Assembly: GCA_903908065.1 (NCBI GenBank)
Contig: CAIVQO010000090.1
Coordinates: 62,001-126,000, forward strand
Direction: 5' to 3'
Origin: an uncultured beta proteobacterium
Lineage (GTDB): Bacteria > Pseudomonadota > Gammaproteobacteria > Burkholderiales > Rhodocyclaceae
DNA length: 64,000 nt
Both the position numbers and the translations under genes were made by a program. A model generated the notes under the pieces. That model had not been told where the DNA came from, did not search any database, and saw only the letters and a program-made list of their open reading frames with translations. Numbering within the stretch: the stretch's first letter is position 1; every line of letters starts with the position of its first letter. Positions 1 through 64,000 of the stretch are shown in pieces.

Positions 1-500
1 AGCGCCGAGGTCGGCTCGTCGAACAGCATGCAGACCGGGTCCATGGCCAAGGCGCGGGCGATCGCCACGCGTTGCTGCTGGCCGCCGGAGAGCTGGGCCG
101 GGTGCTTGTCGGCGTGGGCGGCAAGGCCGACCCGGTCGAGCAGTTTGAGGCCGCGCGCATCCGCTTCCTCGGCGCTGCGACCGAGCACCTGCACTTGCGC
201 CAGGGCCAGGTTTCGGCGCACGCTCATGTGCGGGAACAGCTCGAAGTGCTGGAACACCATGCCGACGCGCGCGCGCAGCCGTGGCAGGTTGGTGGCCGGA
301 TCGCCGACGGAAACGCCATCGACCACGATGCGTCCCTGCTGGAAGGGCTCCAGGCCATTGACGCACTTGATCAGCGTCGATTTTCCCGAGCCCGACGGAC
401 CGCAAACCACCACCACCTCGCCCTTGGCGACCGTGGTGCTGCATCCCTTGAGCACCGGGGTGGCGCCGTAGGATTTGGAGACATCGCGGATTTCAATCAT
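1..500 (-). CDS. gltL: Amino-acid ABC transporter ATP-binding protein, GltL/GlnQ-like (3' truncated by window edge)
   Basis: This is the ATPase of a polar amino-acid importer, which powers uptake through the two permeases encoded just upstream. Visible motifs are Walker A (GPSGSGKST, near residue 36), the Q-loop region ([10 protein letters not shown]), the ABC signature LSGGQQQR and Walker B ending in LFDEPTSAL. The window ends right after Walker B, so the H-loop and C-terminus are missing. The start is the ATG at 500 ([12 protein letters not shown]), 12 nt downstream of the gltK stop. The family is clear. The substrate (glutamate/aspartate rather than glutamine) is inferred from the neighbouring genes. 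Confidence 0.93.
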
Positions 501-512
501 GCGTGGTGAGCC

Positions 513-1175
513 TTAGCGGACGATGGCAACGCGCTTCTGCAACTGGCGTACGGCCAGCGAGAGGCTGAAGCAGATGGCGAAGTAGATCAGGGCCGAGAGC
601 ACGATCATCTCGACCGGGCGATTGTAGTTTTTGCCCACCACGTCGGCCGCCTTGAGCAAGTCCTTGGCGCCGATGGCATACACCAGCGAGGTGTCCTGGA
701 ACAGCACGATGCTTTGCGTCAGCAAGACCGGCAGCATGTTGCGCAGGGCCTGCGGCAGGACGACGTTGAGCATCGCCTGCGCCGGAGTCAGGCCCAGGGC
801 CTGGGCTGCCCAGACCTGGCCGCGCGGCACGCTCTGGATTCCCGAACGCATGATCTCGCAATAGAAAGCGGCCTCGAAGGCGGTGAAGGTGATGATGGCC
901 GAGGTTTCGGCGCCAACCGGCTTGCCGGTGAGGAAGGGAATCACCAGGAAGAACCAGAGGATCACCAGCACCAGCGGGATCGAGCGCATGGTGTCGACAT
1001 AGGCGCCTGCCGCCAGCGACAGGGGCTTGAACGGCGACAGCCGCGCCAGCGCCAGCAGGGTACCGATGACGATGCCGCCCGTCATCGCGATCAGGGTCAG
1101 GCGCAGGCTGAACAGCAGGCCGTCGCGGATGAACGGCAGGCTCGGGCCCCAGACGCTGAAGTCGAACTCGCCCAT
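513..1175 (-). CDS. gltK: Amino-acid ABC transporter permease, GltK-like
   Basis: This inner-membrane permease of a polar amino-acid ABC importer has 220 aa, normal for the HisM/GlnP family. Several hydrophobic segments are visible. The cytoplasmic EAA-type loop reads about QALGLTPAQAMLNVVLPQAL and contacts the ATPase. It begins 2 nt after the stop of the second permease gene and is followed by the ATPase gene, as in gltIJKL operons. The GltK rather than GltJ assignment rests on gene order and length. Confidence 0.9.
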   Translation of the reverse strand: MGEFDFSVWGPSLPFIRDGLLFSLRLTLIAMTGGIVIGTLLALARLSPFKPLSLAAGAYVDTMRSIPLVLVILWFFLVIPFLTGKPVGAETSAIITFTAFEAAFYCEIMRSGIQSVPRGQVWAAQALGLTPAQAMLNVVLPQALRNMLPVLLTQSIVLFQDTSLVYAIGAKDLLKAADVVGKNYNRPVEMIVLSALIYFAICFSLSLAVRQLQKRVAIVR

Positions 1176-1177
1176 CG

Positions 1178-1915
1178 CTACCCCGGCTTCGCGATCAGGC
1201 CGGGCACGCGCGAACGCGCCTCAATCCAGGCCATGCCGCGGTTGGCGGCAAAGGCGCAGATGAAATACAGCAGGGTCACGGCGAGGTAGGTTTCGATGCC
1301 CTGCTCCGAATCCTCCTGCATCTGCCGTGCCTGGAAGGTGAGCTCCATGACGCCGATGGCGAAGGCGATCGAGGAGTTCTTGAACACGTTCATGAATTCC
1401 GACGTCAGCGGCGGGATCACGATGCGCAGCGCCTGCGGCAGGATCACGTGGCGGTAGGCCTGCGGCAGCGTGAGCCCGAGCGCCAGCGCAGCGTCGCGCT
1501 GGCCGCGCGCCAGGCTGCCGACGCCGGCGCGCACCTGCTCGGCGACCCGCGCCGAGGTAAATAGGCCGAGGCACAACGCGGCGGTGACGAATTCCTTGGC
1601 CAGCATGTCCTGCTTGACCCACAGGCCCCAATCGGGCGGCAGCAACTCTGGCACGACGAAGAACCAGAGGAACATCTGCACCAGCAGCGGGATGTTGCGG
1701 AACAGCTCGACCCAGGTTGCGCCCAGCACCGCCAGGCCCTTGTGCGGCACGGTGCGCAGCGTGCCGACGGTGATCCCCAGCAGCAGCGCCAGCAACCAGG
1801 CGGCGAGCGACACGGCCAGGGTCCAGCCCAGGCCGGTGACGAGCCAATGCAGGTAGGTCTCCTCGCCGGCCTTGACCTGTTCGAGGAAGATGCCCCAGTT
1901 CCAGTGGTAGTCCAT
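1178..1915 (-). CDS. gltJ: Amino-acid ABC transporter permease, GltJ-like
   Basis: This is the first permease of the importer, 245 aa, with an N-terminal extension (MDYHWNWGIFLEQ) typical of GltJ. The EAA loop is present (about LALGLTLPQAYRHVILPQAL). It lies 41 nt downstream of the binding-protein gene and is nearly fused to gltK. Its stop codon is TAG, one of several ordinary TAG stops in the window, which matters when judging the in-frame TAG codons elsewhere. Confidence 0.9.
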   Translation of the reverse strand: MDYHWNWGIFLEQVKAGEETYLHWLVTGLGWTLAVSLAAWLLALLLGITVGTLRTVPHKGLAVLGATWVELFRNIPLLVQMFLWFFVVPELLPPDWGLWVKQDMLAKEFVTAALCLGLFTSARVAEQVRAGVGSLARGQRDAALALGLTLPQAYRHVILPQALRIVIPPLTSEFMNVFKNSSIAFAIGVMELTFQARQMQEDSEQGIETYLAVTLLYFICAFAANRGMAWIEARSRVPGLIAKPG

Positions 1916-1924
1916 GCGTCAAAT

Positions 1925-1945
1925 CGGCGTGGTACGGGCGCCGAC
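1925..1945 (-). repeat. Divergent copy of the GTCGGCGC dispersed repeat, between gltI and gltJ
   Basis: Read on the minus strand this gives GTCGGCGCCCGTACCACGCC, preceded by a run of A. It matches both ends of the window's 21-nt repeat but not its centre. It sits between the gltI stop (1957) and the gltJ start (1915), in the orientation of these genes. This is the weakest of the ten copies listed. Confidence 0.4.
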
Positions 1946-1956
1946 TTTTTCCTGCG

Positions 1957-2850
1957 TCAGAAACTTTCGGCCGGCGCGTCGCTCGGCGACGCAATGAGGA
2001 ACTTCAGCAGCTCGCTCATCGGGAAGTTGAGGTTCACCTGTTTCGGCGGAATCGGCGACATGAACCAGCGGGCATAGAGCTTGTCGATCTCGCCGCTTTT
2101 CATCAGGCCCTTGACCGTGTCGTCGACCACCTTCTTGAACTCGGGGTCGCCCCGCCGCAGCATGATGGCGATCGGCTCGATGCTCAGCACCTCGCCGACG
2201 ATGGCATAGTTGTTGGGCGCCTTCGAGGTGGCGATCAGCCCGGCGAGCAGGTTGTCGTCCATGACGAAGGCCACGGCGCGGTCGGTTTCCAGCATCAGGA
2301 AGGAATCGGCGTGGTCCTTGCCGTAGATCTCCTTGAAGTCGACGCCCTTGCCCTTCTCGTGGGCACGCATCAGCTGCACGCTGGTGGTGCCGGTGGTGGT
2401 GGCCACCGGTTTGCCGCCGAGCTGGCCGAGCGACTGGATGCCGGAGGCCTTCTTCACCGCCATGCGCACGTTGGTGATGAAGGTGGTCGGGGCGAAGGCC
2501 ACCTGCTTCTGCCTGGCTTCGTTGTTGGTGGTCGAGCCGCATTCGAGGTCCACCGTGCCGTTGCTGACCAGCGGGATGCGGTTCTGCGAGGTTACCGTCT
2601 GGTGCTGGACCTTGAGCCCGGGCAGCTTCAGCTTCGCCTTGACGGCATCGACGATGCGGTTGCAGATGTCGATGTGGTAACCGATCGGCTGCTGCTTCTC
2701 GTCGAGGTAGGACAGCGGATAGGAGGACTCGCGGATGCCGAGGGTGATGCTGCCGCCGTCCTTTATCTTCTTCAGCGTGCCTGCCTCCTGGGCGAAGGCC
2801 GGTGCAATCAGCAGGGCGAGGATCAGCGGGGTGCTCAGGCGGCGAAGCAT
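1957..2850 (-). CDS. gltI: Periplasmic glutamate/aspartate-type amino-acid binding protein
   Basis: This is the solute-binding protein of the gltIJKL importer, 297 aa from the chosen ATG at 2850. That start is preceded by AAGGAG and begins a clean Sec signal peptide (MLRRLSTPLILALLIAPAFA, cleavage after AFA). An upstream ATG at 2901 would overlap the exporter gene and add a non-signal extension, so it was rejected. The SBP_bac_3 fold is recognisable in SITLGIRESSYPLSYLDE, near the mature N-terminus. Glutamate/aspartate specificity is inferred from similarity to GltI. Confidence 0.9.
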   Translation of the reverse strand: MLRRLSTPLILALLIAPAFAQEAGTLKKIKDGGSITLGIRESSYPLSYLDEKQQPIGYHIDICNRIVDAVKAKLKLPGLKVQHQTVTSQNRIPLVSNGTVDLECGSTTNNEARQKQVAFAPTTFITNVRMAVKKASGIQSLGQLGGKPVATTTGTTSVQLMRAHEKGKGVDFKEIYGKDHADSFLMLETDRAVAFVMDDNLLAGLIATSKAPNNYAIVGEVLSIEPIAIMLRRGDPEFKKVVDDTVKGLMKSGEIDKLYARWFMSPIPPKQVNLNFPMSELLKFLIASPSDAPAESF

Positions 2851-2861
2851 GGCGGTCTCCT

Positions 2862-4694
2862 TCAGGGGGCTTCGGTCAGGTTCTGTTGCTGCAAGGCCCA
2901 CATCGCCGCGTACATGCCGCCCTGGTCGAGCAATGCGCGATGCGTACCGCGCTCGACGATGCGCCCGGCGTCGAGCACCAGGATCTCGTCGGCGTTCATC
3001 ACTGTAGACAGGCGGTGGGCGATGATCAAGGTGGTGCGGCCCACCGCCACCTGTTCCAGCTCGGCCTGGATCGCCTTTTCGGTCTTCGAGTCGAGCGCCG
3101 AGGTCGCCTCGTCGAAGATCAGGATCGGCGGGTTCTTCAGTAATGCCCGGGCGATGGCGACGCGCTGCTTTTCGCCGCCGGAAAGCTTCAGGCCGCGCTC
3201 GCCGACACGGGTATCGTAGCCTTCGGGCAGTGCCTCGATGAAATCGTGGATGTGCGCCGCCTGCGCCGCGGCGATGACTTCCTCGCGCGGTGCGCTGGGC
3301 CGGCCGTACTGGATGTTGTAGTAGATCGTGTCATTGAACAGCACCGTGTCCTGCGGCACGATGCCGATCGCGGCGCGCAGGCTGGCCTGCTTCAGCGCGC
3401 GCAGGTCGGAGCCATTGACCTTGACCGAGCCCGTGGTGGCGTCATAGAAGCGGAACAGCAGGCGCGCCAGCGTGGACTTTCCCGAACCGCTGTGGCCGAC
3501 CACCGCCACCGTGCCGCCAGCGCCGACTTTGAAGCTGACGTTGTGCAGGATCTGGCGGTTGCTTTCGTAGGCAAAGCCGACGTCGGCGAACTCGATCTCG
3601 CAGGGGCCGTGTTCGTTCGCGGCGAACAGCGGCCGCGCATCGGGAGAGTCTTCGACCTCGCGATTCTTGCTCAGCAGGCCGAACATGCGCTCGATGTCGG
3701 TCAGCGACTGGCGGATCTCGCGGTAAAGCACGCCGAGGTGGTTGAGCGGCATGTAAAGCTGGATCAGGAAGGCGTTCACCAGCACGATGTCGCCCACCGT
3801 CATGCTGCCGTTGGCCACGCCCACCGCCGCGCGCCACATCATCAGCGTCACGCCCAGCGCGATGATCAGCGATTGGCCCATGTTGAGCCAGGAAAGCGAC
3901 ACCTGGCTGCGGATCTGCGCCGCCTCCCACTTTTGCATCTGCTCGTCGTAGCGGTCGTGTTCCCAGCGCTCGTTGTTGAAATACTTAACCGTCTCGAAGT
4001 TGATCAGGCTGTCCACCGCGCGCACATTGGCCGCCGAGTCGAGCTCGTTGACCTCGCGGCGGATCACGGTGCGCCAGTTGGTGACGAGGATGGTGAACAC
4101 CACGTAGATGACCAGGGTTGCCGCCGTGATCAGGGTGAAATCCCAGGCATACCGCGCGGCCAGGATGCCGATCACCAGGGCGATCTCGACCAGGGTCGGC
4201 AGGATCGAGTACAGCGTATAGCTGATCAGCGAACCGATTGAACGCGTGCCGCGCTCGATGTCGCGGGTCAGGCCGCCGGTCTGGCGGTCAAGGTGGAAGC
4301 GCAGCGAGAGCGAGTGCAGGTGTTCGAAGACCTGCAGGGTGATGGTGCGCACCGCACGCTGGGTGACGCGGGCGAAGAAGATCTCGCGCAGCTCGGTGAA
4401 CAGCACGGTCGAGAAGCGCAGCGCGCCGTAGGTTGCCAGGAGGCCCAGCGGTACCAGCAGCACCGCCTGCTCCAGCTTGCTGCCGGGCAGGGTGAAGCTG
4501 TCGATGATGTCCTTGAACACCATCGGCACCGCGACATTGGTCAGCTTGGCCAGCAGCAGGCAGGACAGGGCGAACACCACGCGCCACTTCCAGGCCCACA
4601 GGTAGGGCAACAGGGTCTTGATCGTCTGCCAGTCGTGGCGTTCTTCCGGGATCGGCCCCGGCAGGGCCATGGTGGGTGGAGTGCGGCGCATCAT
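2862..4694 (-). CDS. ABC exporter, Atm1/HMT1-like, fused membrane and ATPase domains
   Basis: This half-size ABC exporter has 610 aa. About six membrane segments lie in residues 35-330 and an ATPase domain in about 360-600. Walker A is GHSGSGKST, the signature LSGGEKQR and Walker B ILIFDEATSALDS. The sequence between them resembles mitochondrial Atm1 and bacterial HMT1-type exporters, which move glutathione-linked sulphur or metal conjugates; the substrate is not shown here. Its stop lies 12 nt before the gltI start, but its function appears separate from gltIJKL. The ATPase N-terminus carries a copy of the dispersed repeat, read as FKVGAGGTV. Confidence 0.85.
   Translation of the reverse strand: MMRRTPPTMALPGPIPEERHDWQTIKTLLPYLWAWKWRVVFALSCLLLAKLTNVAVPMVFKDIIDSFTLPGSKLEQAVLLVPLGLLATYGALRFSTVLFTELREIFFARVTQRAVRTITLQVFEHLHSLSLRFHLDRQTGGLTRDIERGTRSIGSLISYTLYSILPTLVEIALVIGILAARYAWDFTLITAATLVIYVVFTILVTNWRTVIRREVNELDSAANVRAVDSLINFETVKYFNNERWEHDRYDEQMQKWEAAQIRSQVSLSWLNMGQSLIIALGVTLMMWRAAVGVANGSMTVGDIVLVNAFLIQLYMPLNHLGVLYREIRQSLTDIERMFGLLSKNREVEDSPDARPLFAANEHGPCEIEFADVGFAYESNRQILHNVSFKVGAGGTVAVVGHSGSGKSTLARLLFRFYDATTGSVKVNGSDLRALKQASLRAAIGIVPQDTVLFNDTIYYNIQYGRPSAPREEVIAAAQAAHIHDFIEALPEGYDTRVGERGLKLSGGEKQRVAIARALLKNPPILIFDEATSALDSKTEKAIQAELEQVAVGRTTLIIAHRLSTVMNADEILVLDAGRIVERGTHRALLDQGGMYAAMWALQQQNLTEAP
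3507..3527 (-). repeat. Dispersed GTCGGCGC repeat inside the ABC exporter gene
   Basis: On the minus (coding) strand this reads GTCGGCGCTGGCGGCACGGT, preceded by AAA. It differs from the consensus at two of 21 positions. It is translated as VGAGGTV just before Walker A, a position where ABC proteins tolerate variation. Confidence 0.6.
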
Positions 4695-4729
4695 GGGCGG
4701 ATTCTAGTCGCCGCCCGGCGAACCCGCCG

Positions 4730-5740
4730 TCACCGGTAAAGCTCGGCCAGCAGTTTTTGCACTTCGGGCCTGAAATAGGCATCCACCACCTCGGGATCGT
4801 AGAAACTGCCCGCGCATTGGCGGATTTCGCGGTTGGCGATTTCGATGCCTCGGCTTGGGCGGTACGGTCGATGTGAGGAAATCGCGTCGGCTACGTCGGC
4901 GATGGCGACGATGCGCGACTCGACCCGGATTGCGTCTCCCCGCAGGCCGAAGGGATAACCGCTGCCGTCCATGTGCTCGTGGTGCTGGAGGATTACGTCG
5001 GCCAGCGGCCACGGGAACGGGATAGTGGCCACCAGTTCCTAGCCGACCTGGCAATGGGTCCGCATCAGGCCCATTTCCAGGTCGCTGAGTGCTCCCGGAC
5101 GGGTCAGGATTTCCGACGGGACGGCAATCTTGCCCAGGTCGTGAATCGAGGCCGCGAGGTGGATGCCGTGCAAGGCCTCCCCCTTCAGCCCAAGGGCTTG
5201 TGCGATCGCCACCGCCAGTCGGGCGACGTTCTTCTGGTGCCCGGCAGTGTAGGGATCCCGGCGTTCGACCATGTGCGCCATGGCTTCGACCGTTCCGGTG
5301 AGGGCGGCGGCCGTTTCCTGCTCGCGCTGTTTCAGGGTGGTGATGTTTTCATGGGCGACGATGGCGTTGCGGGTCCCGTCGAGTTCGAGCGGAGTGACAG
5401 TCAGCAGGAACCAGCGCTGCTCGGTCGGCGAGTGGCAGGGGTAGGTGAGCTGGAACCGCGGCATGTCGTCGAACAGGACGCCGGCGATGTCCCTGGCTGC
5501 CAGCAGCGAATGGTCGTCGGGAGCAAAGCTCACCGCCGAAACGCTGCTCAGCAGATGACGCTCGACAGCAGGCGCGCAGAGATCGAGGTAATTGATCCCC
5601 ACACCGTCACCGCGGCCTCCGTTGCTGTCCGCAAACTGTCGCCAGGCCCGATTGACGGCGACGATTTCACCGTGGCGATTCAATACCGCGATGTTTGCCG
5701 CGAGTGCATCGATGAGTTGCTGGGCAAGGGAACTGAACAT
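4730..5740 (-). pseudogene. PAS-HD-GYP cyclic-di-GMP phosphodiesterase interrupted by in-frame TAG
   Basis: The frame encodes a PAS-like N-terminus (about residues 10-130), then an HD-GYP domain that would hydrolyse cyclic di-GMP. The HD motif is in HLAASIHDLGKI and the GYP motif in HHEHMDGSGYPFGLRGD. Codon 234 (plus-strand 5039-5041) is TAG. Translation in the same frame resumes at once as ELVATIPFPWPLADV, and the family normally has Tyr at this place (H-x-Q-x-G-Y-E). The two halves share one frame, so this is a point nonsense change, not an indel. A product ending at codon 233 would lack the GYP half. A sequencing error is possible. It follows the antiporter gene by 33 nt. Confidence 0.85.
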
Positions 5741-5773
5741 TAGGGTGATTCTCGTGATTCGCCGTCCGGGCGC

Positions 5774-7333
5774 TTAAAGCTGCGCCTCCTGGTAATCCAG
5801 GATTTCCTCCTGGTGGCGCAGCACCTCGTCGCCGATCTCGTTCTCGCGCCAGAGGCGGATCAGTTCGGCGCGCTCGGCGGCAATGGCGATGCGGCGCAGT
5901 TCGTTTCGCATGCGCTCGCGCGCCGTCGGTTCGGTGCCTTCCGGTGCAGCGTAAGCGATTCGTTCGGTGATCTCGGCGCGCAGCAGGCTGCCCCATTCGG
6001 CGGGTGCGCCGGCCCCGGCCAGATGGGCATCGACCGCAGCGATGGCGGCCGCGCTCATCGCCGTGCGCACCTGCCGTTGCTCTTCGGCCATGCTCCAGTC
6101 GCTGCCGACCTTGAGCTTGCGGATCAAGGGCGCCAGCGTCAGGCCCTGCCCCACCAGTGTCGCGACGATGACGAAGAAGGTGAGGAAGATGATCAGGTCG
6201 CGCGCCGGGAAGGGATCGCCGTTGGGCAGGGTGGCGGGCAGGGCCAGCGCGGCGGCGAGCGAGACGATGCCGCGCATGCCGCACCAGCTGATGATGCCCA
6301 GCTCGCGCCTGCGCAGCTGGGGTACCTGGGGATTGACCAGGCCCGGAAACCAGCGTGGCAGCCAGGCCGCCGGATAGACCCAGGCGAAACGCACCAGCAC
6401 GGCGACCACGGTAATGGCCGTGCCCATCAGCATCAGGGTTGAAAGCGGGTAGCGGCCCAGGGTGTCCATCACGTCGGACATCTGGATCCCGATCAGGATG
6501 AAGATCAGGCTGTTGAGCATGAACACCAGCACGTTCCACACCGAGCGCGCCATGATGCGCATTTCGGCCGAGACGATCTCGGGCGCGTAGCGGCCGCGCA
6601 CCAGGCCGGCGGCCACCACCGCCAGCACGCCGGAGACATGCACCGATTCGGCGGCGATGTAGCCGATGTAGGGAATCGCCAGCGCGGTGATGACCTCGAT
6701 GAAGGGGTCGCCGAGGCGCTTGTGAATTTCGACGAAGACGAAACCGACGACGATGCCGATCAATACGCCACCGACCGAGACCAGGGCAAACTGGGAAGCG
6801 GCCTCGCCCATCGAAAAGGCGCCGGTGAGGACGGCGGCGATGGCGAGCTTGTATATGACCAGGCCGGAGGCATCGTTGACCAGGCTCTCGCCTTCGAGGA
6901 TGGTTACCAGATGGCGCGGGATGTTGAGCCGCGAAAGGATGGTGGTGGCCGCCACCGCGTCCGGCGGCGAAACGATGGCGCCGAGTACGAAGGCCGCCGC
7001 CCAGGGCACCGAGGGCACCATCAGCTTGAGCACGAGACCGACCGCCAACGTGGTGGCGATCACCAGGCCGATCGCCAGCAGGCTGATCGAGCGGATATGG
7101 GCCTTGAAGTCGCTCCAGGAGGTCAGCAGTGCAGCCTGATAGAGGATGGGCGGCAGCACGATCACCAGGATCAGCTGCGGATCGAAGGGAAACTGCGGCA
7201 GCCGGGGGATCGTTCCCAACAGCGCGCCGCCGATCACCAGGGCGATCGGATAGGGAAACTTGAAGTGCCGCGCCAGCCAGCTCAGGGCGACGGCGCAGAT
7301 CATCAGCAGCAGGACAAGTTCAAGCAACAGCAC
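5774..7333 (-). CDS. Na+/H+ antiporter, CPA1 (NhaP-like) family
   Basis: This inner-membrane cation/proton antiporter has 519 aa, with about twelve hydrophobic segments through residue 410 and a charged C-terminal tail of about 110 residues. The conserved membrane motifs AIVSPPDAVAA and LEGESLVNDASGLV carry the acidic residues that bind cations in CPA1 proteins. Its probable role is pH and sodium homeostasis. It starts 93 nt downstream of the hybrid-kinase operon and may be transcribed with it. Confidence 0.9.
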   Translation of the reverse strand: MLLLELVLLLMICAVALSWLARHFKFPYPIALVIGGALLGTIPRLPQFPFDPQLILVIVLPPILYQAALLTSWSDFKAHIRSISLLAIGLVIATTLAVGLVLKLMVPSVPWAAAFVLGAIVSPPDAVAATTILSRLNIPRHLVTILEGESLVNDASGLVIYKLAIAAVLTGAFSMGEAASQFALVSVGGVLIGIVVGFVFVEIHKRLGDPFIEVITALAIPYIGYIAAESVHVSGVLAVVAAGLVRGRYAPEIVSAEMRIMARSVWNVLVFMLNSLIFILIGIQMSDVMDTLGRYPLSTLMLMGTAITVVAVLVRFAWVYPAAWLPRWFPGLVNPQVPQLRRRELGIISWCGMRGIVSLAAALALPATLPNGDPFPARDLIIFLTFFVIVATLVGQGLTLAPLIRKLKVGSDWSMAEEQRQVRTAMSAAAIAAVDAHLAGAGAPAEWGSLLRAEITERIAYAAPEGTEPTARERMRNELRRIAIAAERAELIRLWRENEIGDEVLRHQEEILDYQEAQL

Positions 7334-7426
7334 GACGGAATTCCGGTCAGGAGCGGAGGGTTCGCCCGCCGGCGTGCGGCCGGCGCGTCTGGCGGCGCCG
7401 GCGCAACGGGGCGGGGAGGCCGAATT

Positions 7427-9853
7427 CTAGGAGCCCAGGAGCTTGTGGCGCAAGGCGTGCAGCGTCGCCCGCGCTTTTTCGAAGTCGAATTCGTTGATTT
7501 CGCGGGCCAGCTGTTCGTAGCCGGTCCCGAGCACGGTGCGCAGGCGAGACCCTTCGCGCTTGAGAATGTCGGCGGCCAGCATGTCGCCGCATGACAGGGC
7601 AGCCTCGAGCGAATTCAACACGCCCTTGAGTTGGCGCGGATCGACGGCCTCCGGATCGGGCCGGGGTTCGCAGCTTGCCGGCGAAAGCGCGGCCGCGAGC
7701 GTGGTGAATTCGCCCTGGATTGCATTCAGCGGCGTGCTCACGCGCAGGTCCGCATCCTTTGCAGCGTGCAGATCCGCCTCGACCTCGCGCGCAAGCTCGG
7801 CGACGCGGTTCAAGCCCAGGGTGGCGGCGGCGCCTTTCAGCGCATGGGCCAGGGCAATGGCCTCGGCCGCTTCCTTGCGTTCCAGGGCATTGGCGATGGC
7901 GATCGTGTCATTGGCATGGCCGAGGACAAACATCCGCAGCAGGTCGAGATACCTGTCGACCCGGCCGCGCAATGCCGCCAAGCCCTGCGCGATGTCGACG
8001 CCGTTGAGCGCCTTCAGTCGGGCCAGTTCGAGCTCGCTGGCCGCATCCATTGTCCGCGCCGAGCCCGCAGCGGCGGTCGATGCAGCCGCAGGTGCCGCAA
8101 CAGGGGGCGCCAGGGCCTCGGCGGGAGGCTTCGGCAGCCATTTCAACAGGGTCGCGTAGAGGGATTCCGGGTCCACCGGCTTGGAGATGAAATCGTTCAG
8201 TCCGGCGTCGATGCAGGCGCGACGATCCTCGTCGAAGGCATTGGCCGTCATTGCCAGGATCGGCAGCGTCGCCCACTGCGGCAGTGCCCGGATCGCGCGG
8301 GTGGCTTCCAGGCCATCCATGCGCGGCATTTGCATGTCCATCAGGATCAGGTCGTAGGGACTGGCCGACGCCTTCTCCAGCGCCTCGCGGCCGTCGGCCG
8401 CCAGGGTGACGTCGAGCCCTACGCCATGCAGGACTTCCAGCGCCACCTCGGCATTGATCGGATTGTCCTCGGCCAGCAGGATGCGGGCGCCACGGTGCTT
8501 GCGGCGCAGTTGGTCCTCGGCGCTGTCCGACGATTGTTCGGGAGCAAGCGATATGCCGTGACCACGCTGCAGCGGCACCGTGAACCAGAACCGGCTGCCC
8601 TTTCCCGGGCTTCCATCGGCGCCGACGCTGCCTCCCATCAACTCCACCAGGCGGCGGGTGATCACCAGGCCGAGGCCGGTGCCGCCGTAGCGGCGCGAGG
8701 TCGAGGCGTCCACCTGTTCGAAGGCATGGAACAGGCGGTTCAGCTCGTCGGGTGCGATGCCTATGCCACTGTCTTCGACTTCGAAGCGCACCAGCAGCGT
8801 CTCCCCCTGGTCCTGCTCGACATGGCAGTGGATCGACACCTTACCGTGCTCGGTGAATTTCACCGCATTGCCGGCGTAGTTCAGCAGCGCCTGGCGCAGC
8901 CGGGTCAGGTCGCCGCGCAGCCACATCGGCACGTTGCCGCTATCCACCTCGATGTCGATGCCCTTGCCCTGTGCCGTGCCGGCGATCAGAGAATGGACAT
9001 GGTCGAGCAGCGCGCCAAGGGAGAAATTCTCCTGTTCGAGGGCAATCTTGCCGGCCTCGATCTTCGACAGGTCGAGGATGTCGTTGATGATCGAAAGCAG
9101 GTGTCGCCCGGCTTCGCCGATCTTGTTCAGGCGCTCCTGCTGTTGCGGCGTCGCGCCGGCATGCAGCAGGTGGGCGAGGCCGAGCACCGCGTTCATCGGC
9201 GTGCGGATCTCGTGGCTCATGTTGGCGAGGAACTGCGATTTGGCCACGTTGGCGGCCTCGGCCGCATCCTTCGCTGCGGCCAGCTGGCGGGTACGTTCCG
9301 CCACCAGCTGTTCGAGGTGGTCGCGGTACTGTTCCAGCAGGGCCTGCTGTTCGGCAACGTCGTGCAGCGTCTTGTAAGCGCGCAGCCCGGCATACACCGA
9401 GACGAAAATGCGGTCCGCCGTCAGTTCCGACTTCAGGCGGTAGCCGTCGATTTCGTAGTTGGCGACCACTTCCCGTTGCGGCGCAAAGCCAGGCTGGCCG
9501 GTAACCAGCACGATGCGCACCATGCGGTTGCCGGCCTCCTGGCGCACGTAACGCACCAGGTCGAGGCCCGCCAGTTCGGTTTCCATCACCACGTCGAGCA
9601 GGATCAGGGCGACGTCGGGATGGGCCAGCAGCACCGCCTTGGCTTCGGCCACCGAACCGGCGTCGAACAACTGCAGGCGGTGGCCTTCGACGACCATGTC
9701 GCGCAGCGCCAGGCGCAACACGGCATGGATGTCCGGCTCGTCGTCGACCACCAGTACCTTCCACGATTCGGCCCTCGCTTGCGGCTCGGCCGCGTTCGCG
9801 TCTTCAGGAGCGAACAGCGACGAGAACTCGTCGTTTTCCACGGGCTGGCTCAT
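7427..9853 (-). CDS. Hybrid histidine kinase: REC-HisKA-HATPase-REC-HPt
   Basis: This cytoplasmic phosphorelay protein has 808 aa and no membrane segment. An N-terminal receiver has its phospho-Asp near residue 87 (LILLDVVM). A coiled coil leads to HisKA with His near 214 ([12 protein letters not shown]), then HATPase ([21 protein letters not shown]). A second receiver has Asp near 506 (LILMDMQMP) and a C-terminal HPt has His near 670 ([12 protein letters not shown]). No DNA-binding or enzymatic output is present. The start ATG overlaps the stop of the upstream kinase gene (ATGA), so the two are translationally coupled. The N-terminal receiver is a natural target of that upstream kinase. It ends in TAG. 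Confidence 0.92.
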
Positions 9854-11601
9854 TGCGGTACCTCGATGTGAAAATGCGCGCCCTCACCCGGCGCCCCGCC
9901 GCAGACGATGCGACCCCCCATGCGCTGGGTCACCAGGTTGTAGACCAGATGCATGCCAAGCCCCATGCCGTGCTGCAAATCGGTGGAAAAGAAGGGATCG
10001 AAGATCCGTTGCCTAACCTCGGCGCTCATGCCCGCGCCGTCATCGCGGTAGTCCAGGGTCAGCAGGCGGCTGTCGGCGCCGGCACTGATGACGATCAGGC
10101 CGTGTCCCCGCTGGGCAAAGCCGTGGTGCAGGGAATTGGCGATCAGATTTGACAAAACGGTCGTCCAGTCAGCATGCACGCCATCGATCTCCAGCGCTGG
10201 CGCACACCGGATGTCGACATTGGCACCCGCCGTTACCAGCCGGGTACCGAAGCTGGCCACCACTTCGTCGATCAGCGCGCGCAGGTTGAGGCGGCGCCGC
10301 GTCGGCGTTCCGCCCAGCACGGCAACCTGGCGGAAGGTATCGACCAGCTTGCCGATCCGCTCGAGATTCGCGCGAATCAGCCCAGTTTCGGCGGTCGCGG
10401 CGGCAAAGTAGGCTTGCAGGTCGGACTGTGTCATTTTGCGTCCGGCGAAGCGCGCTGCAATCTCCGTCAACTGCTGTTGCAGTGTCGACGTCGCCGCCAG
10501 ATCGATGCCCAGCGGAGTGTTAATCTCATGTGCTACGCCAGCAACTAGGGTGCCCAGCGAAGCCATTTTTTCGGTCTCGACCAGGCGCTTGCGGGTACGC
10601 GCGTTGTCGATCGCCAGGGCGCATACCCCGCTCATCGCTAGCGCCAGGTTGAGGTAGCGTTCGCGATATTCGGGAAAGGCCAGCTCGTCCACTGCCAGCA
10701 GCCCCAGGGTCTGTTCCTCGCGCGCGATGCGCAGCAGAAAGCCCGTGCCGGATGGCGTCCACGCCCAGGATCCGGCAAGGTCGCGCATTGCCGCCAGCAG
10801 ATCGTCCGGCAGTTCCGCGTCCGGCAGGGGCTGCCCCGCGTCGACCCGCAGGTAATGCAAGGTCGCCGGTGCGAACAGCATGCGGAACACGTTCTCGATC
10901 GCCGCCACGGCGTCCGCCTCGCTTTGCGTGCGGGCAAGCTGGGCCAGCAGGTCCATGCCCGATGCGTGGTCGGCGAGTTCGCGCCGGTGCCGGCGTTCGT
11001 CGGCCGTCCGCAGCCGGCGCTCGTCGTCGAGACGCACTTCGAGCAAGGTCTTGGCGAGCAGCAGGCGGGTGTGGTCGAGCCCGACCCGGATTCGTCTCGC
11101 CGGCACGCCGATGGCGTGGGTCAGTTCGTCGAGGCGGGTGGCCGATTCCGGGTCGATGCCGGTATCCAGCAGCAGAAGGCTGCTGGCGAAATCCTTGAAG
11201 AACTCCCCGGCAGTTTCCGGCTGAAAGCCCATCTCGGCCAGGCGACCGCGCCAGTCGGCAAGCCAGGCCGGGGTCATCAGGTAGGCTCCGTCGGCGATCG
11301 CATGATCGACCAGCGCCGGGCTGGCGACGATATGGAAGCACTGTTGCTGCTTCAGCAGGCGCAGGGGCGGAAAGCCGCTCGGCACCTCGCCCAGCGCGCC
11401 CAGGCAGGCGCGGCCAATCACCAGGACATGCCCGCAGTCGGCGGGCAGGATGCCGCGCAATTCGTCCCAGGCCAGCGGGGGACGCCCGCAGCGCGCCGGA
11501 AATGCTAGGACCGCGACATCGGCCCAGCCCTCGGCGGCCACCGCCGCGCTGACTTCGCGATGGAAGTTGTGGCAGCAGAGGATGCCGATCGGGGCGGACA
11601 T
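9850..11601 (-). CDS. Histidine kinase with DUF1638-like N-terminal sensor region
   Basis: This soluble sensor kinase has 583 aa. Residues about 1-180 are not a standard sensor domain. They resemble DUF1638 proteins (GILCCHNF near the start, then YLMTPAWL and LLLLDTG), a family I associate with corrinoid methyltransferase loci. A GAF-like middle part follows, then a kinase core with His near 358 ([13 protein letters not shown]) and a C-terminal ATPase ([20 protein letters not shown]). Starting at the ATG at 11601 gives a 5-nt gap to the methyltransferase gene. The operon position suggests it reads the state of the corrinoid/methyltransferase pair. The DUF1638 match is by eye and moderate. Confidence 0.82.
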
Positions 11602-11606
11602 GGCGA

Positions 11607-12665
11607 TCAGGTGGCGTCCGGGTCGACCCAGTCGCCGACCCAGTGCAGCGGGTAGCGGCCCCAGCGGTCGACGGCTTCGCGAATCGCCAGCAGGATTTCG
11701 TCGCTGACCTGGAAGGGGATCTCGCCATGGTTGTCGGACAGGATGAAACCGCCCCCGGGCCCGGCCTTGGCGATCGCACGCTTCACCGCGAGCTCCGCCT
11801 GCTCGGGTGTCCAGCGTCGCATTTCGATGCCATTGAGGTTGCCCAGCAGGCTGATGCGGCCGCCGGCAGCGGCCTTCAGCTGCGCCAGGTCTTCCAGCAC
11901 GCTGACGCCGAGCACGGCCGTGCCGGTATCGGCGATGTCGCCGACGATGGGCAGGCCGCGACCCGAGGCAAGATGGGTGGCGGTCGGGCCGTTGATGCGG
12001 GCCAGGACCCGCTTCGCCACCTGCTGCCCGGTCTCCAGGTAGAGCGACCGCGGAATGTTGGTGGTCGAGGACACCGGATCGAAGTAGCAGATGGCGGTGG
12101 CGCCGGCCGCCAGCTGCGCATTGGCCCAGGCGACGGTGAACTCCTCGTTGACCTGCATCAGCCTCTGGAAACGCTGCGGCTGCTCGTGCATCAGCTCGAG
12201 GTAGCGGTCGAAGCCCAACTGCATCACCGGCAGCGAAAACGGAGATATCGCCACGCCGATGATCGGCAGCGTGTCGGCTACCCGCTGCTTGATCCAGGCG
12301 ATCGCGTCGAGTACCCGGCGCAAGGCCGGCGAGGATTCGACCGGCGGCGGCTGCAGCCGATCGATGTCTTCCGCGCGCTTGATCACGGGCGCGCCGCACA
12401 GCGGCGGCGCATCGTCGAAGAAGATGGTTTCGCCGCCCCAGGCCTCGATTTCCAGTGCGGCATAAAAGAAGGGATAGGCGCAGTCGCTGCCGAACTTGTC
12501 GAGCAATCGCAACTCGCCTTCGACCACGTTGGCCGCGCTGGCGTAATAGTCGCGCAGGGACAGGCCCAGTTCCCTGGCCCCATGCATGTTCGCCAGCAGG
12601 AACAGCGGTACCCGGTCGGGCTCGCGGTGGCCCAAGGTGGTCAGCGTGCGTTCCATCGAGTTCAT
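11607..12665 (-). CDS. Uroporphyrinogen-decarboxylase-family (MtaA-like) corrinoid methyltransferase
   Basis: This UroD-fold protein of 352 aa resembles MtaA/CmuA-type methyltransferases, which move methyl groups to or from a corrinoid protein. Family features are the N-terminus ERTLTTLGHREPDRVP and the glycine-rich C-terminus GGGFILSDNHGEIPF. MtaA binds zinc through an H-x-C...C set. Here the His is kept at about 231, but the following Cys is Ala (HLASG, residue 233) and the distal Cys is His (about 313). Thiol activation as in MtaA is therefore doubtful. The start overlaps the corrinoid-protein stop (ATGA), which suggests a stoichiometric partner. Confidence 0.85.
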   Translation of the reverse strand: MNSMERTLTTLGHREPDRVPLFLLANMHGARELGLSLRDYYASAANVVEGELRLLDKFGSDCAYPFFYAALEIEAWGGETIFFDDAPPLCGAPVIKRAEDIDRLQPPPVESSPALRRVLDAIAWIKQRVADTLPIIGVAISPFSLPVMQLGFDRYLELMHEQPQRFQRLMQVNEEFTVAWANAQLAAGATAICYFDPVSSTTNIPRSLYLETGQQVAKRVLARINGPTATHLASGRGLPIVGDIADTGTAVLGVSVLEDLAQLKAAAGGRISLLGNLNGIEMRRWTPEQAELAVKRAIAKAGPGGGFILSDNHGEIPFQVSDEILLAIREAVDRWGRYPLHWVGDWVDPDAT

Positions 12666-13294
12666 GCCATGTCTCCCATCCAGCGCTCGACGATGGTCAC
12701 GGCTTCCGACGCGCTGTGCCCCATGGCGTCGGCGCCGACCTCGCGCCAGAGCTGCTCGTCGAAGAGAAAAGGCGCGCCGCCGACCAGCACCCGGATGCCG
12801 CTGTCGCGCGACTTCAGCCGGGCGCACACCTCGCTGACCCTGAGCGCTGAAGGCAGCATCAGCACCGAGATCATCAGCACCCGGATCCGGTCGGCGATGG
12901 CGCGTTCGACCAGTTGCTCGACGTCCATGCGGCCGTAGTCGAAAAGCTCGAAGCCGCTGGCGCGCATCACCGAGTAAACGATGCGCTTGCCGAGGGCGTG
13001 GTAGTCGTTGAGCAGCACGATGGCCGAGCGCGGCTGGTGCTTGCGGTCGGGATCGCTGGGCGGCAGCACGCGCTCGACCAGTTCTTCGCAGAAGCGCCCG
13101 CTCATATACACCTGCGAGAGCGCCACGCTACCTTCCTGCCAGGCCTGCCCCATCTGCTCGAGGGCGGGTACCACCAGGCTTTCGATCGCGGCGATCGGGG
13201 TCTGTGCTGCGAGGGCTTGCTGGAACAGGGCTTCGGCGCTGACGCGATCCAGTGTTTCCAGCGACTCGCGAAATGCCTTGATCAGGTCCGACAT
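12662..13294 (-). CDS. Cobalamin (corrinoid)-binding protein, methyltransferase-associated
   Basis: This 210-aa protein has the two-part fold of corrinoid carrier proteins: a helical cap (residues about 1-85) and a Rossmann-like B12-binding domain. The base-off signature D-x-H-x-x-G is present as DYHALG, with the cobalt-ligating His near 99. A later Ser-x-Leu stretch (SVLMLPS) and a Gly-Gly turn (VGGAPF) follow. I chose the ATG at 13294, preceded by AAGGAA. An upstream in-frame ATG at 13474 would add a basic, non-conserved extension running into the psrA operator. It heads the four-gene corrinoid/kinase operon. Confidence 0.9.
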   Translation of the reverse strand: MSDLIKAFRESLETLDRVSAEALFQQALAAQTPIAAIESLVVPALEQMGQAWQEGSVALSQVYMSGRFCEELVERVLPPSDPDRKHQPRSAIVLLNDYHALGKRIVYSVMRASGFELFDYGRMDVEQLVERAIADRIRVLMISVLMLPSALRVSEVCARLKSRDSGIRVLVGGAPFLFDEQLWREVGADAMGHSASEAVTIVERWMGDMA

Positions 13295-13444
13295 GACAGA
13301 AATTCCTTGCAGACGGCGGAATCGTCCAACTGCATGGTGGCAGAGCCGCCCCTGTTTGTTGATCCGTGTATTGCGCGGCCGACTGCGGAAACTACGTAGC
13401 CCGGGAAGGCTTCCGAGACCACCCTCTAATCGCCGTCGCCGCGC

Positions 13445-13474
13445 TTGACAGGGGAAACCTTCAAATGTCATCAT
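13445..13474 (+). promoter_or_regulatory. Candidate sigma-70 promoter of psrA
   Basis: TTGACA (13445-13450) is a perfect -35 element. An 18-nt spacer leads to CATCAT (13469-13474), matching four of six bases of a -10. The -10 end overlaps the palindromic operator, which would allow repression by the product of the gene downstream. The rest of the 227-nt gap back to the corrinoid gene holds no other signal I can support. Confidence 0.5.
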
Positions 13475-13492
13475 TTAAACGGTTGTTTGAAA
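13473..13492 (+). promoter_or_regulatory. PsrA-type operator (AAAC-N4-GTTTG inverted repeat)
   Basis: The sequence ATTTAAACGGTTGTTTGAAA is an imperfect 20-bp inverted repeat with a 4-nt centre. It contains the pattern described for Pseudomonas PsrA boxes, (G/C)AAAC-N2-4-GTTT(G/C), apart from the first base. It overlaps the candidate -10 and lies 29 nt before the proposed GTG start, consistent with autoregulation. The site is seen in the sequence. Binding is inferred from the PsrA homology of the gene it precedes. Confidence 0.7.
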
Positions 13493-13521
13493 CCGATGTT
13501 TGCCTGAGGACCCGACGCCCC

Positions 13522-14193
13522 GTGGAAACCGATACCCGTACCCGCATCCTCGACGCCGCCGAACAGCTTTTCGTCCGGCACGGCCTGGATGCCACCACCC
13601 TGCGCATGATCACCGCCGAGGCGCAGGCCAACCTCGCCGCAGTCAACTACCACTTCGGTTCCAAGGAGGCGCTGATCGAGGCGGTGTTCCGCCGCCGCCT
13701 GACCTGGCTCAACGAGCAGCGCATCGCAGCCTTGAGCGCCTTCGAGGCCGAAGCCCAGGGCGCACCCTTGAAGCCGCGCCAGATCGTCGAGGCTTTCTTT
13801 GGCGTCGCCATCCGCATGGCCGCCGACCACAACGGCGGCCAGACCTTCATGCGCCTGCTTGGCCGCAGCTACACCGAGCCCACCGAATTCGTGCGCAAGT
13901 TCCTTGCCGAGGAATACGCCGAGGTCATCGAGCGCTTCAAGAGCGCCTTCTTCAAGGCCCTGCCCGATGTGCCGCAGGAGGAATTTCTCTGGCGCTTCCA
14001 TTTCATGATGGGCTCGCTGTCCTACGCCATCTCGGGCACCGAGGCCTTGCGCATGCTTGGGCCGATCGACGATTCCGACCCCGAGGCCTTGTACGCGCGC
14101 CTGATGAGCTTCCTGATCGGCGGCCTGCGCGCGCCCTTGCCTGAAGTTCGCACCCAACTCGTGAAAAAGTCGCGCGCCAAGCGCGCCGCCTGA
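13522..14193 (+). CDS. psrA: TetR-family fatty-acid regulator, PsrA-like
   Basis: This TetR-type regulator has 223 aa with a helix-turn-helix at residues about 10-55 (LAAVNYHFGSKEALI). The C-terminal ligand domain matches PsrA in spots such as FMRLLGRSY and FLWRFHFMMGS. PsrA senses long-chain fatty acyl ligands and represses beta-oxidation genes and itself. I chose the GTG at 13522, with TGAGGA upstream, because the ATG at 13465 lies ahead of the operator and candidate -10. fadE follows after 10 nt, so psrA probably heads the fadE-thiolase-fadJ operon. Confidence 0.85.
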   Translation: METDTRTRILDAAEQLFVRHGLDATTLRMITAEAQANLAAVNYHFGSKEALIEAVFRRRLTWLNEQRIAALSAFEAEAQGAPLKPRQIVEAFFGVAIRMAADHNGGQTFMRLLGRSYTEPTEFVRKFLAEEYAEVIERFKSAFFKALPDVPQEEFLWRFHFMMGSLSYAISGTEALRMLGPIDDSDPEALYARLMSFLIGGLRAPLPEVRTQLVKKSRAKRAA

Positions 14194-14203
14194 GGAGACC
14201 GCC

Positions 14204-16540
14204 ATGAGCTGGTTGCTGATCCTGATCCTTGTCCCCGTCGCCGTGCTGCTGCTGCCGCCGCTGCGCCGCACCGTCCTGACCGGCCCCATCTTCGCCATCT
14301 ACAAGAAGATGCTGCCCGCCATGTCGCAAACCGAGCGCGAGGCGCTGGAGGCCGGCACGGTCTGGTGGGAAGGCGAGCTGTTCTCCGGCAGGCCCGACTG
14401 GCGCCAGCTCCACGCCTATCCGGTGCCGACCCTGAGCGCCGAGGAGCAATCCTTTCTCGACCGGGAGTGCGAGGAACTCTGCCGCCTCTCCAACGACTGG
14501 GAAACCACCCAGCTGCACCACGACCTGCCGCCCGAGGTCTGGGCCTACATCAAGGATAAGGGCTTCCTCGGCATGATCATCCCCAAGCGCTACGGCGGGC
14601 TGGAGTTCTCCGCCTACGCCCACTCGATGGTGGTGCAGAAGCTGTCCACGCGCTGCTCCGCGGCGGCGGTGTCGGTCATGGTGCCCAACTCGCTGGGCCC
14701 GGCCGAACTGCTGCTGCACTACGGCACCGAGGCGCAGAAGAACCATTTCCTGCCGCGCCTGGCGCAGGGCCAGGAGATCCCCGCGTTCGCCCTCACCAGC
14801 CCGCAGGCCGGTTCCGACGCGGCATCCATCCCCGACCTTGGCATCGTCTGCAAGGGCCAGTGGCAGGGTAAGGAAGTCATCGGCATGCGCGTCACCTGGG
14901 ACAAGCGCTACATCACGCTGGGGCCGATCTGCACCGTGCTTGGTTTGGCCTTCCGCCTGCAGGACCCGGAACACCTGCTCGGCGACAAGTCCGACCTCGG
15001 CATCACCTGCGCACTGGTGCCGACCGACCATCCGGGCGTCAACATCGGCCGCCGCCATTTCCCGCTCAACGCCGTGTGGCAGAACGGGCCGAACTCGGGC
15101 AAAGATGTGTTCATGCCGCTGGACTGGATCATCGGCGGCCCGGCCATGGCCGGCCAGGGCTGGCGCATGCTGATGGAGTGCCTGGCGGCGGGGCGTTCGA
15201 TCTCGCTGCCTTCGTCGAACACCGGCATGGCCAAGCTGGCGGTGCGTGCCACCGGCGCCTACGCCCGGGTGCGCAGCCAGTTCAAGACTGCCATCGGCCG
15301 CTTTGAGGGCATCGAGGAGCCGCTGGCGCGCATGGGCGGCAAGCTCTACGCCATGGACGCGGCGCGGACCCTGACCGCCGGCGCCATCGACCTCGGCGAG
15401 AAGCCCTCGGTGGTCTCGGCCATCGTCAAGTACCACGTCACCGAAGGCGCGCGCCAGGTGATCAACGACGCCATGGACATCCTCGGCGGCAAGGGCATCT
15501 GCCTCGGCCCCAACAACTTCATCGGCCGCGCCTACCAGCAGGTGCCGGTGGCGATCACCGTGGAGGGGGCCAACATCCTGACGCGCAGCCTGATCGTCTT
15601 CGGCCAGGGCGCGATCCGCTGCCACCCCTACGTACTGGAGGAAATGGCGGCGGCCAGGGAGGCCGAGCACGGTCGCGGCCTGCGCCGCTTCGACGCCGCC
15701 TTCGCCAGCCACCTGTGGTTCATCTGGTCGCGCGGCTTCTGCGCCTGGACCATGGGTCTCAGCGGCTCGCACTTCGCGTCCGTCCCCGACGGCATCGCGC
15801 CCGAAACGCGACGCTACTACCAGCAGCTGTCGCGCTTCTCGGCCGCCTTCGCCTTCCTCGCCGACGTCTCGATGTTCGTCATGGGCGGCGACCTCAAACG
15901 CAAGGAAAAGCTTTCCGCACGGCTGGGCGACATCCTCTCGCTGATGTACCTGGCCTCGGCCACGCTCAAGCGCTATGAAGCGGAAGGCCGCCAGGCGGCC
16001 GATGCGCCGCTGATGCACTGGGCGATCTGGGATGCCATGTTCCGCATGCAGAACGCCTTCGAGGGCGTGATCTCCAACTACCCCAACCGTTTCATCGCCG
16101 CGCTGCTGCACTGGTACATCTTCCCGCTCGGCCGGCCCTACGAGGTGCCCTCCGACCGGCTCGGCCACGAGGTGGCGCAGCTGCTGATCGAGCCCTCGGC
16201 CACGCGCGACCGCCTCACCGCCGGCATGTACCTGCCGCGCGACGAGGCGGATGCCGTCGGCGTGGTCGAGCTGGCGCTGGAAGCGACGGTCGCCGCGGAG
16301 CCGGTCGAGGCGCGCATCCGCGCCGCCGTCAAGGCGGGAAGAGTCGGCGCTGGCGACACGGCGACACAGGCGCGACATGCCTGCGAGGCCGGCATCATCA
16401 GCGCGGAGGAACTCGCCCTGCTGCAGCGGCGCGCCGCGCTGCGCGACCGCGCCATCGCAGTCGACGACTTTCCGCAGGATTTCGCCCACGAAGCCGGCAC
16501 GCAGGCCCCGCCGGCCACCGGCCTCAAGAAAGTGGCCTGA
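14204..16540 (+). CDS. fadE: Acyl-CoA dehydrogenase, FadE-like
   Basis: This 778-aa enzyme catalyses the first, FAD-dependent step of fatty-acid beta-oxidation. Its length and layout match the long FadE class (E. coli FadE is about 814 aa), not the ~380-aa type. An N-terminal hydrophobic segment (about residues 2-20) suggests membrane association. The dehydrogenase core spans about 90-500 (FALTSPQAGSDAAS, ITVEGANILTRSLIVFGQGA), and the extra FadE C-terminal domain follows. The dispersed repeat lies near the C-terminus, read as RVGAGDTAT. The thiolase gene starts 1 nt after the stop. Confidence 0.93.
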   Translation: MSWLLILILVPVAVLLLPPLRRTVLTGPIFAIYKKMLPAMSQTEREALEAGTVWWEGELFSGRPDWRQLHAYPVPTLSAEEQSFLDRECEELCRLSNDWETTQLHHDLPPEVWAYIKDKGFLGMIIPKRYGGLEFSAYAHSMVVQKLSTRCSAAAVSVMVPNSLGPAELLLHYGTEAQKNHFLPRLAQGQEIPAFALTSPQAGSDAASIPDLGIVCKGQWQGKEVIGMRVTWDKRYITLGPICTVLGLAFRLQDPEHLLGDKSDLGITCALVPTDHPGVNIGRRHFPLNAVWQNGPNSGKDVFMPLDWIIGGPAMAGQGWRMLMECLAAGRSISLPSSNTGMAKLAVRATGAYARVRSQFKTAIGRFEGIEEPLARMGGKLYAMDAARTLTAGAIDLGEKPSVVSAIVKYHVTEGARQVINDAMDILGGKGICLGPNNFIGRAYQQVPVAITVEGANILTRSLIVFGQGAIRCHPYVLEEMAAAREAEHGRGLRRFDAAFASHLWFIWSRGFCAWTMGLSGSHFASVPDGIAPETRRYYQQLSRFSAAFAFLADVSMFVMGGDLKRKEKLSARLGDILSLMYLASATLKRYEAEGRQAADAPLMHWAIWDAMFRMQNAFEGVISNYPNRFIAALLHWYIFPLGRPYEVPSDRLGHEVAQLLIEPSATRDRLTAGMYLPRDEADAVGVVELALEATVAAEPVEARIRAAVKAGRVGAGDTATQARHACEAGIISAEELALLQRRAALRDRAIAVDDFPQDFAHEAGTQAPPATGLKKVA
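16343..16363 (+). repeat. Dispersed GTCGGCGC repeat inside fadE
   Basis: This copy reads GTCGGCGCTGGCGACACGGC plus G. It is identical over all 21 positions to the non-coding copy at 22358 and differs by one base from the copy at 46826. It is translated in frame as VGAGDTA in the weakly conserved C-terminal domain. Confidence 0.75.
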
Positions 16541-16541
16541 G

Positions 16542-17831
16542 ATGAAATTCGAACCCGTATACGTCGTCGATGGCGCGCGCACGCCCTTCCTCAAGTCGCG
16601 CAACGTCCCCGGCCCGTTCTCCGCCTCCGACCTCGCCACCGCCGCCGGCCGCGCCCTGCTGGCGCGCCAGCCCTTCGCTCCCGAGCAGCTCGACGAGGTG
16701 ATCGTCGGCTGTGCCGGACCGAGCGTCGATGAAGTCAACATCGGCCGTGTGATCGCCCTGCGACTGGGTTGCGGCAACAAGGTGCCGGGCTGGACCGTGA
16801 TGCGCAACTGCGCCTCGGGCATGCAGGCGCTCGACTCGGCCATCGCCAACATCCACAGCGGGCGCTCGCAGCTGGTGCTGGCCGGCGGCGTGGACGCGCT
16901 GTCGCGCACGCCCCTGCTCTACTCGGACCAGATGGTGATGTGGTTCTCGCTGATGGCGCAGGCGCGCACCACCGGCGCCAAGCTGGCGATGTTCGCCAAG
17001 CTGCGCCCGGCGATGCTGCTCACGCCGGTGATCGGCATCGTCAAGGGCCTCACCGATCCGGTGGTGAACCTGATGATGGGCCAGACCGCCGAGAACCTGG
17101 CCTGGAAGTTCGGCATCAGCCGCGAACAGATGGACGCCTACTCGGTCGACAGCCACAAGAAGGTCTCGGCGGCGCAGAAGGCCGGCCGCTTCGGCGAGAT
17201 CGTGCCGCTGATCGGCAGCGACGGCAAGGTGTATGCCGAGGACGACGGCGTGCGCCATGACTCGAGCATGGAGGGCCTGGCCAAGCTGAAGCCCTTCTTC
17301 GACCGCAAGTACGGCAAGATTACGCCGGGCAACAGCTCGCAGATCACCGACGGCGCGGCCTGGCTGCTGCTGGCCTCGGCCGAGGCAGTCGAGAAGCACA
17401 AGCTCGAGCCGATCGGCAGGATCGCCGATACGCAATGGGCCGGCCTCGATCCGGCACAGATGGGCCTCGGGCCGGTGCATGCGGCGACCCCCATCCTGCA
17501 GCGCCACGGCCTCGGCCTCAACGACCTCGATGCCTGGGAGATCAACGAGGCCTTCGCCGCCCAGGTGATGGGCTGCATCAAGGCATGGGAAGACCCGGAC
17601 TACTGCAAGGAACAGCTCGGCCTCGACACCCCGCTGGGAACGCTCGACGCGGCGAAGCTCAACGTCGATGGCGGCGCCATCGCGCTGGGCCACCCCGTCG
17701 GCGCCTCGGGTGCGCGCATCGTGCTGCACCTGCTGCACGTGCTGCGCCGTGAACACAAGAAGCGCGGCATCGCCAGCATCTGCATCGGCGGTGGCCAGGG
17801 TGGGGCGGTGCTGGTGGAGACCATGCAATGA
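16542..17831 (+). CDS. Acetyl-CoA acyltransferase (3-ketoacyl-CoA thiolase), FadI/FadA-like
   Basis: This thiolase has 429 aa and cleaves 3-ketoacyl-CoA to acetyl-CoA and a shortened acyl-CoA. The nucleophilic Cys is in MRNCASGMQ, and the distal signatures NEAFAAQ, GHPVGASGAR and CIGGGQGGA are present. The size (about 430 rather than 390 aa) fits FadI. The start ATG follows the fadE stop by 1 nt, and the stop overlaps the next gene by ATGA, so the trio is translated as a unit. Confidence 0.93.
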   Translation: MKFEPVYVVDGARTPFLKSRNVPGPFSASDLATAAGRALLARQPFAPEQLDEVIVGCAGPSVDEVNIGRVIALRLGCGNKVPGWTVMRNCASGMQALDSAIANIHSGRSQLVLAGGVDALSRTPLLYSDQMVMWFSLMAQARTTGAKLAMFAKLRPAMLLTPVIGIVKGLTDPVVNLMMGQTAENLAWKFGISREQMDAYSVDSHKKVSAAQKAGRFGEIVPLIGSDGKVYAEDDGVRHDSSMEGLAKLKPFFDRKYGKITPGNSSQITDGAAWLLLASAEAVEKHKLEPIGRIADTQWAGLDPAQMGLGPVHAATPILQRHGLGLNDLDAWEINEAFAAQVMGCIKAWEDPDYCKEQLGLDTPLGTLDAAKLNVDGGAIALGHPVGASGARIVLHLLHVLRREHKKRGIASICIGGGQGGAVLVETMQ

Positions 17832-19771
17832 ACCTGAGCAACTGGAAGCTGCAACGCGAACCCGACGGCCTGGCCTGGGCCATCCTCGATACCGCCAATT
17901 CCTCGACCAATACGCTGGGCGCCGCGGTGATGACCGAGCTGGGCCTGATCCTCGACGAATGCGAGAAAAACCCGCCGAGAGGCCTGATTTTCAAATCTGC
18001 CAAGGAAGCCGGCTTCATCGCCGGCGCCAACATCGAGGAGTTCATTTCGGCCGACACGCCGGAAAAGGCGCGCACCTTGATCCAGCGCGGCTGGGATACC
18101 TACAATCGCCTGGCCGCGGTGCGTTACCCGACGCTGGCCCTGGTACGTGGCCACTGCATGGGCGGTGGCACCGAGCTGGCGCTGGCCTGCCGCTACCGCA
18201 TCGCGGTCGATGAGACGGGCACCAAGTTCGCGCTGCCCGAAGTGATGCTGGGCATCGTCCCCGGCTGGGGCGGCATGCTGCGCCTGCCGCAGCTGGTGGG
18301 ACCGGCGGCGGCTTTCGACATGATGCTCACCGGCAAGAACATCGATGCCAAACGGGCGAAGAAGATGGGCCTCGCCGACGAGTGCGTGCCCCCGCGCGTG
18401 ATGGAGAATGCCGCCCGCATGCTGGTGCTGTCCGGCAAGCCGCCGCGCCAGCTGCCCTTCCTGCAGAAGCTGATGAACGGCCCGCTGAAGGCTATGGTCG
18501 CCAATGGCGCGAAAAAGCAGGTGGCCAAACGCGCGCGCCAGGAACACTATCCCGCGCCCTGGGCCATCATCGACCAGTGGCAAAACTACGGCGGCAATAC
18601 GCTGGCGGTGCCGGCCGACAGGCCGACCTCGCTCGATGCGCTGGTGAAGCATCCGACCACGCGCAACCTGATCCGCGTCTTCTTCCTGCAGGACCGGCTC
18701 AAGGGCTTCGGCAAGGAGGCCAAGGCCGCAAATGGTTACACGGTGCCGCAGCGCGTGCATGTGGTCGGCGCCGGCGTCATGGGCGGCGACATCGCTGCCT
18801 GGTGCGTGCTGCGCGGCATGACAGTGACGCTGCAGGACCAGTCGGTGGAGCGCATCGCGCCGGCCGTCGGCCGCGCCGCAAAGTTTTTCGAGAAGAAGCT
18901 GCGCGACAAGAAGTTGGCCCGCTTCGCCCTCGACCGGCTGGTCGCCGACCCGAAGGGGGACGGCGTGCGCCAGGCCGACGTCATCATCGAGGCCATCTTC
19001 GAGAACCTCGAGACCAAGCAGAAGCTTTTCGCCGACATCGAGGCGCGGGCGAAGCCGGACGCGCTGATCGCCACCAACACCTCCTCGCTCAAACTGGCGG
19101 ACATCGCGGCAACGTTCAAGGATCCCTCGCGCCTGGTCGGCATCCACTTCTTCAACCCGGTGAGCATGATGCCGCTGGTCGAAGTGGTGGCCGGCGACAA
19201 GACTGCGCCGGAGGTCGCGCAGCGGGCTGCGGCCTTCGTGCGCCGGATCGACAAGTTGCCGCTGCCGGTGAAGGACGCGCCCGGCTTCCTGGTGAATGCC
19301 GTGCTCGGCCCCTACATGAACGAAGCCATGAAGTGCGTGGATGAAGGCGTTGCGCCCGAGGCGATCGACGCGGCACTGGTTGCCTTCGGCATGCCCATGG
19401 GACCGATCGAACTCGCCGACACCGTCGGCCTCGACGTCGCCGTCCATGCCGGCAAGCAGCTGGTCGGCGACGCCGCGCCGCCGAAGAAGCTGGTCGAACT
19501 CTTCGAGGCCGGCAAGCTGGGCAAGAAATCCGGCCAGGGCTTCTACACCTGGGTCGAGGGCAAGGCGCAGAAGACAAAAGTCGGCGCTGGCGGCACGGCG
19601 AACCCGGCGCTCGCGGAGCGCATGCTCAAGCCCTTGCTCGATGCCACGCAACGCCTGGTGCGTGAAGGCATCGTCGCCGACGCGGAACTGGCCGACGCCG
19701 GCGTAATCTTCGGTACCGGCTTCGCGCCCTACACCGGCGGGCCGATGAACTACCTGGCGAGCAAGGGCTGA
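17828..19771 (+). CDS. Bifunctional enoyl-CoA hydratase / 3-hydroxyacyl-CoA dehydrogenase, FadJ-like
   Basis: This 647-aa protein carries both middle steps of beta-oxidation. The crotonase domain (about 1-190) has the oxyanion region GHCMGGGTELALA. The NAD-binding dehydrogenase domain begins near 315 with VVGAGVMGGDIAAWC and continues through GIHFFNPVSMMPLVEVV. It is shorter than E. coli FadB/FadJ (about 715-730 aa). A dispersed-repeat copy lies in a linker, read as KVGAGGTAN. Pairing with the upstream thiolase as a multienzyme complex is likely by family analogy. Confidence 0.92.
   Translation: MNLSNWKLQREPDGLAWAILDTANSSTNTLGAAVMTELGLILDECEKNPPRGLIFKSAKEAGFIAGANIEEFISADTPEKARTLIQRGWDTYNRLAAVRYPTLALVRGHCMGGGTELALACRYRIAVDETGTKFALPEVMLGIVPGWGGMLRLPQLVGPAAAFDMMLTGKNIDAKRAKKMGLADECVPPRVMENAARMLVLSGKPPRQLPFLQKLMNGPLKAMVANGAKKQVAKRARQEHYPAPWAIIDQWQNYGGNTLAVPADRPTSLDALVKHPTTRNLIRVFFLQDRLKGFGKEAKAANGYTVPQRVHVVGAGVMGGDIAAWCVLRGMTVTLQDQSVERIAPAVGRAAKFFEKKLRDKKLARFALDRLVADPKGDGVRQADVIIEAIFENLETKQKLFADIEARAKPDALIATNTSSLKLADIAATFKDPSRLVGIHFFNPVSMMPLVEVVAGDKTAPEVAQRAAAFVRRIDKLPLPVKDAPGFLVNAVLGPYMNEAMKCVDEGVAPEAIDAALVAFGMPMGPIELADTVGLDVAVHAGKQLVGDAAPPKKLVELFEAGKLGKKSGQGFYTWVEGKAQKTKVGAGGTANPALAERMLKPLLDATQRLVREGIVADAELADAGVIFGTGFAPYTGGPMNYLASKG
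19580..19600 (+). repeat. Dispersed GTCGGCGC repeat inside the FadJ-like gene
   Basis: This copy reads GTCGGCGCTGGCGGCACGGC plus G, one base from the consensus, and is preceded by AAA. It is translated as VGAGGTA in the linker after the conserved GKKSGQGFY motif. Confidence 0.65.
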
Positions 19772-19808
19772 CGATCGCGCCCGACATATCGACGAAAGCG
19801 ATTTGCCG

Positions 19809-20489
19809 ATGATCCGATTGATCGCGCAGTTGACGCTGCTCATCGCCGCCGTTTTGGCCGTTCCGGCCTCGGCCGGGCAAACCCATGACGCTGAGCCGGA
19901 GTGGTCTTCGGCCTTCGAGCGCTTCCTGGCGCCACGCTGGGTGGCAGGCGAGGGGACCACACCAATGGATTCGAACCGCCGCTTTCGCATCGCCTGTGAT
20001 CCTGCCTTGGGCAGTTACTTGCGCAGCCTGCGCGAACTGGACGAGTTGCAGGCGGAGTATCGCCGACACCCCGATCCGCGTGCGTGGGCAGAGGGCCGAC
20101 ATTGGGCCTACACCTGCATCAGCCGCAATTCCTTGCGGCTCGCCGGCGCCACCAATCTTCCGTTGCCCGTAGCGGAAAATCCCGACGAAGCCGGCATCAA
20201 CGAGGGCTATTACCGCGTCGTGAAGGAGGATGCCGATTCCCAACTCATCGAGCTGCACTATCGCGACCACAGAACCGACATTTACGATTCGTTCTACCGG
20301 TATGAGGTCCGTGGCAACACGGTGATACCGCTTGAGAGCTGGGAATGGGGCCGCGGCAATTTCCAGATGTTCATGGCCATGGTGGTGGCGGCCATTTTTT
20401 TGCTCATCGGGCTGGCCGCACTCTACAAGGGCGTGCGTTTTATGGTGCGGTACAAGGCCGGCGGTGGCCAGCGACGCAGTGATCGGTAG
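19809..20489 (+). CDS. Unrecognised exported protein with C-terminal membrane anchor
   Basis: I do not recognise this 226-aa protein. It has a signal peptide (MIRLIAQLTLLIAAVLAVPA, cleavage near ASA-GQ), a periplasmic part of about 165 residues containing two Cys, and one hydrophobic segment near the C-terminus (MAMVVAAIFLLIGLAAL). A short basic cytoplasmic tail follows. The topology is therefore probably periplasmic with a C-terminal anchor. The ATG at 19809 is preferred over an in-frame TTG two codons earlier. It follows the FadJ-like gene by 37 nt, but a functional link is unproven. Confidence 0.75.
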   Translation: MIRLIAQLTLLIAAVLAVPASAGQTHDAEPEWSSAFERFLAPRWVAGEGTTPMDSNRRFRIACDPALGSYLRSLRELDELQAEYRRHPDPRAWAEGRHWAYTCISRNSLRLAGATNLPLPVAENPDEAGINEGYYRVVKEDADSQLIELHYRDHRTDIYDSFYRYEVRGNTVIPLESWEWGRGNFQMFMAMVVAAIFLLIGLAALYKGVRFMVRYKAGGGQRRSDR

Positions 20490-20513
20490 CCTGGCTTTGC
20501 CGCGCAAGGCCGT

Positions 20514-21371
20514 TCAGCTACCGGCCTGTAACCGTCCCGCCTCCCACGCCCGCAACGCCAGCTTGCGTTCCACGCCCCAGCGGTAGCTCGCGGTCTCGCC
20601 ACTTTCGCGGATCACGCGGTGGCAGGGGATCAGGTAGGCGATGGCGTTGGCCGCGACCGCGCCGGCCACGGCGCGCGGCGCTACGGGGCGGCCCAGCGAA
20701 GCGGCGAGCTGACTGTAGGACACAAGGCTTGCGGGCGGGATGCGCAGCAGGGCTTCCCATACCTTGAGCTGGAAGTTGGTACCTTTCAGCAAAAGGTGCA
20801 ACGTTCCTGCTTGCGGCGTGGCGGGGAAGACGCGGGCGGCGAGTTGCGCCGCGCCGGCATCGTCGCCAGTGAAATTCGCTGCCGGCCAGTCGGCCTTCAG
20901 CGCGGCCATCTGCGCTGCTTCGTCGCCGTCGCAGAAAGCCATATGGCATAGCCCGCGCGGCGTCCAGGCGAACATGGCCTGTCCCAGCGGTGTGGCGGCG
21001 CAGCCGTGGCGCAGTTCGACGCCCGCGCCGCCGCTTTTGATTTCGCCCGGCGTCAGCGCTGCGCAGCTTACCGTCAGGTCGTGAAGCCGTCCGGGGCCGG
21101 AAAGGCCGGCCGCCAGCGCGGCATCCAGCACGCCGGCCGAGGCACGCAGCGCCGCCACGGCGTGTTCCTTGGTCAGGTATTGCAGGAAGCGCTTGGGCGA
21201 AATCCCGGCCTAGGCCGAGAACACACGTTGCAGGTGGTGCTCGCTCATCCCCGCCGCCGCGATTTCGGCCAGCGAGGGCTGGCGCCGGGCATGGGCGCGC
21301 ACGTAGCCGATGGCGCGGGCGACGGCGGCGTAGTGGCGCGCCGATTCGTCGTACAACAGCGGCTCAGGCAT
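20514..21371 (-). pseudogene. Ada-like AraC-HTH / O6-methylguanine-DNA methyltransferase interrupted by in-frame TAG
   Basis: The frame encodes an AraC-type helix-turn-helix (residues about 1-110) fused to an O6-alkylguanine-DNA alkyltransferase. The acceptor Cys is in IPCHRVI. This is the Ada-like layout lacking the N-terminal phosphotriester domain. Codon 54 (plus-strand 21210-21212) is TAG, within HLQRVFSA-stop-AGISPKRFLQ. Homologues usually have Trp here, and TGG to TAG is one base change. The rest of the frame is intact. A GTG at 21158 could start a product keeping the alkyltransferase but not the full HTH. It overlaps the upstream permease gene by 8 nt. Confidence 0.85.
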
Positions 21372-22257
21372 TGGCCGCCTCCTTGCGCGGTGCCAGCAGG
21401 CGCGGCGAGAAGCCGGTAACCAGGGCGGTGCCGACGATCACCACAGCGCCGCCGGCCAGCGTGTGCCAGCCGATCGCCTCGTCGAGGATCAGCCAGCCGA
21501 AGAAGCTGCCGAACAGCGGGATGAGGAAGGTTACGGTTAGCGCCGGCGCGGCGCCGATGTCCTCGATCAGGCGGAAGTACAGCAGGTAGGCAATGCCGCT
21601 GCAAAGCACGCCGAGCGCAGTGACCAGCGCCAGCATGCCCGGCGTGGGCGCGGCGACGGGCGGAAAGGCCAGCAGCACCGGCGCGATCAGCAGGCTGGCG
21701 GCCCACATGCTGCCGTGGGCGTTGGCGAAGGGCGCCACCTCACGCGCCGACTTGGCGTAGCTGCTGGCGATGGCATAGCACAGCGCCGCCGCCAGCGAGG
21801 CGCCGATCGCCAGCCCGGCGCCCGGGGCGAGCGCGACACGGTCGAAGCCGACCAGCAGGCCGACGCCGACGATGCCCAGCATCAGGCCGGCCAGGCGGCG
21901 GCCGTCCAGCGGCGCGCGCTGCCAGAGTGCGGCGATCAGCGTGCCCCACAGCGGCGAGGTGGCGTTGAGGATGGACAGCAGCGACGCCGGCAGCGTCAGC
22001 GCCGCGTAGCCGAAAAGCAAAAAGGGCAGCGCCGAATTGAGCAGCCCGATGACCAGGTAGTGGCGCCAGTGGCGGTGCCAGTGCAGGGGCCGGCGCAGCG
22101 CCAGGGCTACGGCGGCAAGGAACAGTGCCGCAAGCAGCACGCGCGCTTCCATCAGGGTCACCGGCCCCAGCGCCGGCGCGCCGAGCCGGATCAGCAGGAA
22201 CGAACCGCCCCAGATGGCGGACAGCAGCAGCAGGCGAATCAGGCTGGCGGGTGACAT
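21364..22257 (-). CDS. EamA/DMT-superfamily permease
   Basis: This inner-membrane transporter has 297 aa with ten predicted hydrophobic segments in two EamA repeats, typical of RhaT/EamA metabolite exporters. The substrate cannot be told from sequence. Its stop overlaps the ada-like start, indicating a two-gene operon. It is transcribed divergently from yciA across 168 nt. Confidence 0.85.
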   Translation of the reverse strand: MSPASLIRLLLLSAIWGGSFLLIRLGAPALGPVTLMEARVLLAALFLAAVALALRRPLHWHRHWRHYLVIGLLNSALPFLLFGYAALTLPASLLSILNATSPLWGTLIAALWQRAPLDGRRLAGLMLGIVGVGLLVGFDRVALAPGAGLAIGASLAAALCYAIASSYAKSAREVAPFANAHGSMWAASLLIAPVLLAFPPVAAPTPGMLALVTALGVLCSGIAYLLYFRLIEDIGAAPALTVTFLIPLFGSFFGWLILDEAIGWHTLAGGAVVIVGTALVTGFSPRLLAPRKEAANA

Positions 22258-22357
22258 GGAGTGGAGTATCGGTGAAGCGGATGCGGTGCGCCACCCGATT
22301 CTTGCGAACTTGATCTATGTTTCCGGCCGAGACGGAGACACTATTCGTCGCGCAGAC

Positions 22358-22378
22358 GTCGGCGCTGGCGACACGGCG
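22358..22378 (+). repeat. Non-coding copy of the dispersed repeat upstream of yciA
   Basis: GTCGGCGCTGGCGACACGGC plus G lies in the intergenic region and matches the fadE copy over all 21 bases. Because it is untranslated, protein conservation cannot explain the match. It sits in sense orientation to yciA, and its GCGACA could serve as a -35 element. Confidence 0.7.
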
Positions 22379-22397
22379 GCCGGCGGCGCCCTATACT
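22368..22397 (+). promoter_or_regulatory. Candidate promoter of yciA
   Basis: TATACT (22392-22397) is a good -10 element. GCGACA (22368-22373), 18 nt upstream, matches four of six -35 bases and lies inside the dispersed repeat. The yciA start is 28 nt downstream of the -10, with AAGGGAA as ribosome binding site. Confidence 0.45.
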
Positions 22398-22425
22398 CGC
22401 GACATCGAACGCGAAGGGAAAAGCC

Positions 22426-22827
22426 ATGGGCCATGAAGGCGTGAAGATTGCAGGGCGCGAGCCGGTGCTTCGGGTGATGCCGATGCCGGCCGACATGAAC
22501 GGCAATGGCGACATCTTCGGTGGCTGGGTCATGGCCCAGTGCGACATCGCCGCGGCGATTCCCGCTATGCGCCTGGCGCGCGGGCGCATCGCCACCGTGG
22601 CGGTGAATTCCTTCCTCTTCAAGCAGCCGATCTCGGTTGGCGACATCGTCAGTTTCTATGCCGAAATCGTCAAGATCGGGCGCACCTCGATCACGGTCGA
22701 CATCCAGGTCTATGCCGAACGCAATCCGGCCAACCCGGTGGTGGTCAAGGTCACCGAGGCGCAATTCACCTACGTCGCGATCAACGACGACGGCAGCAAG
22801 CGCGAGCTGCCCGCATCCTCCGGCTAA
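22426..22827 (+). CDS. yciA: Acyl-CoA thioesterase, YciA-like hotdog protein
   Basis: This 133-aa hotdog-fold thioesterase hydrolyses acyl-CoA to free acid and CoA. The family signature is near residues 22-36 ([16 protein letters not shown]), and the size matches YciA (about 132 aa). In this lipid-active region it may release CoA from short or medium acyl-CoAs. Its stop overlaps that of the convergent permease gene by 3 nt. Confidence 0.88.
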
Positions 22828-23696
22828 CGCCGCCCGGCGAGGTGATTGGCGGCCAGCGCCGCCAGTACCAGGCCGCCGCCGGCCAGCGTGCTGCCGCTCG
22901 GCACTTCATTGGCGCCAACCCAGGCCAGCAGCACGCCGAAGATCACTTCCAGCAGGGCCAGCAGCGCCAGTTCGGTGGCCGGCAGTTCGCGGCTGAGGCG
23001 CACCACCAGCAGGCAAGGGATCGCCAGCTGCACCGTGCCGAGCAGCGCCAGCAGCCCGATGTCGTGGCCGGAGGCCTGCAGCGGCCAGGCCAGCGGCAGG
23101 GTGACGGCGGCCGAAAGCGTGGCGCCGAGCAATACGGCCGGCAGCATGTCCTGGGCCTCGCCGCCGTCGCGTGCGCGGCGCGCCTGGTGTTGCAGCAGGG
23201 TGAAATTGGCCGAGGAGCCGAGCGGCACGCCCAGCGCCACCAGGCTGCCGGCGAGCGAGGCGCCGCGCATGGCCTCGGCGCCGAACATCCAGGCGATGCC
23301 GAGGCCGGCAACGCCGATCGCGGCCCAGGTTCGCGCCGGCAGCCGCTGGCCGAGGAAGACGCGCGCCGCCAGTGCGGTCAGCAGCGGCCCGGTGGCCATC
23401 GCCACCAGCACGTTGGCGACACTGGTCAGGGTCAGCGCCACCATGAAGGCGGTGTACATCGTGGCCCAGCACAGGCCGGAGAACCAGATCACGCGGCGGC
23501 CGGCGAGGATGTCGCGGAACAGCGCCGTGCCGCGCAGCGGCAACAGCACGACGAGCAGCGTCAGCGCATTGAACAGGCTGCGCCAGAAGGTGACCTCGAA
23601 GCTGCGCGCCGCGTCGAGGTGGCGCGTAACTACGCCGGCGATGCTCCACAGCAGCGTCGCCAGCACCATCAGCGCAACCGCCTGGCGATGACTCAT
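22824..23696 (-). CDS. EamA/DMT-superfamily permease
   Basis: This second drug/metabolite-type permease has 290 aa with about ten hydrophobic segments in two EamA halves. The ATG at 23696 ([17 protein letters not shown]) puts the first membrane segment at the N-terminus. An ATG at 23816 would add a 40-residue polar extension and cross the divergent promoter region. The substrate is unknown. It is convergent with yciA and divergent from the following kinase. Confidence 0.84.
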
Positions 23697-23831
23697 GGAT
23701 GCCGAATCTGGAACGCGGGACGAGCCATTCGCTGCCTGGAAAGAAATTCGACGTCCATGGCCGCGAGTGTAGAATGGATTTGCAGTTTCACCGCGCACGG
23801 TCCATTCCGGGCCCAAGCCACAAGGCTGGAA

Positions 23832-26042
23832 ATGTCCCCCCTTTCCTCCTCCCCCACCCAGCAGGTCGACGACGGCCTCGCAGCACCGGAGATTTCCGCC
23901 GGTTTTCTGGCGGTGGCGGCGGCCTTCATGGGTATCGGCGCCCTGCTGTTCCTTGCCAGCAGCCTGATCCGCAATCTTGGCTTGCCCGGGCTGAATGCCG
24001 GGCTCGCTATCGGCGCGACTGCCATGGCCGTGATCGTGATCCTTGCCCGGCGCGGTCGGGTTGGCCTGGCCACCAACCTATTGGCCGTGGCCGGGCCGCT
24101 GCTGATTTTCTGGATTGCCGTCAGCACGGGTGGGGCGCATGCGCCCATCGTGGCCTTCTTCCCGGTGCTGATCTTTTACACCGGCTGGCGCTTTGGCGCG
24201 CGCGGTGCAATCGTTTCTGCCGTCCTTGTCAGCCTGGCGATGGCCGCCCTGGTGGTTGCGGAATTGGGGGGCTGGTTGCCCGCCGTGGAGCATCGCCCGA
24301 TCCTGGTGTACCTCGGTACCCAGGTGATGGCCATGGTGCTGGCGGCCATCGCGATCGTCTGGGTGCTGCGTGCCTACCAGAACCGCATCGGCGAGGCCCG
24401 TGCGCTGAGCCGGGACCTGGCGCGCCAGGTTGCCGAGCTCGACGCCAGCCGCGCCGACCTGGATCGCGCCCAGGCCGTGGGCCGGGTTGGTAGCTGGATC
24501 TGCCACATCGATGATGGCCGCGTTGAACTCTCGGCGGAAACCTGCCGCCAGCTAGGCCTTTCCCCGGGCACCCACGGTTCCTTCCAGGGCTACCTCGGCA
24601 AGGTGCATCCGGAGGACCGGGCCTCGGTGGAACAGGCCTGGCGCGAGGCACTCGCCGGGTCCGCCCTGGAGCACGAACACCGGCTGCAGATGGGCGGCCA
24701 GTTACGCTGGGTGCGCCAGATTGCCGAGCTCAGGCGTGGCGCCGACGGCCGGCCGCAGGATCTGGTCGGCGTGCTGCAGGATGTGACCGAGCGCAAGGAG
24801 TTCGAGCAGCGTCTGCACGATCACCAGGCGCAGCTGGAGGCCGAGGTTGCCACGCGCACGCAGGAGCTGGCGCAGGCGCGCGACGCTGCGGAAGCCGCCA
24901 GCCTGGCGAAGAGCGAATTCCTCGCCAACATCAGCCACGAGGTGCGCACGCCGATGAATGCCATCGTCGGGCTCAGCTTCCTGTTGCGACGCGCCGCCAG
25001 CCCCGAGCAGGCCGAGCGCCTGGTCAAGATCGACGCCGCCTCGCAGCGCCTGCTTTCGGTGATCAACGACATCCTCGACGTTTCGCGCAGCGAAGCCGGC
25101 CAGCTGGTGCCCGAACAGGCGGATTTTTCTCTGGCCGCGCTGCTGGAGCAGATTCGCGCGCTGCTGGCCGAACCGGCGCGGGCCAAGGGCATCGCGCTCG
25201 AGTTCGATGCCGCCGGCGTCCCCGACTGGCTGCGCGGCGATCCGATGCGCCTGCGCCAGGCCCTGTTCAACTACGCCGCGAATGCGGTCAAGTTCACCGC
25301 CAACGGGCGAGTGGACGTGCGCCTGCGCCTGATCGGGGAAGGCAGCGACGGCGTGCATCTGCGCTGCGAAGTCGAGGACACCGGCATTGGCATCGCCGCC
25401 GACCAGCTGCCCAGGCTGTTTCGCCCCTTTGCCCAGGTCGATGCTTCGGCCACCCGGCGTTACGGTGGTGCCGGCCTCGGACTGGTGATCACGCGCCGCC
25501 TGGCCGAACTGATGGGGGGAGAAGTCGGCGCCGAGAGCACGCCGAACGTGGGCAGCCGCTTCTGGTTCACTGCCCGCCTGCAGCGCGCCCACGGCGAGAT
25601 GCCGGCCGGCTACTCCGGTGCCAACGCCGAGGCAGGTGCCGAGGCCAGCTTGCGTGCGCGCCATGCCGGCACGCGTGTGCTGGTGGTGGAGGACGATGCC
25701 ATCAACCGCGAGGTGGTGGTCGAATTGCTGGCGGCGGTCGACATCGCCTGCGAGGTTGCTGGCGACGGCCTGGAGGCGTTGGAAAAGGCCCGTGGCGCAA
25801 GCTATGGCCTGATCCTCATGGACCTGCAGATGCCACGCCTGGATGGCCTCGAGGCGACGCGCGCGATCCGCCGCCTGCGCGGCTATGCCCATACGCCCAT
25901 CATTGCCCTGACGGCGAACGCCTACAGCGAGGACCGGCGCAATTCGATTGCCGCAGGGATGAACGATTTCGTCGCCAAGCCGGTGAGCCCCGAGCAGCTG
26001 TTTGCCGTGCTCGCCAGGTGGCTGCCCACCGCGACGGCCTGA
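23832..26042 (+). CDS. Membrane hybrid histidine kinase: TM-PAS-HisKA-HATPase-REC
   Basis: This 736-aa sensor kinase begins with about five membrane segments (residues 24-185), then a PAS domain (about 215-325, [15 protein letters not shown]) and a coiled coil. HisKA has His near 369 ([12 protein letters not shown]), followed by HATPase ([19 protein letters not shown]) and a receiver with Asp near 664 ([13 protein letters not shown]). There is no C-terminal HPt, unlike its close paralogue at 30639. No output domain is present. Start: ATG 23832. A much longer upstream reading frame is an artefact crossing yciA. Confidence 0.9.
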
Positions 26043-26054
26043 GCGCTTCGCGGC

Positions 26055-26858
26055 TCAGGCGACCAGGGTCAGGTCACGCAGGAAGTCGCTGCAGTCCTGT
26101 TCCACCTTGGCCGCCAGCAGGTGGTCGGCGCGGGTCTTGCCGAGGTTGATCGCCATCACCGGCTTGCCGCAACGGTGCGCGTACTCGGCGAAGCGGAAGC
26201 CGGAATACACCATCAGCGAGGAGCCGATCACCAGCAGGCCGGCGGCTTCATCGATCGCCGTGTGCACAGCGCCGACTCTTGCCTTGGGCACGTTGTCGCC
26301 GAAGAACACCACATCGGGCTTGAGTCTACCCTCGCAGGCCGGGCAGCAGGGCGGGGTGAAGCCCTGCTCGAAGCCGGCCGCCGTGTCGGCGTCGCCGTCC
26401 GGCGCGGCGCGTGCTGTGGCGTCGGCCGCCTCGGGGTTGGCGGCGCGCATCCAGTCCTGCACCTCGGCGCGGCGGTGGCGCAGCCCGCAATCGAGGCAGA
26501 CCACCTCGGCGATGGCACCATGCAGTTCCAGCACGGCACGGCTGCCGGCCTTCTGGTGCAGGCCGTCGACGTTCTGCGTCACGGTCAGCGCGATGTGTCC
26601 GCGCGCTTCCAATGCCGCCAGCGCATGGTGGCCGGCGCCGGGCATGGCCAGCCCGATGGTCGGCCAGCCGAGGAAGCTGCGCGCCCAGTAGCGGCGGCGC
26701 ACCTCGGCCGAAGCGAGGAAGTCGCGGTGATCCACCGGCTGCGGCCGTTTCCAGCGGCCTTCGCGGTCGCGGTAGTCGGGAATTCCGCTGGCGGTGGACA
26801 GCCCAGCGCCGGTGAGCGCCACCACCGGGCCGGCGGCGAGCAGCTGCGCTACCCGCAC
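26055..26858 (-). CDS. Sir2-family NAD-dependent protein deacylase
   Basis: This sirtuin of 267 aa removes acyl groups from lysines using NAD+. Motifs are GAGLSTASGIPDYR (NAD binding), TQNVDGLH, and the catalytic His in LELHG. Zinc Cys pairs are CLDC and the later CCPAC, separated by a longer than usual Ala/Asp-rich insert. A dispersed-repeat copy is read as RVGAVHTAI. The start is a GTG at 26858 with no clear ribosome site, 17 nt after the FKBP stop, so coupling is likely. Its deacylase role would suit an acyl-CoA-rich metabolism; that link is inference. Confidence 0.88.
   Translation of the reverse strand: MRVAQLLAAGPVVALTGAGLSTASGIPDYRDREGRWKRPQPVDHRDFLASAEVRRRYWARSFLGWPTIGLAMPGAGHHALAALEARGHIALTVTQNVDGLHQKAGSRAVLELHGAIAEVVCLDCGLRHRRAEVQDWMRAANPEAADATARAAPDGDADTAAGFEQGFTPPCCPACEGRLKPDVVFFGDNVPKARVGAVHTAIDEAAGLLVIGSSLMVYSGFRFAEYAHRCGKPVMAINLGKTRADHLLAAKVEQDCSDFLRDLTLVA
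26256..26276 (-). repeat. Dispersed GTCGGCGC repeat inside the sirtuin gene
   Basis: On the coding strand this reads GTCGGCGCTGTGCACACGGC plus G, preceded by AAGA. The centre differs from consensus (TGC for GCG). It is translated as VGAVHTA, followed by ATC (Ile), as in the copy at 34288. Confidence 0.55.
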
Positions 26859-26875
26859 CGCCGGTGCGGCGTCGT

Positions 26876-27286
26876 TCAGCGCATCACCTTGATCAGCTCG
26901 ACCTCGAAATTCAGCGTCGCATTCGGCGGCACGGCGGAACCGGCGCCGCGCGAGCCGTAGGCGATGCCGGGCGGGCAGGTCAGCTTGGCCTTGCCGCCTT
27001 CCTTCATCTTCGCCACGCCTTCGGTCCAGCAGGGAATCACCCGGTTGAGCGGGAAGGTTGCCGGCTGGCCGCGCTTGTATGAGGAATCGAATTCCTTGCC
27101 GTCGGTCAGCGTGCCGCGGTAATGCACCTCAACCCGCGACTCGGCGTTCGGTTGCGCGCCGGTGCCGTCCTTGATCGATTCGTAGATCAGGCCGGAGGCC
27201 GTGGTCTCGGGCTTGCCGGCATGGGCGGCGGAGGTGGCCAGGGCGGCAGTGAGCGTTGCCAGGGCGAGGCGGTGCCAAAGTTTCAT
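26876..27286 (-). CDS. FKBP-type peptidyl-prolyl isomerase, exported
   Basis: This 136-aa PPIase speeds cis-trans proline isomerisation during folding. A signal peptide is present (LALATLTAALATSAAHA, cleavage near AHA-GK), so it acts in the periplasm. The single FKBP domain shows VEVHYRGTLTDGKEFDSSY and a C-terminal PPNATLNFEVELI. It lies upstream of the sirtuin gene on the same strand and diverges from the kinase at 27476 across 189 nt, where TATACT at 27393 is the only promoter-like element I see. Confidence 0.92.
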   Translation of the reverse strand: MKLWHRLALATLTAALATSAAHAGKPETTASGLIYESIKDGTGAQPNAESRVEVHYRGTLTDGKEFDSSYKRGQPATFPLNRVIPCWTEGVAKMKEGGKAKLTCPPGIAYGSRGAGSAVPPNATLNFEVELIKVMR

Positions 27287-27475
27287 CGAGTACTCCAGTG
27301 CGTGGGAAAGCTGCGAAACCTACAGGGAAGCGGCGATGCGGGCAAGGGGCCAACGCGTAACGACAATGTCGCCACAAGGGGTATTGCCTCTGTATACTTG
27401 GCCGCGGAGGGTTTCCCGTGATCCGGGTGGGAACGGCGCCAGGTGCGTCGTCCGGGTCGCAGCGCAGGAAGGTAC

Positions 27476-30400
27476 ATGGTGGGCAAGCGCGTACGCTGGC
27501 AGTCGCTGGCAACCCGGGTTACTCTCGGCACCCTGGTCATATTCGTGGTGGGCATCTGGTCGCTGACCATTTTTGCCACCCACAGGCTGCATGACGACAT
27601 GGAAACGTTGCTCGGCGAGCAGCAGTTTTCGATGGCTCGCTATGTCGGCGACATCGTCAACCAGGAACTCGAAGAGCGCTTGCAGGCGCTGGAAAGCGTC
27701 GCCGCCAAGATCACGCCGGCCATCCTGGCCGACGACAAGGCGATGCAGGCCTTCCTCGAACAGCGCGAAACCACGCAGAGCCTGTTCAATGCCGGCAACT
27801 TCGTTACCCGCCTCGACGGCAATCCGATTGCCGACGTGCCGGCTTCGGCAAAGCGGTTGGGCCTCAACGTCGCCCATCGGGACTACATGATCACCGCGCT
27901 CAAGGAGGGCAAGTCCGCCATCGGCAAGCCCGTCCTCGGCCGCAGCCTGAAGACGCCGGTGTTCTCCATCGTGGCGCCGATCAAGGATCCCGCCGGCAAG
28001 GTGATCGGCGCCCTGGTGGGCGTGATCGACCTCAACAAGCCGAGTTTCCTCAGCCGGGTGATGCGCGGCCAGTCGGAAAAGGCCGGTTACTACCTGTTGA
28101 TCGCGCCGCAACACGGACTGATCGTCAGCTCTACCAAACCTGAGCTAGTAATGAAGCCGATGGCCGCCCCCGGGGTCAATCGCCTGCTGGATCGCTTCAT
28201 CGCCGGCTACGAGGGGCCCGGTGTGACCGTAACCAGTGCCGGCGTCGAGGAAGTCGGCGCCGGTGTCAGGATTCCGGCGGCGGGCTGGCTCCTGGTACTC
28301 ACCCTGCCAACCCGCGATGCGTTTGCGGCTATCGACACAATGGAAAAGCGCATGCTGCTGGCGGCGGCCTTTTTCACTTTGCTGGCGGGCTTCCTGACCT
28401 GGGCCCTGCTCAAGCGGCAGCTTTCGCCCATGACGGTGGCCGCCGAGGCCCTGGCCAGGCGACGCGACCCCGACCAGCCCCAGGATCCGCTGCCTGTCGC
28501 GCGCGACGACGAGATCGGACAATTGATCGCCGCCTTCAATGGTTTGCTGACCACGCTCGCACACCGTGAAGCGGCGCTCAGGGAAAGCGAGTACCGCTGG
28601 AAGTTTGCCCTCGAGGGGGCGGGCGACGGCCTGTGGGACTGGGAAATCGCCACGGGCAAGGTATTCTTTTCGCGCCGCTGGAAGGAAATGCTCGGTTATG
28701 CCGAGGACGAGATCGGTACCGGGCCCGAAGAGTGGAAGGAGCGCATCCATGAAGACGACCGAATGGCGACCATGGCCGCCATGCAGGCCTGTTTCGACGG
28801 CCATGATGCGGTATATGTCAGCGAGCATCGCGTGCGCTGCAAGGATGGCCGCTACAAGTGGATCCTTGCCCGCGGCACGGTGGTCAGCCGCGACGAGGCG
28901 GGCATGCCGCTGCGCATGATCGGTACCCATGCCGACATCAGTGTGCGCAAGCGCGATGAAGCCGAGCTTGATCGCCATCGCGACCATCTTGAGGAGATGG
29001 TGGTCAACCGTACCGCCGAACTTGAGGAAGCGCGCCACAGGGCCGAGGTTGCCAACGAAGCCAAGAGCCGCTTCCTGGCCAACATGAGCCACGAGATTCG
29101 CACGCCGATGAACGCCATCATCGGCCTCAACCACCTCCTGCGGCGCGATCGACCGACGCCGCTGCAATCCGAACGCCTGGGCAAGATCGACGACGCAGCG
29201 GGGCATCTGATGGCGATCATCAACGATGTCCTCGACCTGTCGAAGATCGAGGCCGGCAAGCTGGAGCTGGAGCAAACCGACTTCGCCCTGCCCGGCCTGC
29301 TCGACCACGCCGCGTCGATGGTTTCCGCTGCGGCGCGCGCCAAGGGCCTGACGATAGAGATCGACGCCGCCGACGTGCCGGCCTGGCTGTGCGGCGACCC
29401 GACCCGCTTGCGCCAGGGGCTGGTCAACTATGCCGCGAACGCGGTGAAGTTCACCGACCGCGGTGTGGTGCGCATCGCCGTGAAGGTGCTGGCCGAGGAT
29501 GAGCGGGGCCTGCTGCTGCGGTTCGAAGTCAGTGATACCGGCATCGGCATTGCTGCCGACAAGCTCGCGGGCCTGTTCAATGCCTTCGAACAGGCGGATG
29601 TTTCGACCACCCGGAAATACGGCGGCACCGGCCTCGGCCTCGCCATCACGGCCCGCCTCGCGGCCTTGATGGGTGGCGAAGTCGGCGCCGAATCGACGCC
29701 GGGGAGCGGCAGCCGCTTCTGGTTCAGCGCCCGTCTGGCGCGCGGCCGGGGCGAGATGCCTCCGCAGGAGATGCTCGTCGGCGAGGAAACCGAAGTCACG
29801 CTGCGCCGCCGCCACGCCGGCGCCCGCCTGTTGCTGGCCGACGACAACCCGGTGAACTGCGAAGTGGCCCTGGATCTGCTCAGGGCCGTCGGGCTGGAGG
29901 CCGATATTGCGATGGATGGCCAGGAGGCGGTGCAAAAGGCGCGTGAAAACGACTATGCCCTGATCCTGATGGACCTGCAGATGCCGCAACTGGATGGCAT
30001 CGAGGCGACCCGCAGGATCCGCGCCATGCCCGACCGCCGGCATACGCCGATCCTGGCGATGACCGCGAATGCCTTCAGCGAAGACCGGCTGGCGTGCGTC
30101 GATGCCGGAATGAGCGATTTCGTGCCCAAGCCGGTCGATCCCGAAATCCTGTATGCCGTGTTGCTCAAGCACCTGCCAACTCCCGCAACTTCGCCTGAGC
30201 CGGTTTCCCAGGCACGTGAGGCCGTGCGCAACGAGCCGCCAGCGCAGGACGACCTGGCGCTCGAAACGATCACCGGGCTCGACGTCGCCCACGGGCTGAA
30301 GCTCCTGCGCGGACGGATCGACAGCTACCGACGCATGCTTGCCCTGTTTGCCAACAGCCATCGCGACGATGCGGCGCGCGTCGAGGCGGCAAGGGGCAGC

Positions 30401-30607
30401 GGCGACCTGGTCCAGATCAGGCGGGTTGCGCATTCGCTGAAAGGTTCCGCAGGGTCGATCGGGGCGATTAAACTCGCCGCGGCAGCGACGCGCCTCGACG
30501 CCGCCCTGCGTGATACCGGGAACGAACCGGCGATCGACGCGGAATGCGAGGCCCTGCTCGGGGAACTGGTACCCCTGATGACGCAACTGCTCCGCCTGGC
30601 GGGTTAG
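27476..30607 (+). CDS. Hybrid histidine kinase: Cache-HAMP-PAS-HisKA-HATPase-REC-HPt
   Basis: This 1043-aa membrane sensor has two membrane segments (about 15-35 and 285-310) flanking a periplasmic double-Cache-like domain that would bind a small ligand. HAMP, then a PAS_3-like PAS (about 375-490, [15 protein letters not shown]) follow. HisKA has His near 539 ([12 protein letters not shown]), then HATPase, a receiver with Asp near 833 and an HPt with His near 986 ([12 protein letters not shown]). The start is ATG 27476 with AGGAAGG upstream. It lacks an output domain, so an unlinked response regulator is expected. The next kinase begins 31 nt downstream. Confidence 0.9.
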
Positions 30608-30638
30608 CAGAGCGTCCGATGCCGAGACGAAGATACGC

Positions 30639-33638
30639 ATGACCATGAAGCCCGCCGCGCCGCCCGACCCCGACGATTCGATGACGAACGAATACGTCGC
30701 GCGTTTCATGCGCGCCACGGTCGGCGTCGGCATCGTCGCGGCGGTGATTTATTGCGTGGCGATCTTCATGCTGGTTCCCGAGCAATCCATGCGCTACGGT
30801 GGCCCCGTCGTCAGCATCCTGCTCCTGCTTGCGGTGCACGTAATGCTGAAGGCCGGGCGCCAGCGCCTGGCGGCCTTGACGTTGGCGTTCGGCATCTGGA
30901 TGGTGGCGACGGTGTTCGGCGTGGTGATTGCCGGCGCCACGACACCGATCTTGGCGATTTATCCGCTGATCGTGATGTTCATCGGCTGGACCTTCAGCCT
31001 CAACGCGGCGATCGGCTTCGCCGGCGCATCGGTGTTCTCCCTGGTCGCGATGGCGCTCGCCCATGGCATCGGCCTCCTGCCGCCACCGCCGAGTACCCCG
31101 CCGACGATGGTCGCCGTCGCCGAGTCAGTCGTGATCCTGGTTTCCGCGGTGCTGGTGATCTACGTTGTGCGCTCCAACCAGGCCCAGATGGCGCGCTTGC
31201 GCAACCTGGGCGATGCGGTTGCCGAGCGCGGCCGGGCGCTCGAGGAAAGCCGGGCCGAGCTGAACCGGGCTCAGGCCGTGGGCAAGATCGGCAGCTGGGT
31301 GTTCGACATCGACCGGGACCAGATGCGGCTTTCCGACGAGACTTGCCGCATCTTCGGCCTGCCGCCAGGAACCATCGGCACGCGCCAGACCTATCTTGCC
31401 CATACCCACGTCGATGACCGCTATTCCTTGGAGCGTGCCTGGGGCGCGGCGCTCCATGGCCAGCCCTTCGACCACGAACACCGCGTCCTGCTCGGCAACG
31501 AAGTGCGCTGGATCCGCCAGATTGCGGAATTCGAACTCGACCCAGACGGGCAGCTGCTGCGCGCCGTCGGCGTCACCCAGGACATCACCGAACGCAAACG
31601 GCAGGAAGCCGAGACCATCCAAGCGCGCAACCAGCTGCAAGCCACGCTGGACGCGATTCCCGATCTGATGTTCGAGCTCGATGCCGAAGGACGCTATTGC
31701 GACTTCCACTCGCCTCGCGTCGAACTGCTTGCCGTTTCGCCAGATCAACTGATCGGTCACACTGTCGCCGAGGTACTTCCCGCCGAGGCGGCCGCAGTCT
31801 GTCTCGACGCGCTGCGCGAGGCCGGTGAAAGAGGACACTCGGCCGGGCGCCAGTTCGCCCTGCCACTGCCGCAGGGCCAGCGCTGGTTTGAACTGTCGGT
31901 GGCTCGCAAACAGGTTGCCGAGGGCCAGATGTCCCGCTTCGTGGTGCTTTCGCGCGACATAACCGAGCGCAAAGAATTCGAACAGGCCTTGCAAGACCAC
32001 CAGGCAAGGCTGGAAACGGAAGTCGCCGCCCGCACCCGCGAGCTCGCCGCCGCGCGAGATGCGGCCGAGGCCGCAAGCCTGGCCAAGAGCGCCTTCCTGG
32101 CCAATGTCAGCCACGAGATCCGCACGCCGATGAATGCCATCGTCGGCCTCAGTTATCTCCTGCGCCGCGCGCCGCAGACACCCCAGCAGGCCGAGCGTCT
32201 GACCAAGATCGACGAGGCCGCGCAGCACCTGCTCGGCATCATCAACGACATCCTCGATGTTTCGCGCAGCGAAGCCGGGCTGCTGGTGCCGGAGCAGGAG
32301 GACTTCTCGCTGACCTCGCTGATGGATCAGCTGCGCGACCTGCTTGGCGAGGCGGCGCGGGCCAAGGGCATCGCGCTCGAGATCGATGTCGCCGGCGTGC
32401 CCTCCTGGCTGCGTGGCGACGCGGTGCGCCTGCGCCAGGCGCTGTTCAATTACGCCAGCAATGCCCTCAAGTTCACTAAGCAGGGCCGCATCGTCTTGCG
32501 CGCCCATTTGCTGGAAGAAGGCGGCGACGGCGTCCATCTCCGTTTCGACGTCGAAGATACCGGGATCGGCATCGCACCCGACATGCTGCCGCGCCTGTTC
32601 CGCCCCTTCGAGCAGGTCGATGGCTCGACCACCCGCCGTTATGGCGGCGCCGGCCTTGGCCTGGTGATCACGCGCCGCCTGGCAGAAATGATGGGCGGCG
32701 AAGTCGGCGCCGAGAGCACGCCGGGCGTCGGCAGCCGCTTCTGGTTCAGCGTCAGGCTGCAACGCGGCCACGGCCCCGTGCCGTCCAGCGAGCCCACCCT
32801 GCCGCCGGTCGATGCCGGCGTCCAGGTCGAGGCCGAGCTGCGCCGCCGCCATGCGGGCACCCGGCTGCTGGTGGCCGAGGACAATGACATCAATCGCGAG
32901 GTGGCGCTGGAACTGCTGGGCGCGCCGGGCTTCCGCGTCGATCTGGCCGAGGACGGCGCCGAGGCCGTGGCCAAGGCGAGCGAAACCGATTACGCCCTGA
33001 TCCTGATGGACCTGCAGATGCCGCGCATGGACGGCATCGAGGCGACCCGCGCGATTCGCGCCCTGCCAGGCTACGCCGAGGTGCCGATCCTGGCGATGAC
33101 CGCCAATGCCTACAGCGAAGACAGGCAGCAGTCCATCTCTGCAGGCATGAACGACTTCGTCGCCAAGCCGGTGAGCCCCGGGCAGCTGTATGCGACCCTG
33201 CTTCGCTGGCTGCCGGAAAACTCGACGCCTGGCGCGGCGCCGACGCCGGAGGTCGACGCGCCGGTCCAGGCGCCGCCGGCGGCCGACGCATCCGAACTGC
33301 CGGCCTTACCTGGTGTCGATATGGCCTATGGCCTGGGGCTGGTGCGGGGCAACGTCGTCACCTACCGCAAGCTGCTCGGCATGTTCGTCAAGAGCCACGG
33401 CGATGCCAGTGCGCGCATCAGGCAACTGCGCACCAGCGGCGATGCCGAGGGCGTGCGGCGCATCGCCCACGGCCTCAAGGGTGCCGCCGGTGCCCTCGGC
33501 GCCACCGAACTGGCGCAGGCAGCCACCGCGCTGGATGCCGCCTTGCGCAGCGGCCAGGTCGACGTGGACGCGCCCACCGCACGCCTGCTGTCCGAGCTGG
33601 ACCGAGTGATCGGCGGCTTGCAGCGCGCCATCGCCTGA
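30639..33638 (+). CDS. Membrane hybrid histidine kinase: TM-PAS-PAS-HisKA-HATPase-REC-HPt
   Basis: This 999-aa kinase is a close paralogue of the one at 23832. Shared stretches include RAQAVGxxGSW in the first [13 protein letters not shown] in the kinase and [10 protein letters not shown]-like text in the receiver. It has about six N-terminal membrane segments (30-180), two PAS domains, HisKA with His near 492, HATPase, a receiver with Asp near 791 and an HPt with His near 944 ([12 protein letters not shown]). Compared with its paralogue it gains a second PAS and the HPt. It probably shares a transcript with the kinase upstream. Confidence 0.9.
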
Positions 33639-33702
33639 TCGCGACCATTCGTCGCCATTGACCGGTGACGGGGGCTCGGAGATACTCGCCCTTGCCACGA
33701 GC

Positions 33703-35718
33703 ATGTCATCGGAGCCGCTGAGCTTGGTCCCACCCAAGGAAACCCATCCCGCCGTTTCAGCCGCCATGCCGCGCCCTGCCAATGGCACGGTGGCCAGCCT
33801 GTCCGCCGGCGAGGTGCCGCTGCCGGATTTCGTCCGCCGCGATCCCGCCGGAGTTTTCGTGCAGCCTGACGTTCCGGGTCGGGCCGCACAGATGCAGCGC
33901 TTCGTCGATCGGGTGTTCGGCTCCGGTTCGTTGTTTGTCGGCCTCGACTACGACGCCATCGCCATGCTGCTGTACGGCGCCGAACTTCCCGCCGCCGAAC
34001 GCGGCAAGCCGGTGCGCATCGCCGACGGCATCGAGCCCTTCGACCCCGAAAGGCGCGAGCTGTACAAGAGCCCCAAGCCGGTCGACGGCGGTGCCCGGGT
34101 CGAGTACCTGTTCGCGCCGGTGTGGCTGGAGCGTACCGTCGAGGTGCCGATCTTCGGCGAGAACGACGAGAACGGCCAGCCCGTGCTCACCGGTTACGAG
34201 AAGCAATTGCGCCAGACACCGACGCGGCTGAACCTCGATGAGTTCGTCGCCGCGATGTGGCTCATGGGCGTGCGCAGCGGCATCGATGTCGGCGCCGTGC
34301 GCACGGCGATCGAATCGACGCAGGGCGAGCGGGTGGACATCGCCCGTCGCAGCGATCCGCAACCCGGTACCGACGCCACGGTGCGCGAGCAGACCCTGGC
34401 CCTGCATCGCGACGACTCACCGGCCATCCTGCCCAGCGGAAAGATCGACCTCGGCCAGTTCAAGAACCATTTCCCGCAAGTCGCCGACGGCACCCGCCTG
34501 CTGCAGAAAATGCCGCGCCGGCTTGGCCTGCCCGGGCGAGACATCGATGGCAGCGTGCTGGAACCCGAATTGCCGCGCGATTTCGAACTGGAAGACCTGG
34601 CCGGCCCCGGCACCCGCGTCGAGCGCAATGCCAAGGGCGAATTCCTGCTTGCCGCGCGCGATGGCTTCCTCAACATCGACAAGACATCGCAGCAGATTTC
34701 CGTCACCGAGAAGATCGTCAACCGCGAGGGCGTCAGCCAGCGCACCACGGGCAACCTGTTCCTGGTCGGCGAACACTACGAAGAGCACGGCGAGGTGCAG
34801 GAACACCGCAGTGTCGAAGGCCACCACATGAAGTTCCAGGCCGATGTCTTCGGCGGCATCGTCTCGCATGGCGGCGACCTGCACCTATGCGCCAATCTCG
34901 CCGGCGGCTCGGTGAAGAACCAGAACGGCAGCCTGCGCATCGACGGCCGGGTTTCCCGCGCCGTGATCGATACGCGCGGCTGCGAGGTGCAGGCCGGCTA
35001 TGTCGAGAGTTCCAGCATCGTCGCCGGCAAGCTGAAGCTGGGCCGCGCGATCGCCTGCGACATCGTGGCCGAGGAGGTCGAAATCGACGAGGCCATCGCC
35101 TGCAGCATCGCGGCGCGCCGCATCCACATCCAGCGCGCCGGTTCGCGACGCGAAGTCGATACGCTGGTGAGCCTCTGCCTGCCGGATTTCAGCGCGCTGG
35201 ACAAGCAGCGCGACGAGGCCCGGCAGGCCGTCGCCGAGTTGCAGGCGAAGCTCAAGGAACGCCAGGCCGGACTGGATGCGCTGCTGTCCCTGCCCGAACT
35301 GCGCAACTACCTGGCTGCCGAGCAACGCATCCGCGCCGGCGGCGTGGCGCTGTCGCCGACCCAGGAAGCCCAGTGGCGCCAGGCCACGCAACGCGTGGCA
35401 CGGCCGCTGCAGGAGATACAGCTGCAGCGCAAGCAGCTCGAAGGCGCACAGGCTGCGTTAGCGGAGCGCGAGGCGCAACTGGCGGCGCTCGATGCCCAAC
35501 GCGAGCAGGCCGGTTCCGGCACGGCCTGCGCCGTGGATCAGGTGGTCGGCAGCGTGGCCGTGCAGTCCATCGCCGTGGCGCCCGAACTGCCGGTGCTGGC
35601 CGAGGTCGAGATCAAGAAGCTGCGCCACGTGCTGCGCGATCCGCGGCTGGTGAAGAGCCGCCTGTTCCACGGCGAATCGGGCCGCTACGCCTGGACGCCG
35701 CCGGCGCAGGAGGCCTGA
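33703..35718 (+). CDS. FapA (DUF342) family protein
   Basis: This 671-aa cytoplasmic protein contains the FapA/DUF342 beta-repeat core (about 330-480, with GGIVSHGGDLHL and GRAIACDIVAEEVEIDEAIAC). A long helical, probably coiled-coil segment follows (about 500-600, rich in Gln, Glu, Ala). DUF342 proteins influence polar motility or cell-surface assembly in other bacteria, but no flagellar genes are near. The ATG at 33703 was chosen; a TTG at 33658 and an ATG at 33766 are alternatives, and none has a strong ribosome site. A repeat copy is read as DVGAVRTAI. Confidence 0.8.
   Translation: MSSEPLSLVPPKETHPAVSAAMPRPANGTVASLSAGEVPLPDFVRRDPAGVFVQPDVPGRAAQMQRFVDRVFGSGSLFVGLDYDAIAMLLYGAELPAAERGKPVRIADGIEPFDPERRELYKSPKPVDGGARVEYLFAPVWLERTVEVPIFGENDENGQPVLTGYEKQLRQTPTRLNLDEFVAAMWLMGVRSGIDVGAVRTAIESTQGERVDIARRSDPQPGTDATVREQTLALHRDDSPAILPSGKIDLGQFKNHFPQVADGTRLLQKMPRRLGLPGRDIDGSVLEPELPRDFELEDLAGPGTRVERNAKGEFLLAARDGFLNIDKTSQQISVTEKIVNREGVSQRTTGNLFLVGEHYEEHGEVQEHRSVEGHHMKFQADVFGGIVSHGGDLHLCANLAGGSVKNQNGSLRIDGRVSRAVIDTRGCEVQAGYVESSSIVAGKLKLGRAIACDIVAEEVEIDEAIACSIAARRIHIQRAGSRREVDTLVSLCLPDFSALDKQRDEARQAVAELQAKLKERQAGLDALLSLPELRNYLAAEQRIRAGGVALSPTQEAQWRQATQRVARPLQEIQLQRKQLEGAQAALAEREAQLAALDAQREQAGSGTACAVDQVVGSVAVQSIAVAPELPVLAEVEIKKLRHVLRDPRLVKSRLFHGESGRYAWTPPAQEA
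34288..34308 (+). repeat. Divergent dispersed GTCGGCGC repeat inside the FapA-like gene
   Basis: GTCGGCGCCGTGCGCACGGC plus G, followed by ATC. It is closest to the sirtuin copy, and both encode VGAVxTAI followed by an acidic residue, although the two proteins are unrelated. Confidence 0.5.
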
Positions 35719-35722
35719 GGCC

Positions 35723-35995
35723 ATGGCCAAGCCCGGCTACGGCATGATCTACGCCATTGTCATCATACTCGGCATCCTGGCGGTGGCGCTCTTCAATCGC
35801 ATGATGAATTCGGACGAGGCCGCCCCGGCGGCGCAGGTGGGCGCGCAGCGCAACGAAGCGGTGGCCCAGGCCGCTGACGCGCAGCCCGAGAAAGCCGACA
35901 AGCCGGCCGGCGCCGAGGATCGCGAGGCGGCGCCGGCGGCCAAGCCCAGGGCGAACAAGGCCGCCGCTGGCGGCGAGGAGGAGGAACGCAAATGA
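35723..35995 (+). CDS. Small membrane protein, unrecognised
   Basis: This 90-aa protein has one N-terminal membrane segment (IYAIVIILGILAVALF, about residues 9-24) and a long Ala/Glu/Lys-rich, probably disordered tail. It starts 4 nt after the FapA-like gene and its stop overlaps the following hydrolase gene (ATGA), so all three form an operon. I cannot assign a function. Confidence 0.72.
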   Translation: MAKPGYGMIYAIVIILGILAVALFNRMMNSDEAAPAAQVGAQRNEAVAQAADAQPEKADKPAGAEDREAAPAAKPRANKAAAGGEEEERK

Positions 35996-37110
35996 GTGCC
36001 GCCATCGAACGTCTCCTCGCCTACCAGATCGAGGCACGCCACACGCCGGGCGCGCTGGTTCATGTCGAGCGTGGCGGCATGTTGCTGGCGCGGGCAGCCG
36101 CCGGCCTGCTCGGTCCCGGCAGCCAGGAGGCGATGCACGATGACGCCCTGTTCCGCCTGGCTTCGCTGACCAAACCGGTGGTTAGCCTGGCGGCGCTGAT
36201 GCAGGTCGAGCAGGGCCTGCTCGAGCTCGATGCGCCGCTGGCCGGCTACCTGCCCGCGATGCGCGACCTGTGCCTGCTGGGCGGAGTGGCGCCGTCCCGG
36301 CCGCCGACGCTGCGCGACCTGCTGCGCCACACCTCGGGCTTCGCCTACGAAACCGAATTCCGTGAAGCTGCACAGCGCGAGATCGCGCTCAAGGACGACT
36401 TCGGCGCGCGCATGCCTTACGTCGCGGCCGATGACTTCCTCGCGCGGCTGGCGGTGCGGCCGCTGGCGGCGGAGCCGGGGCGTGCCTTCCGCTATGGCTA
36501 CTCCACCGACGTGCTGGGCCAGATAGTCGCTGCCGCCGATGGCGCGAGCCTCGGCGAGGTCTTGCGCCGGCGCATTTTCGAGCCGCTGGGCATGAGCCAG
36601 ACTGGCTTCGAGGTGCCCGCGGCCGAGCATGGCCGCCTGGCCGCCGCCTTCGCCGCCGACAGCGCTTGGCATGCGCGGGTGCCGGGCTACGGGCTGCGGC
36701 GCGAGGGCCGGCCGTGGATGGAATGTGGCGGTGCCGGGCTGGTGTCCACGCTCGACGACTTCGCCCGCTTCGCCCGGATGATCGCCCGTGGCGGTCGCCA
36801 CGGCGACACGCGACTGATTTCGGAATCACTGTTCGTCGAGATGACGCGCAACCAGCTGCCCGAGGATGTCGACGGGCCGCTGGGCTTTGCCGGCGCCGGC
36901 TTCGGCTTCGGCCTTGGATTTGCGGTGCGCCTCGATTACGGCGCGCCGGCCATGCCCTGCGCACCGGGCGAACTGACCTGGTCCGGCATCAGCGGTACGG
37001 CGCTGTTCGTGCATCCGGGCGAACAATGGTTCGCGCTCTGCTTTAGCAGCAATATGGCCTCGCGCATGATGGCGCGCATGGAATTCCGCCGCGCCGTGGC
37101 GCAGGTCTAA
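35992..37110 (+). CDS. Serine hydrolase, class C beta-lactamase-like
   Basis: This 372-aa member of the beta-lactamase/esterase family has the nucleophile motif S-x-x-K as SLTK (in RLASLTKPV, near residue 60) and a Tyr motif (YGYSTDVLG). Family members hydrolyse esters, amides or peptidoglycan peptides. No signal peptide is visible, so a cytoplasmic esterase is likelier than a true beta-lactamase. It is translationally coupled to the small membrane protein gene. Confidence 0.86.
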   Translation: MSAAIERLLAYQIEARHTPGALVHVERGGMLLARAAAGLLGPGSQEAMHDDALFRLASLTKPVVSLAALMQVEQGLLELDAPLAGYLPAMRDLCLLGGVAPSRPPTLRDLLRHTSGFAYETEFREAAQREIALKDDFGARMPYVAADDFLARLAVRPLAAEPGRAFRYGYSTDVLGQIVAAADGASLGEVLRRRIFEPLGMSQTGFEVPAAEHGRLAAAFAADSAWHARVPGYGLRREGRPWMECGGAGLVSTLDDFARFARMIARGGRHGDTRLISESLFVEMTRNQLPEDVDGPLGFAGAGFGFGLGFAVRLDYGAPAMPCAPGELTWSGISGTALFVHPGEQWFALCFSSNMASRMMARMEFRRAVAQV

Positions 37111-37146
37111 CGCCTTGCCCGGTTCCACGCTGCGGCGCTGACCGCT

Positions 37147-38289
37147 ATGGGCTTGCTGCGACTGATCCGGGCCCTGTTCCTGATGCTGGCGGGCACGCTG
37201 GTCGTGCTTGCCATTGGGCAAGGCCTGTTCCGCGCGGCCCAGGGCGAGAAAAGCATCCCCGTCGAGCCGTCGCCGACGCAGCCACGGCAGCATGTGATTG
37301 ACCGTACCGGGGCGCTTCCACCACACGACCTGCCGCGCTTCGAGCAATACCTCGGCAATATCCTGCGCGAATCGGGGATCGACCTGCGCATCGCCTTCGT
37401 GCCGGATACCGGCGGCAAAGCTGTCGAACAACTGGCCGCAGACATGATGGATCAGCTGGGCATCGGCGGGCGCGGCGAGCAGGAGCGCGGTGTGCTGTTG
37501 CTTTACGACCTCTCGGCCAGGCGCCTGAAAGTCGAAGTCGGTTACGGGCTGGAGGCCTGGTTTCCGGATGCCTTCGTCAGCTACCTGGTCGAGGATCATG
37601 CGCGCATGCATTTTTCCTCTGGCGAACCGTCACTGGGCCTGCGCCTGATGCTGCGCCTGTTGCAGCATAGGATTCGCGAGGCGGTCATCGGCAACGACTT
37701 CGACCCCCGGGTTCTGGAAAGGATGCGTCCGCTCACGCACCAGTCGGGCGGCGCAGGCGCCAGCAGGGTGGTTGCCATTGGCGATGGCGCTCGTCCGCGT
37801 CCGGCGGCAGCAGCGGTAAATTCACACGCCTTTCCCGCCGGTGAAACGCCGGCAGACACCTACTCGACCTATCTTGCTTGGCTGTCGCGCTGGCCGCTGA
37901 GCCCCGACGTGGACCTATTTACGCCGGAATCGCGCCGCTACATTGCTGCGCTGCCGCTCAGTCCCGCCTATTCCGAGTTCATACTGATGGGCGAGTACGG
38001 AAAGTCCTACCGCGTCGTTGAAAAAGATGGACTGGCGATGCTCTACTTCACCGGCACGCCCTTCGTCTCGCCGCACTTCCTGCGCCGCGTCGAAGATCGC
38101 TGGCAGATGGACATCGTCGCCGAGGTCGCCCACTCGCGCGAGCATGTCGGCGGCGAATACACCTGGGCCTGGCGAGGCGAAGGCGATGCCTTTACGACAG
38201 CCTTCGGCGACCGGCTGATGACGATCAAGGGCTACAAACGCATTGCCGACGGCGACAACCGCCCGCTGCGTATCCGCGGCGGCAAGTGA
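37147..38289 (+). CDS. TPM-domain membrane-anchored protein
   Basis: This 380-aa protein has an N-terminal membrane segment (LIRALFLMLAGTLVVLAIGQ) followed by a TPM domain (about 50-180, with VIDRTGALPPHDLPRF and GVLLLYDLSARRLKVEVGYGLE). TPM domains occur in proteins linked to photosystem II repair, phosphatase activity or membrane-protein complexes. The C-terminal 180 residues are not recognised. It begins 36 nt after the hydrolase gene. The 95 nt between it and metK, which is convergent, show no clear terminator. Confidence 0.8.
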   Translation: MGLLRLIRALFLMLAGTLVVLAIGQGLFRAAQGEKSIPVEPSPTQPRQHVIDRTGALPPHDLPRFEQYLGNILRESGIDLRIAFVPDTGGKAVEQLAADMMDQLGIGGRGEQERGVLLLYDLSARRLKVEVGYGLEAWFPDAFVSYLVEDHARMHFSSGEPSLGLRLMLRLLQHRIREAVIGNDFDPRVLERMRPLTHQSGGAGASRVVAIGDGARPRPAAAAVNSHAFPAGETPADTYSTYLAWLSRWPLSPDVDLFTPESRRYIAALPLSPAYSEFILMGEYGKSYRVVEKDGLAMLYFTGTPFVSPHFLRRVEDRWQMDIVAEVAHSREHVGGEYTWAWRGEGDAFTTAFGDRLMTIKGYKRIADGDNRPLRIRGGK

Positions 38290-38384
38290 GCTTGCCGGAG
38301 GCGCAGCCCGACCTTCGGCCTTCCGCGGCTCCGGCGACGGGTTGATGCCGTATGCGCACTCCCGAGAGCGCTGCGGCGCAGGGC

Positions 38385-39556
<1,172 letters not shown>

Positions 39557-39557
<1 letters not shown>

Positions 39558-40684
39558 CAGAACAGGATCACCTGGCGCACGGCTTCGCCTGAGTCGAGGC
39601 GATCGAAGCCCTCGTTGATCTGGTCCAGCGTCAGGCGGTGGGTGATCAGCTTATCCACCGGAAGGCGTCCGGCCTTGAACAACGCGATGTAGTGCGGGAT
39701 GTCGCGCGCCGGCACCGCCGAGCCGAGGTAGCTGCCCTTCAGCGTGCGCTCCTCGGCGACCAGGTTCACCGCCGGCAGGTTGAAGGTGTGCGAGGGCGGC
39801 GGCAGGCTGCAGGTGACGGTGGTGCCGCCGCGACGGGTGATCTTGTAGGCGGCGTCGAGCGCCTTGACCGAACTGGCGGCTTCGATCGCGATTTCAACGC
39901 CGCCGCCGGTGGTAGCCTTCACTTGCGCGACGAGGTCGGGATCGTCGGCGCGGAAGGCGCGCGTTGCGCCCAGCGCCAGCGCGGCATCCAGCTTGGAGGG
40001 CAGGCTGTCGATGGCGATCACTTCGCGTGCGCCGGCTGCCAGCGCGCCCAGCACGGCGGAAAGGCCAACGCCGCCGAGGCCGATCACCGCCACCGTCTGG
40101 CCGAGGCGAATCTGTGCCGAGTTGATCGCCGCGCCGACGCCGGTCAGCACCGCGCAGCCGAACACGGCGGCGACGTCCTGTGGCAGGTCGGGAGTGACCT
40201 TGACCAGCGAGCCGCGGTTGCACACCGCGTACTCGGCGAAGCAGGAGACGCCGACCTGGTGGTTGAGCGGGCTGCCGTCCGGCCGCGACAGGTGGCGGTG
40301 GCCGCCGACCATGGTGCCAGCGGTATTCGCTGCCGCGCCCGGTTCGCACAGCGCCGGGCGACCTTCCAGGCAGGGCAGGCAGTGGCCGCAGCTGGGGACG
40401 AAGACCAACGCCACGGCGTCGCCGCGCTTGAGGTCGGTGACACCGGGGCCGGTCTCCTCGACCACGCCGGCGGCCTCGTGGCCCAAGGCCATCGGCATCG
40501 GCCGCGGCCGGTCGCCATTGACGATGGAGAGGTCGGAGTGGCACAGGCCGGCGGCGGTGATCTTCACCAGCACCTCGTTGGGGCCGGGACCGGCGAGGTT
40601 CACCGTCTCGATGGCGATCGGCCGGGTTTGCGCGTAGGGACGCGGGGTTTCCATCTGGCTGAGGACGGCGGCGCGGATTTGCAT
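39557..40684 (-). CDS. Zinc-dependent alcohol dehydrogenase, class III-like
   Basis: This 375-aa medium-chain dehydrogenase has catalytic zinc ligands in GLCHSDLS and [11 protein letters not shown] structural-zinc Cys cluster is in [17 protein letters not shown], and the NAD-binding glycine motif is [12 protein letters not shown]. It resembles glutathione-independent members of the AdhC group. The substrate is unknown. The start ATG at 40684 was chosen over one 17 codons upstream (40735) for lack of conservation there. It is coupled to metK, a link with no obvious biochemical rationale. Confidence 0.88.
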
Positions 40685-40743
40685 GAGGTTTTCTGCCTTG
40701 CTCGGGGTTAACAGGCACAGTCTAGCGGAATACATTTGCCGGC

Positions 40744-41310
40744 ATGACGCCCCCCCGCGCTCCGCTTGCGACGCTGCTCGCCAGTTCCAGCCTGGTGCTG
40801 GCGGCCTGCGGCGTGCTGCCGCTGGGCGGGCAGGACCCGGCGCCGGTCAGTTCGCGCGCGGAAGCTGGCACTGGTGCTGCGGCGAAGCCGCGTCCCTCGG
40901 CCGCTGCGGTTGAGGCCCTCGCCGCGCCCAACCCGAAAGCTAACGACGTGGTGCTGTTTGCGCTGGGACTGATCGAGACCGGCTACCGCTTCGGCGGCAA
41001 GAATCCGGAGGCCGGCCTCGACTGCAGCGGCATGGTCAGCTATGTATACGAGAAGTCGGTCGACCTGCGCCTGCGGGGTTCGGCGGCGGACCTCGCGCGC
41101 CAGGGCAAGCCGGTGCCGCAGGACCAGCTCAAGCCCGGCGACCTGGTGTTCTTCAATACCCGCAACAGGCCGCGCTCCCACGTCGGCATTTATATCGGCG
41201 ATGACCGCTTCGTGCACGCGCCCAACAGCCGCGGCAAGGTACGCACCGAGAGCCTGAAAAAGGGCTGGTTCGCCGCCCGCTTCGAGGAAGGCCGGACCTA
41301 CCTCGACTGA
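40744..41310 (+). CDS. NlpC/P60 family lipoprotein endopeptidase
   Basis: This 188-aa probable peptidoglycan hydrolase has a lipoprotein signal with lipobox LAAC near residue 22. A Pro/Ala-rich linker leads to the NlpC/P60 domain (about 65-188), with catalytic Cys in LDCSGMV and His in SHVGIYIG. It would sit in the outer membrane facing the periplasm and cleave stem peptides. It is divergent from the alcohol dehydrogenase, with 59 nt between the starts. Confidence 0.9.
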   Translation: MTPPRAPLATLLASSSLVLAACGVLPLGGQDPAPVSSRAEAGTGAAAKPRPSAAAVEALAAPNPKANDVVLFALGLIETGYRFGGKNPEAGLDCSGMVSYVYEKSVDLRLRGSAADLARQGKPVPQDQLKPGDLVFFNTRNRPRSHVGIYIGDDRFVHAPNSRGKVRTESLKKGWFAARFEEGRTYLD

Positions 41311-41389
41311 GGCCGTCGCGCTGCATGCGTACGGCATCACGGAGGTTGCGCTGGATTAGAATGGGCGGCTCGATACGCCGGCCCTTTCC

Positions 41390-43295
41390 ATGCCCCAGCA
41401 CGACCGCTAGGACCACAGCCGCGACCAGCCAAGGTACAAGATCGCCTTCCTCAACGGCATCTTCCTGCTGGCGATGGTGCTGGCCAGCGCCATCGGTGCC
41501 TATCGGCTGACCGCCACCGATCCGCTGGCGATGATCGATTTCCTGATCGCCAGCGCCGCCTGCGCGCTCTGGCTTTACCTGCGCTACCACCCGATGCAGG
41601 TGGAGCGCGTCGCCAGCATTGCGCTGGTGCTGGGCTTCCTGTTTTTTTTCGCCGCCTACCTGGTGGCACCGCAGCAGGGCAACCGGTTGTCGCTGTTTTT
41701 CCTGCTTTCCGCCGCCGCCTTCTTCCTCAAGGGCATACGCGTCGGACTCTGGTGGCTGGCAGCGATCATCGTCGCCATCGTCCTTGGCTACCTGGCCCAG
41801 GGCAGCGGGTCGAAATTCTCCGGCGCCGACCTCGGCACCGCGATCCTCTACCTGGTGGCCCTGGCCGGGGTGTTCTATTTCCACGAGACGCTGAAGAGCG
41901 AGGAACTGGCCCGTCAGCGCGAGCACGACCTGCGGCGCGAGTTGCGGGTGCGCATGGAACACGAAAAGCAGCTCGAGCGCCTCGCGCATTATGACGCCCT
42001 CACCGGCGTGCCCAATCGGGTGATGCTGGCCGACCGGCTGGCGCAGGCGCTGGCCCGTGCCAAGCGCGACCAGGGCCTGCTCGCGGTGTGCTACCTCGAC
42101 CTCGACGGCTTCAAGCCGATCAACGACCGCCTCGGCCATGCCATCGGCGACCGCGTGCTGGTGGAAGTCACGCGCCGCATCCGCGAAGCGGTGCGCGAGG
42201 ACGATACCGTGGCGCGCCTTGGTGGCGACGAGTTCGTGGTGCTGCTGGTCGGTCTGCAGGCGGCAGAGGAATGCGTCGGCAGCCTGCAGCGCCTCTTGGA
42301 ACGCGTGGCGCGGCCGATCGCTATCGACGGCGAGGAGCTGTCGCTCAGCGCCAGCATCGGCGTGGCGCTCTACCCCGACGACGAAGAGGACGCCGAGACC
42401 CTGCTGCACCATGCCGACCAGGCCATGTACCTGGCCAAGCTGGCGGGCAAGAACCGTTACCACCTGTTCGACCCGGCCAGCGACCGCCGCGCCCGCAGCC
42501 ACCACCAGTTGCTGCAGGAAATCCGCAGCGGCCTTGCCGGCGGCGAATTCGAGCTCTTCTTCCAGCCCAAGGTCGAACTCGCCAGCCGCCGCCTGGCCGG
42601 AGCCGAGGCCCTGATCCGCTGGCACCATCCGCAGCAGCGGCTTGCTGCTGCCAGGTGATTTCATGCGCGCGGTGGACAATACCGACCTCGAAATCGAGCT
42701 GGGCGAATGGGTGATCGCCAGTGCCGTCGACCACCTGCTGCGCTGGCGCGAGGCCGGGCTGCGCATCGAGGTCGGCATCAACATTTCGGCCTACCACCTG
42801 CAGTCGGCCGGCTTCGTGCCGCGCCTGCACGAACAGGCGCAACGCTACGCGCCGCAGCCCGGCGAGCGCTGGTTGCAGATCGAAGTGCTGGAAACCGCCG
42901 CGCTTGACGACATTGCCCGCATCAGCGCGTTGATCGCGGACTGCCGCGAACTGGGCATCGGCTTCGCGCTCGACGACTTCGGCAGCGGCTATTCCTCCCT
43001 CACCTACCTGAGCCAGCTCGACGTCGACACGCTCAAGATCGACCAGTCCTTCGTCCGCGACATGCGAAGCGACAAGGGCGACCATGCCGTGGTCCAGGGC
43101 ATCATCGCGCTGGCCCGTGCCTTCGACATGCGCTGCGTGGCCGAGGGCGTGGAAAGCGAGGTGATCCATCAGTCCCTGCGGCAAATGGGTTGCGAGCTGG
43201 GACAGGGCAACGGCATCGCGCTGCCGATGCCGGCAGCGGCACTGACGCGCTGGCAGCCAGCGCCGCAGGAAGGGACTTTCGACCTCTTGTCCTGA
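41390..43295 (+). pseudogene. Membrane GGDEF-EAL protein broken by a one-base insertion (and a possible early TAG)
   Basis: The coding remnant has an N-terminal membrane region of about six segments, a GGDEF domain (LGGDEFVVLL, intact site) and an EAL domain (AEALIRW, DDFGSGYSSL, EGVESE). The frame shifts at about 42638: CAGCAGCGG has one base too many, and removing it restores HHPQQ-GLLLPGDFM across the break. The first frame then stops at 42658. If the ATG at 41390 is the start, codon 7 (41408-41410) is TAG. The next in-frame ATG is 41474, inside the first membrane segment. A truncated product could still be a diguanylate cyclase without EAL. Sequencing error is possible. Confidence 0.85.
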
Positions 43296-43367
43296 TGCTG
43301 TTATATTCGCCCAAAGACATAAGAACCGCGTGCCGTTTCGCGACGCGGATCACGGGGAGGCAATGCG

Positions 43368-43814
43368 ATGGTGAAGGCATTGAAATGGACGGCGGACCTG
43401 AGCATAGGCATCGATCTCATCGATGCCCAGCACAAGCGCATCGTCGATTACATCAACCAGCTCAACGACGCCCGGCAGACCGGCGAGAAGAAGGCGGTCG
43501 GCCTGGTGCTCGAAGGCCTCGCCGAATACACCCTCTCGCACTTCGGTTACGAAGAAGCGGTGATGACGGCCGCCAGGTTTCCCGGCACCGCGCGGCATCG
43601 CCGCGGGCATGAGCGCTTTGCCCGGCAACTGGCCGAGTACGGCCACCGCTATGCGCTTGGCGAGGAAGTCGCAGCGGAAGTGCTGGATACGCTGAACAAG
43701 TGGCTGTTGAACCACATCAAGCGCGAAGACCACGACTACATGGACCTGGTGAAAGCCACCCTCAGCCCGGCGCAGCTGGCGAGCATTCTCGCCGACTGCA
43801 GCGCCGCTCGCTAG
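43368..43814 (+). CDS. Bacteriohemerythrin
   Basis: This 148-aa single-domain protein binds O2 at a di-iron site. The ligand pattern is visible: DAQHKRIVDYIN, HFGYEEAVM, HRRGHERF and LLNHIKREDHDYM. Such proteins store or shuttle oxygen in microaerophilic or denitrifying bacteria. A weak promoter (TTGTCC ... TATATT ending at 43317) lies upstream. It follows the broken GGDEF-EAL gene by 72 nt. Confidence 0.92.
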   Translation: MVKALKWTADLSIGIDLIDAQHKRIVDYINQLNDARQTGEKKAVGLVLEGLAEYTLSHFGYEEAVMTAARFPGTARHRRGHERFARQLAEYGHRYALGEEVAAEVLDTLNKWLLNHIKREDHDYMDLVKATLSPAQLASILADCSAAR

Positions 43815-43827
43815 CGGCAGCAGCCGT

Positions 43828-44313
43828 TCAGGTCCGCGCCAGCCAGGCGGCGCGAATCACCTCGACGCGTTCCCGATTCACCCCGAAATCCCCGCGTCCC
43901 AGCCGGCTGGCGCTGCGCAGCTCGATCGCATTGCGCGCCGGATCGAACCAGAACTCCAGGTCATCGGTGAATTTCATCCAGCGTGTTTCGGCTTCGGCGC
44001 GCAGGTAGTCCGCGCGCTGTTCGACGATGCGGATGCCCGGCATCGCTGTCAGCATCGCTGACAAGGCCTGGATCGAGGCCGGCCCCGAGCCGCCCTTCAA
44101 CGACAGCGGCTGGATTGCGGCATAGGCCCGCTGCGGGTGGTCGGGATAGAGCGATGCCTGGCTCGAGACGCTGTTGGGCGTGAGCGAAGGCGGCTTGAGG
44201 CGACCATTGCTGACTCCGAGGTCGGCCGGGCGCGTGCCGCGCAACACGCCGAACTGGATCGCAAGGGCGGCGAGAACGAGAAGGCCGGCAAGGAGATACA
44301 GGGCTGTCTTCAT
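43828..44313 (-). CDS. DUF1499 family protein
   Basis: This 161-aa protein has an N-terminal membrane segment (MKTALYLLAGLLVLAALAIQFG) and a DUF1499 domain, recognisable by NGRLKPPSLTPNSVSSQA and RWMKFTDDLEFWFDP. The function of the family is unknown; it is usually membrane-attached. The ATG at 44313 was preferred to an upstream start because it places the membrane segment at the N-terminus. Confidence 0.85.
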   Translation of the reverse strand: MKTALYLLAGLLVLAALAIQFGVLRGTRPADLGVSNGRLKPPSLTPNSVSSQASLYPDHPQRAYAAIQPLSLKGGSGPASIQALSAMLTAMPGIRIVEQRADYLRAEAETRWMKFTDDLEFWFDPARNAIELRSASRLGRGDFGVNRERVEVIRAAWLART

Positions 44314-44380
44314 CACCGGACTTTGCACCTTTGCGTAACGAGTCGGGTGCCGCGCATGGCCGCTCGGCATGCCGCCAGAC

Positions 44381-44887
44381 TCACGACAGCAACCCCGGGT
44401 TGCGCTGCCAGATGCTGAATGTCAGCACCGAGGCGAAGCTGACCCAGGCCAGGTAGGGCAGCAGCAGTGCGGCGGCAAGCGCGCTGATACGCTTGAACGC
44501 GACGACCGTGGCCAGGATCAGGCACCACAGCAACACGACCTCGGCGAAGCCCAGGGCGCCTAGGCGCCAGGCGAAGAACAGCCAGCTCCACAAGGCGTTG
44601 GCGACAAGCTGTGCGGCGAAAAGCAGCAGGGCGCTGCGCGCGCCGGCAATTCCTCGTTGGCGCCAGACCAGCCATGCGGATATCCCCATCAGCGTATAGA
44701 GGGCCGACCAGACCGGGCCGAACAGCCAGCCCGGCGGTGCCCAGGGCGGACGATTCAATTCCGCGTAGAAGCTGCCGGCATTGACCGAGGCAAGCGCACC
44801 TACCGCGGCGGTGACGAAGGCCAGCGCCAGCCAGCCGAGCAGGCCGGCGGCTTGATGAGATATCGGCAGGGGGCTAGCTCGATTCAC
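44381..44887 (-). CDS. tspO: TspO/MBR tryptophan-rich sensory protein
   Basis: This 168-aa five-helix membrane protein carries family signatures FYAELNRPPWAPPGWLFGPVW and LWSWLFFAWRLG. TspO binds porphyrins and regulates tetrapyrrole or stress responses in other bacteria. It lies 67 nt upstream of the DUF1499 gene and 30 nt downstream of the TetR gene, on the same strand. Confidence 0.92.
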   Translation of the reverse strand: MNRASPLPISHQAAGLLGWLALAFVTAAVGALASVNAGSFYAELNRPPWAPPGWLFGPVWSALYTLMGISAWLVWRQRGIAGARSALLLFAAQLVANALWSWLFFAWRLGALGFAEVVLLWCLILATVVAFKRISALAAALLLPYLAWVSFASVLTFSIWQRNPGLLS

Positions 44888-44917
44888 GCGGTCAGCCGGG
44901 CTTCGGGCCGCGCGCCG

Positions 44918-45511
44918 TCACGGCTTCAACAGCATTGCCGACAACTGCGCGGCGATCTGCTTCACCGTGCGCCCCCCATTCGGGTGGTACCACTGCACGG
45001 TCCAGTTCAGCGCGCCCATCAGGAACAGGCGGGTGACGCGGCTGTCGTCGGCGATCTCGCCGGCGCGCTTGAGGTCGCGCAGGGCTTTCTGCCACATCGC
45101 CTCGTAGGCGTCCTTCTGCTCGATCAGCTCGGCCAGCGCGGCTGCTTCGAGGTGGTGGCTTTCATGCAGCAGGGTGGCCGCGAAGTGGCGGCCGTCCTCG
45201 GCCAGCAGCTGTTCCAGGTGGGCCAGCAGCATGGCCTCGAACACTTCGCGCGGCGTGCCGCCCTTCGCGGCGGCGCCGCCGGTGGCGCGGGTGATGGTCG
45301 CCATGCCTTCCAGCACCACGGCCAGCAGCATGTCGTGCTTGGTCTTGAAGTGGTAGAAGGGCGAGCCCGACTGCATGTCGACCGCCTTGGCGATGTCGCG
45401 GATGGTGGTACCCGCGTAGCCCTTCTCGGCGAACAGGCGGCTCGCTGCGCGTACGATCTCGGCGCGGCGGTTGGGTTCGTCCGGCGCCAGTGGGCGCCTA
45501 GAAGCGGCCAT
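44918..45511 (-). CDS. TetR-family transcriptional regulator
   Basis: This 197-aa repressor-type regulator has an N-terminal helix-turn-helix (residues about 15-60, TTIRDIAKAVDMQSGSPFYHF) and an all-helical ligand domain. It overlaps the enoyl-CoA hydratase gene by 14 nt and is last in the dehydrogenase-transglutaminase-crotonase operon, so an acyl-CoA ligand is likely. A perfect TetR-like palindrome at 50117 is a candidate target; this is inference. Confidence 0.88.
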   Translation of the reverse strand: MAASRRPLAPDEPNRRAEIVRAASRLFAEKGYAGTTIRDIAKAVDMQSGSPFYHFKTKHDMLLAVVLEGMATITRATGGAAAKGGTPREVFEAMLLAHLEQLLAEDGRHFAATLLHESHHLEAAALAELIEQKDAYEAMWQKALRDLKRAGEIADDSRVTRLFLMGALNWTVQWYHPNGGRTVKQIAAQLSAMLLKP

Positions 45512-46262
45512 GGCGTCCCTCCCCGTTCCTGAAGCGCCCGGCCCCGGATTCGGCCTCGCCGTTCGCCAGGGACTCCTGGCCGTGGCGGCATTCGTTCCTC
45601 AGGGCCTCGCCCAGCGGCAGACCCCATTGCTCGTAACTCGACAGCCGGTCGTGGCGCAGGCAGGTCTGCGGGAAGGCGGCGATTTCCGCCGCCAGCGCCT
45701 CGGCCGCTTCGCGTGCCATGCCGTCTTCCACCACGCGGTTGGCGAGGCCGATGTCCATGGCTTCGTCGGCGCCAACCGGGCGGCCGGTGAGGATCAGGTC
45801 GAGTGCGCGCGAATGCCCGATCAGGCGCGACAGCCGCAGGGTGCCGCCGTCGATCAGCGGCACGCCCCAGCGCCGGCAGAAGACGCCGAAAGTCGCTGAC
45901 TGTTCCACCACGCGCAGGTCGCACCAGAGTGCCAGTTCCAGCCCGCCGGCCACGGCATAGCCCGAGACCGCCGCGATCACCGGCTTGGACAGCAGCATGC
46001 GCGTGGGGCCGAGCGGTGCGTCGCCGTCTTCGGCGAGCGACCATTCTCCCGGATCGGCGACGAAGGCCTTGAGGTCGGCGCCGGCGCAGAAATGGCCGTT
46101 GGCGCCGCAGAGGACGGCCACGTGCTGCGCCGGGTCGGCGTCGAAGGCGCGGAAGGCCTCGGCCAGCGCATTGGCGGTGGCGCGGTCGATGGCGTTGCGC
46201 GCCTGCGGCCGGTCGATCACCACCGTGGTGACTGCGCCCTGGCGTTCGATGTGCACGGTCAT
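45498..46262 (-). CDS. Enoyl-CoA hydratase/isomerase (crotonase) family protein
   Basis: This 254-aa crotonase has the oxyanion-hole segments CAGADLKAF and SGYAVAGGLELALWCDLR. Position-specific acids of classic hydratases cannot be confirmed: the second loop reads GVPLIDGGTLRLSR, so isomerase or hydratase remains open. Its start overlaps the stop of the transglutaminase-like gene (ATGA) and its end overlaps the TetR start, so it is embedded in a tight operon. Confidence 0.88.
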   Translation of the reverse strand: MTVHIERQGAVTTVVIDRPQARNAIDRATANALAEAFRAFDADPAQHVAVLCGANGHFCAGADLKAFVADPGEWSLAEDGDAPLGPTRMLLSKPVIAAVSGYAVAGGLELALWCDLRVVEQSATFGVFCRRWGVPLIDGGTLRLSRLIGHSRALDLILTGRPVGADEAMDIGLANRVVEDGMAREAAEALAAEIAAFPQTCLRHDRLSSYEQWGLPLGEALRNECRHGQESLANGEAESGAGRFRNGEGRHGRF

Positions 46263-46933
46263 TGCGGCTTGAGCACCGATTCGTGGTCGAAGTCGCCCGT
46301 CCGCCCTTCGCTGATCTCGACCAGCTTGGGGTAGAGGCGGAACATGTCGGCCTTGAGCACCTCGTAGGGCAGGTCATCGAACTCGCCGCGCTGCTTCACG
46401 TATTCCATGTGGCGCTGGTTGGACGAGTTGTAGGGGTGCATCAGCGAGTCGTGCTCACCGTCGAAATCCAGCGGCAGCACGCCGAAGCGCTGGCACATGC
46501 TGAAGTTGAAGGCCGGCGTGGCCTTGACCCACTTGCCGTCGAGCAGCAGGCTGACGTAGCCGTGCCAGGCGAAGACATCGGTGCCCATCAGGCGTGTCAG
46601 CTTTTCGGTGGAAAGGTGGTTCTTGACGTCGGCGAAACCGGGCCTCGCCGGGATACCGAGGGCGCGCAGGCAGGCGCAGTAAAGCAGCGCCTTGGGCACG
46701 CAGTAGCTAGCGCCCTTGATCACCGTGGTGCTGGCGCGCATCGCCTCGCGCTGCATGCTGCTGGCGTAGGGGTCGTAGCGGATGTCGTCGCGCACGGCGT
46801 AGTACAAGTTGAGCGCCTTGTCTTTCGCCGTGTCGCCGGCGCCGACTCTTGCGGCGATGAATTCGCGCACCGCCGGGTGTTCGTGGTCGATGAACTCGGT
46901 GGCGGCCAGCCAGGCGGGGTTGATGTCGGTCAT
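46259..46933 (-). CDS. Transglutaminase-like cysteine protein
   Basis: This 224-aa soluble protein has a transglutaminase/protease-like core with Cys in GASYCVPKALLYCACLRA and His in WHGYVSLLLDGKWV. The usual third residue, Asp of a DPT motif, is replaced by ATPAFN, as in some uncharacterised relatives. Activity on acyl or peptide substrates is therefore uncertain. It sits between an acyl-CoA dehydrogenase and a crotonase gene, with 2 nt and overlapping junctions. The ATG at 46933 is the start, and a repeat copy near the N-terminus reads RVGAGDTAK. Confidence 0.82.
   Translation of the reverse strand: MTDINPAWLAATEFIDHEHPAVREFIAARVGAGDTAKDKALNLYYAVRDDIRYDPYASSMQREAMRASTTVIKGASYCVPKALLYCACLRALGIPARPGFADVKNHLSTEKLTRLMGTDVFAWHGYVSLLLDGKWVKATPAFNFSMCQRFGVLPLDFDGEHDSLMHPYNSSNQRHMEYVKQRGEFDDLPYEVLKADMFRLYPKLVEISEGRTGDFDHESVLKPQ
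46826..46846 (-). repeat. Dispersed GTCGGCGC repeat inside the transglutaminase-like gene
   Basis: On the coding strand this reads GTCGGCGCCGGCGACACGGC plus G, preceded by AAGA as in the fadE copy. It differs from that copy by a single C/T at a third codon position and is translated as VGAGDTA. Confidence 0.7.
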
Positions 46934-46935
46934 AG

Positions 46936-48588
46936 TCACTGCTCCGGCCAGGCGCGCGCCAGCAGCGCGGCGAAGTCGGTGTTGGCCGGCAGGGTGCCGA
47001 AGGCCGCGCCCCAGTGGCCGGGCGTCAGGCGTGTGGCGCAGAAGGCCTCGGCCACTGGCGCCGGCGCGTGGCGCAGCAGCAGCGCGCCCTGCATCGCCAG
47101 CGCGATGCCCTGGGTCAGCTCGCGCGAGCGGATCTCGATGTCCTGCGGATTGCCCAGGCCCTTTTGCAGCGCGCCGACGAAGCCGTCGAAGGCGCGATTC
47201 TTCCCCAGCGCCGGGGCGATCTCGGCGCTCAAGACCTCGATGCTCTTCGGGTGGCGCGCCATGGCGCGCAGGGTGTCCAGGCACATCACGTTGCCCGAGC
47301 CTTCCCAGATCGAATTCAGCGGGCTTTGGCGGAAGTTGCGCGGCATCGGGCCTTCGTCGACATAGCCGTTGCCGCCATGCACTTCCATGGCCTCGGCCGA
47401 AAGCGTCGGGCAGCGCTTGCAGATCCAGTACTTCGCCACCGGCGTCAGGATGCGGCGCAGCAGGCTTTCCGCCTCGTCCTCCTGCGCGTCGAAGGCACGC
47501 GCCAGGCGCAGCGAGAGCGCCGTGGCGGCCTCGACCTCCAGCGCCATGTCGGCAATAACGTTACGCATCAGCGGCTGTTCGATCAGCCGTTTGCCAAAGG
47601 CGGATCGCAGCCCAGCGTGGTGCATGGCCTGCGACAGCGCCCCGCGCATGATGCCGGTGCTGCCGATGGCGCAATCCAGCCGCGTGTAGACGCCCATCTC
47701 CAGCACCGTCGGGATGCCTCGCCCTTCCTCGCCGACCAGCCAGCCCAGCGAACCCCAGAACTCCATCTCGGTGCCGGCGTTGGAGCGGTCGCCGAGCTTG
47801 TCCTTGAAGCGCTGGATGCGCATTTCGTTGAGGCGCCCGTCCGGCGTCCAGCGCGGCACGAAGAAGCACGACAGGCCCTTGGCCGTCTGCGCTGTGACCA
47901 GGAAGGCGTCGCACATCGGCGCCGAAAGAAACCACTTGTGCCCGGTGATGCGCCAGCTGCCGTCGCCAGTGGGTTCGGCGCGGGTGGTGTTGGCGCGCAC
48001 GTCCGAGCCGCCCTGCTTTTCGGTGAGGCCCATGCCGATCAGCACGCCGGTCTTCTGCGGGGCAGGGATGAAGCGCCGGTCGTAGTCGCGCGAGAGCAGC
48101 CTGGGCATCCAGTCGAGCGCCAGTTCCGGCACGTGGCGCAGCACTGGCACCGCGCCGTAGGTCATGGTGGTCGGGCACAGCGAGCCGCATTCGATCTCGG
48201 CGAACATGACGTAGGCCGCGGCGCGGGCGACGTGGGCGCCGGGCTTGGGGTCGGCCCAGGGGCCGGTGTCGCAGCCGTGGCGCTTGAGCCAGCCCAGGCA
48301 TTCGTGCCACGAAGGATGGAAATCCACCTCGTCGCGCCGGTTGCCGTAGCGGTCGAAGAGCTTCAGCACCGGTGGGTACACATTAGCCAGCCGGCCGTGC
48401 TCGATCCACTCCGCGCTGCCCGTCTCGGCGCCGCGCGCCGTCAGCCAGTCCTGCGCCCAGCCCGCGCCCTGCGTGGCGACGGCCTCCTGCAGCGGCCGGT
48501 TGTTCAGGTAGGCGTTGTAGTTCTCCAGGGCATGGGCCTGGTTGAGCACTTCATGCGTGGCGGTGAGCAGGGGGTGGCTGGGTTGCAT
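46936..48588 (-). CDS. Acyl-CoA dehydrogenase, AidB-like
   Basis: This 550-aa flavoprotein matches AidB (E. coli about 541 aa) rather than shorter dehydrogenases. It contains MGLTEKQGGSDVRANTT, the conserved VHGGNGYVDEGPMPRNFR and the catalytic Glu region SIWEGSGNVMCLD. AidB itself relates to alkylation resistance, but homologues in acyl-CoA operons act as isovaleryl or branched acyl-CoA dehydrogenases. The operon here (with crotonase and TetR) favours metabolism. A ribosome site AAGGAG precedes the ATG. Confidence 0.88.
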   Translation of the reverse strand: MQPSHPLLTATHEVLNQAHALENYNAYLNNRPLQEAVATQGAGWAQDWLTARGAETGSAEWIEHGRLANVYPPVLKLFDRYGNRRDEVDFHPSWHECLGWLKRHGCDTGPWADPKPGAHVARAAAYVMFAEIECGSLCPTTMTYGAVPVLRHVPELALDWMPRLLSRDYDRRFIPAPQKTGVLIGMGLTEKQGGSDVRANTTRAEPTGDGSWRITGHKWFLSAPMCDAFLVTAQTAKGLSCFFVPRWTPDGRLNEMRIQRFKDKLGDRSNAGTEMEFWGSLGWLVGEEGRGIPTVLEMGVYTRLDCAIGSTGIMRGALSQAMHHAGLRSAFGKRLIEQPLMRNVIADMALEVEAATALSLRLARAFDAQEDEAESLLRRILTPVAKYWICKRCPTLSAEAMEVHGGNGYVDEGPMPRNFRQSPLNSIWEGSGNVMCLDTLRAMARHPKSIEVLSAEIAPALGKNRAFDGFVGALQKGLGNPQDIEIRSRELTQGIALAMQGALLLRHAPAPVAEAFCATRLTPGHWGAAFGTLPANTDFAALLARAWPEQ

Positions 48589-48607
48589 GGAAGCTCCTTA
48601 ACGTGAA

Positions 48608-48702
48608 GCGACCAAATGGGTCGCCGACGATTTCGAGCGAAGCGAGCAAGTCAGGAACCCCCCGTGAGGGGGGCGAAGGGGGGCGGGCCGAGTTTGCCCG
48701 CC
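48608..48702. terminator. Intergenic region with three hairpins (terminator or structured leader)
   Basis: The 175-nt gap between the serine hydrolase end and the AidB-like start holds three clear inverted repeats. They are GCGACC-AAATG-GGTCGC (48608-48624), CCCCCC-GTGA-GGGGGG (48658-48673) and GGCGGGC-CGAGTTT-GCCCGCC (48682-48702). No T-run follows any of them on the minus strand in the textbook position. Candidate roles are termination of the hydrolase transcript or a structured 5' leader of the AidB operon. Confidence 0.4.
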
Positions 48703-48763
48703 CGCAGCCGGAAAAAGATTCGAAGGTTTCATTGGGTGCGGGCGAATCCCGAAGGCGCGGGCG

Positions 48764-50062
48764 TTACTTCATCAGGTGCTTGGCGAGGGCGTGGTAGGCC
48801 GGCAGCGAGGTCGGGTCGGCGAAGGCATTGTTTGGCAGGGGGTGTGAGGCATAGCGGGCGATCACCATCTCGGCTTTCGGATCGATGTAGATCGCCTGGC
48901 CATGGATGCCGCGTGCGCTGTAGGCCCCATGTTCGTTGCCGGAGACCCACCACATGTTGCGGTAGGACCAGTCAGGCAGGGTCTTGTAGCCGGCCCTGGC
49001 GAAGAGGCCCTTGTCGCCGCCCTTGCGGATGTCGTCGACCACGGATTTCGGCACGATCTGCTGGCCGTTGAACTTGCCGTCGAGCCGCATCATCTCGCCA
49101 AAGCGGGCGAGGTCGCGCAAGGCGGTGTTGAGGCCGCCGCCGGCGAATTCGTTGCCGACGCTGTCGATCGTGAAATAGGCGTCCTGTTCTACTCCGAGCT
49201 TGCTCCAGACGCGTTCGTGCAGGTTCTCGCCGATCGATTTTCCCGTCACCTTGCGGATCATCCAGCCCAGCACATCGCTGTTGACCGTCTTGTAGGCGAA
49301 GGCCTGGCCGTGCTCGCCTTCCTTTTTCACGGTTTGCAGGAATTCGTAGAAGGTCTGCGGCCCGCTGTAACCCGGCGGGCGCGGCAGCACGTTGCCGGCG
49401 CGGACATGGGCCCAGATCTCGGCGTTCGGATCACCATAGTTCTCGGAGTACTTGAGGCCCGTGGTCATGTCCAGCACCTGGCGTACCGTGGCATCGCCGA
49501 AGGCCGAGTCTTTCAGTTCGGGAACGTACTTGCTCACCATGGCGTTCTCGTCGAGCAGCCCCTCGGCGACCAGCATGGCGCCGATGGTGCCGAAGAATGA
49601 CTTGGTCACCGACATGGCAATGTGCTGGCCCTCGGGCTTGAGCACGCCGAAATAGCGCTCGTAGACCAGCTTGCCCTTGTGTAGCACCACGATGCCGTCG
49701 GTGTAGTTGGCGGCCAGCGACTGCTCCCAGGTCATCGGCTGGTCTTTGCCCAGCGGAATGAAAGTCACCGCATCGATGTCGCTGCGCAGTGCGGCCGGGA
49801 GTGCGCTGACCGGGCCATTGCCGCGCGCTACTGCGCTGGTCGGCACCATCTGGCGGAAGTTCGAGAAGCTCCAGCGGGTAAAGGGGAACTTGAAAGCGCT
49901 GCCGTCGGCGAAGCGTGCCACCTTGTCGGCGGGCGGTGGCGAACCCTTCATGATCCCCAGCTTGACCGGATCGCTTGCAGCCGCATCGGGGAAGGATGGC
50001 ATTTGCGCGAAGCTGACGCTGGCGGCACAAAGCGCGGCGAGGCCAAGGGCGATGGGGCGCAT
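48764..50062 (-). CDS. Exported serine hydrolase, class C beta-lactamase/NylB-like
   Basis: This 432-aa hydrolase has a signal peptide (MRPIALGLAALCAASVSFAQ). The nucleophile motif SVTK is in MSVTKSFFGTIGAMLV, followed by a Tyr-containing motif (FAYKTVNSDVLGW). Relatives include 6-aminohexanoate-dimer hydrolase and periplasmic esterases. The ATG at 50062, with GGAGA upstream, was chosen over one at 50191, which would overlap the divergent dehydrogenase gene. The two genes are divergent across 109 nt that hold a palindrome. Confidence 0.88.
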   Translation of the reverse strand: MRPIALGLAALCAASVSFAQMPSFPDAAASDPVKLGIMKGSPPPADKVARFADGSAFKFPFTRWSFSNFRQMVPTSAVARGNGPVSALPAALRSDIDAVTFIPLGKDQPMTWEQSLAANYTDGIVVLHKGKLVYERYFGVLKPEGQHIAMSVTKSFFGTIGAMLVAEGLLDENAMVSKYVPELKDSAFGDATVRQVLDMTTGLKYSENYGDPNAEIWAHVRAGNVLPRPPGYSGPQTFYEFLQTVKKEGEHGQAFAYKTVNSDVLGWMIRKVTGKSIGENLHERVWSKLGVEQDAYFTIDSVGNEFAGGGLNTALRDLARFGEMMRLDGKFNGQQIVPKSVVDDIRKGGDKGLFARAGYKTLPDWSYRNMWWVSGNEHGAYSARGIHGQAIYIDPKAEMVIARYASHPLPNNAFADPTSLPAYHALAKHLMK

Positions 50063-50116
50063 GGGAAAGTCTCCGATGGAAGAGCGGGCCATTCTTCCTG
50101 CCTGCTGTTTGCTTGT

Positions 50117-50134
50117 CAAGCAAGCGCTTGCTTG
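50117..50134. promoter_or_regulatory. Perfect 18-bp palindrome, probable TetR-family operator
   Basis: CAAGCAAGCGCTTGCTTG is a perfect palindrome in the divergent gap between the exported hydrolase and the acyl-CoA dehydrogenase genes. An additional overlapping GCTTG/CAAGC pair lies just upstream. Size and symmetry fit TetR-type operators. It could control both directions, the plus-strand dehydrogenase-thiolase pair included. The TetR protein encoded at 44918 is the nearest candidate binder; PsrA's site is different. Confidence 0.65.
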
Positions 50135-50171
50135 GTAGCATCGCCGACTTTCGCTGCCCCCGGGGAAGACC

Positions 50172-51314
50172 ATGTTCACGATACCGCGCACCCTCTTCGA
50201 CGAAGATCACGCTGCCTTCCGCGATACCGCACGGCGTTTCATGGAGCAGGAGGTCGCCCCCCATCACGCGCGCTGGGAGGAGCAGGCCCACGTCGACCGC
50301 GAGATCTGGACCAAGGCCGGCGCGGCAGGATTCCTCTGCGCCACCATGCCCGAGGAATACGGCGGCGCCGGCGTGGACAAGCGCTTCTCGGTCGTGGTGA
50401 TGGAAGAGGCGGCGCGCATCAACGCCACCGGCCTCGGCTGGGGCCTTCACTCCGAGATCGTCGCGCCCTACCTGCTGCACTACGGCAGCGAGCACCTGAA
50501 GCAGAAGTACCTGCCGAAAATGGCCAGCGGCGAAATGATCGGCGCCATCGCCATGACCGAACCGGCCGCCGGCTCCGACCTGCAGGGCGTGCGCACCACG
50601 GCCGTGCGCGATGGTGACCACTACATATTGAATGGCTCGAAGATCTTCATCACCAACGGCTACCTCTCCGACCTCGTGATCGTGGTGGCCAAAACCGATC
50701 CGAGCAAGGGCGCCAAGGGCACCAGCCTGCTGGTGGTCGACACCTCGATGGCCGGCTTCAGCAAGGCCAAGCCGCTACACAAGGCGGGCATGAAGGCGCA
50801 GGACACCTGCGAGCTGTTTTTCGACAACGTGCGCGTGCCGGCCGAGAACCTGCTCGGCGAGGAAGGCAACGGTTTCGTGTACCTGATGCAGGAGTTGCCC
50901 TGGGAGCGCCTGCAGATTGCCGTAATCGCCATCGCTTCGGCTGAGGCGGCGCTGGACTGGACCATCCAGTACACCAACGAGCGCAAGGCCTTCGGCCAGG
51001 AGATCGCCAAGTTCCAGAACACGCGCTTCAAGCTCGCCGAACTGAAGACCGAGATCCAGGTCGGCCGTGTCTTCGTCGACCGCTGCATTGAGCTGATCCT
51101 GGAAAACAAGCTCGATCCGGCCACGGCCTCGATGGCCAAGTACTGGTGCTCGGACCTGCAGTTCAAGGTGATGGACGAATGCGTGCAGCTGCATGGCGGC
51201 TACGGCTACATGTGGGAATACCCGATCACCCGCGCCTGGGCCGACGCCCGCGTGCAGCGCATCTACGGCGGCACCAACGAGATCATGAAAGAACTCATTT
51301 CGAGGAACCTGTAA
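50172..51314 (+). CDS. Acyl-CoA dehydrogenase, long-chain (LCAD)-like
   Basis: This 380-aa FAD enzyme is of standard acyl-CoA dehydrogenase length. The motif AMTEPAAGSDLQGVRT and the C-terminal RIYGGTNEIMKELI are present. In medium- and short-chain enzymes the catalytic Glu sits in a YEGT motif; here it is YGGT. As in LCAD and isovaleryl-CoA dehydrogenase, the base is probably the Glu in ELPWERL (about residue 245). Its stop overlaps the thiolase start (TAATG). It makes a second beta-oxidation set with the following genes. Confidence 0.93.
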   Translation: MFTIPRTLFDEDHAAFRDTARRFMEQEVAPHHARWEEQAHVDREIWTKAGAAGFLCATMPEEYGGAGVDKRFSVVVMEEAARINATGLGWGLHSEIVAPYLLHYGSEHLKQKYLPKMASGEMIGAIAMTEPAAGSDLQGVRTTAVRDGDHYILNGSKIFITNGYLSDLVIVVAKTDPSKGAKGTSLLVVDTSMAGFSKAKPLHKAGMKAQDTCELFFDNVRVPAENLLGEEGNGFVYLMQELPWERLQIAVIAIASAEAALDWTIQYTNERKAFGQEIAKFQNTRFKLAELKTEIQVGRVFVDRCIELILENKLDPATASMAKYWCSDLQFKVMDECVQLHGGYGYMWEYPITRAWADARVQRIYGGTNEIMKELISRNL

Positions 51315-52522
51315 TGGCCGAAGCCTACATCTACGACGCCCTGCGCACGCCGCGCGGCAAGGGCAAGCAGGGCGGGTCGCTGAACCAGGCGACGCCGATC
51401 CACCTCGCGGCAACGGCCTTGCGCGCTCTGCGCGAGCGCAACCAGCTCGACACCTCGAAGGTGGACGACGTGGTGCTGGGCTGCGTCGAGCCGGTGGGCG
51501 AGCAGGGCGCCGACATCGCCCGCGTCGCCGCGCTCTACGCCGACTACGCGATCAGTGCGCCGGGCGTCACCGTCAGCCGCTTCTGCGCCTCGGGCCTCGA
51601 AGCCTGCAACCAGGCCGCGGCCCAGGTGATGTCGGGCCAGGCCGACCTCGTGGTGGGTGGCGGCGTCGAGTCGATGTCCCGCGTGCCCATGTTCTCCTCG
51701 GGCGGCGCCTGGCCGATCGACCCGCAGGTGGCGGCCAAGACCGCCTTCGTGCCGCAGGGCATCTCGGCCGACCTGATCGCCACCAAGTGGGGCTTCTCGC
51801 GCCAGGACGTCGATGCCTACGCGCTGGAATCGCAGCGCCGCGCCAAGGTCGCCTGGGACGAAGGCTGGTTCGACAAGTCGGTGGTGCCGGTGCGGGACAG
51901 CAACGGCCTCACCATGCTGGCCCACGACGAATACATGCGCCCCGAAACCACCATGGAATCGCTGGCTTCGCTCAAGCCGGCCTTCCAGGAGCAGGGCGAG
52001 AAATACGGCTTCAACAGCGTCATGCTGCAACGCTATCCGGAAGTCGAGAAGATCGAGCACGTGCATCACGCCGGCAACAGCTCCGGCATCGTCGATGGCG
52101 CCGCGGCTGTGCTGTTCGGCACGAAGGAGATGGGCGCGGCGCTCGGCCTCAAACCGCGTGCGCGGGTGCGTTCGTTTGCATCGATCGGCTCCGAGCCCTC
52201 GATCATGCTTACCGGTCCTTCATATGCGGCCGAAAAGGCGCTTAAGCGCGCCGGTATGAAGGTGGCCGACATCGACCTGTTCGAACTCAACGAAGCCTTC
52301 GCCGCCGTGGTGTTGCGCTTCATGCAGGTGCTCGACGTGTCGCACGACAGGATGAACGTCAATGGCGGTTCGATTGCGATGGGCCATCCGCTCGGCGCCA
52401 CCGGGGCGATGATCCTCGGCACCTTGCTGGACGAGATGGAACGGCGGGGAGTGGGTGTTGGACTCGCGACCTTGTGCGTGGGGGCGGGTATGGGGACGGC
52501 GACCATCATCGAGCGCGTTTGA
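51314..52522 (+). CDS. Acetyl-CoA acyltransferase (thiolase), FadA-like
   Basis: This 402-aa thiolase has its nucleophilic Cys in SRFCASGLEA, then ELNEAFAAV, GHPLGATGA and CVGAGMGTA. It would cleave 3-ketoacyl-CoA produced by the FadB-like enzyme downstream. The ATG at 51314 shares one base with the preceding stop. A 356-nt gap with two structured repeats separates it from fadB. Confidence 0.93.
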   Translation: MAEAYIYDALRTPRGKGKQGGSLNQATPIHLAATALRALRERNQLDTSKVDDVVLGCVEPVGEQGADIARVAALYADYAISAPGVTVSRFCASGLEACNQAAAQVMSGQADLVVGGGVESMSRVPMFSSGGAWPIDPQVAAKTAFVPQGISADLIATKWGFSRQDVDAYALESQRRAKVAWDEGWFDKSVVPVRDSNGLTMLAHDEYMRPETTMESLASLKPAFQEQGEKYGFNSVMLQRYPEVEKIEHVHHAGNSSGIVDGAAAVLFGTKEMGAALGLKPRARVRSFASIGSEPSIMLTGPSYAAEKALKRAGMKVADIDLFELNEAFAAVVLRFMQVLDVSHDRMNVNGGSIAMGHPLGATGAMILGTLLDEMERRGVGVGLATLCVGAGMGTATIIERV

Positions 52523-52558
52523 AATGAAAACCGGGCCGAGTTCGCTTGGGGTGGCGGG

Positions 52559-52658
52559 ATCGGGAGTGGGGGTACCCCGTTCCGTCCATGTCCCCCGTCG
52601 TGAGCTTCGCTCACTCCTCCTCCTTTACTTACCGGAACGGGGTACCCCCACTCCCGAT
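52559..52658 (-). repeat. Structured palindromic element, copy 1 (reverse orientation)
   Basis: Perfect 26-bp inverted arms at 52559-52584 and 52633-52658 enclose 48 nt that contain an inner hairpin (GTGAGC-TTC-GCTCAC). Read on the minus strand it carries the same core as copy 2: GTAAGTAAAGG after the first arm and GGACATGGA before the second. The arms otherwise differ in sequence from those of copy 2. It lies between the thiolase stop and fadB. Confidence 0.8.
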
Positions 52659-52705
52659 GAGCAGGCGCCCCCAAGGGGTTTGGGTCGCAAAGCAGAAGCG
52701 CACCC

Positions 52706-52809
52706 TGCCGAGGATGGCGGGTATCCGATTCCGGTAAGTAAAGGGGGAGAGCCTGGTTTCATCAGGCTCGGAGGACATGGACGGAATCGGATACCCGTCG
52801 TCCTCGGCA
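52706..52809 (+). repeat. Structured palindromic element, copy 2 (forward orientation)
   Basis: Arms of 28 bp at 52706-52733 and 52782-52809 pair with only two exceptions, and both would be G-U pairs in RNA. The 48-nt interior begins GTAAGTAAAGG, ends GGACATGGA and contains the hairpin AGCCTG-GTTTCAT-CAGGCT. The inner and outer stems differ from copy 1 while pairing is kept, the pattern expected of a conserved structure. It ends 69 nt before the fadB start. Apart from these two copies the 356-nt gap shows nothing else I can name. Confidence 0.8.
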
Positions 52810-52878
52810 CGCACCTACTGCCAACAATCAATGCCTTTGAATCATCGCAGACCCAGCCTGCATCCTGGAGCCACTGAC

Positions 52879-55023
52879 ATGCTGAACTATTCCGTCGATG
52901 CCGAAGGCATCGCCATCGTCGAATTCGACTACCCCGGCAAGTCGCAGAACATCCTCAACGCCGGCTCTATGGACGCCTACGCAGAGGCCATGCAGAAGGC
53001 GCTGGCCGATCCGGCGGTGAAGGGCATCGTGGTGGCTTCGGCGAAGAAGGATTTCATCGCCGGCGGTGACCTGGGCGAGATGGCGGGTTGCACCGATGCG
53101 GCGGCTTTCCACGCCTCGATCAGCAACTGGCACAAGCTGATGCGTGGCATCGAGCTGGGCGGCAAGCCGGTAGCGGCGGCGCTCAACGGCACCACGTTGG
53201 GTGGTGGCATGGAGGTTGCGCTGTCCTGCCATTACCGCGTTGCCGCCGACAATCCGAAGGCGCGCTTCGGCTTCCCCGAGGTTACGCTGGGACTGCTGCC
53301 CGGTGCGGGCGGCACGCAGCGCGTGCCGCGCCTGGTCGGCATGCAGGCGGCGGCGCCCTTGCTGATGGAAGGCAAGCGCATCAAGGCCGCCGAGGCGCAG
53401 AAGATCGGCCTGATCCACGCCGTGGTGAAAGTCGGCGATGAGCGTACGGCGGCGCGGCAGTGGGTGATGGATGCTATCGCCTCGGGCGCCAAGCCCATGC
53501 AGCCCTGGGACAGCAAGGGGTTCAAGATCCCCGGCGGCGGGCCGGCCACGCCGGGCGGCATGCAGATGTTGATGGCGGCCAATGCCATGCTGCGCGAAAA
53601 GACCTACGACAACTATCCGGCGCCCAAGCACATCCTGTCCTGCGTCTATGAAGGACTGTCCACCAATCTCGATACCGGACTCGCCATCGAGTCGCGCTAC
53701 TTCACCAACCTGGTGATGTCGCCGGTGTCGAAGAACATGATTCGCAGCCTGTTCTTCGGCATGCAGGAAGCCAACCGGCTCGCCTCGCGCCCGGCCGGCG
53801 TTGCGCCGCAGAAATACGCGAAGATCGGCATGCTCGGCGCCGGCATGATGGGCGCGGGCATCGCCATGAGTACGGCCCAGGCCGGCATCGCGGTGGTCCT
53901 GCTCGACACCACGCTTGAAGCGGCCGAGAAGGGCAAGGCCTATGCTGCCAAAGCCTGGGGCAAGCAGGTGGCCAGGGGGCGCATGACGCAGGAAGCGGTC
54001 GATGCCCTGCTGGCGCGCATCACGCCGACCGCGGACTACGCCGACCTCGCCGGCTGCGAACTGGTGGTCGAGGCCGTGTTCGAGAAGCGCGAGATCAAGG
54101 CCGACGTGACGAAAAAGACCGAAGCCGTGATTGCACCCGACGCGATCTTCGCCTCGAATACCTCGACCCTGCCGATCACCGGGCTGGCCGAGGCCTCGGT
54201 GCGCCCGGCCAACTTCATCGGCCTGCACTTCTTCTCTCCCGCCGAGAAGATGCCGCTGGTCGAGATCATCGTCGGCAAGGCGACCAGCGAAGAAACCCTG
54301 GCGCGTTCGATGGACTATGTCAAAGCCATCGGCAAGACCCCCATCGTGGTGAACGATTCGCGCGGCTTCTACACCAGCCGCGTCTTCGGTACCTATGTCT
54401 CGGAAGGCATGGCCCTGCTCGAAGAAGGCGTGCCGCCGGCGCTGATCGACAAGGCCGGACTGATCGCCGGCATGCCGGTCGGGCCGCTGGCGCTGGCCGA
54501 CGAGGTGTCGATCGAGCTGGTGTACAAGATCGGCCAGCAGACGCGGGCCGATCTCGGCAGCGCCTACGTCGAGCGCGCGGCGGATCGCGTCGCGGCGAAG
54601 ATGGTCGCTGAGCTCGGGCGGCTCGGGCGCAAGTCGGGCGCGGGCTTTTACGATTACCCGGCTGACGGCGCGAAACGTTTGTGGCCTGGGCTGGCTGAAC
54701 ACTTCAAAGTCGGCGCCGGCGCTACGGCGATTCCATCGCTCGACGAGATCATCGAGCGCCTGATCCTCGTCCAGTCGGTCGAGACCGCGCGCTGCCTCGA
54801 AGAGAAGGTGCTGCGCGCCCCGATCGATGCCGATGTCGGGGCGATCCTCGGCTGGGGCTACCCGCCCTTCCGCGGTGGGCCGATCGGCTGGCTGCATACG
54901 CTTGGCCTTGCGGCCGCCGTGGATAAACTCGACCGCCTTGCCGAACGGCATGGCAATCGCTTTGCTGCACCGCAATTGCTGCGCGACATGGCGGTGAAAG
55001 GGGAACGCTTCTATCCCGCCTGA
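52879..55023 (+). CDS. fadB: Fatty-acid oxidation complex alpha subunit (enoyl-CoA hydratase / 3-hydroxyacyl-CoA dehydrogenase)
   Basis: This 714-aa bifunctional enzyme has full FadB/FadJ length. The crotonase half (about 1-190) shows GTTLGGGMEVALSCHYR and the dehydrogenase half starts near 315 with MLGAGMMGAGIAMSTA. The conserved IGLHFFSPAEKMPLVEII follows, and the C-terminal dehydrogenase domain ends in GWGYPPFRGGPIGWL. The ATG at 52879 has GGAG upstream. A repeat copy reads KVGAGATAI. It is the second such enzyme in the window; the two are distinct in length and sequence, so different chain lengths or substrates are likely. Confidence 0.94.
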   Translation: MLNYSVDAEGIAIVEFDYPGKSQNILNAGSMDAYAEAMQKALADPAVKGIVVASAKKDFIAGGDLGEMAGCTDAAAFHASISNWHKLMRGIELGGKPVAAALNGTTLGGGMEVALSCHYRVAADNPKARFGFPEVTLGLLPGAGGTQRVPRLVGMQAAAPLLMEGKRIKAAEAQKIGLIHAVVKVGDERTAARQWVMDAIASGAKPMQPWDSKGFKIPGGGPATPGGMQMLMAANAMLREKTYDNYPAPKHILSCVYEGLSTNLDTGLAIESRYFTNLVMSPVSKNMIRSLFFGMQEANRLASRPAGVAPQKYAKIGMLGAGMMGAGIAMSTAQAGIAVVLLDTTLEAAEKGKAYAAKAWGKQVARGRMTQEAVDALLARITPTADYADLAGCELVVEAVFEKREIKADVTKKTEAVIAPDAIFASNTSTLPITGLAEASVRPANFIGLHFFSPAEKMPLVEIIVGKATSEETLARSMDYVKAIGKTPIVVNDSRGFYTSRVFGTYVSEGMALLEEGVPPALIDKAGLIAGMPVGPLALADEVSIELVYKIGQQTRADLGSAYVERAADRVAAKMVAELGRLGRKSGAGFYDYPADGAKRLWPGLAEHFKVGAGATAIPSLDEIIERLILVQSVETARCLEEKVLRAPIDADVGAILGWGYPPFRGGPIGWLHTLGLAAAVDKLDRLAERHGNRFAAPQLLRDMAVKGERFYPA
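54709..54729 (+). repeat. Dispersed GTCGGCGC repeat inside fadB
   Basis: GTCGGCGCCGGCGCTACGGC plus G, preceded by AAA. It is translated as KVGAGATAI in the linker before the final dehydrogenase subdomain, roughly where the FadJ-like gene carries its own copy. Confidence 0.6.
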
Positions 55024-55087
55024 TGCATAATCCCCAACAGACCCGCAAAGGGCAAAACAGAACCATTCCCCGGAGGAGACACATCGG

Positions 55088-55978
55088 GTGCTGCAGCTCC
55101 TGCAACTGACCATCAGCGGAGCGGCGATCGGCTGCATCTATGCGCTGATCGCGCTCGGCTTCGTGCTGATCTACAAGGCGACCGAGACCGTCAATTTCGC
55201 CCAGGGCGACATCATGATGATCGGCGGCTTCGTCGGCCTTACGGCGATGACCGTGGGCGGTCTGCCCTTCTGGGCGGCCTTCCTGATTACCGTCGTGGTG
55301 ATGACCTTGTTCGGCATGGGTACCGAGCGTCTGGTGCTGCGGCCCCTGCTCGGCCAGCCGGCATTCACCGTGGTGATGGTGACCATCGGCATCGGCTACC
55401 TGGCGCGCGGCGTGGTGACCATGATTCCCTACTGGGGCACCGAGACCCACACCTTGCCGGTGCCCTGGAAGGACGAGGTGTTCTGGATCGGTGAAACCGG
55501 CAAGGGGCTGGTCGTTTCGCTGGAGCATGTCGCCATCATCGTCGCCACCGTCCTGCTGGTGGTCCTGCTCTACGCCTTCTTCCGCTACACGCGGCTGGGC
55601 ATCGCGATGCAGGCAACTTCGCAGAACCAGCTCGCCGCCTTCTACATGGGCATTCCGGTGCGGCGCGTGAACATGCTGATCTGGGGCCTCTCATCGGCGA
55701 TCTGCGGCGTTGCCGCGCTGCTGCTGGCGCCGATCACCTTCGTCCATGCCAACATGGGTTTCGTCGGCCTCAAGGCCTTTCCGGCTGCGGTGATCGGCGG
55801 TTTCGGCAGCATTCCCGGCGCACTGGTCGGCGGCCTCATCGTCGGCATCGTCGAATCGCTGGCCGGCTTCTACCTACCCGAGGGCTTCAAGGACATCGCC
55901 GCCTACATCGTGGTGCTGGTGATGCTGGTGGTCAAACCCAACGGCCTGTTCGGCGAGAACCTGACGAAAAAAGTCTGA
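55088..55978 (+). CDS. livH: Branched-chain amino-acid-type ABC permease, LivH-like
   Basis: This 296-aa inner-membrane permease of the HAAT importer family has about eight hydrophobic segments and the family start LQLTISGAAIGCIYALIALG. The start is GTG 55088 with GGAGGAG upstream. It follows fadB by 64 nt, which lacks an obvious terminator, so cotranscription with fadB is possible. Substrate specificity is open, because HAAT systems next to CoA ligases often import organic or aromatic acids. Confidence 0.92.
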   Translation: MLQLLQLTISGAAIGCIYALIALGFVLIYKATETVNFAQGDIMMIGGFVGLTAMTVGGLPFWAAFLITVVVMTLFGMGTERLVLRPLLGQPAFTVVMVTIGIGYLARGVVTMIPYWGTETHTLPVPWKDEVFWIGETGKGLVVSLEHVAIIVATVLLVVLLYAFFRYTRLGIAMQATSQNQLAAFYMGIPVRRVNMLIWGLSSAICGVAALLLAPITFVHANMGFVGLKAFPAAVIGGFGSIPGALVGGLIVGIVESLAGFYLPEGFKDIAAYIVVLVMLVVKPNGLFGENLTKKV

Positions 55979-57054
55979 TGCATTTCATCTTCAAGACCTC
56001 GTATGCCCAGGACATCGCGCTGTTCAAGCACGGCGGGCAGCGTTTCTGGTACGCGGCGCTGGCCGTGGCGCTGGTCGCCGCGCCCTTCGTGCTGACGGAA
56101 TACGCGCTGTCGCAGTTCAGCTTCATCGCCATCTACGCCATCGTCTGCCTCGGCCTGATGCTGCTTTCGGGCTTCACCGGCCAGGTCTCGCTGGGCCATG
56201 CCGGCTTCCTTGCCATGGGTGCCTACACCGAGGCCTGGCTGCAGGCCAAGGGCTGGCCCTTCGCCCTCTCGCTGCCGATGTCGGCGCTGGTGGCCGGCGT
56301 TACCGGGATACTCGTTGGCCTGCCCGCGCTGCGCATCAAGGGCATGTACCTGGCGATCGCGACGCTGGCCTTCGGCTTCATCATCGAGGAGGCGGTGGTG
56401 CGCGCCGAGCACATCACCGGCGGCAATGCCGGCATCCAGGTCGGCAAGCTGGTGATCGCCGGCATCGATTTCGACGACGGGCGCAACTTCTATTACCTGG
56501 TCACCGGGATCGCCGTGCTTTGCGTGCTGGGCGTGCTCAACCTGCTGCGCAGCCCGACCGGGCGCGCCTTTGTCGCGATCCGCGACTCCGAAGTGTCGGC
56601 GCAGAGCATGGGCATCAACCTGGCGCATTACAAGACCGTGGCCTTCGCCCTCTCGGCCGCGCTGGCGGGCATCGCCGGTGCGCTCTATGCGCACAAGATC
56701 CGCATCATCACGCCCGACCAGTTCGGCTTCCTGCAATCGATCGAGCTGCTGATGATGGTGGTGATCGGCGGCCTCGGTTCGATCCAGGGCGCGATCTTCG
56801 GCCCGGCCTTCTGGTTCATCGTGCAGCAGGTGATCGTGATCGGCAAGGACTGGCTGCCACCCGCGCTGGGCCAGCAGACCGGCCTGCAACCGACCATCTT
56901 CGGCATCATCCTGATCGCCGTGGTGCTGTTCGAGCCGATGGGCCTCTATGGCCGCTGGCTGAAGTTCCGCACCTTCCTGCAGATCTTTCCGTTCTACCGC
57001 AAGGGCATGTTCAAGAGGCAGAAGAGCTACATGAAATCCGAGAGGCTGAAATGA
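55978..57054 (+). CDS. livM: Branched-chain amino-acid-type ABC permease, LivM-like
   Basis: This 358-aa permease partner of LivH has about nine hydrophobic segments and the LivM core [21 protein letters not shown]. The ATG shares one base with the livH stop. Its stop overlaps the livG start (ATGA). The C-terminal basic tail is typical. Confidence 0.92.
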
Positions 57055-57827
57055 CGGCGCCGATGCTCGAAGCCGCCAATCTCTCGGTCCGCTTCGGCGG
57101 CCTGCTGGCGGTGAACAACGTCTCCTTCGAGGTCTGGCCCAACGAGGTGTTCTCGCTGATCGGGCCCAACGGCGCCGGCAAGACCACCATCTTCAACCTG
57201 ATCTCCTCGCTCTATCGGCCGACATCGGGCGAGGTGCGCTTCGAGGGCGAGGTGATCTCGCGCATGCCGCCTCACGTGGTGGCGCGCCATGGCATCGCCC
57301 GCACCTTCCAGAACATCGAACTCTTCGAGCACGCCACGGTGCTGCAGAACCTGCTGGTCGGCCGCCATTGCCATCGGCATACCGGCTGGGTGCAGGACCT
57401 GCTGTTCACCGGCTCGGTGCGCCGCGCCGAGCTGGAGTTCCGCCGCCAGGTGGAGGAGGTGATCGAGTTCCTCGACCTGCAGCACTACCGCGACAGCCTG
57501 GTGGTCGGCTTGCCCTACGGCGTGCGCAAGGTGGTTGAACTGGCGCGCGCCCTGTCGATGCGGCCGCGCCTGCTGCTGCTGGACGAACCCTCATCGGGCC
57601 TCAATACCGAGGAAACCGAGGACATGGGTTTCTGGATCGAGGACATCAAGGCCGACCTCGGCATCACGGTGATCATGGTCGAACACGACATGGGCCTGGT
57701 CTCGCGCGTGTCGGATCGCGTGCTGGCGCTCAACCTGGGCGAGGTGCTGACGCTGGGCACGCCCGAAGAAGTGCAATCGCATCCGGGCGTGATCGAGGCC
57801 TATTTGGGCGGAGCTGATGATGAGTGA
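57051..57827 (+). CDS. livG: ABC transporter ATPase, LivG-like
   Basis: This 258-aa ATPase has Walker [10 protein letters not shown] and Walker [13 protein letters not shown] family signature is present in the degenerate form [15 protein letters not shown]. It energises the LivHM permease. It overlaps livF by 11 nt. Confidence 0.92.
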
Positions 57828-58605
57828 TACGCCGCCCATCCTCCAGCTCAGCAACGTCGAGGCCTCATATGGCGCGGTGAAGGCGATCCGCGGCGTCTCG
57901 CTGTCGGTGGCGCCCGGTTCGGTGGTGACCGTGCTCGGCTCCAACGGCGCCGGCAAGACCACCATCCTCAAGACGATTTCCGGGATCCTCGATCCGCAGA
58001 AGGGCAGCATCGTCTTTCGCCATGAAAAGCTCGAAGGCCGCGACCCGGCGTGGATCGTTCGCCAGGGCCTGGTGCAGGTGCCCGAGGGACGCGAGATCTT
58101 TCCGCTGCTGACAGTGCGCGAGAACCTGCTGATGGGCGCCTACACGCGGCCGGCGCACGAAAAGGACGAAGTGGCGAAGGACATCGAGGATGTCTACGCC
58201 TACTTTCCCATCCTCAAGGAGCGTCGCGACCAGCCCGCCGGCCAGCTCTCCGGCGGCCAGCAGCAGATGTTGGCGATCAGCCGCGCCCTGCTGGCCAAGC
58301 CGACCATGATGCTGCTCGACGAGCCCAGCCTGGGCCTTTCGCCCAAGCTGACCAAGGAAATCTTCGAGATCGTGATCCGCATCAACCGTGAGCGCGGCGT
58401 GACCCTGCTGATCGTCGAACAGAACGCACGCATTGCGCTGAAGTACGCCGACTACGGCTACGTGCTGGAAATCGGCCGCATCGTGATGCATGACACCTGC
58501 GCCGCCCTGCGCGAGAAGGAGGACATCAAGGAGTTCTACCTCGGCGCCAAGGAGACCGGCGTACGCGAGGGCAGGCGCTGGAAGAAAAAGAAAACATGGA
58601 GATGA
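57817..58605 (+). CDS. livF: ABC transporter ATPase, LivF-like
   Basis: This 262-aa second ATPase of the importer has Walker A GSNGAGKTT, signature LSGGQQQML and Walker B MMLLDEPSLGLSP. It carries a basic C-terminal tail (GRRWKKKKTWR) longer than usual. Two consecutive ATG codons (57817, 57820) are possible starts. The acyl-CoA ligase gene begins 3 nt after the stop, so uptake and CoA activation are co-expressed. Confidence 0.93.
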   Translation: MMSDTPPILQLSNVEASYGAVKAIRGVSLSVAPGSVVTVLGSNGAGKTTILKTISGILDPQKGSIVFRHEKLEGRDPAWIVRQGLVQVPEGREIFPLLTVRENLLMGAYTRPAHEKDEVAKDIEDVYAYFPILKERRDQPAGQLSGGQQQMLAISRALLAKPTMMLLDEPSLGLSPKLTKEIFEIVIRINRERGVTLLIVEQNARIALKYADYGYVLEIGRIVMHDTCAALREKEDIKEFYLGAKETGVREGRRWKKKKTWR

Positions 58606-58608
58606 ACC

Positions 58609-60477
58609 ATGTGGAAGCTTGACGGCAAGCGCTACTGGGCCGAGGAACGCGATGTCGTTCCGGGCGCCAACATGGCCGAGATGTTCTGGAACGGCGTCGC
58701 CCAGCGCGGCGAGTTGACGATGTTCCGGCAGAAGAAGTTTGGCCTGTGGCAAAGCCTGTCGTGGAACGAGGTCGGCGCCATCGTGCGCGAGGCCGGCATG
58801 GGCCTGATCGAACTCGGCTTCGCGGTGGGCGAGACCGCGTCCATCCTTGGCAACACGCGCCAGGAATGGTTGTTTTCCGACCTGGCGCTGCTCTCCTGCG
58901 GCGGCGTCAGCTCCGGTATTTATCCCACCGACGCGGCGAGCCAGGTCGAGTACCTGACCGGCGATTCGAATTCCGTCCTGATCTTCGTCGAGGACGACGA
59001 GCAGCTCGACAAGGTGCTGGAAGTGCGCGAGCGCCTGCCGCTTCTGCGCCGCATCGTGGTCTGGGACATGGAAGGCCTGCGCGAACTGCACGACGACCAG
59101 GTGATCAGCTTCGAACAACTGCGCGCACTGGGCCGCGAACGCCTGGCACGGCTGGGCCAGGCGGCGGCCGACGCCGAATGGCAGGCGCGCGTCGCGGCAC
59201 GCAAGCCCGCAGACCTGGCAATCCTGATCTACACCTCGGGCACCACCGGCAAGCCCAAGGGGGCCATGCTCTCGCATGCCAACCTGCTTTCGGCGGTGAA
59301 GAGCTTCAATCGCGCCACGGCGCAGAACGAGGACGACGAGCGGATGTGCTTCCTGCCGCTGTGCCACGTCGCCGAGCGTTCCAGCGGCGCTTATTTTTCG
59401 CTGTACACCGGCACCAAGCTCAACTTCGTCGAGAACCCGGAGACCATTCCCGAGAACGTGCGCGAGATCGCGCCGACGGTGTTCGGCGCAGTGCCGCGCG
59501 TCTGGGAAAAATTTTATTCCGGCGTCAGCATCGCGCTCAAGGAATCGAATGCCTTCGAGCAGTGGGCCTACAAGCTCGCCATCGGCATCGGCCTGGAAAA
59601 GGTGCGCCGCTACGAGAAAGGGGAGGCCATCGGCAGCGGCCTGGAATTTGCCCACTGGCTGGCGAGGGTGCTGGTGCTGAATAACGTGCGCAAGCTGATT
59701 GGCATCCACCGCAGCCGGATGCTGATCACCGGCGCGGCGCCGATCTCGCCCGACTTGGTGCGCTGGTACATGGCGCTGGGCGTGCCGATGCTGGAAGTCT
59801 GGGGCATGACCGAAACCGGCAGCGTCGCCGTGGGCACGCCGATCGAACGCATCAAGCCCGGCTCCATCGGCATCGCCAACGCGCCCAACGAGGTGAAGCT
59901 CTCCGACGAGGGCGAGATCCTGGTGCGCGGGCCGAACGTGTTCCTGGGTTACCTCAACCTGCCGGAAAAGACCGCCGAGACCATCGATGCCGAGGGCTGG
60001 CTGCACACCGGCGACGTCGGCATCGTGGACGCCGACGGCTACTTCCGCATTTCCGACCGCCTCAAGGACATCATCATTACCGCTGGTGGCAAGAACATCA
60101 CGCCGTCCGAACTGGAAAACCAGCTCAAGTTCTCGCCTTATGTCACCGATGCGGTGGTGATCGGTGACAAGAAGCCCTACCTGGTCTGCCTGATCATGAT
60201 CGACCAGGAGAACGTCGAGAAATTTGCCCAGGACCACGACGTGCCCTTCTCCAACTACGCCAGCCTGACGCGGGCGCCGGAGGTGCAGAAGTTGATCGAG
60301 GGCGAAATCGAACGGGTCAACAAGCAGTTCGCGCGCGTCGAGCAGATCAAGAAGTTCCGCCTGATCGAGAAGAAGCTCGGCGCCGAGGATGAGGAACTGA
60401 CCCCGACCATGAAACTTAAGCGTAAGCTAGTCAGTCAGAAATATGCGGAGCTGATCGAGGCCATGTACCGCGATTGA
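58609..60477 (+). CDS. Long-chain acyl-CoA synthetase, AMP-binding
   Basis: This 622-aa adenylate-forming enzyme activates a carboxylic acid to its CoA thioester with ATP. Motifs are the P-loop YTSGTTGKPKGAML (about 205-218), WGMTETG and GWLHTGDVG, plus the C-terminal Lys region (MKLKRKLV). The closest type is long-chain fatty-acid or related ligases. Placement inside the livHMGF-livK operon suggests it traps the imported acid, which FadB and the thiolase then degrade. Confidence 0.92.
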   Translation: MWKLDGKRYWAEERDVVPGANMAEMFWNGVAQRGELTMFRQKKFGLWQSLSWNEVGAIVREAGMGLIELGFAVGETASILGNTRQEWLFSDLALLSCGGVSSGIYPTDAASQVEYLTGDSNSVLIFVEDDEQLDKVLEVRERLPLLRRIVVWDMEGLRELHDDQVISFEQLRALGRERLARLGQAAADAEWQARVAARKPADLAILIYTSGTTGKPKGAMLSHANLLSAVKSFNRATAQNEDDERMCFLPLCHVAERSSGAYFSLYTGTKLNFVENPETIPENVREIAPTVFGAVPRVWEKFYSGVSIALKESNAFEQWAYKLAIGIGLEKVRRYEKGEAIGSGLEFAHWLARVLVLNNVRKLIGIHRSRMLITGAAPISPDLVRWYMALGVPMLEVWGMTETGSVAVGTPIERIKPGSIGIANAPNEVKLSDEGEILVRGPNVFLGYLNLPEKTAETIDAEGWLHTGDVGIVDADGYFRISDRLKDIIITAGGKNITPSELENQLKFSPYVTDAVVIGDKKPYLVCLIMIDQENVEKFAQDHDVPFSNYASLTRAPEVQKLIEGEIERVNKQFARVEQIKKFRLIEKKLGAEDEELTPTMKLKRKLVSQKYAELIEAMYRD

Positions 60478-60515
60478 TCCGGACGATTCGGCAGTACCCA
60501 TAACGAGGAGAAACC

Positions 60516-61694
60516 ATGAAGAAAAGCATGAAACTGGCCGTCGCGGCGCTGGCCGCCGCAGGAGTCGGCGCTGGCAGCACGGCGATTGCCGCCGAGCAGA
60601 TGGGCGTCAGCAAGAACGAGATCGTGATCGGCACCATCCAGGATCTCTCCGGCCCGCTGGCCGGTTTCGGCAAGGCGCTGCGCTTCGGCATGCAGATGCG
60701 CGTCGACGAGGTCAACGAATCGGGCGGCATCAACGGCCGCAAGCTCAAGTTCATCGCCGAGGATTCCGGCTATGACCCGAAGAAGGGCTTGCTGGCCGCG
60801 CAGAAAATGGTGCAGCAGGACAAGATTTTCGCCATGGTCGGCACGATCGGCACGGCAGTGAACCTGGCCACCTTCCCGACCCTGTTCGACAAGGGCGTGA
60901 TGAACCTCTTCCCCCTGACGGCGGCGCGCGAAATGTACGAGCCGCTGCACAAGCTCAAGTTCTCCTTCGCCGCGCCCTACTACACCCAGATCCGCATGGG
61001 CGTGAAGTGGCTGGCCAAGGAGCGCGGCGCGAAGAAGTTCTGCGTCATCTACCAGGACGACGACTTCGGTACCGAGGTGCTGAAGGGCGCCGAAGACGGC
61101 CTCAAGGACATGAACATGAGCTTCGCCGAGAAGACCTCCTTCAAGCGCGGCGCCACCGACTTCTCGGCCCAGGTCTCGAAGATGAAGGCCTCGGATTGCG
61201 ATACCGTGGTGCTCGGTACCATCATCCGCGAGACCATCGGCACCATAGGCACGGCGCGCAAGATGGGCTGGAACCCGCAGTTCATCGGCTCCTCGGCCGC
61301 GTACACCGACCTGATCCACAAGCTGGGCGGCAAGGCCATGGACGGGCTCTACGCCATGCACCAGGTGGCCGTGCCCTACGCCGACGATTCCTCGAAGAAC
61401 GTGCGCGACTGGTTCGCCGCCTACAAGGGCAAGTTCAACGAAGAGCCCGGCCTTTTCTCGGCCTATGGCTACGTGGCGATGGACATGTTCGTGCAGACGG
61501 CGAAGAAGACCGGTGCCAACCTGACCACCGACAACTTCATCAAGACGCTGGAATCCACCACCTTCTCGCGCGACATGTTCGGCAGCCCCGAGTACAAGTT
61601 CGGGCCCAAGCAGCACCTGGGCAACGACAAGTCCAAGGTTGGCCAGATCCAGAACGGACGCTGGGTGGCGATTACCGACTACATGGCGCAGTAA
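60516..61694 (+). CDS. livK: Periplasmic substrate-binding protein of the Liv-type importer
   Basis: This 392-aa periplasmic binding protein (peripla_BP_6 type) has a signal peptide (MKKSMKLAVAALAAAG..., cleavage near IAA-EQ). The mature start SKNEIVIGTIQDLSGPLAGF is typical of LivK relatives. The dispersed repeat lies in the signal peptide, read as VGAGSTA. It is last in the operon, ahead of a strong terminator. The ligand is unknown; relatives bind amino acids, amides or aromatic acids. Confidence 0.92.
   Translation: MKKSMKLAVAALAAAGVGAGSTAIAAEQMGVSKNEIVIGTIQDLSGPLAGFGKALRFGMQMRVDEVNESGGINGRKLKFIAEDSGYDPKKGLLAAQKMVQQDKIFAMVGTIGTAVNLATFPTLFDKGVMNLFPLTAAREMYEPLHKLKFSFAAPYYTQIRMGVKWLAKERGAKKFCVIYQDDDFGTEVLKGAEDGLKDMNMSFAEKTSFKRGATDFSAQVSKMKASDCDTVVLGTIIRETIGTIGTARKMGWNPQFIGSSAAYTDLIHKLGGKAMDGLYAMHQVAVPYADDSSKNVRDWFAAYKGKFNEEPGLFSAYGYVAMDMFVQTAKKTGANLTTDNFIKTLESTTFSRDMFGSPEYKFGPKQHLGNDKSKVGQIQNGRWVAITDYMAQ
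60564..60584 (+). repeat. Dispersed GTCGGCGC repeat inside the livK signal peptide
   Basis: GTCGGCGCTGGCAGCACGGC plus G, two bases from consensus. It encodes VGAGSTA at the end of the hydrophobic core of the signal peptide, a region free to vary in sequence. Confidence 0.6.
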
Positions 61695-61711
61695 GCCGGC
61701 ATACCGCAAGC

Positions 61712-61741
61712 AAAACGGGCGCCGCGAGGCGCCCGTTTTTT
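61712..61741 (+). terminator. Rho-independent terminator after livK
   Basis: AACGGGCGCC-GCGA-GGCGCCCGTT forms a perfect 10-bp GC-rich stem followed by a T-run, 18 nt after the livK stop. It is the clearest terminator in the window and marks the end of the importer/acyl-CoA operon. Confidence 0.93.
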
Positions 61742-61789
61742 CCTTGGCCGGTCGCCGTTCGATAAGGCAATTGCGACCCAACCGCCGCC

Positions 61790-62143
61790 ATGCCGAAGCC
61801 CAAGAAGCCAGCAGCGCCGCGCAAGCGCCTGCATTACCTGCCGTTCGACGAGGTCCGTGCCGGCATGGTGCTGGGACGTCCGGTGATTGTGACCGAGTCG
61901 AACATCGTGCGCTATTCGCTGCTGGCGGCCCATGCCTTGACTGAAGACAACCTGAGCCAGCTTGCCGCGCATCGGGCCGATTTCATCTGCATCGCGAGCG
62001 ACGAAACGCGCAGCGAAGATGAAATCGATGCCGAGGAGATGCGGGCCACCACCCGGGTCCTGCAGGCGTTCGTCGGGTCCGACTTGTCGAATCCGACCGT
62101 TGCGGCCCTGTTCGACCGCGTGCTGGCCTACCGGAGCCGTTAG
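61790..62143 (+). CDS. Small protein related to N-termini of HD-type signalling proteins
   Basis: This 117-aa protein begins with a basic Pro/Lys-rich tail. Its core (DEVRAGMVLGRPVIVTESNIV, then ALTEDNLSQLAAHRADFICI) resembles the short domain before HD-GYP or HDOD regions. It ends in TAG, 2 nt before the HDOD gene, so the two may be a split signalling pair. No catalytic residues are visible. Confidence 0.7.
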   Translation: MPKPKKPAAPRKRLHYLPFDEVRAGMVLGRPVIVTESNIVRYSLLAAHALTEDNLSQLAAHRADFICIASDETRSEDEIDAEEMRATTRVLQAFVGSDLSNPTVAALFDRVLAYRSR

Positions 62144-62145
62144 TC

Positions 62146-63230
62146 GTGCGTGGCATCGAGCGTTCCGACGTGATCGCGGGCCGCGAGCTGTTGCCGTCCT
62201 TTCCCCGTGTCGTCGACGAGGTCCTGCGCACGCTAGAGGATCCGAAAGCCAATGTCGCGCTGCTGGTCGGTCATGTATCCCACGATCCTGCCCTGACCGC
62301 GAGGGTGCTTGCCGAGACCAATGCCATTGCCATGGCCCGGCGCAAGGGCGCCGCCGTGCGCGATCTCTACACCGCAACCGCGATGATCGGATTGGCACGC
62401 CTGCGCCAGCTCACCCTGCTGGCGAACCTGACGGATTTCGTGCGTGACGTCGAGGTTCCCGAGATTTTCGCGGCGTTCTGGAAGCACAGCGTCGCCACCA
62501 GCATCGCGGCCCAGCTGCTTGCACTTCGTGGTGAACAGCCGGTCGATGCGGCGATCATCGGCGGCCTGCTGCATGACATCGGGAGGTTATGGCTGTACCG
62601 CTTCAAGCCGCAAGAGTATGCGCGACTGTGGAGCGACTTCCTGGGCGGAAAGCGGGCGCTGGTGGCGCTGGAGCAGGAGCGCCTGGGGGTCGATCATGCA
62701 GTCATCGGTGGCTGGCTGGCCGAGAGCTGGAACTTGCCGCGGAACATTTGTGAAGCGATTGGCCATCACCATACCCCGGAGTCTGTCCACCTGGACATGC
62801 TAATCGCCCTCATTCACCTGAGCGAGGTGCTCAGCAACGCCCTCGACCTGGGGCATGGCCATGGCGAGAGGGTTGGCCACGTGTCGCGGCCGTGCTGCAG
62901 TTTGCTGAAGCTGCATTGGGACGAAGCCGACGAGAACCTGATGGGGCGCATCGAGGCGAGCGCCGCCTTCGTCATTCGGGTCGACGTGACGGTGCGCGAG
63001 GGAAATCCGGTGCGCATCGTGATCGAGAATACCGGGGCGATCCCCGAAGAAATTCGGGACCGCCTGTTCGAAAATTCGTGACCTTCGACAAGGCCGGAGG
63101 CACCGGCCTCGGCACCTATTCCGCGAAACTGCTTGCCGAGGCCCAGGGCGGGAGCATTTCAGTCGAGGTATCGGACGCCGAAAACAGGACCTCGATTACG
63201 GTTTCCCTGCCGGCTGGCGACGCTGCCTGA
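62146..63230 (+). pseudogene. HDOD protein with C-terminal HATPase fragment, frameshifted in an A-run
   Basis: Starting at GTG 62146, the first frame encodes an HDOD domain (about 10-210, with IIGGLLHDIGRLWLY and HHHTPESVHLDM) and then the G1 region of an ATPase (IVIENTGAIPEEIRDRLFE). It stops at 63081. One missing A in the run at 63071-63074 explains this: restoring it continues as KFVTFDKAGGTGLGTYSAKL and ends at 63230. The ATPase part also lacks an N-box, so it is only a half domain. Either the gene is decaying, or the indel is a homopolymer sequencing error on top of an unusual domain fusion. Confidence 0.8.
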
Positions 63231-63614
63231 TCAGCGGCACTTGGCTATTTCGGCGTCGCTCATCACCGGCTTGATAACGCAGCCGCGTTCCAGTTCCGCC
63301 TTGATACGCCGCGCCTCATCGCGCTTGGCGCGCAAGGCTTCCGCGGCCTTGCGTCGTTCGTCCTCGGCCTTGGGGTCGATGGCTTCCTGCACGGGCGGTG
63401 CTTGCACGGCACCGGCGGCCGCATTTGCCTGCGGTTTCGCGGGAGCTGCGCCGGCGGGCGCGTTGCCGGGCGGAGCCGACGGCAGGCCGGCCGCCGCCGC
63501 AGCGGCCACTGCCGAGGCGGGGTTGCCGCCCTGGGCCTGCTGGGCGCTGCTCGGCATGGCGAAGGCGAGCACGCCCGCGGCGAGCAGGAGGCGGATCGAA
63601 AGCGAGGTAGTCAT
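63231..63614 (-). CDS. Small exported Ala/Pro-rich protein with paired C-terminal Cys
   Basis: This unrecognised 127-aa protein has a signal peptide (SIRLLLAAGVLAFAMPSSAQ). A low-complexity Ala/Pro/Gly segment (about 30-75) leads to a charged helix (EDERRKAAEALRAKRDEARR) and a tail with two Cys (RGCVIKPVMSDAEIAKCR) that could form a disulphide. It begins exactly where the convergent HDOD remnant ends. Confidence 0.72.
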   Translation of the reverse strand: MTTSLSIRLLLAAGVLAFAMPSSAQQAQGGNPASAVAAAAAAGLPSAPPGNAPAGAAPAKPQANAAAGAVQAPPVQEAIDPKAEDERRKAAEALRAKRDEARRIKAELERGCVIKPVMSDAEIAKCR

Positions 63615-63632
63615 GGTGTCTCCGGATTGTGT

Positions 63633-64000
63633 TCACGCAGGTTTCGGCAGGCCGGCCTGGCAACCTTCGGCACAACAGCGCCCGGGTTGGCGACCCAGGG
63701 CGATGCGCTTCGTCGCGTCGGCAAGTATGCCACGGTCAAGCAGGTTTTCGACAATTTCGACGCGGTCGGCGATCGGGTAACGGCGGAATATTTCCTTCTT
63801 CATCCCCGCCGGCGAGCCGCCGCCGTGCAGGCTGATCACCGAGTACCAGCCGGCCTGGTAGGAGGCGGTCAGGTCCTCGATGAAGCGCGCCACGGCGATG
63901 CGTTTTTCGTAGGGGATGTCCGAGCGTGCCCCGAGCACCTCCGAAATGCGCCCCGCGGTGGCCGGGTTGTGGTCTTCGTCCGGCCCTGGCAGCGTCACGA
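63633..64000 (-). CDS. C-terminal part of a 4-hydroxybutyryl-CoA dehydratase/HpaB-family protein (5' truncated by window edge)
   Basis: About 120 residues are visible. The segment SVISLHGGGSPAGMKKEI matches the HGxGSP motif near the end of 4-hydroxybutyryl-CoA dehydratase and 4-hydroxyphenylacetate 3-hydroxylase (HpaB) relatives, flavoproteins acting on CoA thioesters or aromatics. The tail (RCCAEGCQ) is Cys-rich. The reading frame stays open to the window edge, so the GTG at 63998 is probably not the true start. The substrate cannot be inferred from this fragment. Confidence 0.6.
   Translation of the reverse strand, partial: VTLPGPDEDHNPATAGRISEVLGARSDIPYEKRIAVARFIEDLTASYQAGWYSVISLHGGGSPAGMKKEIFRRYPIADRVEIVENLLDRGILADATKRIALGRQPGRCCAEGCQAGLPKPA

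What the first reader, a model, noticed from the sequence alone, without database searches (positions are those of the whole stretch)
1925..60584. A ~21-nt dispersed repeat inserted in frame in unrelated genes
Copies of GTCGGCGCYGGCGNCACGGC+G occur at 3507(-), 16343, 19580, 22358, 26256(-), 34288, 46826(-), 54709 and 60564, with a weaker one at 1925(-). The copies at 16343 (inside fadE) and 22358 (non-coding) are identical over 21 bases, and 46826 differs by one third-position base. All ten lie in the sense direction of their gene. All eight coding copies are read in the same frame, giving V-G-A-(G/V)-x-T and then A (V in the 3507 copy). Hosts are unrelated: ABC exporter, FadE, FadJ, sirtuin, FapA, transglutaminase, FadB, LivK signal peptide. 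Possible explanations are an in-frame selfish element like Rickettsia palindromic elements, a DNA-uptake or chromosome-organisation sequence, or an RNA-level site. The exact non-coding copy argues against protein selection alone.
Basis: seen in the sequence. Interest (0 to 1): 0.85.

Follow-up and report, generated by a model that had tools for sequence, protein, structure and literature searches.

The report
Uptake-like DNA tag in Sulfuritalea genomes
A 28-letter DNA tag is scattered roughly 640 times through this sulfur bacterium's genome; most copies arose in place rather than by insertion, related versions occur in sister genera, and it looks like the tags by which a few bacteria recognise and take up DNA of their own kind, a trait so far reported in only two families.

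Summary
The repeat is real and genome-wide. In 862 kb of its Sulfuritalea genome (window plus 40 stretches, 22%) I find 143 sites of a 28-column, 32-bit motif, RARAGTCGGCGCTGGCGRYACGGCGAtt, about 640 per genome. The window's pattern (all sense, one frame) is local: in the sample 58 coding copies are sense and 42 antisense, all frames occur, and 40 of 143 are intergenic, 3.5 times expectation. It is mostly not an insertion: of 28 coding copies with a spanning outgroup homologue, 15 align ungapped within 4 residues, and 1 to 3 (by width of the stretch counted) have a host longer by 5 or more residues. Copies in this genome are more evenly spaced than chance. Six of 68 sampled genera of the family carry it densely, with clear dialects in at least three. 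These are properties reported for DNA uptake sequences, which a 2025 paper says are known only in Neisseriaceae and Pasteurellaceae (PMC12616744, passages). Best reading: a third uptake-sequence system with an unusually long conserved core. Uptake itself is untested. Transposable (REP/RPE-like) and RNA-level readings are not supported.

The parts
1922..1949 (-). motif copy, intergenic, just after a solute-binding-protein gene (1957-2850, -)
   Evidence: 30.5 bits; intergenic; neighbour SBP_bac_3
3504..3531 (-). motif copy in ABC exporter gene, sense, frame 0
   Evidence: 31.7 bits; host Pfam ABC_membrane + ABC_tran; 27 of 27 outgroup homologues ungapped; same-length outgroup DNA
16339..16366 (+). 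motif copy in fadE (acyl-CoA dehydrogenase), sense, frame 0
   Evidence: 39.9 bits; kept in congeners with diverged flanks; of 49 outgroup homologues 7 ungapped, none with the host longer by 6 or more
19576..19603 (+). motif copy in fadJ-like gene, sense, frame 0
   Evidence: 41.1 bits; host 4 residues longer than best outgroup, 3 of 51 homologues ungapped; hairpin-like inserts inside it in some congeners
22354..22381 (+). motif copy, intergenic
   Evidence: 29.8 bits; intergenic
   Evidence: 26.8 bits; host Pfam HisKA, HATPase_c, Response_reg
26253..26280 (-). motif copy in sirtuin gene, sense, frame 0
   Evidence: 28.5 bits; SIR2
46823..46850 (-). motif copy in transglutaminase-like gene, sense, frame 0
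   Evidence: 37.7 bits; Transglut_core
   Evidence: 23.3 bits; 38 of 50 outgroup homologues ungapped
54705..54732 (+). motif copy in fadB-like gene, sense, frame 0; the copy that looks most like an insertion
   Evidence: 36.1 bits; host 11-13 residues longer than best homologue, and longer by 6 or more than 22 of 50
60560..60587 (+). motif copy in the N-terminal (signal peptide) region of a LivK-like periplasmic binding protein gene
   Evidence: 37.2 bits; Peripla_BP_6
   Evidence: 12.0 bits, within the range of the Markov and reversed controls; host FapA_N

Best explanation
The repeat is a DNA-level recognition sequence that behaves like the DNA uptake sequences (DUS/USS) of Neisseriaceae and Pasteurellaceae. 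Shown here: 143 sites of one 28-column motif in 862 kb, both orientations, all frames, intergenic excess, even spacing in this genome, origin mostly by substitution at permissive sites, and dialects in sister genera. Inferred: a surface receptor of the type IV pilus/competence machinery binds the motif in double-stranded DNA, so fragments carrying it are taken up and recombined more often; over time this biased uptake fixes better-matching variants wherever the encoded residues are tolerated.
For: 143 sites of 18 bits or more in 862,450 bases; none in one Markov control, one in the reversed sequence. Both orientations, all frames; 40 of 143 intergenic against 8% non-coding, P 2e-12. In-place origin: 28 of 100 coding copies testable; 15 ungapped within 4 residues (11 within 12); host longer by 5 or more in 1 (within 4 residues) or 3 (within 8 or 12); of the 17 homologues with 45% identity or more, 0 or 1. 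At the ABC-exporter site outgroups have a same-length, partly matching coding sequence. Spacing CV 0.74 against 0.96 simulated, 0 of 5000 as even; six other genomes all lie on the even side of simulation, but singly only G336 is below 0.05 (P 0.005-0.16). Motif dense in six genera, with dialects. Fewer copies in the fifth of genes with the most atypical codon use (0.133 against 0.18-0.22 per kb, P 0.03). Coding copies by fifths of the gene 21, 17, 11, 21, 30. ComEC and 17 pilin-type genes above cut-off are present. USS are reported to evolve by point mutation, not insertion (PMC1626085 and PMC7811141, passages).
Against: No uptake or transformation data; I know of no competence test in this genus. 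No receptor was identified, and ComEC and type IV pilins occur widely, so their presence is weak support. About 20 nearly invariant positions is far more than the 9-13 nt cores of DUS/USS, although the full H. influenzae USS is given as 31 bp (PMC7811141, passage). Density (1.7-2.7 per 10 kb; some stretches were picked near hits) is several-fold below Neisseria. Few half-formed sites exist (8 between 12 and 18 bits), which gradual build-up might be expected to leave. In G000 no pair lies closer than 230 bp, so there are no inverted terminator pairs of the DUS kind. One to three of 28 testable copies could be insertions. Copies are enriched near RAYT genes. The six genera do not order by FadE similarity, so a single origin is not shown. 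Sequence constraint on single sites rests on few clean comparisons: 7 G000 sites, core 91.8% against flanks 85.9%.
Confidence: 0.65

Rival explanations
1. It is the genomic binding site of an intracellular protein that organises, segregates or repairs the chromosome (in the manner of matS, KOPS, Chi or a nucleoid protein), kept at even spacing by selection on the sites.
For: Even spacing, intergenic excess and clade restriction fit this too.
Against: Strands are mixed (79 plus, 64 minus; neighbours on the same strand in 70 of 134 pairs), unlike the polar KOPS and Chi sites as I recall them. The site is long and non-palindromic, and it shifts between genera. Orientation relative to replication was not tested.
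Confidence: 0.2
2. It is a REP-type or Rickettsia-type mobile element pasted into genes and spacers, perhaps by the RAYT (Y1) transposases of the genus.
For: Strong consensus with few intermediates; the short form can be drawn as an imperfect hairpin and there is a structured long form; 33 copies against 15 expected in 90 kb around RAYT genes (some of the 30 loci overlap or are orthologous); a copy follows the gene within 400 nt in 9 of 16 loci with a gene call; 1-3 of 28 testable copies lengthen the host.
Against: Most testable copies replace same-length sequence. Among 485 flank pairs between different genomes, from 84 copies, none has fewer than 12 bases between the flanks. Five of 31 Sulfuritalea genomes, G000 among them, have no RAYT match. 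The RAYT genes read here are bordered by a different sequence, AAAGGGGTCAGAGTC...CTCTGACCCCTTT. In g10 position 20 is A in 86-87% of sites while its stem partner stays C.
Confidence: 0.09
3. It is an RNA- or protein-level signal read in mRNA or peptide (VGAGDTA).
For: Sense frame 0 is the commonest coding class (42 of 100).
Against: 42 of 100 coding copies are antisense and 40 of 143 sites are intergenic. All 21 VGAGxT[AV] peptides in the sample are coded by the motif, none by other codons. No Rfam match in 104 kb.
Confidence: 0.03
4. Codon or amino-acid composition alone.
For: Preferred GC-rich codons resemble parts of the motif.
Against: 99 coding hits against at most 15 in 20 synonymous shuffles; reversed-pattern control 1 against 501.
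Confidence: 0.01

Closest known systems
Uptake signal sequence (USS) of Pasteurellaceae, e.g. Haemophilus influenzae
   Same: Many near-identical copies in both orientations, in coding and non-coding DNA, arising by point mutation and not insertion, relatively evenly spread, scarcer in acquired DNA, with dialects and a bias to gene ends (PMC1626085 and PMC7811141: passages; PMC2346458: first of three parts of the text). Full width is similar: 31 bp is given for the USS (PMC7811141, passage).
   Different: Unrelated sequence; about 20 nearly invariant positions against a 9-10 nt core with looser flanks; lower density; Betaproteobacteria; uptake not shown.
DNA uptake sequence (DUS) of Neisseriaceae
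   Same: Clade-wide motif with dialects around a constant core (PMC3630211: passages and section 11).
   Different: DUS are up to about 13 nt (PMC12616744, passage), about 1900 to nearly 6000 per genome, and often sit as inverted pairs (PMC3630211, section 11); no such pairs were seen in the G000 sample. That DUS are bound by the minor pilin ComP is recalled; no receptor is known here.
REP/RAYT elements and Rickettsia palindromic elements
   Same: High copy, near-identical, some in frame within genes; the short form can be drawn as an imperfect hairpin; copies enriched near RAYT genes.
   Different: Those are inserted sequences (recalled); here most testable hosts are not lengthened and RAYT borders differ.

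Membership tests
DNA uptake sequences (DUS/USS) | Strong genome-wide over-representation of one motif | tested here: met
   143 sites in 862 kb against 0 and 1 in two controls; among the top 11-mers found without a seed in G000, G050 and G278
DNA uptake sequences (DUS/USS) | Arises by substitution in pre-existing sequence, not insertion | tested here: met
   28 of 100 coding copies testable; 15 ungapped within 4 residues, 1 to 3 with host longer by 5 or more; ABC-exporter site. Met for most copies, not proved for all
DNA uptake sequences (DUS/USS) | Both orientations, coding and intergenic, with intergenic excess | tested here: met
   58 sense, 42 antisense, 40 intergenic, 3 partial
DNA uptake sequences (DUS/USS) | Relatively even spacing | tested here: met
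   G000: CV 0.74 against 0.96, 0 of 5000 simulations as even. Six smaller samples lean the same way, one below 0.05
DNA uptake sequences (DUS/USS) | Dialects that follow taxa, with a constant core | tested here: met
   Six genera share AAAGTCGG(C/T)GCTGG...ACGGC(G/A); differences clear in g10, g142 and g192, slight in g14 and g169; one genome each sampled for dialect in most genera
DNA uptake sequences (DUS/USS) | Depleted in foreign DNA | tested here: inconclusive
   Codon-atypical fifth of genes 0.133 per kb against 0.18-0.22, P 0.03
DNA uptake sequences (DUS/USS) | Short core of about 9-13 nt | tested here: not met
   28 columns, 32 bits, about 20 nearly invariant; a reason to say uptake-like and not a DUS
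DNA uptake sequences (DUS/USS) | Motif raises DNA uptake or transformation | not testable with these tools
   needs an uptake assay
DNA uptake sequences (DUS/USS) | Dedicated pilin-type receptor | not tested
   17 N_methyl matches above cut-off in G000, none assigned
REP/RAYT elements | Copies are insertions | tested here: not met
   1 to 3 of 28 could be
REP/RAYT elements | Cognate RAYT bordered by the repeat | tested here: not met
   different border repeat; no RAYT match in G000; yet copies are enriched near RAYT genes, 33 against 15
Rickettsia palindromic elements | In-frame insertion lengthening the host protein | tested here: not met
   1 to 3 of 28 testable copies

The most novel reading that the evidence does not exclude
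A third, separately evolved system of self-DNA recognition in bacterial transformation exists in several genera of one Rhodocyclales family, with a strictly conserved recognition core about twice as long as those known for DUS and USS, and with dialects that may act as barriers to exchange between genera.
Probability: 0.57. Interest if true: 0.88.

Novelty: new variant of a known kind. Interest (0 to 1): 0.8.

Why it matters
A paper of 2025 states that only Neisseriaceae and Pasteurellaceae are known to select their own DNA by uptake motifs (PMC12616744, passages). A third case in environmental sulfur bacteria, with at least six motif-bearing genera, would allow an independent test of how such specificity arises and how a receptor and its motif change together. 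The long strict core would also raise the question of how much sequence a pilin-type receptor can read. Eight searches of the held library (listings only) showed no paper on such a motif in Rhodocyclales.

Tried and rejected
Insertion (RPE or REP): rejected for most copies by outgroup protein alignment, FadE, the ABC-exporter site and the absence of empty sites. Caveats: 72 of 100 coding copies had no spanning outgroup homologue in the DNA I held; 11 of the 28 best homologues are under 45% identical; with a wider stretch 3 of 28 hosts are longer by 5 or more residues and 2 are shorter by 5 or more; the fadB copy at 54705 looks like an insertion against 22 of 50 homologues.

Figures corrected on re-checking: one search counted 829 flank pairs (610 with exactly 28 bases between flanks) and one search gave core 96% against flanks 91% over 133 sites, but both included the same DNA fetched twice (for example L001-L030 are G000 itself, and L031 is the same sequence as G026:C55), and one search also dropped partners below 15 bits. 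Without same-genome pairs and pairs above 95% identity there are 485 pairs from 84 copies, 291 with exactly 28 bases, none below 12, and 7 usable G000 sites for conservation. The spacing CVs came from separate 20-kb pieces and were tested again against matched simulation. I lowered the main confidence from 0.68 to 0.65 for this.

RAYT as mobiliser: 26 of 31 Sulfuritalea genomes match PF01797; G000, G001, G007, G012 and G025 do not. Of 30 loci I listed L287-L311 (L282-L286 left out); 9 of these 25 gave no clear ORF. In 9 of the other 16 a motif copy lies within 400 nt downstream, which I cannot fully explain.

RNA or ssDNA structure: the short forms fold weakly (z -0.6 to -1.4) and a dialect breaks a stem pair. 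Rfam: no match in 104 kb.

Single origin of the six genera: not settled. FadE identity to G000 is 84-90% in g1 (two genomes), 78% in g169, 69-75% in g192, 69% in g10 and g14, and 68-74% in genera without dense copies; G002, G336, G278, G444, G456, G217 and G349 gave no full-length match there.

De novo 11-mers in four family members without the motif (120 kb each, ten best listed) showed nothing clearly similar. The Accumulibacter, Azonexus, Thauera and Achromobacter sets are orthologous FadE regions and were not used. Viral contigs: 47 stretches with an exact copy, 81 sites in 430 kb; whether they are truly viral was not checked. A plasmid search with 8 kb of the window gave one partial match (16% of the query, 74% identity).

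Full report
What was checked. By FadE similarity its closest named relatives are Sulfuritalea MAGs. The pattern GTCGGCGCYGGCGNCACGGC with up to 2 mismatches occurs 501 times in G000 (238 and 263 on the two strands) against 1 for the reversed pattern. Exact copies number 89 in G000 and 11-126 in each of 12 congeners, and 0 in 8 genomes of other families of the order.

The motif. From 67 copies in 862,450 bases (the window plus 40 stretches, 22% of the genome) the conserved part runs over about 28 columns, RARAGTCGGCGCTGGCGRYACGGCGAtt, with 32 bits. A matrix scan gives 143 sites of 18 bits or more, with most between 26 and 40, and only 8 between 12 and 18. One Markov control gives none at 18 or more, the reversed sequence one. 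That extrapolates to about 640 per genome.

Strand and frame. With a simple gene caller of my own (92% coding), 100 sites are coding, 40 intergenic and 3 partial. Of the coding ones 58 are sense (frames 0, 1, 2: 42, 2, 14) and 42 antisense (15, 3, 24). Sense against antisense is not significant (P 0.13); frames are uneven in both orientations (P 3e-10 and 4e-4). The rare sense frame 1 encodes bulky residues, so frame choice looks like tolerance by the host protein (inference). The window's uniform picture is a local sample: 9 of 9 coding sites are of the commonest class.

DNA level. There are 99 coding hits against a mean of 9.65 (maximum 15) in 20 synonymous-codon shuffles, and all 21 VGAGxT[AV] peptides in the sample are coded by the motif. 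In fadE the motif is kept in congeners while flanking DNA differs (the output was cut after the fadE part). Clean comparisons of single sites are few: for 7 G000 sites with a same-length partner at 95% flank identity or less, the 21-base core is 91.8% identical and the flanks 85.9%. An earlier, larger figure was inflated by duplicate DNA and is withdrawn.

Mostly not an insertion. In FadE the motif occupies a variable linker; of 49 outgroup homologues 7 align ungapped and none has a host longer by 6 or more residues. At the ABC-exporter copy 27 of 27 homologues are ungapped, and outgroup DNA there is same-length and partly similar. Of 100 coding copies, 28 have a spanning outgroup homologue in the DNA I held. 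Within 4 residues of the core 15 best homologues are ungapped and 1 host is longer by 5 or more; within 12 residues 11 are ungapped, 3 hosts are longer and 2 shorter by 5 or more. Among the 17 homologues of 45% identity or more, at most 1 host is longer. The clearest exception is the fadB copy at 54705 (22 of 50 homologues shorter by 6 or more). Among 485 flank pairs between different genomes, from 84 copies, 291 have exactly 28 bases between the flanks and none fewer than 12. Alignment gaps are also the test by which Redfield and colleagues showed that USS are not insertions (PMC1626085, passages).

Spacing and context. In G000 the distances between neighbours have CV 0.74, against 0.96 in simulations; 0 of 5000 were as even. 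No gap is below 230 bp (5.0 expected) and 11 are below 1000 (20.8 expected). In six other genomes CVs are 0.57-0.77 against 0.85-0.91 in matched simulation, P 0.005 (G336), 0.054, 0.069, 0.093, 0.093 and 0.162. Intergenic sites are 3.5 times over-represented, and coding copies by fifths of the gene number 21, 17, 11, 21, 30. The fifth of genes with the most atypical codon use has the lowest density (P 0.03).

Dialects. The 14-mer AAAGTCGGCGCTGG is abundant (56-439 per genome) in 15 of 150 family genomes, belonging to 6 of 68 genera and including every sampled member of those six (one genome each for g142 and g169); the other 135 have 12 or fewer, reversed-pattern controls 2 or fewer. The exact Sulfuritalea 21-mer is found in 4 of 300 genomes of the order: G000 (83), G278 (32) and one copy each in G050 and G175. 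Other genera use variants: position 20 is A in 86% of G050 sites (g10), position 5 is often T in g142, position 14 is mostly G in g142 and g10 but C or T in Sulfuritalea, and positions 11 and 14 are often T in g192; g14 and g169 differ only slightly. Density is 1.7-2.7 per 10 kb in the seven samples with 20 or more sites; stretches of G363, G336 and G466 were chosen near listed hits, so theirs may be high.

Inserts in the motif. A long form shares both ends and has a 36-nt hairpin-forming middle, whose stem shows compensatory changes by eye in the listing. At two sites G000 has the short and G008 the long form. At the fadJ site congeners carry three further hairpin-like inserts inside the motif. 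I read these as REP-like sequences landing in a tolerated spot; they are not needed for the main finding.

Mechanism. Shown: a dispersed, DNA-level motif, evenly spaced in this genome, of mostly substitutional origin, with dialects. Inferred: biased uptake by a surface receptor and recombination spread it, as modelled for USS (PMC7811141, passages). G000 has ComEC and 17 pilin-type matches above cut-off, but these are common and do not prove it. The chief rival is a chromosome-organising site; mixed orientation and dialects count against the known polar kinds but not against an unknown one. Enrichment near RAYT genes is not explained by the uptake reading.

Novelty. [quoted passage not shown] Eight searches of the library (listings) showed nothing on Rhodocyclales. 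Because the strict core is longer than in known uptake sequences and uptake is untested, I call it uptake-like, not a member.

Noticed in passing
G008:C52:50060, C52:76338, C13:91117, C13:2064; G000:C98:18178 and C98:31732: Long form of the motif with a 36-nt hairpin middle, listed in many Sulfuritalea genomes (the search pattern also caught short forms; 26 of 31 genomes had some match). In the G000 and G008 samples all 6 such middles lie inside the motif.
   Followed up: partly
fadJ site in L162, L174, L176 and fadE site in L205: Three further hairpin-like inserts, each inside the motif, suggest the motif is a preferred landing spot for REP-like sequences.
   Followed up: no
L035 (matrix hits 7678-7892) and L211:1399-1545: Tandem arrays of the motif with 24-28 nt units; in L035 the units end in the g10-like GGCACGC.
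   Followed up: no
L287-L311: RAYT genes bordered by AAAGGGGTCAGAGTC...CTCTGACCCCTTT have a motif copy within 400 nt downstream in 9 of 16 loci with a gene call.
   Followed up: partly
G403:C1:1461275-1502253: All five 14-mer copies of this genome lie on one strand within about 41 kb; possibly an island acquired from a motif-bearing genus.
   Followed up: partly
L235-L281: 47 stretches of IMG/VR contigs contain an exact copy, 81 sites in 430 kb; true viral origin unchecked.
   Followed up: no
G001: One congener has only 11 exact copies against 34-126 in the others listed with it; perhaps another dialect, incompleteness (83%) or decay after loss of competence.
   Followed up: no
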